Below are positions 1 to 64,000 of a stretch of DNA of 64,000 nt, piece by piece. Source of the DNA: Daucus carota subsp. sativus (Eukaryota; Streptophyta; Magnoliopsida; Apiales; Apiaceae). How positions within the stretch are numbered: position 1 is the stretch's first letter; each line of letters opens with the position of its first letter. The stretch covers positions 28,384,527 through 28,448,526 of the forward strand of contig NC_030384.2 of the NCBI RefSeq assembly GCF_001625215.2, read 5' to 3'. The position numbers and the translations under genes are program-made. Below the pieces are notes generated by a model. The model worked only from the letters and a program-made list of their open reading frames with translations. It had not been told where the DNA came from and ran no database searches.

Positions 1-200
1 AATTATAGTTCTCATATCAACATGAAGTTTGATATTATTGTACAAAGAATTATGAACTATCTGTATAATAAGCATGGCTGGTTGAATTTTTTCTCACAAG
101 TCATCCCAACTTTAAGTATCCTCTCTTGAGGTTTATCAGACACCTTGTTAATGCTCTGTCTTATATTGTTCTTCAAGAAATTATAATCATAATTTATTAT

Positions 201-524
201 GGTCCTGTTTGGGAATTAGCTGTTAGCGGATTGAATTAGATGTTTTGACTAGCTGATTGAAGTAGATATATTGACTAGCTGATTGAATTAGCAGTAAATA
301 GCTGATTGATTACCTTTTTCTGACACAAATAACAAATCAAAACCTCTAATCAAAAAGCTCCTCAAAGTAATTTTTTCAAAATTAGCATTTTGGATCCAAA
401 CTTCTATTTCAATCCGCTAATTACCAAACACTAATATTAACGGATTTTAGTGGTCAAACCTCTAAAACATCTCAAACCTATGATTTTAACCAAAACTTCT
501 AACTTCTAAATTCTAGACAGGGCC
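201..524. mobile_element. MITE, hAT-like termini
   Basis: A segment of about 324 bp starts GGTCCTGTTTGGGA and ends with the imperfect reverse complement CTAGACAGGGCC. Between them lie repeats of the type 'agctgattgaa'. Short non-autonomous elements with GGNCCTGTTTGG ends are common in plants. No coding capacity is visible and I could not find a clean target-site duplication, so the ends may be off by a few bases. Confidence 0.45.
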
Positions 525-3466
525 TATGACTTTTTTCCAAAAGCTTGGGACTTTGCCTGTAATCACTTCACTCTCTTACCTCTTATAAGTCTCTCTCCGT
601 TGCCTCATTTTCTATTTCATCTTCTCGATTGGCATAAGCATGTTTGGTGGCCCATGTTTTTTGTGCATACATTATACTTAGACATTTCTAATTGGCATGA
701 GCATGTTTGGTGGTCCATGTTTTTTGTGCATACATTGTACTTGGACATTTCTTAAGTCTATATAAACTTGTTTTGACATAACAAAAAACAAAAAATTATA
801 TTCCCCTCCCCCTAAAAATTTTGTTATAACACATTCTCTCCGAACCTTACAAATTTTATATGTACTGAAGTCTATGTTTCTTTTCTTTCCTTTTTCCATA
901 CCAGTAACTAAATCTTTTGCTGTTAAGCAATCTCTTTGTTACCGTAAGAATGTATACATTCATGACTCAACTACCATAGATTCAATAATAAATTTTATTA
1001 TTACTATAAAATTTATTATTTGATAATCGAGAATGTTCCTGATATCTCAAATTTGAGAACCAGTCTTTGAGATGCAGTTATAGCAAACCAGTCTTTGATA
1101 TCTGGAACATTCTCAATCATCCAATAATAAATTTGACTAGGGTGGTATTTTCCTCTGTGAAAATAGTTCATTACAGCCATGAAATATCCGGGCCAAGTTT
1201 ACATACCAGAAATCAACTATCTGTTAAAGTTTATCTGCGGCATCGTCACTCTTGGATTCAGGGATTGTAGGAAACTAGGCAATGCATCTGGTAATTTTCT
1301 TCTTTTATTCTATTAATGTTTCAATTCACATGTTTTATGAGGATTTAACTTTGTACCTGAGTTTAACATTGTTTAATACGTGCAGGTCTACCAGTTGTAT
1401 CTGTGATGGCTATAACATCGTTATTGATTGATGTCATCATTAGAACTTATGTACTCAAGTAGTACAGAAACCTAATTTTACTAGTGTTGCTTGGGATGTT
1501 GAGTTAGTGTTTGCCATATGATCGTATTATACGTCTTTAGACAAGATGGCTCTGATACCATAAAAGACAAGAAACATACAATGGCTGTAAACTTGCTATC
1601 TTACTATTAATCAGAATACTCTATACATAGAGTTTACAGAAGAGTGTGATAAGTACAAGAGATGAAGATAACAACAAATAAAACATAGTACACTTAGGTT
1701 TCTGTAATATTAAGTGCGGTTCTTTCAAAATTTACAGAGGGAATATACCTACCGCTAGTATTTTCCATGATTAATGTACACATGGAATGATGTGTACCGG
1801 AGAAAGTATTACTATGAGTAGCAACACAAGATTTCTGTAGGAACACAAGATTTTTACAGAAAGGGTAGAGGATATTGCACTTAACACAAGATTCAGTAGA
1901 ATTCCTAGTATTGCAGTGTTCTATTCAGAGCTTGTTCAAAGGGATACCTCCTATCTTGAATCAGTATGTATCAATTGTTCCAGTTCTGGACTCTCTTCTG
2001 GTTTTCGTCTCGAACTGTAACTGCCAATAAGAAAAGTTCCGGTGGATGAGCAATTTCTGTTTTGTCCACTTAAACCTAAAGAACTTAAAATGTTTTATTG
2101 CATAGTGAGATATGGATATACTGACATAAGCAAGGAAGAGGAGCCACTTGAAAGACTTTTTCTAGAAAGATTAAAGGCCAAGAAGAATTTCTGATGAATG
2201 AAAGTAACCGAAATCACCCACAAAGTAGTGAGGCAGATAATAACTATATCTTTGTGCAAATCAAGGAAGATGAAAAAAGAAAATGAGACAATGGAGAGAG
2301 ACTTAGGGGTGGTAACACATGACACAGAGATGATGGAGGTGGTGGAGAAGGCGTGGCATGCTGGAGTTGTGCCGTAAAATTAATGCTAACTGTAATTTAT
2401 GATTTCTTAATGACTATAAGACCTCTTTCTAATGGCTGAAAGCCACCCAGTTGTCAGGCCTCTAATTTCCATTTGCATTAGGGGAACAAATGCATAGATT
2501 CATCGAGCTTCAGATAATGACCTTCTATTATTATGTGTTGATAGAAACTATAAAAAAGAAGTTGATATAAATTTAACAATTGTGCTCGTTATTCACATGT
2601 AACTATCTCCCTCCCTGCATCTGTAGAGATCATGTACTGACGAGGATGATTAAAAAGAATACAGTGAAGCACTCCATAAAAATTGCAGCAAAAATTACAA
2701 TGCAGTGAGTTTTAAGCTGAGTGTACCATCTGCTAGAGGTACAGTTGTGTATGAAATTACACCTGCCAAGGCTTAGTACATAAAACAATATGAATACCAA
2801 TCTGCTTTAAGCGTGGGAGATCGACAGTAACAGTAGCAATAAAACAAATCGGGTGCTTATTCGGTACCTGACAAAGTAGAACAGTCCATAACCTTCAAAA
2901 TTTACTGTATAGATATTGTTCTTATTTCAAGTAATTGTTTCAAGTTGACGCGTCAAGTCTTTTGATTGCTTATTCATAAAAATTTGTTAAATCATACAGA
3001 TGCTTTTGATTTTGTTTATATGTTGATTAATGTGTGTTTTCAAGCACATGGTTTTTTTGGATGCTTCAGTATGCAACTTTCTGGAGTTTTTCCCTGTTTC
3101 ATTATTGGGCATATGCCCTTGAATACACACTTTAATATTTAACTGAATTGGTCAAATGATTATTTTTATCCTCACTTGACTCTATACTGTGCTAGCTGCC
3201 AATTTTATAAGATCCAAATTCATGTCATTATCTTAATTTTCTCCACCGGGTGATGAAAACAAGGAAACTTAGTTTGCAGATGGTGGACTCTGTATTTGCT
3301 AGGTTCCCTTCCAACATTTCCATACAGTTTTTGGCATCTCTCGCGAACTGTTCAAACTAGTGTCCTTCACGTCTATAAAGTTTTGATGGACAACAGCTGC
3401 GTTGTAGGTTTATCATCTGCATAAACCTTCTATTCTTGAGCACCTAAGAAGGTTTGCAGTTTTAAC
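525..3466. other. Intergenic region upstream of the MYB-CC gene
   Basis: No convincing coding region is seen apart from the retrotransposon primer-binding site at 1547-1560. A 50-bp stretch around 640-690 is repeated imperfectly around 695-740 (both contain 'gcatgtttggtgg' and 'tttttgtgcatacatt'). The last few hundred bases probably hold the promoter and 5' leader of the MYB-CC gene, but I see no clear TATA box. Confidence 0.5.
1547..1560 (-). mobile_element. Retrotransposon primer-binding site, initiator-tRNA-Met type
   Basis: The minus strand reads TGGTATCAGAGCCA, the classical primer-binding site of Ty1-copia retrotransposons, complementary to the 3' end of initiator tRNA-Met. In this orientation the 5' LTR would lie at higher coordinates (from about 1562) and the internal region at lower coordinates. 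I see no gag-pol coding sequence beside it, so this is a remnant or a non-autonomous element. A chance match is possible. Confidence 0.4.
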
Positions 3467-5050
3467 ATGGGGTCAAGTAGATCTGATGTTGCAGGAAAAG
3501 AGCGATTAAAATGGACACAAGAACTGCATGATCTCTTTGAAAAAGCAGTCAATCAGCTTGGAGGTCCTGATAGTAAGTGCAATGCTGAAACTACTATTAC
3601 AAGTCACTGATGCATGCATTGTTACTTATGTTCTATTGGTGCTATTAACTATGTCTTCCAGAATTAAAAGTTATTTATTTATGATCAAGTAGTAAAGATA
3701 AGGTTTTCTCCAGGGGCGACGCCAAAGGGTATCTTGAAAGCTATGGGGATCCCCGGACTTACAATCTACCATGTTAAGAGTCATCTTCAGGTATGTGCTG
3801 TCTAAATTTTCTCCGTGTGATAACTCCATCTCTATCCATGTTTTACCAAAGATGGAACTCTATTGTTAAGCACTCTATTGTTAAGCACCTCACACGAAAT
3901 TTTATCAAACACGCTTGCCAGTTTTTGAGCATGAATCTGCAAGTTCTTTTAGTTAGAGCCAATTTTTTTTTTTCCAAACTTGAATCTGATTCTTTCTGTC
4001 ATACTGAAGTAGATTTAATTATTTTTGCTTAAGGTATCTGTATTTTCAAAAATTTGTGGCTGTATAAAATGGACTTTTGCTTCTTGTCATGGGTTTTTTT
4101 CTGCACATAAATTGTTTCTTTCATGTTAATTTGATTTAATTAATTTTTTTGGGCTACTGTCATTCCTTTGGATGTTCAGAAATACAGGATATCGCAATTT
4201 GTTCCAGAAACACCCAACAGTGAGTTTTGTAATAACCTCTCTTTCTTGATAAAAATCAAGAACCCTTTCTCATGCGAGTCCCTTCTTCTGAATCTGTGAA
4301 AATTCATTTTTAATGCAGAAAGCAAGTTCGAGAGGAGAAGTATATCAGAAATATTGCCAAACTTCAGTGCAACTGCGTGAGTTGCATTTTTCTTTTGTCA
4401 TGTGAATGAAGGCTTCCAGTAACATTTATCAATGTCATATCATTACCATGATTTTCTTTATTTCTGCAGCGGAGCTCAGCTCAATGAAGCGTTACAAATG
4501 CAAGTCGAAGTGCAGAGACGATTGAGTGATCAACTTGAGGTAATATATCTTTCATTTGATATACCTGCAGAAGAAAAATCAACTGCTAATAGTTTCAAAT
4601 TTGTATGTTTTCAAGGTTCAAAAAAATTTGAGGTTGAAAATCGAGGCACAAGGTAGATTCCTTACAAAAATCGGTGAGGAATATAAAACCAGGCCTGACA
4701 TTAACGCAAAGCCTAGCAAGTCCTTCTCTCCAGTCTCACTTCCATCCCTCTGCGACGAGTCAGAGTCTGACAACAAAGAACCAGCTGAATCCGACTCAGA
4801 CATCGAAATATATGACACACGTACTACTGACACTTCCCGGGGTTCCAAGAGGCTCCGGGTTGATCAGAAAGACGCGTCACCACAGAGACATAAAAAACTC
4901 ACTCCAGAATCCTGCGGACAACAAGGCATGCTTGTGCCTAAACCCCCGAGGACACAATGCGAGCCCCCTGAATTCGGCTCTCCATGGAATGCTGTTGTGT
5001 ACTGCCAGGCACCTCTAATGCCAGCTGCTTCATACGGTTCTTTTACCTAG
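3467..5050 (+). CDS. MYB-CC (PHR1-like) transcription factor
   Basis: Nuclear DNA-binding protein of the GARP/MYB-CC family, whose members (PHR1 and PHLs) bind P1BS-type sites and control phosphate-starvation and related genes. Six exons with GT-AG borders: 3467-3572, 3714-3790, 4180-4219, 4319-4376, 4470-4539 and 4616-5050; together 786 nt, 261 residues plus TAG. Residues 13-66 form the single MYB-like domain, from RLKWTQELHDLF through TPKGILKAMG to HVKSHLQKYR. After a linker (SEILPNF) comes the coiled coil that defines MYB-CC, with LSDQLE in place of the usual LHEQLE and then KIEAQGRFL. The C-terminal third is acidic and Ser-rich and could be regulatory. The start is the first ATG ahead of the MYB domain and gives a short N-terminus; an upstream leader exon cannot be excluded. 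The family call is firm; which PHL orthologue is not. Confidence 0.93.
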
Positions 5051-6337
5051 TTGGTTTATCCTCTGTTGTCCCAGGTTTCGACCCTGGCTCACCTCGAGAA
5101 TATCTGAGAACAGATACTCAATTGTAAGGATATAAACAATATTAGTCAAAAAAAATAAAAATATAGATGTAACCATCTTGATAAAATAAGCACAGATCAT
5201 AACTACATGGTCTGTGCTTTGATATCAAGATGACTCTGCCTCAAAATCTGCAGCATGCATCTCTGTAACAAATGCACACACATTATATTATAAGTACTTG
5301 TGTTCAAAACAAGAATTGGAATGATATAGTGAGATTGTATTGGAATCTGAAACATAAACATTTGACTGTTGCATGTGTCATTTTATCTTTTTCGCATCTT
5401 CATTGGTTGTATGCGGATTTATCAATGTCATTTTCTAGAAAAATACAAAGGGTGTGATGGGCCAGAAATCTGACAATATCTGTTTGGACAAATAAGCTTG
5501 ATGGCAAAATTGTTGAGTTGTAGGCTGCTCATGTTTATTGTTTTATAAGTAATTGTCAGGAGAGCATTGTTTAAGAGGTAAATCTGAAGATGAGATGATT
5601 CACTGGTCCACGAATAGTAAGTCATCAAACACTGGCCGGCTGAAATGACTTCCCCAAAGAGTTAATATTCGAATGGAATGTATTCTTTCGTGGACATAAA
5701 CCCATGATATATAGGTATCTTAGAAAACCTGTAAACCCATGGATCATACATATATGACAAGATTTTTTGAGAAGAAGTTCTGAATATGGTTGGTTGGAGT
5801 TCAAATATCTTAAATATCATATTTTCTTGAGGAGCAGTGCTAGGTGCATAAAACTCTGTACAGAAAACTTGCACATAATGACATGGCAATTAATATATTG
5901 GGTTTTAATTGGGATTGTTGATTCAAATACATAGAGTCATTCCAATTAAAACCTATCACATGTTGTTATGTACAAAATTTTGTATACAATTATGTATACT
6001 AAACATTTTCCTTTCTTGAGATATGGTCCTGAATATCTCATTGAACAATACTTCATTTAATTTTAGTTATAATCATAAAACGCTACACCATATAGAGTCA
6101 TGAGAGATATGTTTATGGTTTTCATTTTAAAAAGTTAGATATTAAATCATCTCATATTAGGGTTTCCACGTTATATTTTAGACTGAAGAAAGGTAACCAC
6201 TAAACGATGTGGCGTTTCCGTTTATTATAAAAAAAATATTTAGTAACGCTACGATGCAATGTTATAAAATGATACTTGATGTCATATTTTTCGGACGTGA
6301 TATTTGAGTCGTGATTACTTAAATTGTGATAAAATGG
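5051..6337. other. Intergenic region
   Basis: AT-rich sequence downstream of the MYB-CC gene. The first 120 bases are probably its 3' UTR (A-rich stretch near 5148-5163). I see no further gene, RNA or clear transposon end. Confidence 0.4.
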
Positions 6338-6453
6338 GTCAAAAGGTGCGGTTTACCTTGGTTCACATAGTTTGCAGGCTATTGCGTGAGCTCGTGGGTT
6401 TACCCAGTGCGCACCCGAAGGATAGCGGCTGCGGGTTCCTACATTAAAAAAAA
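6338..6453 (+). mobile_element. SINE-like fragment (Au-type 3' part)
   Basis: The stretch contains 'ggtttacc', then a GC-rich run 'cagtgcgcacccgaagg' followed by 'agcggctgcgggttcc', and ends in an A-rich tail at 6446-6453. From memory this resembles the 3' part of Au-type SINEs found across flowering plants. A Pol III A/B-box head is not obvious here, so it is probably 5'-truncated. Dispersed, non-coding. Confidence 0.4.
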
Positions 6454-8800
6454 TGTAATATCCGGGAACTCGACGTGTATCTATTTATGTTAATATATGA
6501 ATATTTTGTGAATACTATGTGAATTATCGATAAATTACATGTTGATTGACATATTGAATGACTGCTTATATGTGTTATGTTTTATGGATTCCTAATTTTT
6601 ATATATTCAAAACAAAATATGGAATATTTAAGTATATTCATGGTGATTTAAGTACCGTTGTCTGATTTGATATTTAATTTAAAGATTTAATTATATTCTA
6701 AATTAATTATTAATTATTTTAAAAAAAAATCGTGTACTTAGTATTCTAACCCGGGGGGGCCTCCGGGAAAATTCCACCATTTTAATATTTGGGACATTCT
6801 GAACAACTTTCATGTTTTAACTTCCTTGATCTGGTGTACGGATTTGCGTGAAAGTGTTCCGATACAAAATTATGAATATTGTATTTTTATTTAGACGTCT
6901 CGATAAACGTGTACACCAGATATTTTCAATACCCGAGATATTTATATTTCTCGTATTTCGTGCCAATCAAAGCTCGAAGTCCCAAAATTTTATTGAAATT
7001 TGTGTTTTTGATAATTATCTTCAAAGTCGGTCCCGAATAAATCATTTTTATTAATACTTAATGATTAAGAAGTATATTTTTATATCCGATATGATCCAAA
7101 AGGGTTCAGTTATTTATAATTATAAATCGGCTAATTAGTATTTTAATTTTTATAATTTTCCTTTCAATACACGAGAATCGAGAGAAACTGGTAGTTCATT
7201 CTTCGTGTTCTTGAAGTTCAATCGAGAATTTGAAGGCGTTATCGAGCTCAGAATTAAGCGTGCGAATAGTCAAATCGAAGGTATCGAAGAGTAGAATCCA
7301 GATCAAGTGTCAAAAACAGCAAGGGATTAACTGGTAGGAAGTTATTGAGGTTTGAAAATTCGGACTAATTAGGGTTTAATTAGGGTTTTTTGATTTTGAG
7401 GTTGCTTATGTGTTTTGATGCTTCCATGTTGTGAATAATCTTCTCCTGATCATTTTAGTATATCATATGTGTGATTTGGAGTCCAATAACATGCTCAATA
7501 TTAGTTTTAATCTTCGAAATCGAATTCTAGGGTTTATATTCAAAGCTTGAATGTTTTCAAATGAGATTTGTGTATTTTTGTTTTGCTAAATCTGGAATGA
7601 AATTAAGGTCACATGCATGTTTATGGGGATTAGGGGAGTCTGTACATGTGTTCATATCGAATGAACGAGCTGTGGTTTGGCCTGCCAGGACCGGGGAAGG
7701 AAGCCGCCGCCGCCGGCTGTTCTTCGCAAGAAATCCCGCCAGGTTCTTGATTGTTTGCTTGAATTGATCACTAGGATATGATTGTGGTGATCCCCATCAC
7801 CATTTTGCAATGTTTGGTGGCCGTAGGTGGCCTGGAATACCACCTACGGCGAAACACTTGAAATCCTTATAAAGTAAATATATTCGAAACCTCAAGCCAT
7901 TCTCACCCATATTTGCTTCTTCTGCGAACACCAGATTATTCTTACCATATACTTGATCCTTCTTTCAATTAGGCCATTCTTCAGGCATACCTTGATGATA
8001 CTTGAACCTATTTCTGAATTGTCTTCTAATTTTGATGAGTATTGCACCACTAGTCATCATGATTCTGATTTGACAATTATGATTCTGTTTTGATAATATT
8101 GCTTTTGTTCTAATGATACTGATTCTGAATTATTATGATATTGTTGATTTCGTTATATTGTTAACGAATTGGATGGTTTTATAAATGTGGACCAGATTCG
8201 TGGTCATTAGGCCAATGTATGCTTTGGATCCAGTGATAGAGCTTGGTATGGACCTTGCTGGGGTTAGTGCGTGACTGATCAACAGCCTAACCTTGGTTTT
8301 TAAATGAAAATGTAAATATCCAATTCTAATCATGGTTTAAAAAGAAACTTGATATCCTGATTCATTCTTATTGATAAATGCTGAACTTCAGTTTATTATT
8401 TATCTTACTTGTTGAGCTTGTAAGCTCACTCTTGCGAATCTTTATGTTCTTTTCCAGTGAAGAAAGAGGTTACTGGTAGCGAAGATCCGCAAACTAGCCA
8501 TCAGGTCAGAATCTCAGGATGAGTGTTGGAGAGCTCATCTAGGAGTCTGCTGTTATTGTGAATAGTGTGATCTTTTGATTTACAGTTGTGTGTAAGCACT
8601 CTACATTGTATTTGTAAGTTGTAAGATAATGATTGGGATTCGTGGTATTGTAATATAAGTTAAGGTGTGGCTTGTTTCATACTATAACCTGGAGCGATCC
8701 GTGGATGTTTAGGGTCATTGCATATAATATTATTGCTTACAGGTTGATATTGTGGCATGGCTCCCAAGTCTATGACTCGGACCGAGGGAGTATATGAATT
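6454..8800. mobile_element. Possible solo LTR or degraded LTR retroelement
   Basis: Begins TGTAATATCCGGGAACTC directly after the A-rich tail of the SINE-like piece, as gypsy-type LTRs often do (TGTAA...). It holds no long open frame, has a GC-rich island near 6750-6775 ('cccgggggggcctccgg'), and ends somewhere near 8790-8800. I could not find a matching terminal CA or target-site duplication, so both the class and the right border are uncertain. A non-coding transcript is the alternative. Confidence 0.3.
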
Positions 8801-9594
8801 GCGGTAGATTAATAGTTCTAGAAGTATTAGAGAAAAGTCATAATAAATCTCAATTTATAATTCAACATTTTTTCTCACTTAAATCCTTAATTTGTCCCGA
8901 AAGAAAAAAAAGAAATCCTTAATTTGAGTTGGAGAGGGAATCAAAACCTCCATCTTTAAAATAATTTTTCTTTTTTTTATTATGCTGTATTATATCCATC
9001 ACCTTGGGGACGACTAAAGTATAGTTTGAATCACACAGGTACTCTCAACTCATAAATAATTAATCTCTTATGTTCACATTATATTAATAATATAAGAACG
9101 ACTTAGGGTCGAACTTCAGTCTTCAGTCAAACCAAAATTGTATAGTGGGACGTGAAGATTGTGATGGTATTATGAGAATCTTTTTATTGGTCTTAACTCT
9201 TCATTGCATGCATGAACTGATTGTTATTTTATGATTTTCTTTGTTATTCTATTGATGGTTTGTAGATCAATGGATCATTGTTCTCTAAATTTTTCTGAGT
9301 TATATTGATTAAATCTCTAACCATTTTGTTGAATTGACTACTTTACTTATCCAATCAATTTCTGATTCATTCGTAAAAAACATATTCAATATTTTCGCTG
9401 ATCAAATCTGATACATTCTTTTTATAATAATGATTTTCATTAACATGAGAATATTTATCGTAACATTTTATATAAATTACAGTAAAACTAATTTAAGTAG
9501 AACAAGGATAAATAATTCCCCTCTATGCATTTGGTAATATATTTTCTGAATGTGAAACATAAAATGAGAAGAGTTAGAAACGAGATTTTTTTTT
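8801..9594. other. Intergenic region
   Basis: AT-rich sequence; no gene, RNA or element ends recognised. Confidence 0.4.
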
Positions 9595-9898
9595 GCCTCT
9601 CGAATAAAAATTATGAAATATTTATGTTGACTCTTCCATGATCATATGAGCTGGGATAATACTTGTGCATGAATGTCATGTTAATTTTGTTAGTCTATTC
9701 TCTTTCTCTTTGTACTTCCATATTCTTGGTTACAACTGGTTAGCAACAAGATTTAACTCTGCCTCCCGAATAAAAATCATGAAATATTTATGTCGACTCT
9801 TCCATTGTGACCTGGATAAGATAATTGTGTGCAGGAATGTCATGTTAATTTTGTTCATCTATTCTTTTCATACTTCCATATTCTAAGTTACAACTGAT
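9595..9898. repeat. Direct tandem duplication, period 166 bp
   Basis: Two diverged copies start at 9595 and 9761 (gcctctcgaataaaaat and gcctcccgaataaaaat). Both go on through 'atgaaatatttatg', 'gactcttcca', 'aatgtcatgttaattttgtt' and 'acttccatattct'. Differences are scattered substitutions and short gaps, so the duplication is not recent. No coding function is seen. Confidence 0.75.
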
Positions 9899-10357
9899 TG
9901 TATATTGTGTTATAAGATGTTGGAGTAAATTGATATATGTTAGAACTGTGAATTCCGAAGATTGCATTAAAGCTCAAGAAAGCTCAAGAAAATGTGTTTA
10001 CAGAAATATTTCTAGATCTAAAATCTATATACAAAACTATATGTATCCGCAGGTGGTTGTCATGTGTAACTGATTTTCCCGCTCACCGTACTGTTACCGG
10101 TTGATGTATTGACAGTGTTAATAATATATCTGATCTCAAACCTTAGTTTTTTTTTTTTTTTTTTTTTACAAAATGCAGATGTTTTATACCATTAAATCAC
10201 CAAGGATACAATTCTTGATCGGAACAGACCTCCAATCAAAAATACGATCAGGATACATATGTGATACATGAGCTATTTCGTGTGCCGGCATATTCGCAGA
10301 CCGCTTAATAAAATACAACCTAGTGTTGTTTAACTAACCGGCTAACTCTCTGCAATT

Positions 10358-10545
10358 TTCGTCATTTTAAAATTAATATTTTTGTTATTTTTTCTTCAAC
10401 ACCAGAGTTTTATGAGTTCGCCAATATATCTGATTTCAAACCTTGTTAAAATTAAAAAGATTAAAGATAATTGTCATTTGTCATCTTAAAATTAATATTT
10501 TTGTTATTCATTCTTAAACACCAGAGTTTTATGAGTTCACCATGG
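10358..10545. repeat. Direct duplication, period about 120 bp
   Basis: 'aaaattaatatttttgttat' and 'acaccagagttttatgagtt' occur in the same order at about 10369-10415 and 10489-10535. The sequence between, 'atatctgat.tcaaacctt', also appears once more at about 10125. The poly-T tract at 10147-10168 lies just upstream. Confidence 0.65.
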
Positions 10546-10749
10546 TGCAGAGGAACAGCTGCATGGTGTCGACGGTCGGGCTGAGGTTTTCAGTGCTCGA
10601 CATTCATGACCCTGACAGTAACGAAGAGAGTATTACATATTTTATACTTTTAAATAATAATTTGATAACTAATCTCTTGTTTACTATTGTGGAGAAAGAT
10701 GATAAGAATCCATAGTAAGGTTCTTACTTCAAAATTCCATACGAGAGGA

Positions 10750-10812
10750 GTGAACGACAAGAGCTCACATTTACTGAATCATCGACAAGAGCTCACATTT
10801 ACTGAATCATAA
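10750..10812. repeat. Short tandem duplication, about 29-bp unit
   Basis: Two perfect copies of a unit running from 'cgacaagagctcacattt' to 'actgaatcat' lie head to tail. They sit about 600 bp downstream of the end of the kinase gene and have no evident function. Confidence 0.75.
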
Positions 10813-11412
10813 ACCAGGAAATGGCAAAAAAGGGGCGAGTCCAAAATTAAACCCTGTGTTATAATCCTTCATCAGAGCTCTATTCTCCATATAGTAACAA
10901 GCATTGCCATAGTGCATAGCAAATATGTTAGAACTCACTAGAAACTTAGCTAGGAAGCTATCCTATCACAGTGTTGCATAGATTTGCACAAGGGCGTGTC
11001 GTAGCCATATATAACATGAAGCGAATTGAAGCAAAAAATGTTTAGACAAGTCATACATGAGCAGAAGACTTGGACACACATCACCTCTTTTACCTTCTTT
11101 TCTAACACGTTTATACGCCATCACCAGAATTTCACAATTCCAACAAGAAAGAGAGAAACCAAACATACTTTACTCATAGCTAAAAGGTCGTCTTTCACTC
11201 GAATAACAGAGTTTGATGGCTGAACCACTTGCACTCACCTAAACATGGTTGATTCCTCGTAACCTAACATCAAAAGGGACCAAGCTAATAAATGTATGGA
11301 ACCCCCAGTAAAAAAATCAGGAACTGTGACTAGTCATTTATCAATGGAGGACTCGGGCACTTGTATGGATGATTGAAAACTGGGAAACGTCTACATGTAG
11401 CTGCTAATAACT

Positions 11413-17452
<6,040 letters not shown>

Positions 17453-19659
17453 TAAATCAACCTCAGATTCAAATCAAGCAAACAAATAAACCCCCAAACA
17501 CAACTTCTCCACCAACCCAACTCAAATTTTCACATCATCACACCTCAAAACACCACAAAACCACCAAACAACAAAAACCCATCACAAAATCTCAAGATTC
17601 AACCAAATCAAAACCCCTAAACACAACATTAACCACCAAACACAAACCCCACTTGGCTTCCCCCAAACCAAGCTCCAAGAACCCAAAAACAAACCAAACA
17701 AGAGCAAAATCCAAGCTAAAGAATCAAAATGCAAGTACCATCTTACTAAAAAGACACAAACTTTCTTTATAGAAAGAGATAAAAATATAAAGAAAATGAG
17801 TGACCTAACAGGTTCAAACACTTTTCAAGAACTTGCATCTAATTTTAAGACAACATATGTAAGTGTGCATATCATTTTCTTACAGAACATAAATAAAATA
17901 AAAATGAGAATAAAGGAGGGTATTTTCTTATGTAGTTGGCTGTATAATTTGTCGGGTAACTGAAAAAGAATTTAAGAAACGGGACGGTAAGGTTGGAACA
18001 GTTAAGAGTATTCAATATCCCATTTATTCTTTTTTACGCTAATTTTTACTGTACCACAGTATTTTATATTACATGTACTTTTTTATATCTACCTGTGTAC
18101 TGTACTTTAAAGTAGAGTAGTTAGCTAAGGAAGAGTATAAAAATATTTATTTCGAACTTTATTGATCAAAATTACTGTACTCATAAAAAATCTAAGATAT
18201 TGAGAGCAGAGAGATTTTATCAAAAATTGCACATTTAAAAGTAAAGATTTTGAAAAGATTTGAAAGTTTTGTCACACATTATGTAACATGATTTGGTAAG
18301 ATTTTATTAGTAATATACTAAATTAAACTATATTTTTCAAAAAAATGTATAAAATATTCATACTTTTTCAATTATTCCGGATTCATTTCGGAAATGAATT
18401 TAAAAGAGATGTATTGGACTAAGATTTAATGGATAAAATATGATATATGGATTTTATGATTGAATCTGATTTTGATTTTATATGGATTTTTGATAAAATG
18501 TCGCAGAATTGATATAGAAGGTGTGTATTCAAGTGAAATTTTAATGAATATGATCTATAAATTTCAATAGATTGTGTCTGATTTTGATTTTACGCAGGTT
18601 TTACATAAAAATATTGCATATTTGATATAGAGTCTTTAGATTTAAACAAAATGTTTCAAAATTTCATGAATCATAATGGGATTTCAAAAATATAAAATAT
18701 GGAACAATCTCACAAAATTCATGATTTTATGAAGTCCAAAACAATCTTTGAGTATTTTAATACCATCAGATTTTATTAGATTTTAAATAAATCCAATTAA
18801 ATAGCATCAGATTTTAGCAATATTTAAATTTTTAAATAAATATCACCGGATTTTGTAGTATAAATAAAAATCTTAATTAAGTACCTCCAAATTATAATAC
18901 AGATTTTAAGATCCGAATTGAATATACCTAAATTTTATGATTGAAAAATATTCTCCAATTAAATACACACATAAAATGTGTTTTCTTATAAATTAAGGTG
19001 GACAAGAACATGATTTATCCGAATTTATAACCATCAAATAAAATAGTTTTATTGATGCGGCACTGCTGATGTATACTCAACTTTAAGATGTTTTAATTGT
19101 TCTCCTGATAAAAAAAAAAAGAGTTAAAATATGTTAGTTTGAAGATAATTCTCTCATGGGGTCAGTTACACCAGTCATGTGCATGTGTATGTTTCATTAT
19201 ATATTCAAATGTGAGCTCAAATTTGTTTTGCAGTCTGTTCAATTATTCTAAGGTGTTCTAGAATCATTTGAACATCTCTGTCATCGTTTGAAAAATATTA
19301 CTAATATATTGAAAACACTGGTCACCACAGTAGTAAAAGATCAATTAGTCTGTGAGTTTCCAATTCCATTATCTGTAAAAGAAATTATTACACAAATAAC
19401 CAAACTTATCTTTGAGAACAATTGATGAATAATTTGGTCAAGAATGAAAATTACTTCTCGAACACAGACTTTAGATTCGGTGAGAGGGGTCATACAGGAA
19501 TAATAAGACAGCAGACAATCATATAAATACAAACCTTTTGAGTTACTTGTATCGATAATCAACTTGTTAAATTTAAATAAATTAGAGGAAAAATATATAA
19601 AAAATAATAATAATATTTATCGAATTTGATGGCCGCTTAAAATAACTAGTCTTGTAATA
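17453..19659. other. Promoter side of CPK13 and intergenic region
   Basis: The first 350 bases are C/A-rich on the plus strand, hence G/T-rich in the gene's direction, and unlike the AT-rich DNA beyond; they probably hold the 5' leader. From about 18200 to 19100 the DNA is very AT-rich with loosely repeated 'gattttatga/ttttgattttat' words. No further gene is seen. Confidence 0.45.
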
Positions 19660-19908
19660 CTCCCTCCGTCCCCTTTTACATGTCCGTTTTAATATTTTAC
19701 GAGTCGAATTGACCAATTTTTGACTAAACATTACAAATTATTCATTTGATATTTATAAAATCTGAAAGTTGCATATTAAAATAGACTAAATATACTTTCT
19801 AATGATATATTTTTTTTTTCAATTAAATGATATATGTAAATTTCAGTCAAAATATAATCAAATTGACTAGTTAAAATCAAAATGGATATTTAAAGGGGAC
19901 AGAGTGAG
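19660..19908. mobile_element. Stowaway MITE
   Basis: A 249-bp element starting CTCCCTCCGTCCCCTTTTA and ending GGGGACAGAGTGAG, the typical Stowaway (Tc1/mariner type) termini, flanked on both sides by the expected TA duplication (19658-19659 and 19909-19910). Non-coding and mobilised in trans. Confidence 0.85.
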
Positions 19909-20339
19909 TATCAACAAATCAACTCATTCAAGATAAGGGTGTACGCGGGCCGGGTTGGCCCGGTTTAGGTTTTTTATCAACCCAGCTCATTAAATTCGAT
20001 TTGCTAATTTTCGAACCCAACCCATTAAAATTAATTTATAACCCAACCCAATTTGTCATACTTCGGATTGGGTTGGTTTGGACGGGTTACCACTATTAAC
20101 TAGCATAAAAGCCCGTGCAAGGCACGAGCCTCTAATTTTTGCTGTGTTTAAAATAATATTCATGTGTCATCATATTGTTCTCGTACGGGCCTTGAGTTTG
20201 TATTGTATTTTAAATAATATCCGTGTGTCATTATATTGTTTTGAGCGTAATTATTATGTTTTATTGTTTGACAAAATATCTAAATATGAAAAATGTAATA
20301 TTTGCAACCTAATAGCATTAATAGTAATAATAAGTACTA

Positions 20340-20646
20340 TTCCCTTCGTCCCAATTTATATGACCCTTATTCCTTTTTGGGACTTCCCTAAAATAATGAA
20401 CTTATTATACTTACAATTTTTAAACACTATTTTTCACTATTACACCCACTACTTCTCTATTTTATACTCTTTTTTATTAAACCTATTACACTCACTACTT
20501 ACCTCCACTATCTCAAATCTATTATTAAATTTTAATACGTTCCACCACCTTACCCACTTTCCAACTAAATTTACTCTTTTTTTTACCACCTTTTTCTTAA
20601 TTTCCGTGAAAGTTAAATGAGGTCACTTAATATGGGACGAAGGGAG
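20340..20646. mobile_element. Stowaway MITE nested in hAT-like element
   Basis: Begins TTCCCTTCGTCCCAATTTAT and ends ATGGGACGAAGGGAG, inverted repeats of the Stowaway type, with TA on both sides (20338-20339, 20647-20648). Length 307 bp. The open frame that runs through it is low-complexity and not a gene. Confidence 0.8.
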
Positions 20647-21483
20647 TATATTTTAAAAAAAAGATGGACCAAAAACTACATTTGAACATATATTTCTATA
20701 TTCAAATTCGCTAGGATATACATACCATTATCATATTATCTATGTTCAAAATTATATTCAAAATTAATACTGAAACTTTTAGATTTTAAATATATTATAC
20801 TTTTATTTTTCATATCAACTATATATTATTTCAGTGTATTATATTTTTATTGTTAATTTAAAAATATTAGATGATTATTAATTTGATACAGTATGTTATA
20901 ACATTATCTCATTATAAAATTTTAATTTTTTATAATTAGTTTTTTGAGCTTGTCGATTAAGACTTTTAATGATTTTTCATGTAATCGTTATAAACCAGAT
21001 CCCAAACAAATGAGTTTCTGGAATTTCAAATAGCAAAAAGAGAGTAGATATGAGTTAGGCATCATGAAGTTCATAAAATCATGAAATATTTAGTTCAATT
21101 AGTTGTGCATTTACTTTTTTAGCTTTGTGCAAACTCACGTTTTTAAATATTTCTCACATTCATGACTTAAAATTTCTATAATATTGTATCGATGCTCGTT
21201 TAAACTATAAAGCTAGATTTGAATTTGTTCATTTTTATTCGAATATGAATTATATCTATTTTTAGAAATCTGAATCATGGCTCGAACCCGATTATTCATA
21301 TTCTTTTTCAATTTTATATTTATTTATGTAAATAATTAATTTATAGATATTAATCTATCATGCAAACAATATATGAGACTTAACTGAAATAATAACTTAT
21401 CTCAAATAAATAAGATATTGAAACGAATATAAATACAAAAGTTTTAAAGTATGTGATTAATGCTTTTGAATAACAAACCAATT

Positions 21484-21556
21484 GTTTGTGTAGTTCAAGT
21501 GGTTTGAGTGATGTATCTGTATGGGAGAGGTCCTGAGTTCGAATCTTATGAATAAC
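21484..21556 (+). mobile_element. tRNA-derived SINE-like head
   Basis: 'tagttcaagtggtttgag' resembles a tRNA/SINE A box, and about 40 bases later 'gagttcgaatcttatg' resembles a B box (GGTTCGAATCC type). The spacing suits an internal Pol III promoter. The B-box part is then repeated at about 21590 and 22070 together with the short tandem repeat described next. A degenerate tRNA relic is the alternative. Confidence 0.45.
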
Positions 21557-22160
21557 ATTTTTTTATATATATGAGAAGAGGTTAGGTTCCCTGAGTTCGA
21601 ATCTTATGAATAACATGTTTTTTATATAGAGGAAAGTTCTATGGAGACCGCTATTTCATCGGAGACCTCGGAGACCATGTATGTTCAGCAATCAAAACAC
21701 TATAAAATACATTATTTTGTAAAATATGTTCTACAAATATCATGTATTCACTAAAATTGTTGAAGATTATCTATGTTTAATAAGTAGATAATGTATGTTC
21801 TGCAAGTTGAACAAATGTTCTGCAAACTAAACATATTTCATAGAACAAAACATTTTGTAATGTTCCACGTGTAACACTTATATGATATTCAAGATTTTAA
21901 ATGAAATAATGATTTCGTATAACATGATTTGTAAAATTATACGTTTTGCAATGTTTTTATGAAATATTTTACTTGCAGAACATATGTGGTCTCCAGGTCT
22001 CCAGAAAAAATATGGTCTCCATTGAACTTAACTCTTTTTATATATATGAGAAGAGGTTAGGTTCCCTGAGTTCGAATCTTATGAATAACATGTTTTTTAT
22101 ATATATGAGAAGAGGTTAGGTGTTTTTTATATATATGAGAAGAGGTTAGGTTCGGAGTTA
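21540..22160. repeat. Tandem repeat interrupted by a MITE
   Basis: A unit of about 55 bp is built from 'gagttcgaatcttatgaat', 'aacatgttttttatata' and 'tatgagaagaggttagg'. It occurs two to three times before the insertion at 21629 and two or more times after 22034; the last copies are shortened. The unit seems derived from the 3' part of the SINE-like sequence. Confidence 0.6.
21629..22034. mobile_element. Mutator-type MITE with 10-bp target duplication
   Basis: A 406-bp element whose first 21 bases (starting GAGGAAAGTTC) match the reverse complement of its last 21 (GAACTTAACTC at the end) at 18 positions. Weaker inverted similarity continues to about 57 bp and includes repeated 'ggagacc' words. 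It is flanked by TTTTTATATA on both sides (21619-21628, 22035-22044). A 9-11-bp duplication with long inverted repeats fits Mutator-like elements. No coding capacity. Confidence 0.7.
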
Positions 22161-22707
22161 GGCTCAGGTTCGGAGCTAGGTAATTTATTTGCTCAGGAGG
22201 GAGGCTTGACACGAACCTGTTGGGCTATTATATATATATAAGTAGAATTGCATATTTTGTAATTTTAAAATTGCTACACAACCTAAAAATTATAGAGCAT
22301 TAAAACAAGTTCGGACTTTTAAAGGATAGTAGCTTCACTATCCAACTCTCAAAAGGCAAGCAGTCGAATGACAAATGTGCAAGAAAGATATTTTAAAGGA
22401 AACTAGAGGAAAGATACCAATATTATAATTCAGTTTATCACACTAATGTTATAATTTCATTGGGTAGCTATATTTTATATATATGCAGTTTTGTTAGGTA
22501 TATATTATACATGTATATAATGTATTTTATTAAAATACCCTCGGGTTGGGTTGGGTCGGCCAAATAAAATCGAAAACCATGCCCAACCCAATGAAATCGG
22601 GTTGGAGTCAATTCAACCCAATTAAAAAACGGTTTAAAATTTTCGGTTTGATTCGGCCGAATATAGAGCCAGTTTAAACGGTTTGGACAAACCGTGTACA
22701 CCCCTAG

Positions 22708-24553
22708 TTTAAGATATTAAATTATTTGAACCATGGGAACAAGAATTAAGAATAAAGATACGGGATATAAGAATGGGCAACGCCAAAGCTGTGGAAGGAG
22801 TTGCAAATCCGAACATCATTTAAAATATTTGATTCCCATTAATCATATTCATTAACTATAAACGAAACGTTGTTATTAAAATTTGAGAAGGAAGAATCAC
22901 ATATTTCATTGGAAACAAATTTGTAGAGTAAGATATAAGATTATAATAAAATTAAGGTTATAATATTTAAGAAAAGAGAATTTCATATGGGACGTTCCTA
23001 ATTCTTACATAACGATACAAAAATTATATAATTTTGAATTGAATTTGATGAGACAAGACATTAGTTTTAAGCTATATATAATGAATTCAATGTAAACAAA
23101 CTTCACACAGAATATAGCCATTGTGTCCAGAAAAAATGAGTAGTAACCAGATGATGAGGCCCCAATAGGGTACCAAAGCAAGAATATATATAATGATAAT
23201 TTATATTATGGAAAGTTGGTATGACTATGAAGAAGAAAATATGCCATGTGTTGTCCCTTTTGCTTGCAAGCATTTTGGCCACAAGGCCCATGTTGTCTGT
23301 TTTCTTTATGCATTTTAAGTTTTAATGTCCTTTTTTAAGCTTAAGTGGATCTTATATTCTCCTATTTAGCACTCCAACTACTGTTTATTCCTCCCTTTAC
23401 ATTGCTTCCTCCTGCAAATAAATTATTTGGTCACAAGATTTTAAATGCTTGAAGCAAAAAACATGTTCGTCTTTCAAACAATCAATTAAGTTAGGCGAGT
23501 AATGATCACATAAATATATAAAATATAGCCGATGCAAATTGAATTTTTTTTAGGCAACACTCCTGTGTTCGATTTGGGGAAGAGGCCTGGGGACAATGTC
23601 TTTCTAAAATTTTCTTTTTACATTTTGTCACCATACTAAATTTTACAAATTATAGAAGTGGCCCCCAGAGAATTTGAGAACATATAGGTGTTTTCGAAAA
23701 TTTGCTTGATGACCCTCAAAGTTTGAGTCCTAGATTCGTCCCCGCATGTATTCCAATTTTTTTTTTTCTAGTAAATTTGACAATACCGGTGAAAAGATTA
23801 CATATAAATTAGTGAAGGACAATTTTTTTTGACAAAAAAATTATATGTCATATAATATATACCTTGAAAGTATTTGTAAGATTATTTTGATAGAGTAAAA
23901 TTATGTAAAAATCATACAAGAGACATCAGATAACATGCATGTTTTGCAATCGAAAGATTACAAACTTATTAGTTTACAAAATATGTTATATGATTTATAA
24001 AAATATGAATTTTATAATATTTTAACTACATTATCTGTACCGTGTCTGATGAAAAATGGTCAAATTTTAAATATATTCATTATAATTTTAGGATTAGGAA
24101 TCAGAGATCTGTTAATACTGGAGACAAAGAATTGCACCCTCGTTCCCAATGTTGAGAAGAAAAGAAAACGAACATCATTCTTGATGCTTTGTTGACTAAA
24201 AAGTTCATTGCACTCCACAAAATTGGCAAAAGCAGAGGTCAGCTTGTGTCTACTTCCTTAATAATCAAATTTTATGCTTCGTTTGTCATTCTCGTCTTCC
24301 ATTTTATCAACATCATGTTCTGCAAGTCCTGAACGAAAATTTTGCACTATACTACTAGAGATTCAGTGTTCCCATAAAACGAAAAAACAATTAAAAAAAT
24401 CTGTGTTTATATTTCATATCCAATGATGTGACATTCAAATATCAGTATAAGTTTAATTATACAGAATGAAAATTCAACTCGAGAAAGAATTTTTGTTGGG
24501 GAACATAATGCAAATGTAATACTGATTTGAATGTTGCATTTCGTTGTATGATA
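22708..24553. other. Intergenic region
   Basis: AT-rich; no gene, RNA or complete element recognised. Confidence 0.4.
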
Positions 24554-24791
24554 TTCCCTTGTCCCTATCATTTTTTTACATTTTTTTCGCTCGATACGCA
24601 TTTTAAGGCGCATATAAGTATAGTTTCATAACTTATTTTTAGATTTTTTATTTTTTGTATAAAAATTTAAATATTAAACTTTTGTTCAGAAAAAAGTTCA
24701 AAATAAATTATAAAACTCATTTTAAGAGAGCATTAAAATGTGTGTCGGATCCCCGTGACCCAATATAAATAAATGAGGGGGACGGAGGGAG
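24554..24791. mobile_element. Diverged Stowaway MITE
   Basis: Begins TTCCCTTGTCCCTATCATTT after a TA (24552-24553) and ends AATGAGGGGGACGGAGGGAG. The inverted repeats match the Stowaway consensus. The right TA duplication is lost (CG follows), so this copy is older than the two at 19660 and 20340. Confidence 0.7.
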
Positions 24792-25512
24792 CGCACGATA
24801 AGTCTCGTAATCTTTTACATGTACCAGAACAGAGTTCTCCAGATCAGAAAATCAGAACTCTATAGAGGTACTGATTTACTATTTTTCCTCCTTAGTCCTT
24901 AGTTGAATTTCTGGATGCATTTGTGTTACCCTAAAAGATCGGAAATGATACATATCCTTCACTGTCGTCCTCCTCTAGCACCAAATTTACCAACAGTACT
25001 AAGAGCCAGCACAAGTTTTCACGCAGGACTGAGACGATGCTTCTGAAATAAGTGAAAAGAGGAGGAAATGGAGTAAAGATTTCATGATGGTAGCCATTAA
25101 GGAGCTGAGATTTCATCATGCTATTTTGCAAGCTAAGTGTCTCTTTTTTGAGCACTAGAGAATTAATTTAGAAAAGAGACATGGAGCAAATATACTCTAC
25201 TACAAGAAGAACGAGTAATTTCGAGAGGAGAACTACATAACGGGAAGCATCGTAAAAAATGCAGAGTATATCAAACACAAAGCAGTGGAGTAAAGTTGCA
25301 TTATTAAGGTTTATCATAAAATAAGCTTTGTGTAATCTCCATGCATTCAAATTACAAAGATGATAGCTTGCATTTATTAAAGAATAAACTGCAACATGTG
25401 TATTTAAATTATAACTCTTTTGCATAATGTGCACCTTAACAATCAATTAGCCAAAACAAGTCCCTAAACTACAGTAAATAGAACAATATGTGTGCTGTTT
25501 TTAAGAAGTGTT
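24792..25512. other. Intergenic region
   Basis: No gene or element recognised between the MITE and the solo LTR. Confidence 0.4.
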
Positions 25513-26274
25513 TGTTGGGTTTCGGGGCAACAAACACAGCGGATAATCAACGTAAAATCAAAATTTTCCGAAACCCTAACCCGAGGATCCATCTATAAAG
25601 TACGGCTGATCATGGAGATACGAAATAATACCTTGTTGAAGCTTTGCGTTAGCGAAAGATGGAGGTCCGGAACGAGCAATCACCACGCAGCCCTCGGTCT
25701 AAGGATCGCGTCTCTAAGCAGTCCACACGAACGTTTGATCGCCAAAGATCAACGGAGCCGGTACTAGCCGAATGCAGCCCTTCTCTCTCTCTAGCCTCTC
25801 TTGATCTAGAGCTGCTAGGGTTTTAATCCCGTAAAACAATACATCATTATGTATTTATAGGGAAGAGAGATAGATGGGCCAAACCCTAATCGGATTTGGG
25901 CTTCTCCAAACCTAATCCGATTTTGGTTATAATATTAAATTCGAAATTCTAATGACTTAATTAAGACCGGCTCAATTAAATAATTTATTTCGAATTAATC
26001 ATTTAATTTAAATTCAGAATTTAAATTAAAACTCCTTTAAACGTTCAAAGTGTGTGACCCTTTAGGTTATTATTACGTTGGCAATAATTTTAATATCCAA
26101 TAATAAAATTATAAACAATGAGCGGCATCTAGTAATACATCATTGCTACCCAAGTAATAATAATAATTGGTGATTCAATTAAACCTTTTGTGAATAATGT
26201 ACAATGTAATATAATCCCTTTAACCTTATATTATAGATCAGACTCACACTAGTAGAAAAATGACTTTCTGGGTC

Positions 26275-26640
26275 GCCCCTTTAGTGTCGGTTAAAGATAG
26301 AACCGACGCTGTAGATACTTTTATGCGTCGGTCAGGTAAAACGCCGACGCTGTAGGTTCACTTGTAGCGTCGGTCGGCAGAATGCCGACGCTGTAGGTTC
26401 ACCTGTAGCGTCGGTCGGGAGAATGCCGACGCTATAGTTGACCTGTAGCGTCGGTCACGAGAATGCCGACGCTATAGGTTCATTTGTAGCGTCGGTCAAG
26501 AGAATGCCGATGCTATAGGTTCACTTGTAGCGTCGGTCAAGAGATTGCCGACGCTATAGGTGCACTTGTAGCGTCGGTCAAGAGAATGCCGACGCTATAG
26601 GTTCACTTGTAGCGTTGGTCAAGAGAATGCCGACGCTTTA
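26275..26640. repeat. CACTA left subterminal repeat array
   Basis: About eight copies of a unit of roughly 44-46 bp, each containing GCGTCGGTC, then 'agagaatgccgacgctata' or close variants. Each unit is a small inverted repeat, with GCGTCGG and CCGACGC separated by about 10-11 bases. Confidence 0.85.
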
Positions 26641-27199
26641 GATGTTATATTTCTTTAAAATTATATTATATATTATAATATATAATTTTATAACTATATA
26701 ACTTGTGGCGTTTGAGGGCTTCACAGTTGGTTTGCGTCCACGGTCTTCAGAACTTTGTACACAGGTATATATCCTTACTAACTACTAAAGTTACAACTTA
26801 TGTATTTGGTTTTTAAAATCATAGTTGCTACTTGTGATCAATGTAGGTTTACAGTGTGGACTGCAGGTACAAAACAGTAGATATCAGAATAGACTAAGGT
26901 GACCTTTCACATCTATCTCGCGAAGCCGGAAAGTTTTCATTTCAGTTGAAATATTACAGCAAGTCTAGTCTGATGTATCAAATATTTCAGTTGAAGTTTT
27001 CATGTATTGAAATATTACGCTAGATGCCTATTCTTATGTATTAAACTTTCATTCTACTTTGTAACATTTTCTTATTAATAAGATCAAATTTATGGTCCAT
27101 TTTTCTTATGGGACTTGAAGTTATTGTTATGATGATGTTGAATTGCTAGATGTTCACAAAAAAGATAAAAAATATTTTTTTTAAAAAAATTACACTTTA

Positions 27200-27550
27200 G
27201 GCGTCGGTTATTCACACAGCCGACGCAATTGGTCAGATCAACAGCGTCGGTGTTTTCCAGAACCGACGCAATAGTTCAGTTCAACAGCGTCGGCGTTTTC
27301 CAGAACCGACGCAATAGGTAGACCAACAGCGTCGGCCTTTAACTGAACCGACGCAAATAGTCAGACCAATAGCGTCGGCGTTTCATAGAACCGACGCAAT
27401 TGGTAGACCAACAGCGTCGGCATTATTGACCACCGACGCCAAAAATTAACCTTTAGCGTCATCAGTTTAACCGACGCTATAGGCCTATACCTATAGCGTC
27501 TCCTACATTTGCTACGCCACTTAACCGACGCTTTAGGGGTTATTTGACCG
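27200..27550. repeat. CACTA right subterminal repeat array
   Basis: About seven copies of a unit with 'aacagcgtcgg' and 'gaaccgacgcaatagg'-like halves, period 40-46 bp, partner of the left array. The spacer words ('tgttttcca', 'catagaa') differ from those of the left array, so the two arrays expanded separately. Confidence 0.85.
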
Positions 27551-28322
27551 ACGCAGAAAGTCCAGTTTGGACTAGTGTCAAGGCATGTATTGTGTCATTC
27601 TCTTCATCGTCTAATCCGAATTTCCTTGATCAATGAGTAGACTATTAAACAAATCAATATTTGAGCACGGCCAAGCATTTTATAGTCTCACTCAATCAAG
27701 AGGCCAATAATATCACTCCTAAAATAGGAGGGTTAAATCCTTTCTAGATCATTCATATTTCTCATACGATTCATAATATACCCAATGTACATTTCATCAT
27801 CACCCGGTCAAAGGTAACTTTTAGTGCAACCAAAGTATATTAATTCTCATATAGAAATATAATGATATCAAGTCAGAGGATCATTACATCATTATCACAG
27901 TGAAAATTTCCAATGACAGTTATTAACATGTAAAATCTCACGGTGGGTCATTCCAGTGCCATGTGTCGATACATGCACTTATGTTCTTGACTTTAGCATC
28001 ACTATACCTATGATCAATGAGATGTGATCATCAGTCAACAAACATACTAGTCTTAATGCATCATTATTGTCCCTTAACAATAATACTCGACTAGGGACAT
28101 TTAGGAATATGATATTATTCTCATAATCTCATTTCTAAGTCACGTACTTAGAGATATAGAATTACATATAATATTCCAAGGACATTTATTATGCTTTCAA
28201 TTTATTACGCAGTAAATAAAGACACAATAAATATTTATTCAATAATCAATATAACATAATCCATAAATGTCTACGATAGAACACAATAGTATTGTCTCTA
28301 GGACACCAATACTAACAGTGTT

Positions 28323-28979
28323 ATTAACAGACGTTAACAAAGCAAAGGACATGAGCTTTCTTGTCCATTTTACACACACATACTCCCGCATAAATTTCTG
28401 ATCACCTCCATTATTGTACATATTCTTCTTCTCTGCTTTTATTAATTCGTCAGAGATTGAGCTGTTTGGGAAGGTTTGAAAATCTAATCAAAGTGATGAC
28501 ATGGCTAATACGAGACGTTGATCATGATGGTGGTTTCTAGAGTGAGATTCCGATAAAGGAAAAAAACTTGTTTAACAAGTTTGGTAGCTGATTATGTATT
28601 CATATATATTCATTTCTTGCATGTATCCTCTGCTATTCTTTTTTATTTTTCTTTTTCCTTTATTTGTCATTTATGGTTAAGATTTGTTTAAATGTTACTG
28701 AAATTTGTTACGTGATTGGATTGAGCTTGTTGATCTTTCAGATTTTCTTACAACTAAGTTACATTTTGGGAGAAATCATAAGAGATATTTGGGGGTTGGG
28801 GGTTGGGGGTTGGGGGGGGGGGGTTTATAACATGTTAACTGATGCTGGCTTTGATAACTTGTTTAACAAAACTTCCAAAGACTGAAATGGAGGATGGAAT
28901 TTTTCCAAAAACTAGTGATAATCAGGTAGTGGACGTGTACTCATTTAGGCTTCTCTAGGATATTGTATCTTTACTGTGA
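28323..28979. other. Spacer with a G-rich tract
   Basis: No gene recognised. The tract at 28790-28824 is three GGGGGTT units followed by a run of 12 G, which could form a G-quadruplex. The rest is AT-rich. Confidence 0.5.
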
Positions 28980-30058
28980 GACAAGTCAAAGAAGTCCCTA
29001 CACAAATTTCTCAACCATCACAATTCCCTCCTCCATCACAACTCTTTGAGATCATTGATGACCCTATTGAATTCCTTTATAGTTGTTTGAGATCGATGAA
29101 ATTGTTGATATCACTTGTGGTAAAGATGTTCATACTGAGATCAGTGATTATGAAAAAGGTTGCTTCCATGAAGATAGCTCTAATATTGACAGTACTGATG
29201 AAGATGTTATACCTGTAAAAAAGAAAAGAGATGACATATATAGTAGATATTCTCATACATAGCCAAAATTGGATTCCAAATCAAGAAGAGTATGACTTTA
29301 GTGATTGTCTTCTTAGTGATGAAGAGAGAATGTTAGCCAATAGAACTGATGATGAAGATGAGATTAGTTTTCCTTGTTTTAATGATCGGACTGACCTAAC
29401 AAATCTAAAATTTTAGATTGGTATGACTGTTACTAGTGCAAACTCATTTAGGAAGGCTGACAAACCCCAAGCAATTATTGAAACAAGGGCTATTAAACAA
29501 GTTATAAATTTTGGTAGAATGGTGAATTTTTTTATGAAACTGGTGGTTGTAAATGGAATATCTATGGCTCCCAAATGCAGAAATCTTCAACATTTTAGAT
29601 TAATATCCTTATCACGTCAATAAACATTTGAGCAGAAACGAATTAGCTCAAGGCGGATCGCGCAATATATATGAGAATGACTTGAGGATTAACCCGACTT
29701 GACCATTTTATGTCTTTAGACTTAAGGTATTGAATGATTGGAAGTGTGATGTTAGTAGACATAATATTATTGGAAGGACTAAAAGGTTGACTTTGAAGAA
29801 CATTAAGGGTGATCATGTGGCACGATATGCACTTTCGTGGGACTACGTACATAGATGAGATTAAAAAAATTATGCCTAATAGCATAATGCATATGGAGTT
29901 TGAAGAAGCAGAACATCGACAAGAAAGAAGAAGATTCAAGAGAATGTACATATGTCTTGGTCTTGTGAGAAAAGGTTTTAAGGTCGGCTACATGCCTGTA
30001 ATAGGCCTTGTGGTTGTCAGCGTGGACAATTCCAGCGTGGTAGAGGATGGTGAATAAA
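28980..30058 (+). pseudogene. MuDR (Mutator) transposase remnant
   Basis: Pieces of a MURA-type transposase lie in order but in different plus-strand frames. An acidic N-terminal part includes DSTDEDVIPVKKKR. Then comes LTNLKFRIGMTVTSANSFRK near 29390-29455, like the start of the plant MuDR domain. GCKWNIYGSQMQ (29550-29580) matches the GCPWRLYAS block, VARYALSWDYVH (about 29818-29853) matches the QYARLWDY block, and FKRMYICLGLVRKGF (about 29935-29980) matches the entry to the MULE transposase core. Frameshifts and stops separate the blocks, and the catalytic core after GYMPVIGL is missing. Not functional. Confidence 0.7.
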
Positions 30059-30189
30059 AAAATCTTCGGCAACAGAGGGTGAAGACTGAAGAGTGCGAGT
30101 TAGAGAGTATAACACGAGTTAAGAGTGTGAGGGTTTTAATTAACATACTTTACTGTTTAGTATTTTAATTTAAAAATAGTTAAAAATTA

Positions 30190-30554
30190 TTAAATATTAC
30201 GCCGGGTAAATTCGAACCGACACCATACAACCTATCAAAAGAGTCAGGTAACAACCGACACAGCAGAGTACTCAATAGCGTTGGCTATGTGACTGCCGAC
30301 ACAGTAGAGTGATTAATAGTGTCGGCTATTTGACCGACCGACACAATAGGACCTCTATAGCATCGGCATTCAAATCGGCGGCTTTTATTATCAACAGCGT
30401 CAGTTAAGTGACGCCACCGACGAAAAAAAATATTGAAGAATTGGGAAAAAGCGTCGGCAAAACACACAACCGATGCATATAAGCATCAAAGGTGTCGGTT
30501 ATCAAAATAACTGACACTAAAAATGCGACTCAAAAAGTCAATTTTTTATTAGTG
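30190..30554. mobile_element. Terminal fragment of a second CACTA element
   Basis: Ends AAGTCAATTTTTTATTAGTG. Its reverse complement, CACTAATAAAAAATTGACTT, closely matches the start of the complete CACTA element at 26247. The DNA before it carries six or more diverged 'gtcggc...gccgacac' units, the same kind of subterminal repeat. I found no matching 5' terminus upstream, so the element is truncated, or its left end has decayed beyond recognition with the MuDR remnant possibly inside it. Confidence 0.7.
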
Positions 30555-30750
30555 TGGTCATGATAAAATTGAAATAGTTTATATTTGTTAGACTGACATT
30601 GGAAATAATGCTACTGAAAACCTAGTTGCATAGCTTAATATTCCTAACATGCAACTTAATTACTATGTAGCGTAGAAATATATTTCTACGAAACTTAAGC
30701 ACATGATCTCATCTGGATAGATATGCTCTACCTCCTTGTGAATAAAATAA

Positions 30751-31000
30751 TGGGGCCGTTTGGCTAAGCTTAAAATAAGTGCTTCTTGCTTAAAGTAAAA
30801 AAGTGAAATAGAAGTGAGAAACAAGTTAAGACTTATAAGTGATTAAAGTGTTTGGGAAATAAGTAGAAGTCGTGAAACAAAAGCTAGCATTCCTAGCTTT
30901 TTTATAAGTGCTTCTCGACTTTTTACATAAACGGTACAAATAAGTGCTTCTAACTTATAAATCCAGAAGCTGGGCTTAAAAGCCCATCAAAACACCCCCA
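30751..31000. mobile_element. MITE, same family as those in the DRM array
   Basis: About 250 bp running from TGGGGCCGTTTGGCTAAGC to CATCAAAACACCCCCA (imperfect inverted ends). It contains 'agaagtgagaaa', 'attaaagtgtttgg' and 'agtagaagt', all of which also occur in the same order in the MITE of every DRM repeat unit (for example 40951-41186). hAT-like ends; target duplication uncertain. Confidence 0.6.
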
Positions 31001-32444
31001 ATGTCTTTCAACGTGTCCGATAAAATAGCCCTCTTACCACAACTTGACAATAAAAGTTGGGCTCTATAAAGACCATAGCGAGCAATGTAATTACTACCAT
31101 TGGATTGGCCTGATTCTAGTCATGTGGCTTTTAATTAATTGAGAGAGCTTTTTATTTTAAATTTTGCAAAAATTTGGCTAATGTTAAGTATGCATATAAT
31201 TTTCCCGTAAATAAGCTCAATTGTCAACTAGCATGTTATACATTTCAACTGAATAAAAAGCTCAATTTACCGGTTTTCATTTGGTTATAGTAGCGTCGAA
31301 GAAAAATTTGTAAAACTTAACCAAACAAATTATTTACTTTCTCGACACATATTTAGAGGTATCAATTTGATATTTTATACGACTTTAACGATCAAAATGA
31401 TATCTCTAAAAGATCAATAAAAGAACTAATACATGGCCTTCACTCCACTGACCAATGTGATACTTAACCGTTTATGGAAATCCACTGTTCTCTGCTGCTT
31501 AGGATATTATTGTTGATTTGTTTCATTAGGAGGTTTGTTGCTTGTTGGACTCATATATTTGCGGCAAAGATATGGTGGACGAGTTAGTTTTTGAGTGAGT
31601 GTCAACCCAAGTCCCACGTCAAAAAGATAAGATTTGTCTTGAATATAAGCGGAAGAACTACATTAATATGAGGCGTTTTGGGAGGAACCAGAAAATAATT
31701 CGGTGCCCGCTCTAATGTGGAGTTAACGTGACCCAACAAGTGGCTTGGAAGGAGCCATATTTAACCGGTGTTTCCAACAAGAGTTCCGGCAGCGAGTGGT
31801 CCATCTCTGAATGATATATGTTTATTTCTTAAGAGTAATGCTACGTCCACAGAAAGCGCTACAGAAAAAAGTTACAGAATGACTTGGCAGCCTGAGTTGG
31901 ACGGAGTATTTAATGTGTTGTCGGCCACTTACCTGATTATTACTTCTGTTCTTTTTTATTTTTATACTTCTTATCACTTCTATTCTTTTTTATTTTCATA
32001 CATCTTATCACTTCTATTCCTTTTAATGAAAATAAAGAGTTTCCTTTAAATATTTCTCCCATGTGATTTTTTCATATACCTAAATAATGTTAAAAAATTC
32101 GTCAAAAAAAAAAATGTTAAAAAGGTTTAATTCATATGAATTATATTTTCAGTTTTTATTTTATTTTCTTCTCTATTTTTTTTTTAAAAAGCAAAAGATT
32201 CATTAGATAAAATAAAGAGTACATCTGGACAAATCAAAAGATTTGTAGACCTCTAGAGAATAATTATCATCCCGATAGGATATGCATCATAATAGCTATC
32301 TAACCAGCATAAGCTATTTCCCAGTACTACTTTCTCCTTCATTAGCCTAGAACCTCACAAAAAATACCCTCCCAGCCCTCCAAACAAAACAACATAGATA
32401 GTACCTAATAATTTCTATTATTCCCAAGCGACCAGCTCACATCT
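31001..32444. other. Intergenic region with minor repeats
   Basis: At 31611-31621 GTCCCACGTCA resembles the plant snRNA upstream element, and a TATA-like 'aatataag' follows about 21 bases later; no snRNA follows. Around 31830-31900 'agtaatgctacgtccacag' and 'cagaatgacttggcag' resemble the end of another common plant MITE. A short duplication ('cttatcacttctattc', 31967 and 32004) lies near. No gene is seen. Confidence 0.35.
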
Positions 32445-33167
32445 TTAGTCCATAATCTCCACAACCTCCACTTCATCATTGTTTGCTGCGACTTCCTGCA
32501 TACCATCAGCTGCCTGGACATGTTCCTCCTGATCATTCACCTCAGCATCCTCCTGCACATCAGCATCATTAACAACTCCAGGTCCAAGGTCCTCCTCGTT
32601 AACTGCCATGAAACGAGGGTCACCAGAGCCAAGCCCCATATCGAGGCTCCAGAGATCAAATACTCTTCCAAACGGCTGTGCAATCACTACCATAACCTTA
32701 TAATTCTGAGCACCATGGTGGGCTAAGTTGCTTGCAAGCTAGTTAGCATTTGGGTCAAAGAGTGTAACCTCCATGTGAAAATTCCTGTCCTCCTGCCTTT
32801 GGTTTAGTTGCTGAACAACGGCTGCATGATCGGGATGAACTCCCTCCAAAGTCGAATTTTTCCACTCCCAGAAAGAGTCTAAGTGGTCCGATTCCAGAAT
32901 GTAGTGCTCCTTCTCCTCGATGAATGCTCTTTTGCAACCCTCCAGCATAGCTTGATATTCATTAACCATCCTGTTTTGAATCCCCAAAGATCCCGACAGC
33001 ATGCGAAGAATCCGACCCCTACTGTTGCGGATAACAGCTCCGATTCCAGACACATTCCCATTTGGGAGAGGATGCTCGTAGAAGCACCCGTGCACATTGA
33101 TTTTTACCATGCCTCGGCGAGGCATTTTCCATCTAGCATTCGCCGCTACATTCTCTACGTCTGCCAT
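32445..33167 (-). pseudogene. RNase H-fold gene with in-frame TAG and altered active site
   Basis: A 241-codon frame opens with ATG at 33167 and is broken only by TAG at 32741-32739; it then continues in the same frame to TAA at 32445. The N-terminal half is an RNase H-like domain of the plant RVT_3 type: MVKINVHGCF, GIGAVIRNSRG, NEYQAMLEG, LESDHLDSFW, then PNAN-stop-LASNLAHHG. The usual D-E-D-D catalytic set reads H-E-D-S, so the first and last Asp are replaced and nuclease activity is unlikely even with read-through. The C-terminal tail is strongly acidic. It is separate from the LINE upstream, having its own TATA box. The TAG may be a Q codon (CAG) changed by C-to-T. A domesticated non-catalytic protein or a pseudogene are both possible. 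Confidence 0.6.
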
Positions 33168-33224
33168 ATTTTCAAGTGAAGTGTTTTGGAGCTACTAATG
33201 AATAACTGGGAGAAAGGCAGGGGG

Positions 33225-33232
33225 TTTATATA
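33225..33232 (-). promoter_or_regulatory. TATA box of the RNase H-fold gene
   Basis: The minus strand reads CCTATATAAACCCC, a textbook plant TATA box, 58 bases upstream of the ATG at 33167. Transcription would then start near 33195 and give a leader of about 30 bases. Confidence 0.6.
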
Positions 33233-33341
33233 GGAAGGGAGTGAGCTAGGGTTGCACATCTGCCAATAAGGTTAATTAAACAAGAGAACTCTTAACCCCA
33301 ACTCTTCAAATTCTAACTCAGCTGTGGTTTATAGTGCAGAG

Positions 33342-36300
33342 CTATAATTGTTTGGAAACCCAATGTGAGGCTATTACCTTGGCACTTGCATCTTTTTTTG
33401 CTAGGTAGTCTGCTTGAGAATTTAAATCACTTGCTATAAACTTGATTTTGAGATTTTTATGTCTTGCAAGACACATAAAATCCCAACAAATCTCATCAAT
33501 ACTAGCCGTTACCATTTCTAGATATTTGCACACTAATAATTTGCAGTCCGAGTATATGACTATACTGTTATTTTTCCATGCAGAACTCAGAAAAGATTTT
33601 AACATAAACTCTAACGCATGCCACTCCGCTTTAAATGAATCATTTGCATGTGATGGTCCTGAAAAGGTGAAAAGAAGATTACCATTGTTTGAGAAAATTA
33701 ACCCGCCAATGCCTGATTTGTCTTGCTTATTCTTGCGTTTGAAAGATCCATCTATAAATCCAACCAGAGTTTCTAAAGAAACTATAAGCTCCTTGACTTG
33801 AATTCTTTCCGAACTAGTTAAGACTCCCATTGGATTGTCCTTCCACCATATCGAAGAGCTACTGTGTATGATGTTGAAAGCTAGGCACCAATCTTTTGCT
33901 TGTTGTTTAATCACTGCCGACATATTAGACACGCTTGCTTTTATGCTTGAAAAAATCCATTGATTTCTAGTTAGCCAGATGACCCATAAGGTGGCACTGA
34001 CAACAATTTTCCATGCAACCTGGACTTTCTTAATTTGGCATTGCCTTGATTGATCCCATACATCACTTACGCTCAGGGACTGAGAATCGGGGGGACACAA
34101 CTGCCACCACATAAAAACTAACCTCCAGACTTGCTGTGCAATATCGCATTCCATCAAAATATGTGTTGCAGTTTCCATGACCTCGTGACATATATGACAT
34201 GCTGTGTCTTCTTCCTGAATAATCCCTCTTATTCCTATAAAAGATTTAGAGGGAAGAATATTTAAATGGACCTTCCATTAAAACAACTTAATTTTATGCG
34301 GAATTCTAAGTCTCCAAATAAACTTCCATTGCACTTGAGGGCCAGGAGTAAGCAGTTGTTCAGTGGCCACTTTGAATGAGAATTTATTGTTACTGTACGA
34401 CCATTTAAGGATATCCTTGCCACGTCGTAAAAAGATTGCTTCAATGATTTTTCCCAGCAACTGCTCGTGATCTAATTCCCAGTTCCTAAGAGGCCTTTTC
34501 CAAAGATTACAACCTCCCATGGCCTTGCTATTTTACCAGGTTTCTTTGTAGCTAGCCACTGTGTACTCTTTTAGCAGAGATAATGAATATAATTTCTTGA
34601 AACGATCCATCAAGCACCCAGACTCTTCCCAGAAATCCTCCCAAAACAACACTGTGTTTCCATCATTTACTTTCCAAAGGAAATGGCTTTTTAATAGAGA
34701 GATCCTCAATTGTGAATTGTTAACCGCCTTGAGAATTGCTTTTAGACTACCAGAAGGGTTTTTGAAATTGTTGATGTCCGTCAGATTACTTGCAGCAATG
34801 TACTTGTATTTGTCTCTTATCCATACATTCCATCTTTAACTTCTTTCATCCTCCCACCTATAGCACCATTTACCTAGCATAGCCAAGTTTTTGATTTTGA
34901 TAGGTACAATGCCTAATCCACCTTGCTCTTTGGGCCTGCATACCTTGTCCCAAGCTATCAAATGTAGTTTTCTATTTTGCTGGCTGGAGGGATCCGAGTG
35001 ACCCCATAGAAAATTCCTCCTAATAGCTTCTAGTTTTCTTGTGACTGTTGCCGGTATCTGGTGCAAATTCATCAAATACATTGTCAAACTGTCTAATACA
35101 AACTTTACTAATGTCAGTCGTCCAGCCTGGTTTAAGGATTCAGATTTCCAATTTGCAAGTTTCATCTTGACCTTTCTCACCAGAGGATCCCAGAATGCTT
35201 CTTTTCTTGAGGAACAGCCAATAGGAAGACCTAAATATTTCATAGGCCAGCTTCCAACTTTGCATCCTATTATTTCTGCACCTTCAGAAAGCTCTTTACT
35301 CGCAGAACTAGTTGAGTATATCTCGCTTTTGCCAAAATTTATCTTCAGTCCAGATAGGAGCTGGAAACACTGCAGAACTGTTTTGATGCCCCTTGATGAT
35401 TCTAAAGATCAATATAAAAAAATCACTGTATCATCTGCAAATTGCAGATGCGTGATTGGTTTAGAGTTTTTTGACAGAGCAACACCCTTGATCAATCCCT
35501 TTGACACTGCTTCCCTAAGCATGGAATTGAGAACCTCCCCAGCTAGATTAAATAACAGGGGTGATATGGGATCACCCTGCCTCAAACCTTTCCGAGGAGA
35601 GAACTCCCTCGTGGGAGAACCATTTATTAAAATCGAGATCCTGCTTGTTTCCAATATTGCCTTGATCCATTCAACCCACCTGCAATCAAAATTCATTACT
35701 TGTAAAGTCTGCAGCAAAAACTCCCAGTTAACCGAGTCAAATGCTTTCTCGAAATCCAATTTTAAGATGACTCCCTTGGTTTTTCCCTTTTGAATGGAGT
35801 GGGCTACTTTTTTAACTATTAAAATGCTCTCTGATGCCTGCCTCCCCTTGATGAAGCCCGTTTGTGTGTCTCCAACTAAGTTTTCCATCTGCCTTGCTAA
35901 TCTAGTAGCTAAAATATTCAAGAGGATTTTCATAGTGGAGTTGATAAGGCTAATGGGACGAAAATCCTTGATGCAGCTAGGAGAGCTAACCTTCGGAACT
36001 AGGGCTATAAAGGAAGAATTAACACCACATGGAATGCTTGCTGTGCTCCAAAAGGATGTAATGAAATTGCTGATCTTCCCACCTATGAAGGGCCTAGGAA
36101 TTTTATGCTTCAAATATTCATACCATTAGGCTCAGGGGCCTTGTCCATGGCTAGAGACTGCACTGCTGCTTCTATTTCTTGTGCTGTGATCTGCCTGACC
36201 AAAGCTTGCTTCCCTTCCTCTGATAATCTGGTTAATTGTAAGGTTCCTAGAGAGAGTATTTTGACATGTGAGCTGTGAAAGAATTGAGAGAAGTGCTGCC

Positions 36301-37477
36301 AGAATGCATTCTTTATTTTTTCCATTTCTGTAACCCACTTGCCCTGCCATAGTATTTTGTGGATTTGATTTGCGCATCTTCTTCTGTGGATGGCCTGATG
36401 GAAGAACCTGGTGTTACCACCCCCTAAAGCTATCCAATCAACTCTAGCTTTTTGCCTAAGTATGGATTCTCGCTTAATGTACATCTCTTGCAGTTTTTGT
36501 TTAACTTCCTAATGCTCTTATGCGAGATTGTTATCTTCTTCTAGCTCTATCATTATACCTTCCAACCTGCTTATGTCCTTGTCCAGTTCTTTCCATCCTC
36601 CCTTACCCATGTTCTATATGACACTCTTTATACTCTTCAAAGCAGAGTGAATAGAAGTCCCTTCCCAATTGCCTTCTTGCTATATCATTGTTGTGATAGC
36701 CTCCAGCAGCGTATCATTCAAGTAGCAATTGAACACTCTGAAAGGTTTGGGCTCCGTCTTGCCCTCTGAACTAAATAGCAAAAGGGGTTTGTGGTCCGAG
36801 TGCATTTTGTTTAAAGCCTTGACCAACCAGGTTGCATGACTTTGCCAATTTGAATCCACCAATATTCTGTCCAGCCTAATTTTCCTGCCACTGTGCCCAA
36901 ACCAGGTAAAATTAGCATCAATCATGCTTATTTCCATCAAGTTGATGTCTTCTATTAAGGCATTAAACTCCTCCATATCCTTTGCTGTGTACACACAGTT
37001 GAGCCTTTCACTAATATTTCTGATGCAGTTAAAATCACCCAGAAAACATACTGGCTCTCCACTAATACAGCTGCATATGTGTTTCATATCTTGCCACAAA
37101 ATCCTCTTCTTGTCCAGTCGTAATGGACTATAGACATGTATCACATGAAACCTACAGCCTGCTATGCTGTGCTCGAATGTTGTCCAGATCCAATTAGCTG
37201 ATTGAGCCAGCCCAACACATTTCATTCTATCTAGTGCCCACAGAGTGACTAATCCCCCAGACAAACCTTTAGAAGGTTGACTGCAAAAACTATAGTTGTG
37301 GAAATTTAAGAGATGTGCTTTCGGACTTGCATCCCAGTTCTCATTCTTTGTTTCTTGTAAGCAAATAATTTCCGCCATGCTGGAATTTATTGTGCTTCTA
37401 AGATTTCTTGCTGCAATTACATTGTTTACACCTCTAATATTCCAAGAGAGAATTTTTACTGCATCCATGAAAACCAT
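33342..37477 (-). pseudogene. LINE ORF2: endonuclease, reverse transcriptase, RNase H, interrupted
   Basis: 37477-36680 holds the apurinic-type endonuclease with all key blocks (LSWNIRG, QETK, LGDFN, SDHKPLL). In-frame stops follow at about 36680, 36610 and 36510-36530. 36484-36110 is the linker, with a frameshift at about 36113. 36113-35409 is the reverse transcriptase with FRPISLIN, LDFEKAFDSVNW, GLRQGDPISPLLF and QFADDTVIF, ending in an in-frame TGA just after the catalytic block. 35243-34836 and 34520-34262 are the thumb and connector, in further broken frames. 34178-33342 has the ETATHILMEC segment and an RNase H with all four acidic residues (FIDGS, KAEWHAL, IYSDC, SQADYLA). Domains are complete, but at least five disruptions make it non-functional. 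Confidence 0.85.
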
Positions 37478-37515
37478 TTCCTAATTAAACTATAATGTAA
37501 CATACTGTGATGTAA

Positions 37516-39252
37516 TCACAACTCTTTACCTTCCAATCTCTTTACAATTTCCTGCAGCGCCACCTCCCTGTTCCCACGCACAGCTAGTCCCATGTTTTCC
37601 GCTGATTCCAATATTTTTAAAGCTTGCTGTACTGTGCTCCCAATGACCTTCGTCGGTATAATCTGCAAATTATTTCCTATTTCTCCAGCCCTTTTCTTCT
37701 TCTGCGACCTCTTCCCTCCCCTGCCAGACCCCTGTTTGTACTTGATCTTAACACCAATATCAAAAGGGTTTCTAATGGTAGTTCCCTTCTTGCGAGGCCT
37801 TCCCCTGTTGCTTTTTACTTTTAGCTGTCTAACTATCCCAGTGCAGAGTGTATACTGTGAGCTTTTGCTAGCAACTTCAACACAAACTTCTGACTTAATT
37901 GTCTTGCCTTCTGTCATCGATCCAATTTTTGATTCCTCTGAAACCACTTCTGAGCTATTTGTTGTTTGCCTAAATTTGTTGTACCTTTCCTTTCTAAGCA
38001 AGGAGGCATTCTGTTTGTTCTTCCCCTTTTCAACCTGCCCAAGATTGCCTTGTGCAACTACTATTGCTCTACTATTGTCGTGTTGAGCTTCCTGTGGATT
38101 CTGCTTGGGTTCCTTTTGATCCACCTGAGATTTTTCCTCACAGTCTTCTCCTTCTACATTAATAGGTACTTCAGAGTATGCGAATTCTGGCTGAGCATTC
38201 TCTTCTTTGCTCGATTTTTCCCGAGAGAATTCCATAGGTAAAACTTTCCCTTGCAGGTATCTTTTGTCTGCTACTTCTAAAAAATAAATTTTCTTCTGTT
38301 TCCCTTTATATAGTACTGTCATTTCATCTTTAATTTCCTCCAATACTGACGTGTCTAGACAAATTAAAGGGTTAAAGAATTCTCCAAATCCATGTCCTTG
38401 ATATGACCAGCTAAGCCATTGCCCGAATCTATCCATGAGAGCCCGAAGATTCTCCTCTTTCCAAGCTGGCATTGGGAGCCCCTTGCATTCTAGCCAGGCT
38501 ATTCTTGTGATTACTTGGTCAAATTCTTCAAAGCCTCTTATCTTGTTTAACCACACTGACATGTCTGTATTTTCCAGCGCTTCCCAGTTATCACTTGGAT
38601 CCTTACGAATGAGAAATTTCCTACTAGATAAGGATGTCACTTTGTACTTTCCCAGCCTCATCTGATTGAAAGTTTCTTGAACTTCACTCGCTTCCATTTC
38701 AAACCACATGTAACCTATTTTGCATTCCAAAAGGGCTTTTTCCACCTCTTCATCGACCTCCAATTCTGTAAACTCAAACATCCTTTTGCTGAAGGGGATT
38801 TCATCCTTCCTCTTATCACCTTGTATTGGGTCCCTAGTGTCCTCATTTTGTGCTGGAGGCTTACCCATTTGTTCTCCCTTTCGAGACTCGCTTGGCTTAG
38901 CTTCTGGCTTTCTGCCTAGATTACCTGCCTTTGGCTTGTAGTTTTCCTCATTTATAGTCATCTTTATTCTTCCACCCAATGCTTTATCCATCTTGGCATT
39001 GTTAATTATCGCACCTGCTTCCCGTTCATTATCTGTGTGTATGAAACCATATCTCTTGCCTAGCCTGTCTCTTTTCCTGGGTAGAATAATATCCCTTATT
39101 ATTCCGCAAGACTGGAATAGATTCCATATTTCTTTCCCCGTGGCTACTTCAGGAATATTGTAGAGGAATATAGTAGTGATCCCGGCGTTTTGTTTCTTCA
39201 GGCTATTAACCTTGCGCTTCCTGCTACGAACTGTCTGCCATCCATCTTCCAT
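37516..39252 (-). CDS. LINE ORF1, RNA-binding protein
   Basis: An open frame of 578 codons from the first ATG (39252); the frame is open upstream to a TAA near 39552 but has no ATG there. From about residue 26 an RRM is visible (ITTIFLYNIPEVATGKEIW ... RYGFIHTDNE). The middle part (GYMWFEMEASEVQETFN to ICLDTSVLEEI) resembles the DUF4283 region of plant LINE and related proteins. No CCHC zinc knuckle is seen; instead the C-terminus is basic with an AT-hook-like RGRPRKK. By family it binds LINE RNA to form the transposition particle. The stop lies 38 bases before the ORF2 start. Unlike ORF2 it has no break. Confidence 0.8.
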   Translation of the reverse strand: MEDGWQTVRSRKRKVNSLKKQNAGITTIFLYNIPEVATGKEIWNLFQSCGIIRDIILPRKRDRLGKRYGFIHTDNEREAGAIINNAKMDKALGGRIKMTINEENYKPKAGNLGRKPEAKPSESRKGEQMGKPPAQNEDTRDPIQGDKRKDEIPFSKRMFEFTELEVDEEVEKALLECKIGYMWFEMEASEVQETFNQMRLGKYKVTSLSSRKFLIRKDPSDNWEALENTDMSVWLNKIRGFEEFDQVITRIAWLECKGLPMPAWKEENLRALMDRFGQWLSWSYQGHGFGEFFNPLICLDTSVLEEIKDEMTVLYKGKQKKIYFLEVADKRYLQGKVLPMEFSREKSSKEENAQPEFAYSEVPINVEGEDCEEKSQVDQKEPKQNPQEAQHDNSRAIVVAQGNLGQVEKGKNKQNASLLRKERYNKFRQTTNSSEVVSEESKIGSMTEGKTIKSEVCVEVASKSSQYTLCTGIVRQLKVKSNRGRPRKKGTTIRNPFDIGVKIKYKQGSGRGGKRSQKKKRAGEIGNNLQIIPTKVIGSTVQQALKILESAENMGLAVRGNREVALQEIVKRLEGKEL

Positions 39253-39552
39253 GCTTCTCTCTAGTACAGTCTTATACAAATTGTGCTGCGTGTCTCTCCT
39301 ACTATTTTGTGTACCCAAGCCTTCCAGACTACGGCTATGGATTTGTCCAAGTGCTTCATTAATAGCAGTTTCCTCTCTTGAGTTCAATCTCTCCAATACC
39401 TTTCGATCTACCCATGAGTGATGCGCCCAGATGAAGTTGATTAGCTGTTGATCAGAAGCCCCCCTGCAGTGTTCCGATCCCAGTGGCCGTTGATTGATCG
39501 CCGACGATTTCAATTTTGAAATTTTGAATTTGGACCGCCCCAGTCGCCCTTA

Positions 39553-40120
39553 GAGGTATCATTTTGAAATTTTTAATTATTTATGTCATTTATAGATCCA
39601 ATGATCAGTAAACCTGGCCGAATGAATTCTAGCCATGACATAAAGGAGTAAGCATGTTGAGCAGCAGATAATTTATATTCTTTATAGTAATATTTTTAGA
39701 ATAATTAATACATCTAATTAAATAAATTTTTAAATATCTTCAATGGAATTTTAATTACCCACTCTGAGATTCTCTCATTGGATAGGAAGGCCAATCAATT
39801 CTTTTTTCGATTAGTCCTGTTTAAAAGACCAAGAGAAATGAGTATTCCAAAGAGCCGGGACCTGTTGTTAATATTAGGGCTTGGTGACAGACGATTATCT
39901 GATCTTCCTCAGGTTTGATGCGAGGGTTATGATGATTCCGCCATCTCAATCTGCAGCTATTACCGTTCCTCTAGAACCCTGTTAAATCATAAAAAGTTAT
40001 ACAAAATTAACGAAGATATATAAGTAGACACAAACCCACCCAAAATGAGACACATAAATTAACAGAAGAGTGATGAGAAAAATGTAAATATACAAGCAGT
40101 GTTGATAAATAATCCAGAAG
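39553..40120. other. Spacer between LINE and DRM array
   Basis: No gene is recognised. The similarity to the repeat unit fades out between about 40090 and 40121, so the left border of the array is here. Confidence 0.5.
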
Positions 40121-40439
40121 AATGAGCTTCTAATATATTTTTGGAATACTTTATTGATACTTGTTAAAAAAATAAGAATAGATTTTCATATGTAAAATAT
40201 ATTTATTATAATTAATTTTATATTTGTTTTTAGTAGTTATAGAATATTTTAATTATAAATTATTCAATTGCTTTTATCAATATATATAAACCAAACATTA
40301 AATTATATTTTTAACAACCAATTGAAACGTTGTAAGAAAAAATTAGGCAAATATCTTTCACTTGTTTCAACCTATTTCAAGGTATTGCACAAATTTATGA
40401 AAATATTATTTTATGCAATCCTAGGGAATGAAGCCAAAT

Positions 40440-40548
40440 TCAATAATAGGTTCTACATAAAGTTATAAATTTTACAAATTTCCCAATAGTCTAAAAATAA
40501 GGAGGAATGTGTATCCTTGAACCCAACTCTAGTAGGCTTATTGTTTTG
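40440..40548 (-). pseudogene. Stub of DRM 3' end, unit 1
   Basis: The minus strand reads the last part of the methyltransferase (TRVG..., SSLFLDYW, then ITL.RTYY and TGA at 40442-40440) about 1.45 kb downstream of the full gene. A small deletion ('aatttcccaatag' where the other units have 'ttcaagaatacgccaatag') breaks it. Similarity to the full gene covers the last 35-40 codons and the bases just after the stop; beyond that the two diverge. Confidence 0.7.
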
Positions 40549-40950
40549 AGAAAAAAAGTTTAGGGAGGATCAACCCCCTTATTGTAATGGTCTACATTGT
40601 GTTGCCTTATTTAATTGGTAAAAGAGTGTATTATTCCTCTAAATAAATCAATTATAGAATAATAATATATATCTCTTGCCATTATATGATACAAATCGAG
40701 TTAAATTATTTTAGCTTTTTGCTTATTTATCCTTGAAATATGTTCCTTGAACCCACGATATTCCTTGAGTTGTATTTTTGGAATTCTCCTGTTCCTTGAA
40801 ATCTATTCCATGTAGAATTAATTAGAGTACAGTTGAACTCCTTTGTTTTGTTAAAGAATTGTGGCTCACTTTCAAAACTCACAAATAAAGATGTTTCAAT
40901 ACAAAGATAATAATATATGTTGAACTCAAAAGTATATTATAGAAATACTA

Positions 40951-41186
40951 AGGGTTCGTTTCGGGTATTTTAAGAGAAGTGACTTCTCGCTTAAAAATAG
41001 AAGTGAGAAATAAATTAATAATTATAAGTTATTAAAGTGTTTGGAAAAGAAGTAGAAGTTGGTAAAGAAAAACTAACATTTTCTACTTTCAACTTCTTCC
41101 TCACCAACTTCTTAACCCCAAACAGGTTAAAGAAAAGCAGAAGTAAATAGTTGGAGCTGACTTGTGGTTCCCAAACAGGGGCTATA
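40951..41186. mobile_element. MITE inside repeat unit 1 (also in units 2-5)
   Basis: Starts GGGTTCGTTTCGGGTATTTT and ends TTCCCAAACAGGGGCTATAA, an imperfect inverted pair. Equivalent copies begin at about 46308, 51652, 57002 and 62350. Since all units share it at the same place, it was present before the array was amplified. Related to the MITE at 30751. Confidence 0.6.
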
Positions 41187-41892
41187 AGTATTCTAGTTTA
41201 AACAACTAAAACGATTACAATGTTCACTTCTATGAATATGGGAGGATGAAGAATTGGTTGAAGTTAAGAAAAGGTAATTTCAATTTTAATCATCCACTTT
41301 CTATAATTTTGGATTTTATTACTTGTACGAATTCATAATAGACAAATTCTAATAAATTATAAAGTAGGAGCACATGTGTCTTTAATATAAATTATAAATA
41401 AGAAACTAATTAAGCAAGTGATTAGGATGGTCACTTTTCAAAATCAAGTATTAAATAATTCCTATACTATATTTTGAGAATCAATTACCCCTTTATGTAA
41501 AAATAATTATGAATGTTATCAAAATATAACTTGTAGGTATATTTATATTTAATTGTAATCGTTGCCCGTTTTTCAAACACTCTTTGAATAAGATCTTTCA
41601 TTTTTGTATCCAAAATTAAAAAATTAAAATGATCATCATGAACACATATTAATTTTGAAATTTAAATTTTTACTCAATCCAACTAATTTATAGGACTTTG
41701 AGCATTTCCCCAGCACATGTATATTTTTGCAGGTCATGTAGTATAACATATGGAAGCTTCACACAATATTGCAGCATATAAAAATTCATTAATGTATTAT
41801 AAAATTAATCTAATCAAAACTTTATGGAAATATTATTTTATAACAAATGACAATTTTTCACTATTATGCAATCCTAGGGAATGAAGCCAAAT

Positions 41893-44800
41893 TCAATAAT
41901 AGGTTCTGCACAAAGTTATAAAGTTTACAGATTCAAGAATACGCCAATAGTCTAAAAATAAGGAGGATTGTTCACCCTTGAACCCAACTCTAGTACGCCT
42001 ATTGTTTCCAGCAAAATTGTTGCAGGGACTTCCACCAATTACAAGATCAAAGCCCCCACACATATCAATTAGTTCTCTTAGCTTTTGATGGGTTAGATAT
42101 TTCACATCGGAGATATGAATCAGCTTGCCCTGCTGGTTACTTCTTTTCCACCATCTGAGCATAACATCTCGACAAGCCTTTGAACACTCTACGGAGACTA
42201 CAAACTTTAGGGGAATTTGGAGCTTATGTAGGGCAACTTCAGCTCCACCAATGCCAGAGAACAATGAAAGAACCTTAATGCCTTCAGGAAACAATCACTT
42301 TAATACTGAGAGATGATATCCTACGGTGTTGACCTAAAACAATTTACAAATTTAGAACAAAATATGCATATGAATTAATAAATAAAATTACTAATATATA
42401 CTAGTTAATTTCATAAAGCATACCTGGAATGTGTTTCCAAGGCACCGATATCGAGCACTGCGGCTCAACATATCTGTGTGACCGTCTGGAAATCCCATTA
42501 TTTTCTCGATCTGTTTGGGGTGGAGGGGTGCCACTTTATTGTTTCCCACCCAAATAAAATTATATTTCCTGCAAACTTGAAGCACCTTTTTTCTGATGTG
42601 TGGGGGTGGTTCAGTTCCACAATTATCAAGCTCTTCACTTATCTTCTTGGTATGCTTTGGACGTCCATTATTAGTAACTATACAGTTTAGCTTGATCCTC
42701 GGATCCCATTTAGGCCAGGAAGTTTTAGTGGAAGGAAGGGCTCCAAATATGGTGGATGGAGGGGTGGGAAGAATTGGAAACCTCTTATCAATGGGAAGGT
42801 TGTGAATGTAACCTCTTTTTCTTGCCGCCGCAGAAAAATATATTGAGTCCACAAATTCGGGCTCAATATCGTAGAGGAAATTACTCATAGTTTCCCACAC
42901 CCCTTTTGGTGCACGTGCTACATTCTCAAAATAGAAATATGGAGGCCCCTTCCCACCTCCTCTTGCTGGAATATTTCTTGGGATACGTTCCCGATCCCTA
43001 GTAATCACAACATTATTAGGTTTTTGCACAACATGAGGAACTCCGAATCCTGTCATTGGCGTCCTACGGATACTTTCCCTCTTACATTTTATATTTAGGC
43101 CAACATCATTTAATCCTGCTTTGACACGATAACAATTTGTTAGACAACATGTGTAGTTCATGAAAACACTGTACCTGAAATAACATTCTAAAGTTGTATT
43201 TGACATTATTACCTTGTATAAAATGTTGTGCATCAGTTATCGGACTTTGTACACCTGCAGAGTTTGAAGAGCTAAGTAATCAACTTTATTGATGTTAAAC
43301 AAGTATTGTATCTAGCATAGATACTAACCACATCTTCCAATAGCTTCAAATGCTTCACCACATGTAAATCCCATTTCTCGTAAAATTGCCATGCCCTGCG
43401 AGAATGTGGACCGGTAATGATAAAAAGGTTGATTTGATTGTTAAAAAGTAGCATAAAATCACAATTTTAACAAATCACTTTATTATAAATGCATCTATCT
43501 TTTAATATAAAGTGTTATATGTAAACGACGAGATAAAATCTTGTTTCTTTTTATTCTCCAAACATTGTACAGTGTGTGAGAGAAAATAAAATCATTAATG
43601 AGTATAAAGTTTATAATAATTTCCAATAACTTTTGACAAACCTAAGTATAGGATGATTAATTTACTTGTACTTGAATATTTTCGCTCCATTGTTGATACC
43701 TTAACAAGTATGACTTATTGCATGATTCTTTCCACCTAATGTTGCATTTGAGTAACCTGAATAGATATTACCTCTCAAACACAAACCTTATTCACACTTG
43801 AGAGGCTGACATGATTAGATCTTATGTGAGGAAGATTAAATACATGATTAATGTATCTTAATTATAATTAACATATCTACCGTCTAAGAAGGCCACAAGA
43901 AAACAGCATATTCAACTTTAAACTTGTGATAATGTACTAATTTAGTTCGAAGACCTCTCTGAAAGACGACTCCCTGAAATATATTAATAGTGTGTGAGGA
44001 ATTCTTGTGTCCACACACTTTAAGACTATACTATGTGAAGATATTGAAGGATGGAGGTTTTATGCATTCGTTTTGTCAAAGACTAGTTATCCCCGTATTT
44101 ATTTTATAAAATCACAGTTGAGTCCTCACAAACTATGAATGTTCACCTTCAAACTATTTTGAAATAGAAAAGTAGAATAATTCATGAAATAAGTATATTT
44201 CTTTGCATGTTACATGTGTAAATGACTGTCGATCGATCATACTAATTAAAGCAGATTCATATCTTTGTCATAAATCTTCACATAATTGGAGATGTCAAGT
44301 TGACATAAAAAGGAAAGTGAGGCCTTAACATATAAGTAAGAGAGAATGAATTGAAATTTACAAAATAATTCACCTTATATGTGAGAATAGTATTGAATAC
44401 TGCTTCTTCATTGTATGCACCTATACAAATTCAAGACGAAAAAATGAGCTACATACCAATTTGGGGTAAAAAGACAATTCCAATTCCTTGAGGATACATA
44501 AGAGTAAGTGATAAGAGTAATTTTACCATGTTCTTCTATTGCCCTGACCACAACTTTCCAAGGATATCCCATTACTAGTAACCTGTCACACAGGCTACTC
44601 CTCATGGAACTTGCCTGGAGAAAAGACACTATACTATAAACATGTAGATCTTAAACAAAATTCACCTAATAAAATAACCAATACAAATCAGCTAAACAAA
44701 TTAATATCAAATACAACATTTTCATTCCCAATCATTTCAACATTTAAACTAATATCATAAATATAATAGATTTATATTTGTTGTGTTTCGAGTTAAAAAA

Positions 44801-45192
44801 ACTAATTACATAAGATATACAAACACAGTTACGAATTTATACACAAATAAAATAAGATGCAAGTGGTTATGGAAATATAGTCAAATGAAAACTTAGCTGA
44901 TTTATGTACCTTCCAATTGGACCGAGTAAATTTCCCAACAATGTTGAAGATCCCAATCTCATGGCTGCTGCGGCCACTAGTACTTTTATTATTTTGTTCA
45001 CTTAATATCTGATATTTCACAATCAAACAAAACAGTTAACAGCCTATACATCTCGATTGAACATTAGTTAACAGCCTATACATCTCGATTGAACATTGAA
45101 TTATAGCTGGATGACGGATAGACTCATTGAAGATAAAAAAAATTTAAAGACACCTTTTTTGAAGGCCATGAACTATTGTTAGGGTTCGCCAT
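41893..45192 (-). pseudogene. DRM: DRM-like DNA methyltransferase, copy 1, premature stop
   Basis: Eight exons, all phases compatible: 45192-45154, 45008-44910, 44614-44527, 44420-44374, 43395-43329, 43254-43213, 43115-42424 and 42333-41893; 1515 nt, 504 codons plus TGA. DRM enzymes set de novo cytosine methylation guided by 24-nt siRNAs. The N-terminal part has UBA-like segments (LLVMGYPWKVVVRAIEEHG; MAILREMGFTCGEAFEAIGRC). Then the order typical of DRM: GPPYFYFENVARAPKGVW (Glu near 191), FPSTK-like region ALPSTKTSWPKWDPR, RCLGNTFQ, and only then motif I FSGIGG (about 383) and motif IV GGSPCNN (Cys near 462). In this copy codon 371 is TGA (42297-42295) where the others have AGA, just before motif I. 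The product would lack the SAM-binding and catalytic-Cys part. Otherwise the frame is open. Confidence 0.85.
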
Positions 45193-45286
45193 CTTAAAAG
45201 CTGCGGCGGTAGTACTAGGCGGCGGCTCTTAGTTATATGTAAGAGAGAAAGGTGATTGTAAGTTGCTATTTCATTTCTTTACCAAT

Positions 45287-45299
45287 GTATATATATATA
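45287..45299 (-). promoter_or_regulatory. TATA box and upstream motifs of DRM copy 1
   Basis: The minus strand reads CTATATATATATAC about 95 bases before the ATG at 45192. Upstream (higher coordinates) are GGCCCA at 45322-45327 and TGGGCT at 45351-45356, like the plant site II (TGGGCY) motifs bound by TCP factors. The same arrangement, with a shorter TA run, is found in units 2-4 near 50633, 55987 and 61331. Confidence 0.55.
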
Positions 45300-45789
45300 G
45301 AAAAACCTCTATGTCTGCCCAGGCCCACAAGTTTATATCATTTCAATAAATGGGCTTCTTTCTTACAATATGAATTAAATTTTTAGTGTGGTATGTAACT
45401 GTATAAATTTTATCAATAGTAAATAATTATTAATACAACAACAGTTGTAATGATAAAAAATCGAGAAGAATGAGCTTCTAATATATTTTTGGAACACTTT
45501 ATTAATACTTGTTAAAAAATAAGAATAGATTTTCATATGTAAAATATATTTATTATAATTAATTTTATATTTGTTTTTAGTAGTTATAGAATATTTTAAT
45601 TATAAATTATATCAATTGCTTTTATCAATATATATATAAACCAAACATTAAATTATATTTTTAACAACCAATCGAAACGTTGTAAGAAAAAATTAGGCAA
45701 ATATCTTTCACTTGTTTCAACCTATTTCAAGGTATTGCACAAATTTATGAAAATATTATTTTATGCAATCCTAGGGAATGAAGCCAAAT

Positions 45790-45900
45790 TCAATAATAGG
45801 TTCTACACAAAGTTATAAATTTTACAAATTCAAGAATACGCCAATAGTCTAAAAATAAGGAGGATTGTGTATCCTTCAACCCAACTCTAGTAGGCTTATT
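45790..45900 (-). pseudogene. Stub of DRM 3' end, unit 2
   Basis: On the minus strand NNKPTRVGLKDTQSSLFLDY, then WRILEFVKFITL and the same terminal residues as the full gene, ending at TGA 45792-45790. The sequence upstream does not keep the catalytic SPCNN block, and no splice-ready 5' part is present, so it is a fragment of an older duplication. Confidence 0.7.
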
Positions 45901-47247
45901 GTTTTGAGAAAAAAAGTTTAAGGAGGTTCAACCCCCTTATTGTAATGGTCTACATTGTGTTACCTTATGTAATTGGTAAAAGAGTATATTATTCCTCTAA
46001 ATAAATCAATAATAGAATAATAATATATATCTCTTTCCATTATAGGATACAAATCGAGTTAAATTATTTTAGCTTTTTGCTTATTTATCCTTGAAATATG
46101 TTCCTTGAACCCACGATATTCCTTGAGTTGTATTTTTGGAATTCTCCTGTTCCTTGGAATCTATTCCAAGTAGAATTAATTAGAGTACAGATGAACTCCT
46201 TTGTTTTGTTAAAGAATTGTTGCTCACTTTCAAAACTCACAAATAAAGATGTTTCAATACAAATAATAATTTATGTTGAACTCAAAAGTATATTATAGAA
46301 ATACTAAGGGTTCGTTTCCGGTATTTTAAAAGAAGTGACTTATCGCTTAAAAATAGAAGTGAGAAATAAATTAATAATTATAAGTTATTAAAGTGTTCGG
46401 AAAAAAAGTAGAAGTTGGTAAAGAAAAACTAGCATTTTTACTTTCAACTTCTTCCTCACCAACTTCTTAACCCCAAACAGGTCAAAGAAAAGCAGAAGTA
46501 AAGAGTTGGAGCTGACTTGTGCTACCCAAACAGGGGCTATAAGTATTCTAGTTTAAACAACTAAAACGATTACAATGTTCACTTCTATGAATATGGGAGG
46601 ATGAAAAATTGGTTGAAGTTAAGAAAAGGTAATTTCAATTTTAATCATCCACTTTCTATAATTTTGGATTTTATTACTTGTACGAATTCATAATAGACAA
46701 ATTCTAATAAATTATAAAGTAGGAGCACATGTGTCTTTAATATAAATTATAAATAAGAAACTAATTAAGCAAGTGATTAGGATGGTCACTTTTCAAAATC
46801 AAGTATTAAATAATTCCTATACTATATTTTGAGAATCAATTACCCCTTTATGTAAAAATAATTATGAATGTTATCAAAATATAACTTGTAGGTATATTTA
46901 TATTTAATTGTAATCGTTGCCCGTTTTTCAAACACTCTTTGAATAAGATCTTTAATTTTTGTATCCAAAATTAAAAAATTAAAATGATCATCATGAACAC
47001 ATATTAATTTTGAAATTTAAATTTTTACTCAATCCAACTAATTTATAGGACTTTGAGCATTTCCCCAGCACATGTATATTTTTGCAGGTCATGTAGTATA
47101 ACATATGGAAGCTTCACACAATATTGCAGCATATAAAAATTCATTAATATATTATAAAATTAATCTAATCAAAACTTTATGGAAATATTATTTTATAACA
47201 AATGACAATTTTTCACTATTATGCAATCCTAGGGAATGAAGCCAAAT

Positions 47248-50200
47248 TCAATAATAGGTTCTGCACAAAGTTATAAAGTTTACGGATTCAAGAATACGCC
47301 AATAGTCTAAAAATAAGGAGGATTGTTCACCCTTGAACCCAACTCTAGTACGCCTATTGTTTCCAGCAAAATTGTTGCAGGGACTTCCACCAATTACAAG
47401 ATCAAAGCCCCCACACATGTCAATTAGTTCTCTTAGCTTTTGATGGGTTAGATATTTCACATCGGAGATATGAATCAGCTTGCCCTGCTGGTTACTTCTT
47501 TTCCACCATCTGAGCATAACATCTCGACAAGCCTTTGAACACTCTACGGAGACTACAAACTTTAGGGGAATTTGGAGCTTATGTAGAGCAACTTCAGCTC
47601 CACCAATGCCAGAGAACAATGAAAGAACCTTAATGCCTTCAGGAAACAATCTCTTTAATACTGAGAGATGATATCCTACCGTGTTGACCTAAAACAATTT
47701 ACAAATTTAGAACAAAATATGCATATGAATTAATAAATAAAATTACTAATATATACTAGTTAATTTCATAAAGCATACCTGGAATGTGTTTCCAAGGCAC
47801 CGATATCGAGCACTGCGGCTCAACATATCTGTGTGACCGTCTGGAAATCCCATTATTTTCTCGATCTGTTTGGGGTGGAGGGGTGCCACTTTATTGTTTC
47901 CCACCCAAATAAAATTATATTTCCTGCAAACTTGAAGCACCTTTTTTCTGATGTGTGGGGGTGGTTCAGTTCCACAATTATCAAGCTCTTCACTTATCTT
48001 CTTGGTATGCTTTGGACGTCCATTATTAGTAACTATACAGTTTAGCTTGATCCTCGGATCCCATTTAGGCCAGGAAGTTTTAGTGGAAGGAAGGGCTCCA
48101 AATATGGTGGATGGAGGGGTGGGAAGAATTGGAAACCTCTTATCAATGGGAAGGTTGTGAATGTAACCTCTTTTTTTTGCCGCAGCAGAAAAATATATTG
48201 AGTCCACAAATTCGGGCTCAATATCGTAGAGGAAATTACTCATAGTTTCCCACACCCCTTTTGGTGCACGTGCTACATTCTCAAAATAGAAATATGGAGG
48301 CCCCTTCCCTCCTCCTCTTGCTGGAATATTTCTTGGGATACGTTCCCGATCCCTAGTAATCACAACATTATTAGGTTTTTGCACAACATGAGGAACTCCG
48401 AATCCTGTCATTGGCGTCCTACGGATACTTTCCCTCTTACATTTTATATTTAGGCCAACATCATTTAATCCTGCTTTGACACGATAACAATTTGTTAGAC
48501 AACATGTGTAGTTCATGAAAACACTGTACCTGAAATAACATTCTAAAGTTGTATTTGACATTATTACCTTGTATAAAATGTTGTGCATCAGTTATCGGAC
48601 TTTGTACACCTGCAGAGTTTGAAGAGCTAAGTAATCAACTTTATTGATGTTAAACAAGTATTGTATCTAGCATAGATACTAACCACATCTTCCAATAGCT
48701 TCAAATGCTTCACCACATGTAAATCCCATTTCTCGTAAAATTACCACGCCCTGCGAGAATGTGGACCGGTAATGATAAAAAGGTTGATTTGATTGTTAAA
48801 AAGTAGCATAAAATCACAATTTTAACAAATCACTTTATTATAAATGCATCTATCTTTTAATATAAAGTGTTATATGTAAACGACGAGATAAAATCTTGTT
48901 TCTTTTTATTCTCCAAACATTGTACAGTGTGTGAGAGAAAATAAAATCATTAATGAGTATAAAGTTTATAATAATTTCCAATAACTTTTGACAAACCTAA
49001 GTATAGGATGATTAATTTACTTGTAATTGAATATTTTCGCTCCATTGTTGATACCTTAACAAGTATGACTTATTGCATGATTCTTTCCACCTAATGTTGC
49101 ATTTGAGTAACCTGAATAGATATTACCTCTCAAACACAAACCTTATTCACACTTGAGAGGCTGACATGATTAGATCTTATGTGAGGAAGATTAAATACAT
49201 GATTAATGTATCTTAATTATAATTAACATATCTACCGTCTAAGAAGGCCACAAGAAAACAGCATATTCAACTTTAAACTTGTGATAATGTACTAATTTAG
49301 TTCGAAGACCTCTCTGAAAGACGACTCCCTGAAATATATTAATAGTGTGTGAGGAATTCTTGTGTCCACACACTTTAAGACTATACTATGTGAAGATATT
49401 GAAGGATGGAGGTTTTATGCATTCGTTTTGTCAAAGACTAGTTATCCCCGTATTTATTTTATAAAATCACAGTTGAGTCCTCACAAACTATGAATGTTCA
49501 CCTTCAAACTATTTTGAAATAGAAAAGTAGAATAATTCATGAAATAAGTATATTTCTTTGCATGTTACATGTGTAAATGACTGTCGATCATACTAATTAA
49601 AGCAGATTCATATCTTTGTCATAAATCTTCACATAATTGGAGATGTCAAGTTGACATAAAAAGGAAAGTGAGGCCTTAACATATAAGTAAGAGAGAATGA
49701 ATTGAAATTTACAAAATAATTCACCTTATATGTGAGAATAGTATTGAATACTGCTTCTTCATTGTATGCACCTATACAAATTCAAGACGAAAAAATGAGC
49801 TACATACCAATTTGGGGTAAAAAGACAATTCCAATTCCTTGAGGATACATAAGTTTAGTGATAAGAGTAATTTTACCATGTTCTTCTATTGCCCTGACCA
49901 CAACTTTCCAAGGATATCCCATTACTAGTAACCTGTCACACAGGCTACTCCTCATGGAACTTGCCTGGAGAAAACACACTATACTATAAACATGTAGATC
50001 TTAAACAAAATTCACCTAATAAAATAACCAATACAAATCAGCTAAACAAATTAATATCAAATACAACATTTTCATTCCCAATCATTTCAAGATTTAAACT
50101 AATATCATAAATATAATAGATTTATATTTGCTGTGTTTCGAGTTAAAAAAACTAATTACATAAGATATACAAACACACTTATGAATTTATACACAAATAA

Positions 50201-50538
50201 AATAAGATGCAAGTGGTTATGGAAATATAGTCAAATGAAAACTTAGCTGATTTATGTACCTTCCAATTGGACCGAGTAAATTTCCCAACAATGTTGAAGA
50301 TCCCAATCTCATGGCTGCTGCGGCCACTAGTTTATTATTTTGTTCACTTAATATCTGATATTTCACAATCAAACAAAACAGTTAACAGCCTATACATCTC
50401 CATTGAACATTAGTTAACAGCCTATACAGCTCGATTGAACATTGAATTATAGCTGGATGACGGATAGACTCATTGAAGATAAAAAAAATTTAAAGGCACC
50501 TTTTTTGAAGGCCATGAACTATTGTTAGGGTTCGCCAT
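47248..50538 (-). pseudogene. DRM: DRM-like DNA methyltransferase, copy 2, 4-bp deletion in exon 2
   Basis: Same eight-exon layout as copy 1, from ATG at 50538 to TGA at 47248. The catalytic exons (exon 7 near 48470-47779, exon 8 at 47688-47248) are open and carry AGA where copy 1 has TGA, so the methyltransferase half is intact. Exon 2 lacks 4 bases at about 50330 ('cactagtttatt' against 'cactagtacttttatt'), which shifts the frame ahead of the UBA-like segment. Start of exon 5 reads GVVILREMGF instead of GMAILREMGF, and a K replaces R in SAAAKKRGY. Use of a downstream ATG could still yield a shortened enzyme, so it may not be fully dead. Confidence 0.75.
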
Positions 50539-51131
50539 CTTAAAAGCTGCGGCGGTAGTACTAGACGGCGGCTCTTAGTTATATGTAAGAGAGAAAGGTG
50601 ATTGTAAGTTGCTATTTCATTTCTTTACCAATGTATATATAGAAAAACCTCTATGTCAGCCCAGGCCCACAAGTTTATATCATTTCAATAAGTGGGCTTC
50701 TTTCTTACAATATGAATTAAATTTTTAGTGTGGTATGTAACTGTATAAATTTTATCAATAGTAAATAATTATTAATACAACAACAGTTGTAATGATAAAA
50801 AATCGAGAAGAATGAGCTTCTAATATATTTTTGGAACACTTTATTAATACTTGTTAAAAAATAAGAATAGATTTTCATATGTAAAATATATTTATTATAA
50901 TTAATTTTATATTTGTTTTTAGTAGTTATAGAATATTTTAATTATAAATTATATCAATTGCTTTTATCAATATATATATAAACCAAACATTAAATTATAT
51001 TTTTAAAACCCAATTGAAACGTTGTAAGAAAAAATTAGGCAAATATCTTTCACTTGTTTCAACCTATTTCAAGGTATTGCACAAATTTATGAAAATATTA
51101 TTTTATGCAATCCTAGGGAATGAAGCCAAAT

Positions 51132-51242
51132 TCAATAATAGGTTCTACACAAAGTTATAAATTTTACAAATTCAAGAATACGCCAATAGTCTAAAAATAA
51201 GGAGGATTGTGTATCCTTCAACCCAACTCTAGTAGGCTTATT
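51132..51242 (-). pseudogene. Stub of DRM 3' end, unit 3
   Basis: Same fragment as in unit 2, with the same differences from the full gene (KDTQSSLF where the gene has KGEQSSLF), ending at TGA 51134-51132. Confidence 0.7.
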
Positions 51243-52592
51243 GTTTTGAGAAAAAAAGTTTAAGGAGGTTCAACCCCCTTATTGTAATGGTCTACATTGT
51301 GTTACCTTATGTAATTGGTAAAAGAGTATATTATTCCTCTAAATAAATCAATTATAGAATAATAATATATATCTCTTTCCATTATAGGATACAAATCGAG
51401 TTAAATTATTTTAGCTTTTTGCTTATTTATCCTTGAAATATGTTCCTTGAACCCACGATATTCCTTGAGTTGTATTTTTGGAATTCTCCTGTTCCTTGGA
51501 ATTTATTCCAAGTAGAATTAATTAGAGTACAGATGAACTCCTTTGTTTTGTTAAAGAATTGTTGCTCACTTTCAAAACTCACAAATAAAGATGTTTCAAT
51601 ACAAAGATAATAATTTATGTTGAACTCAAAAGTATATTATAGAAATACTAAGGGTTCGTTTCCGGTATTTTAAAAGAAGTGACTTATCGTTTAAAAATAG
51701 AAGTGAGAAATAAATTAATAATTATAAGTTATTAAAGTGTTCCGAAAAAAAGTAGAAGTTGGTAAAGAAAAACTAGCATTTTCTACTTTCAACTTCTTCC
51801 TCACCAACTTCTTAACCCGAAACAGGTCAAAGAAAAGCAGAAGTAAAGAGTTGGAGCTGACTTGTGCTACCCAAACAGGGGCTATAAGTATTCTAGTTTA
51901 AACAACTAAAACGATTACAATGTTCACTTCTATGAATATGGGAGGATGAAGAATTGGTTGAAGTTAAGAAAAGGTAATTTCAATTTTAATCATCCACTTT
52001 TTATAATTTTGGATTTTATTACTTGTACGAATTCATAATAGACAAATTCTAATAAATTATAAAGTAGGAGCACATGTGTCTTTAATATAAATTATAAATA
52101 AGAAACTAATTAAGCAAGTGATTAGGATGGTCACTTTTCAAAATCAAGTATTAAATAATTCCTATACTATATTTTGAGAATCAATTACCCCTTTATGTAA
52201 AAATAATTATGAATGTTATCAAAATATAACTTGTAGGTATATTTATATTTAATTGTAATCGTTGCCCGTTTTTCAAACACTCTTTGAATAAGATCTTTAA
52301 TTTTTGTATCCAAAATTAAAAAATTAAAATGATCATCATGAACACATATTAATTTTGAAATTTAAATTTTTACTCAATCCAACTAATTTATAGGACTTTG
52401 AGCATTTCCCCAGCACATGTATATTTTTGCAGGTCATGTAGTATAACATATGGAAGCTTCACACAATATTGCAGCATATAAAAATTCATTAATGTATTAT
52501 AAAATTAATCTAATCAAAACTTTATGGAAATATTATTTTATAACAAATGACAATTTTTCACTATTATGCAATCCTAGGGAATGAAGCCAAAT

Positions 52593-55500
52593 TCAATAAT
52601 AGGTTCTGCACAAAGTTATAAAGTTTACAGATTCAAGAATACGCCAATAGTCTAAAAATAAGGAGGATTGTTCACCCTTGAACCCAACTCTAGTACGCCT
52701 ATTGTTTCCAGCAAAATTGTTGCAGGGACTTCCACCAATTACAAGATCAAAGCCCCCACACATATCAATTAGTTCTCTTAGCTTTTGATGGGTTAGATAT
52801 TTCACATCGGAGATATGAATCAGCTTGCCCTGCTGGTTACTTCTTTTCCACCATCTGAGCATAACATCTCGACAAGCCTTTGAACACTCTACGGAGACTA
52901 CAAACTTTAGGGGAATTTGGAGCTTATGTAGGGCAACTTCAGCTCCACCAATGCCAGAGAACAATGAAAGAACCTTAATGCCTTCAGGAAACAATCTCTT
53001 TAATACTGAGAGATGATATCCTACGGTGTTGACCTAAAACAATTTACAAATTTAGAACAAAATATGCATATGAATTAATAAATAAAATTACTAATATATA
53101 CTAGTTAATTTCATAAAGCATACCTGGAATGTGTTTCCAAGGCACCGATATCGAGCACTGCGGCTCAACATATCTGTGTGACCGTCTGGAAATCCCATTA
53201 TTTTCTCGATCTGTTTGGGGTGGAGGGGTGCCACTTTATTGTTTCCCACCCAAATAAAATTATATTTCCTGCAAACTTGAAGCACCTTTTTTCTGATGTG
53301 TGGGGGTGGTTCAGTTCCACAATTATCAAGCTCTTCACTTATCTTCTTGGTATGCTTTGGACGTCCATTATTAGTAACTATACAGTTTAGCTTGATCCTC
53401 GGATCCCATTTAGGCCAGGAAGTTTTAGTGGAAGGAAGGGCTCCAAATATGGTGGATGGAGGGGTGGGAAGAATTGGAAACCTCTTATCAATGGGAAGGT
53501 TGTGAATGTAACCTCTTTTTCTTGCCGCCGCAGAAAAATATATTGAGTCCACAAATTCGGGCTCAATATCGTAGAGGAAATTACTCATAGTTTCCCACAC
53601 CCCTTTTGGTGCACGTGCTACATTCTCAAAATAGAAATATGGAGGCCCCTTCCCTCCTCCTCTTGCTGGAATATTTCTTGGGATACGTTCCCGATCCCTA
53701 GTAATCACAACATTATTAGGTTTTTGCACAACATGAGGAACTCCGAATCCTGTCATTGGCGTCCTACGGATACTTTCCCTCTTACATTTTATATTTAGGC
53801 CAACATCATTTAATCCTGCTTTGACACGATAACAATTTGTTAGACAACATGTGTAGTTCATGAAAACACTGTACCTGAAATAACATTCTAAAGTTGTATT
53901 TGACATTATTACCTTGTATAAAATGTTGTGCATCAGTTATCGGACTTTGTACACCTGCAGAGTTTGAAGAGCTAAGTAATCAACTTTATTGATGTTAAAC
54001 AAGTATTGTATCTAGCATAGATACTAACCACATCTTCCAATAGCTTCAAATGCTTCACCACATGTAAATCCCATTTCTCGTAAAATTGCCGTGCCCTGCG
54101 AGAATGTGGACCGGTAATGATAAAAAGGTTGATTTGATTGTTAAAAAGTAGCATAAAATCACAATTTTAACAAATCACTTTATTATAAATGCATCTATCT
54201 TTTAATATAAAGTGTTATATGTAAACGACGAGATAAAATCTTGTTTCTTTTTATTCTCCAAACATTGTACAGTGTGTGAGAGAAAATAAAATCATTAATG
54301 AGTATAAAGTTTATAATAATTTCCAATAACTTTTGACAAACCTAAGTATAGGATGATTAATTTACTTGTACTTGAATATTTTCGCTCCATTGTTGATACC
54401 TTAACAAGTATGACTTATTGCATGATTCTTTCCACCTAATGTTGCATTTGAGTAACCTGAATAGATATTACCTCTCAAACACAAACCTTATTCACACTTG
54501 AGAGGCTGACATGATTAGATCTTATGTGAGGAAGATTAAATACATGATTAATGTATCTTAATTATAATTAACATATCTACCGTCTAAGAAGGCCACAAGA
54601 AAACAGCATATTCAACTTTAAACTTGTGATAATGTACTAATTTAGTTCGAAGACCTCTCTGAAAGACGACTCCCTGAAATATATTAATAGTGTGTGAGGA
54701 ATTCTTGTGTCCACACACTTTAAGACTATACTATGTGAAGATATTGAAGGATGGAGGTTTTATGCATTCGTTTTGTCAAAGACTAGTTATCCCCGTATTT
54801 ATTTTATAAAATCACAGTTGAGTCCTCACAAACTATGAATGTTCACCTTCAAACTATTTTGAAATAGAAAAGTAGAATAATTCATGAAATAAGTATATTT
54901 CTTTGCATGTTACATGTGTAAATGACTGTCGATCGATCATACTAATTAAAGCAGATTCATATCTTTGTCATAAATCTTCACATAATTGGAGATGTCAAGT
55001 TGACATAAAAAGGAAAGTGAGGCCTTAACATATAAGTAAGAGAGAATGAATTGAAATTTACAAAATAATTCACCTTATATGTGAGAATAGTATTGAATAC
55101 TGCTTCTTCATTGTATGCACCTATACAAATTCAAGACGAAAAAATGAGCTACATACCAATTTGGGGTAAAAAGACAATTCCAATTCCTTGAGGATACATA
55201 AGAGTAAGTGATAAGAGTAATTTTACCATGTTCTTCTATTGCCCTGACCACAACTTTCCAAGGATATCCCATTACTAGTAACCTGTCACACAGGCTACTC
55301 CTCATGGAACTTGCCTGGAGAAAAGACACTATACTATAAACATGTAGATCTTAAACAAAATTCACCTAATAAAATAACCAATACAAATCAGCTAAACAAA
55401 TTAATATCAAATACAACATTTTCATTCCCAATCATTTCAACATTTAAACTAATATCATAAATATATTAGATTTATATTTGTTGTGTTTCGAGTTAAAAAA

Positions 55501-55892
55501 ACTAATTACATAAGATATACAAACACACTTACGAATTTATACACAAATAAAATAAGATGCAAGTGGTTATGGAAATATAGTCAAATGAAAACTTAGCTGA
55601 TTTATGTACCTTCCAATTGGACCGAGTAAATTTCCCAACAATGTTGAAGATCCCAATCTCATGGCTGCTGCGGCCACTAGTACTTTTATTATTTTGTTCA
55701 CTTAATATCTGATATTTCACAATCAAACAAAACAGTTAACAGCCTATACATCTCGATTGAACATTAGTTAACAGCCTATACAGCTCGATTGAACATTGAA
55801 TTATAGCTGGATGACGGATAGACTCATTGAAGATAAAAAAATTTTAAAGGCACCTTTTTTGAAGGCCATGAACTATTGTTAGGGTTCGCCAT
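52593..55892 (-). CDS. DRM: DRM-like DNA methyltransferase, copy 3, intact
   Basis: De novo cytosine methyltransferase of the DRM type, predicted nuclear. Exons: 55892-55854, 55708-55610, 55314-55227, 55120-55074, 54095-54029, 53954-53913, 53815-53124 and 53033-52593, an exact +10700 shift of copy 1, giving 504 codons without interruption. Both the ENV block (FENVARAPKG) and SPCNN are kept, so it is of the catalytic DRM1/2 kind and not the inactive DRM3 kind. Exon 5 begins GTAILREMGF (copy 1: GMAILREMGF). Compared with Arabidopsis DRM2 (about 626 residues) the N-terminus is short: I see two UBA-like segments. The end, ILESVNFITLCRTYY, differs from the usual ILEVVR tail. Borders of exons 1 and 2 are the least certain, as the encoded residues are not conserved. 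Confidence 0.85.
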
Positions 55893-56487
55893 CTTAAAAG
55901 CTGCGGCGGTAGTACTAGGCGGCGGCTCTTAGTTATATGTAAGAGAGAAAGGTGATTGTAAGTTGCTATTTCATTTCTTTACCAATGTATATATAGAAAA
56001 ACCTCTATGTCAGCCCAGGCCCACAAGTTTATATCATTTCAATAAATGGGCTTCTTTCTTACAATATGAATTAAATTTTTAGTGTGGTATGTAACTGTAT
56101 AAATTTTATCAATAGTAAATAATTATTAATACAACAACAGTTGTAATGATAAAAAATCGAGAAGAATGAGCTTCTAATATATTTTTGGAACACTTTATTA
56201 ATACTTGTTAAAAAATAAGAATAGATTTTCATATGTAAAAATATATTTATTATAATTAATTTAATATTTGTGTTTAGTAGTTATAGAATATTTTAATTAT
56301 AAATTATATCAATTGCTTTTATCAATATATATATAAACCAAACATTAAATTATATTTTTAACAAACAATTGAAACGTTGTAAGAAAAAATTAGGCAAATA
56401 TCTTTCACTTGTTTCAACCTATTTCAAGGTATTGCACAAATTTATAAAAAATATTATTTTATGCAATCCTAGGGAATGAAGCCAAAT

Positions 56488-56598
56488 TCAATAATAGGTT
56501 CTACACAAAGTTATAAATTTTACAAATTCAAGAATACGCCAATAGTCTAAAAATAAGGAGGATTGTGTATCCTTCAACCCAACTCTAGTAGGCTTATT
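56488..56598 (-). pseudogene. Stub of DRM 3' end, unit 4
   Basis: Same fragment as in units 2 and 3, ending at TGA 56490-56488. Confidence 0.7.
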
Positions 56599-57941
56599 GT
56601 TTTGAGAAAAAAAGTTTAAGGAGGTTCAACCCCCTTATTGTAATGGTCTACATTGTGTTACCTTATGTAATTGGTAAAAGAGTATATTATTCCTCTAAAT
56701 AAATCAATTATAGAATAATAATATATATCTCTTTCCATTATAGGATACAAATCGAGTTAAATTATTTTAGCTTATTTATCTTTGAAATATGTTCCTTGAA
56801 CCCACGATATTCCTTGAGTTGTATTTTTGGAATTCTCCTGTTCCTTGGAATCTATTCCAAGTAGAATTAATTAGAGTACAGATGAACTCCTTTGTTTTGT
56901 TAAAGAATTGTTGCTCACTTTCAAAACTCACAAATAAAGATGTTTCAATACAAAGATAATAATTTATGTTGAACTCAAAAGTATATTATAGAAATACTAA
57001 GGTTTCGTTTCCGGTATTTTAAAAGAAGTGACTTATCGCTTAAAAATAGAAGTGAGAAATAAATTAATAATTATAAGTTATTAAAGTGTTCCGAAAAAAA
57101 GTAGAAGTTGGTAAAGAAAAACTAGCATTTTCTACTTTCAACTTCTTCCTCACCAACTTCTTAACCCCAAACAGGTCAAAGAAAAGCAGAAGTAAAGAGT
57201 TGGAGCTGACTTGTGCTACCCAAACAGGGGCTATAAGTATTCTAGTTTAAACAACTAAAACGATTACAATGTTCACTTCTATGAATATGGGAGGATGAAG
57301 AATTGGTTGAAGTTAAGAAAAGGTAATTTCAATTTTAATCATCCACTTTCTATAATTTTGGATTTTATTACTTGTACGAATTCATAATAGACAAATTCTA
57401 ATAAATTATAAAGTAGGAGCACATGTGTCTTTAATATAAATTATAAATAAGAAACTAATTAAGCAAGTGATTAGGATGGTCACTTTTCAAAATCAAGTAT
57501 TAAATAATTCCTATACTATATTTTGAGAATCAATTACCCCTTTATGTAAAAATAATTATGAATGTTATCAAAATATAACTTGTAGGTATATTTATATTTA
57601 ATTGTAATCGTTGCCCGTTTTTCAAACACTCTTTGAATAAGATCTTTAATTTTTGTATCCAAAATTAAAAAATTAAAATGATCATCATGAACACATATTA
57701 ATTTTGAAATTTAAATTTTTACTCAATCCAACTAATTTATAGGACTTTGAGCATTTCCCCAGCACATGTATATTTTTGCAGGTCATGTAGTATAACATAT
57801 GGAAGCTTCACACAATATTGCAGCATATAAAAATTCATTAATGTATTATAAAATTAATCTAATCAAAACTTTATGGAAATATTATTTTATAACAAATGAC
57901 AATTTTTCACTATTATGCAATCCTAGGGAATGAAGCCAAAT

Positions 57942-60900
57942 TCAATAATAGGTTCTGCACAAAGTTATAAAGTTTACAGATTCAAGAATACGCCAATAGT
58001 CTAAAAATAAGGAGGATTGTTCACCCTTGAACCCAACTCTAGTACGCCTATTGTTTCCAGCAAAATTGTTGCAGGGACTTCCACCAATTACAAGATCAAA
58101 GCCCCCACACATATCAATTAGTTCTCTTAGCTTTTGATGGGTTAGATATTTCACATCGGAGATATGAATCAGCTTGCCCTGCTGGTTACTTCTTTTCCAC
58201 CATCTGAGCATAACATCTCGACAAGCCTTTGAACACTCTACGGAGACTACAAACTTTAGGGGAATTTGGAGCTTATGTAGGGCAACTTCAGCTCCACCAA
58301 TGCCAGAGAACAATGAAAGAACCTTAATGCCTTCAGGAAACAATCTCTTTAATACTGAGAGATGATATCCTACGGTGTTGACCTAAAACAATTTACAAAT
58401 TTAGAACAAAATATGCATATGAATTAATAAATAAAATTACTAATATATACTAGTTAATTTCATAAAGCATACCTGGAATGTGTTTCCAAGGCACCGATAT
58501 CGAGCACTGCGGCTCAACATATCTGTGTGACCGTCTGGAAATCCCATTATTTTCTCGATCTGTTTGGGGTGGAGGGGTGCCACTTTATTGTTTCCCACCC
58601 AAATAAAATTATATTTCCTGCAAACTTGAAGCACCTTTTTTCTGATGTGTGGGGGTGGTTCAGTTCCACAATTATCAAGCTCTTCACTTATCTTCTTGGT
58701 ATGCTTTGGACGTCCATTATTAGTAACTATACAGTTTAGCTTGATCCTCGGATCCCATTTAGGCCAGGAAGTTTTAGTGGAAGGAAGGGCTCCAAATATG
58801 GTGGATGGAGGGGTGGGAAGAATTGGAAACCTCTTATCAATGGGAAGGTTGTGAATGTAACCTCTTTTTCTTGCCGCAGCAGAAAAATATATTGAGTCCA
58901 CAAATTCGGGCTCAATATCGTAGAGGAAATTACTCATAGTTTCCCACACCCCTTTTGGTGCACGTGCTACGTTCTCAAAATAGAAATATGGAGGCCCCTT
59001 CCCTCCTCCTCTTGCTGGAATATTTCTTGGGATACGTTCCCGATCCCTAGTAATCACAACATTATTAGGTTTTTGCACAACATGAGGAACTCCGAATCCT
59101 GTCATTGGCGTCCTACGGATACTTTCCCTCTTACATTTTATATTTAGGCCAACATCATTTAATCCTGCTTTGACACGATAACAATTTGTTAGACAACATG
59201 TGTAGTTCATGAAAACACTGTACCTGAAATAACATTCTAAAGTTGTATTTGACATTATTACCTTGTATAAAATGTTGTGCATCAGTTATCGGACTTTGTA
59301 CACCTGCAGAGTTTGAAGAGCTAAGTAATCAACTTTATTGATGTTAAACAAGTATTGTATCTAGCATAGATACTAACCACATCTTCCAATAGCTTCAAAT
59401 GCTTCACCACATGTAAATCCCATTTCTCGTAAAATTGCCATGCCCTGCGAGAATGTGGACCGGTAATGATAAAAAGGTTGATTTGATTGTTAAAAAGTAG
59501 CATAAAATCACAATTTTAACAAATCACTTTATTATAAATGCATCTATCTTTTAATATAAAGTGTTATATGTAAACGACGAGATAAAATCTTGTTTCTTTT
59601 TATTCTCCAAACATTGTACAGTGTGTGAGAGAAAATAAAATCATTAATGAGTATAAAGTTTATAATAATTTCCAATAACTTTTGACAAACCTAAGTATAG
59701 GATGATTAATTTACTTGTACTTGAATATTTTCGCTCCATTGTTGATACCTTAACAAGTATGACTTATTGCATGATTCTTTCCACCTAATGTTGCATTTGA
59801 GTAACCTGAATAGATATTACCTCTCAAACACAAACCTTATTCACACTTGAGAGGCTGACATGATTAGATCTTATGTGAGGAAGATTAAATACATGATTAA
59901 TGTATCTTAATTATAATTAACATATCTACCGTCTAAGAAGGCCACAAGAAAACAGCATATTCAACTTTAAACTTGTGATAATGTACTAATTTAGTTCGAA
60001 GACCTCTCTGAAAGACGACTCCCTGAAATATATTAATAGTGTGTGAGGAATTCTTGTGTCCACACACTTTAAGACTATACTATGTGAAGATATTGAAGGA
60101 TGGAGGTTTTATGCATTCGTTTTGTCAAAGACTAGTTATCCCCGTATTTATTTTATAAAATCACAGTTGAGTCCTCACAAACTATGAATGTTCACCTTCA
60201 AACTATTTTGAAATAGAAAAGTAGAATAATTCATGAAATAAGTATATTTCTTTGCATGTTACATGTGTAAATGACTGTCGATCATACTAATTAAAGCAGA
60301 TTCATATCTTTGTCATAAATCTTCACATAATTGGAGATGTCAAGTTGACATAAAAAGGAAAGTGAGGCCTTAACATATAAGTAAGAGAGAATGAATTGAA
60401 ATTTACAAAATAATTCACCTTATATGTGAGAATAGTATTGAATACTGCTTCTTCATTGTATGCACCTATACAAATTCAAGACAAAAAATGAGCTACATAC
60501 CAATTTGGGGTAAAAAGACAATTCCAATTCCTTGAGGATACATAAGAGTAAGTGATAAGAGTAATTTTACCATGTTCTTCTATTGCCCTGACCACAACTT
60601 TCCAAGGATATCCCATTACTAGTAACCTGTCACACAGGCTACTCCTCATGGAACTTGCCTGGAGAAAAGACACTATACTATAAACATGTAGATCTTAAAC
60701 AAAATTCACCTAATAAAATAACCAATACAAATCAGCTAAACAAATTAATATCAAATACAACATTTTCATTCCCAATCATTTCAACATTTAAACTAATATC
60801 ATAAATATAATAGATTTATATTTGTTGTGTTTCGAGTTAAAAAAACTAATTACATAAGATATACAAACACACTTACGAATTTATACACAAATAAAATAAG

Positions 60901-61236
60901 ATGCAAGTGGTTATGGAAATATAGTCAAATGAAAACTTAGCTGATTTATGTACCTTCCAATTGGACCGAGTAAATTTCCCAACAATGTTGAAGATCCCAA
61001 TCTCATGGCTGCTGCGGCCACTAGTACTTTTATTATTTTGTTCACTTAATATCTGATATTTCACAATCAAACAAAACAGTTAATAGCCTATACATCTCGA
61101 TTGAACATTAGTTAACAGCCTATACAGCTCGATTGAACATTGAATTATAGCTGGATGACGGATAGACTCATTGAAGATAAAAAAATTTTAAAGGCACCTT
61201 TTTTGAAGGCCATGAACTATTGTTAGGGTTCGCCAT
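57942..61236 (-). CDS. DRM: DRM-like DNA methyltransferase, copy 4, intact
   Basis: Same eight exons; ATG at 61236, exon 3 at 60658-60571, exon 4 at 60465-60419, exon 7 at 59164-58473, exon 8 at 58382-57942. Length differences from copy 1 (4 bp near 60278 and 1 bp near 60483) fall in introns. Exon 2 has the complete 'actagtacttttatt' stretch, exon 5 starts GMAILREMGF, exon 8 has AGA before motif I, and FENVA, FSGIGG and SPCNN are all present. One synonymous change is visible in the ENV block (AAC for AAT). By reading, this and copy 3 are the two copies able to make a full enzyme. Confidence 0.85.
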
Positions 61237-61839
61237 CTTAAAAGCTGCGGCGGTAGTACTAGACGGCGGCTCTTAGTTATATGTAAGAGAGAAAGGTGAT
61301 CGTAAGTTGCTATTTCATTTCTTTACCAATGTATATATAGAAAAACCTCTATGTCAGCCCAGGCCCACAAGTTTATATCATTTCAATAAATGGGCTTCTT
61401 TCTTACAATATGAATTAAATTTTTAGTGTGGTATGTAACTGTATAAATTTTATCAATAGTAAATAATTATTAATACAACAACAGTTGTAATGATAAAAAA
61501 TCGAGAAGAATGAGCTTCTAATATATTTTTGGAACACTTTATTAATACTTGTTAAAAAATAAGAATAGATTTTCATATGTAAAATATATTTATTATAATT
61601 AATTTTATATTTGTTTTTAGTAGTTATAGAATATTTTAATTATAAATTATATCAATTGCTTTTATCAATATATATATAAACCAAACATTAAATTATATTT
61701 TTAACAACCAATTGAAACGTTGTAAGAGAAAATTAGGCAAATATCTTTCACTTGTTTCAACCTATTTCAAGGTATTGCACAAATTTATGAAAATATTATT
61801 TTATGCAATCCTAGGGAATGAAGCCAAATTCAATAATAG

Positions 61840-61950
61840 GTTCTACACAAAGTTATAAATTTTACAAATTCAAGAATACGCCAATAGTCTAAAAATAAGG
61901 AGGATTGTGTATCCTTCAACCCAACTCTAGTAGGCTTATTGTTTTGAGAA
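61840..61950 (-). pseudogene. Stub of DRM 3' end, unit 5
   Basis: Same fragment as in units 2-4, ending at TGA 61842-61840. Confidence 0.7.
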
Positions 61951-63290
61951 AAAAAGTTTAAGGAGGTTCAACCCCCTTATTGTAATGGTCTACATTGTGT
62001 TACCTTATGTAATTGGTAAAAGAGTATATTATTCCTCTAAATAAATCAATAATAGAATAGTAATATATATCTCTTTCCATTATAGGATACAAATCGAGTT
62101 AAATTATTTTATCTTTTTGCTTATTTATCCTTGAAATATGTTCCTTGAACCCACGATATTCCTTGAGTTGTATTTTTGGAATTCTCCTGTTCCTTGGAAT
62201 CTATTCCAAGTAGAATTAATTAGAGTACAGATGAACTCCTTTGTTTTGTTAAAGAATTGTTGCTCACTTTCAAAACTCACAAATAGAGATGTTTCAATAC
62301 AAAGATAATAATTTATGTTGAACTCAAAAGTATATTATAGAAATACTAAGGGTTCGTTTCCGGTATTTTAAAAGAAGTGACTTATCGCTTAAAAATAGAA
62401 GTGAGAAATAAATTAATAATTATAAGTTATTAAAGTGTTCGGAAAAAAAGTAGAAGTTGGTAAAGAAAAACTAGCATTTTCTACTTTCAACTTCTTTCTC
62501 ACCAACTTCTTAACCCCAAACAGGTCAAAGAAAAGCAGAAGTAAAGAGTTGGAGCTGACTTGTGCTACCCAAACAGGGGCTATAAGTATTCTAGTTTAAA
62601 CAACTAAAAGGATTACAATGTTCACTTCTATGAATATGGGAGGATGAAAAATTGGTTGAAGTTAAGAAAAGGTAATTTCAATTTTAATCATCCACTTTCT
62701 ATAATTTTGGATTTTATTACTTGTACGAATTCATAATAGAAAAATTCTAATAAATTATAAAGTAGGAGCACATGTGTCTTTAATATAAATTATAAATAAG
62801 AAACTAATTAAGCAAGTGATTAGGATGGTCACTTTTCAAAATCAAGTATTAAATAATTCCTATACTATATTTTGAGAATCAATTACCCCTTTATGTAAAA
62901 ATAATTATGAATGTTATCAAAATATAACTTGTAGGTATATTTATATTTAATTGTAATCGTTGCCCCTTTTTCAAACACTCTTTGAATAAGATCTTTAATT
63001 TTTGTATCCAAAATTAAAAAATTAAAATGATCATCATGAACACATATTAATTTTGAAATTTAAATTTTTACTCAATCCAACTAATTTATAGGACTTTGAG
63101 CATTTCCCCAGCACATGTATATTTTTGCAGGTCATGTAGTATAACATATGGAAGCTTCACACAATATTGCAGCATATAAAAATTCATTAATGTATTATAA
63201 AATTAATCTAATCAAAACTTTATGGAAATATTATTTTATAACAAATGACAATTTTTCACTATTATGCAATCCTAGGGAATGAAGCCAAAT

Positions 63291-64000
63291 TCAATAATAG
63301 GTTCTACACAAAGTTATAAAGTTTACAGATTCAAGAATACGCCAATAGTCTAAAAATAAGGAGGATTGTTCACCCTTGAACCCAACTCTAGTACGCCTAT
63401 TGTTTCCAGCAAAATTGTTGCAGGGACTTCCACCAATTACAAGATCAAAGCCCCCACACATATCAATTAGTTCTCTTAGCTTTTGATGGGTTAGATATTT
63501 CACATCGGAGATATGAATCAGCTTGCCCTGCTGGTTACTTCTTTTCCACCATCTGAGCATAACATCTCGACAAGCCTTTGAACACTCTACGGAGACTACA
63601 AACTTTAGGGGAATTTGGAGCTTATGTAGAGCAACTTCAGCTCCACCAATGCCAGAGAACAATGAAAGAACCTTAATGCCTTCAGGAAACAATCTCTTTA
63701 ATACTGAGAGATGATATCCTACGGTGTTGACCTAAAACAATTTACAAATTTAGAACAAAATATGCATATGAATTAATAAATAAAATTACTAATATATACT
63801 AGTTAATTTCATAAAGCATACCTGGAATGTGTTTCCAAGGCACCGATATCGAGCACTGCGGCTCAACATATCTGTGTGACCGTCTGGAAATCCCATTATT
63901 TTCTCGATCTGTTTGGGGTGGAGGGGTGCCACTTTATTGTTTCCCACCCAAATAAAATTATATTTCCTGCAAACTTGAAGCACCTTTTTTCTGATGTGTG
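63291..64000 (-). CDS. DRM: DRM-like DNA methyltransferase, copy 5, partial
   Basis: Exon 8 (63731-63291) is complete and open, with AGA before motif I, FSGIGG, SPCNN and the same terminal residues. Exon 7 begins to be visible from 63822 upward (RCLGNTFQ, GFPDGHTDML, KYNFIWVGNNKVAPL) and runs out of the window. Whether the N-terminal exons are intact cannot be seen. The array therefore continues past the window. Confidence 0.85.

Follow-up and report, generated by a model that had tools for sequence, protein, structure and literature searches.

Layout of the array on carrot C4

The window analysed here is a 64,000-nucleotide stretch of carrot (Daucus carota; C4:28384527-28448526), and the array that it contains was also traced in the adjoining sequence. 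From ~40,092 onwards lie five head-to-tail units of 5.34-5.35 kb, the fifth of which is cut at the window edge (Table 1). Self-comparison of the window gave off-diagonals at multiples of ~5.35 kb between 40,092 and 64,000, at 97.7-99.0% identity, which bears out the head-to-tail arrangement of the original prediction; the start proposed there, 40,121, missed ~30 bases of the array. Units U1 to U4 measure 5346, 5342, 5354 and 5344 bases, and 2523 bases of U5 fall within the window. Over aligned bases, the full-unit pairs among U1-U4 (n = 6) are 98.80-99.64% identical and the pairs with the window-cut U5 (n = 4) 98.05-99.44% identical.

The expected four full units and one partial unit describe the window correctly but not the array, of which the window is a cut: the array extends ~10.5 kb further and ends in a partial unit, U7. 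U5 proves complete (5350 bases) once read past the window, and the whole array amounts to about seven units, namely the five core units U1-U5 and the chimeric U6, all six complete, and the partial U7. Runs of N are absent from the 90,474 bases of joined window and continuation. The spacer relic listed in Table 1 is a direct copy, ~144 bp long, in which the last exon's terminal part is repeated together with the adjoining flank. No Rfam family was detected in the window at gathering thresholds.

Table 1. Features of the array within the window (window numbering). Motif names for U1 exons 7 and 8 are those we presume to apply.
Feature	Position	Strand	Remarks and basis
U1	40092-45437	-	Edge unit, gene broken by nonsense codon; self-comparison and gene model
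Spacer relic of second gene 3' end	40411-40546	-	Self-comparison
Further copies of spacer relic	45761-45904, 51103-51246, 56459-56602, 61801-61944		
U1 exon 8	41893-42333	-	End of motif X, motif I (FSGIGG), motif IV (SPCNN), C-terminus
U1 in-frame TGA, codon 371	42295-42297	-	AGA in U2-U7
U1 exon 7	42424-43115	-	Covers the target recognition part and motifs VI-X as far as motif X begins; U2-U6 have an equivalent exon
U1 TATA-like run	45288-45299	-	~96-107 bp before start codon; putative promoter role
U2	45438-50779	-	Gene frameshifted by 4-bp deletion in exon 2 (50260-50354); gene model
U3	50780-56133	-	Intact 504-codon DRM-like gene; gene model
U3 exons	55854-55892, 55610-55708, 55227-55314, 55074-55120, 54029-54095, 53913-53954, 53124-53815, 52593-53033	-	
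U4	56134-61477	-	Intact 504-codon DRM-like gene; gene model
U4 exons	61198-61236, 60954-61052, 60571-60658, 60419-60465, 59378-59444, 59262-59303, 58473-59164, 57942-58382	-	
U5	61478-64000	-	Window-cut, intact when read on; gene model on joined sequence
U5 exon 8 (part of exon 7 also inside window)	63291-63731	-	Gene extends to 66586

Gene structure and protein features

A DRM2-type gene of eight exons lies on the minus strand in every full unit, and in the gene model all seven introns of U1-U5 have GT-AG boundaries. An open frame with canonical splice sites is kept in three of the seven units (U3, U4 and U5), and the spliced U5 protein is identical to a database protein (P0001, given without its source). 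The claim that every unit carries a whole gene is therefore right for U3-U5, but fails for two units inside the window, U1 and U2, and for U6 and U7 beyond it. Among the five core copies, two are broken: U2 by its frameshift and U1 by a TGA, also listed as an extra TGA by a genome search, that precedes motif I and leaves motifs I and IV behind the stop. In U6 two splice sites are changed and the UBA loop is altered (G62R), and U7 is a broken gene fragment. At the position of the TATA-like run of U1, U2-U5 have a shorter TA run.

Motif order, the Pro-Cys of motif IV and matches to DRM structures all agree with the predicted identity of the gene as a DRM-type methyltransferase. In alignments with 4onj/7l4h, exon 7 corresponds to the beginning of these structures and exon 8 to their end, which places motifs VI-X before I-V. 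The catalytic half matches NtDRM (4onj) and AtDRM2 (7l4c/7l4h), and the best Foldseek matches are DRM crystal structures (top match: 54% identity, E 2e-34). The Pro-Cys (SPCNN) is in frame in U3-U6, and the equivalents of C587, N588, G592, R595 and R598, residues named as in the accessible portion of PMC10711165, are identical in the array protein.

The structure model predicts helices at residues 54-60, 65-75, 80-98, 103-113 and 119-131, with MGY (61-63) and MGF (99-101) in loops. These two UBA-type motifs, whose role in the UBA domain is covered in the available part of PMC2965745, lie between predicted N-terminal helices. The confidence of the model is moderate in this region (10-residue means of ~68-82 over 51-130), and the predicted helix 80-98 runs unbroken across both UBA-like parts. 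Pfam found no UBA domain in the array protein at E<=1, and none of the listed fold-search matches covered a UBA; the Pfam UBA models also fail on the canonical DRM2 of carrot (P0155), while AtDRM2 scores.

Place within the DRM family

DRM-type de novo methyltransferases are usually regarded as few in number and conserved. In our trees the array gene has a long branch and falls outside the canonical DRM2 of Apiaceae, in a separate clade with 100/99 support; a single clade with canonical Apiaceae DRM2 is disfavoured (p-AU 0.02, in a tree with long branches). Judged by these comparisons, the array gene is a paralog in a divergent Apiaceae DRM clade and not the canonical DRM2, which carrot retains elsewhere in its genome. 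Its fast-evolving subclade was seen here in carrot only, no orthologue from another species appearing among the matches listed (120 of 1246 and 120 of 1007). With DRM2 (AtDRM2, NtDRM) the array protein shares the order of VI-X before I-V, the motif IV Pro-Cys, the catalytic loop contacts, the MGY/MGF motifs and the fold of the catalytic half. It differs in its shorter N-terminus, in its separate Apiaceae clade and in being 48-52% identical to 28 non-Apiaceae DRM2-type proteins (alignment A1); identity to five Apiaceae DRM2-type proteins in the same alignment is 54-61%.

Two DRM clusters were found in the carrot genome, of which the array is one. The other, the C2 cluster, holds the nearest relatives of the array gene, C2a (P0004) and C2c (P0008), whose exon-intron plan is similar. 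The sister of the array gene is C2c, though both branches are long. Unlike the C2 genes, the array gene is without a stretch of ~45 residues in the linker, and in the catalytic half it is 68% identical to C2a and 63% to C2c. C2a and C2c are themselves strongly diverged (65%) and, unlike the array, not homogenised. Between the array gene and C2a, NG86 estimates are dN 0.215 and dS 0.952 over 343 codons of the catalytic half and dN 0.488 and dS 1.032 over 134 codons of the N-terminus, which indicates that the catalytic half was under purifying selection after the split from C2a, with a looser N-terminus.

With DRM3, as described in the portion of PMC2965745 available, the array gene also shares the DRM motif order and the putative UBA pair; DRM3 lacks the motif IV Pro-Cys. 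Because U3-U6 encode this Pro-Cys, a DRM3-like inactive paralog was ruled out. The DRM3-like gene of carrot, on C1, is without it.

Homogenisation, decay and alternative readings

The near-identity expected of introns and spacers applies to the core but breaks down, relative to U3, in the initial 1.25 kb of U1 (42 differences in 1249 bases), the right half of U6 (~100 in 1929) and U7 (93 in 1674, plus 52 gap bases). A 4-bp indel is interleaved among the units, separating U1 and U3 from U2, U4 and U5, and U6 carries a 766-bp hAT-like insertion with an 8-bp target duplication. Spacers are repeated together with the genes and signs of exchange between units are present, as in a homogenised tandem gene array; diverged edges around a homogenised core fit unequal exchange. 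The original prediction left the expansion as either recent or homogenised, and it is probably both, with older edges.

The most likely explanation, in which we place considerable confidence, is a real, homogenised, partly decaying tandem array of a lineage-specific DRM2 paralog on carrot C4. Head-to-tail duplication of this paralog would have been followed by unequal crossing-over and gene conversion that spread and homogenised the inner units, a process suggested by the observed pattern; the left end of U1, the right half of U6 and U7 would be outer stretches that retain older divergence. Separate lesions in U1, U2, U6 and U7 indicate that the array is also decaying. Since only three copies look fully intact, the locus looks like a real gene amplification and not a proven boost in silencing, with a presumed dose gain of about three putative genes, not seven.

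That an assembler multiplied one or two real units, proposed earlier as the main competing explanation, is very unlikely. In its favour, the core units share ~99% identity and each exceeds a short read in length, but most differences between them are substitutions (19-64 per pair in U1-U5), with homopolymer indels making up 0-3 of the 1-11 indel events per pair. Their divergence is ordered, with old edges and a young core, the hAT-like insertion is private to U6, and no N runs interrupt the sequence. According to the available part of PMC10581907, DH1 v3 combines PacBio, Nanopore and Hi-C data and derives from a doubled haploid; the assembly used here is presumably this one, in which case alleles could not have posed as copies.

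It is possible, though less likely, that the amplification was neutral and the array mostly silent, its copies becoming pseudogenes. Gene-breaking or splice-site changes in four of the seven units and the long branch of the array gene agree with this, as does the pattern of change: in four of the five core pairs computed, exons vary no less than introns (0.60% and 0.56% for U2-U3), and present-day selection on the array is therefore not visible. The exception is U1-U3 (exons 0.20%, introns 0.28%); between U7 and U3, exons (60/1113) again differ no less than introns (5/185). Against neutral amplification stand the three intact copies and the purifying selection to which the catalytic half of the lineage has been subject since the C2a split. 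A locus that yields siRNAs and is methylated by the very pathway its product serves is highly improbable, the signs in the sequence being mixed and weak. Tandem repeats often attract silencing, one spacer is poor in CHG sites (observed/expected 0.57), and CG sites changed most per site (18/132, against 14/171 for CHG, 60/1369 for CHH and 107/3681 for A/T), counting single-unit changes in U1-U6 with the majority as the older state, most of them from U1 and U6. However, deamination of methylated cytosine would give an excess of transitions, and the changes comprise 7 transitions and 11 transversions at CG and 7 of each at CHG, which makes a self-methylation footprint an unlikely reading. CpG observed/expected is 0.51 in U3 and 0.59, 0.48, 0.66, 0.91 and 0.38 in five flank blocks. 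A hairpin source of siRNAs was likewise discarded, as the 19 inverted-repeat pairs found include no long one, the longest within a unit being 37 nt at 70%.

A further reading, that the array and C2c form a fast-evolving de novo methyltransferase of the carrot lineage with altered targeting, several homogenised copies being kept because dose or variety of the enzyme matters, for instance in restraining active transposons or in germ-line cells, is doubtful. If true, they would constitute a DRM subfamily in evolutionary conflict, in parallel to the conserved DRM2.

Under the preferred reading of a real, partly decaying array, carrot has a separate DRM clade arranged as two clusters; in one, ~7 units form a homogenised array where broken copies stand beside intact ones. 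If the genes are expressed, it could be asked whether extra or diverged DRM alters how transposons are silenced, and differences in copy number between carrot lines could be related to methylation differences; if silent, the array would offer a clear case of tandem birth and decay. No description of it was found in titles and abstract openings of the papers listed on carrot DRM2, carrot DNA methylation, DRM families and tandem duplication, and on a term search both 'DRM' and 'DNA methyltransferase' were absent from the main text of the carrot T2T papers PMC10541555 and PMC12552772.

In its head-to-tail units, presumed unequal exchange, diverged edges and mixture of intact and broken copies, the array resembles other plant gene arrays that were amplified in tandem and homogenised, for which these are general traits. 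It is unlike them only in the amplified gene, a de novo DNA methyltransferase paralog.

Extent of the array and condition of its copies

Self-BLAST bears out the original prediction of head-to-tail units of 5.34-5.35 kb, each with a DRM-like methyltransferase gene, running from position 40,121 to the end of the window, with the left edge moved slightly to 40092. The four full units within the window are 98.80-99.64% identical across their six pairs. The window belongs to contig C4 of a genome of 441,086,747 bases in 11 contigs, and it was joined to the next three stretches to give 90,474 bases in which there are no runs of N. In the joined sequence U5 is complete, U6 bears an insertion and U7 is partial, ending about 10.5 kb past the window; as assembled, the array therefore comprises six full units and one partial unit. 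The U6-U7 junction lacks the final ~100 bases of a unit.

Each full unit had been expected to hold a whole gene, which is true of U3, U4 and U5, where frames are open and splice sites canonical, but not of the others. U1 has TGA instead of AGA at codon 371, upstream of motif I, a stop found independently by the genome search. U2 has lost 4 bp from exon 2. Spliced as in the other units, U6 keeps an open frame, but two of its splice sites have changed, from AG to CG at the exon 3 acceptor and from GT to CT at the exon 5 donor, and its first MGY motif is altered by G62R; the predicted 357-residue protein P0003 is contained in this frame and begins within the catalytic half. U7 is both partial and frameshifted.

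The encoded DRM-like protein and its relatives

The minus-strand gene has eight exons, with GT-AG boundaries at all seven introns. The spliced U5 product of 504 residues is identical to the database protein P0001, which is, like P0002 and P0003, a predicted protein that matches the array; the U3 and U4 proteins differ from it by two residues and one residue, respectively. In alignments to the crystal structures of NtDRM and AtDRM2, exon 7 corresponds to the front and exon 8 to the back, so the protein has the DRM-type rearranged order. The motif IV sequence is SPCNN, and the equivalents of AtDRM2 C587, N588, G592, R595 and R598, described in excerpts of PMC10711165 as catalytic or DNA-contact residues, are all identical; the same excerpts at one point give the arginine finger as R592. 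The protein encoded by the intact copies shares its catalytic fold and key residues with DRM2, and it is a putative active de novo methyltransferase.

An AlphaFold model of the protein, with a mean pLDDT of 67.8, shows five helices at the N-terminus; MGY (61-63) falls between helices 1 and 2, and MGF (99-101) between helices 3 and 4. According to excerpts of PMC2965745, the UBA domains of DRM proteins have MGF/MGY as their loop motif. The modelled N-terminus may represent a pair of UBA folds, although helix 80-98 is continuous across both. Foldseek groups the model with DRM crystal structures, with no UBA domain among the matches listed. Pfam scored the methylase domain and no UBA, the latter also being absent from its results for the carrot canonical DRM2.

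Of the listed matches that carry a name, Daucus carota DRM2 (P0004, 55%) is the closest relative; it is encoded by copy C2a of a second DRM cluster, and Apium proteins come next. In three trees of DRM proteins (22, 26 and 26 rows) the array gene pairs with C2c of the same cluster (support 99/94 in all three), a pairing less sure than these figures because the program flags the C2c branch as long. Both group with C2a, two celery proteins and one Heracleum protein (100/99), separately from the canonical DRM2 of carrot in all three trees and of celery in both 26-row trees. Terminal branches in one 26-row tree measure 0.43 for the array, 0.53 for C2c and 0.032 for C2a. The catalytic half of the array lineage was under purifying selection and the N-terminus less so, with dN/dS against C2a of about 0.23 and about 0.47, both rough because dS is near 1.

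History and authenticity of the array

The array is a young homogenised core with old edges, which unequal crossing-over and gene conversion would produce. U1 differs from U3 at 42/1249 bases in its first 1.25 kb and at 10/4092 beyond. Against the same unit, U6 differs at 20/3250 bases in its left part and about 100/1929 in its right, and U7 at 93/1674 with 52 gap bases. If plant DNA accumulates 7e-9 substitutions per site each year, U3 and U4 would have separated roughly 0.25 million years ago, and the divergence of U7 and the right half of U6 would be roughly 4 million years. A 4-bp indel state shared by U1 and U3 versus U2, U4 and U5 hints at exchange between units, although a single short indel could recur. 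The U1-U6 spacers contain a ~144-bp copy of the gene 3' end, which we interpret as the remnant of an earlier duplication.

As to whether the units are real or an assembly error, their differences are mostly substitutions, with few indels within homopolymers. The insertion in U6, rich in GTTCGTGAAC-like repeats, has the target duplication ATGTCAAG and TAGGGSTGTAAATGAG termini, and we take it to be hAT-like. Excerpts of PMC10581907 describe DH1 v3 as an assembly of a doubled haploid from PacBio, Nanopore and Hi-C data, of 440.7 Mb in nine chromosomes. Most likely, judging from sequence, the array is real, homogenised and partly decaying, and its gene is a lineage-specific DRM paralog.

Sequence signs of self-silencing are mixed. 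CG sites have the highest change rate per site (18/132), with 7 transitions against 11 transversions, and no long inverted repeat was found in the array unit. Arrays of this kind are already known, and no account of this one appears among the matches listed in literature searches; it is the gene amplified and the lineage that make it worth a look.

Other DRM loci and neighbouring features

Copy counts from the genome search are lower bounds. In the C2 cluster, C2a and C2c map in full to predicted proteins and the other two copies are fragmentary. The DRM3-like gene on C8 retains Pro-Cys in motif IV (ICQNPC), and on visual inspection its motifs VI and X seem to be altered. DRM fragments also occur on C1, C9 and C3. 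The C1 and C9 segments are 91-94% alike, each with two DRM fragments, none extending to motif I or IV; they may be a mobile element with captured DRM pieces, and a search of the C1 copy for terminal inverted repeats gave no clear ones. At the four C3 fragment sites, no catalytic part was found within the ~10 kb examined at each.

Locations of array features, window neighbours and other DRM loci (window numbering, continued past 64000 in the joined sequence, or contig and Mb)
Feature	Location	Remarks
U1 start	40092	
U2 start	45438	
U3 start	50780	
U4 start	56134	
U5 start	61478	
Insertion in U6 intron 4 (L009)	70992-71757	766 bp; 8-bp target duplications
L1-type LINE	32739-39549	minus strand; directly left of array
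Partial protein kinase gene	16796-17473	minus strand; Pkinase, 5.6e-42
Minisatellite	26303-26643	
Minisatellite	27211-27421	
Minisatellite	30254-30349	
Canonical DRM2	C4:35.37 Mb	gene modelled
Likely second canonical DRM2	C3:48.35 Mb	55-60% matches only
Second DRM cluster (L012-L014)	C2:46.771-46.789 Mb	four copies; more diverged than array
DRM3-like gene	C1:35.96 Mb	
DRM3-like gene (L027)	C8:28.7233-28.7250 Mb	
~6.2-kb segment (L015/L022)	C1:23.8097-23.8159 Mb	
~6.2-kb segment (L016/L023)	C9:43.6133-43.6194 Mb	
DRM-matching sites (L018-L021)	C3:34.59-34.70 Mb	four sites; introns or 5' parts of DRM gene

The LINE has an RRM-bearing first ORF and a reverse transcriptase (PF00078), and presumably also an endonuclease-like ORF and an RNase H-like end. 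The kinase gene, which we take to be a CDPK, is probably the CPK13 of the original prediction. The minisatellite units, of ~41-43 bp, are small palindromes of the type CCGACGC...GCGTCGG.
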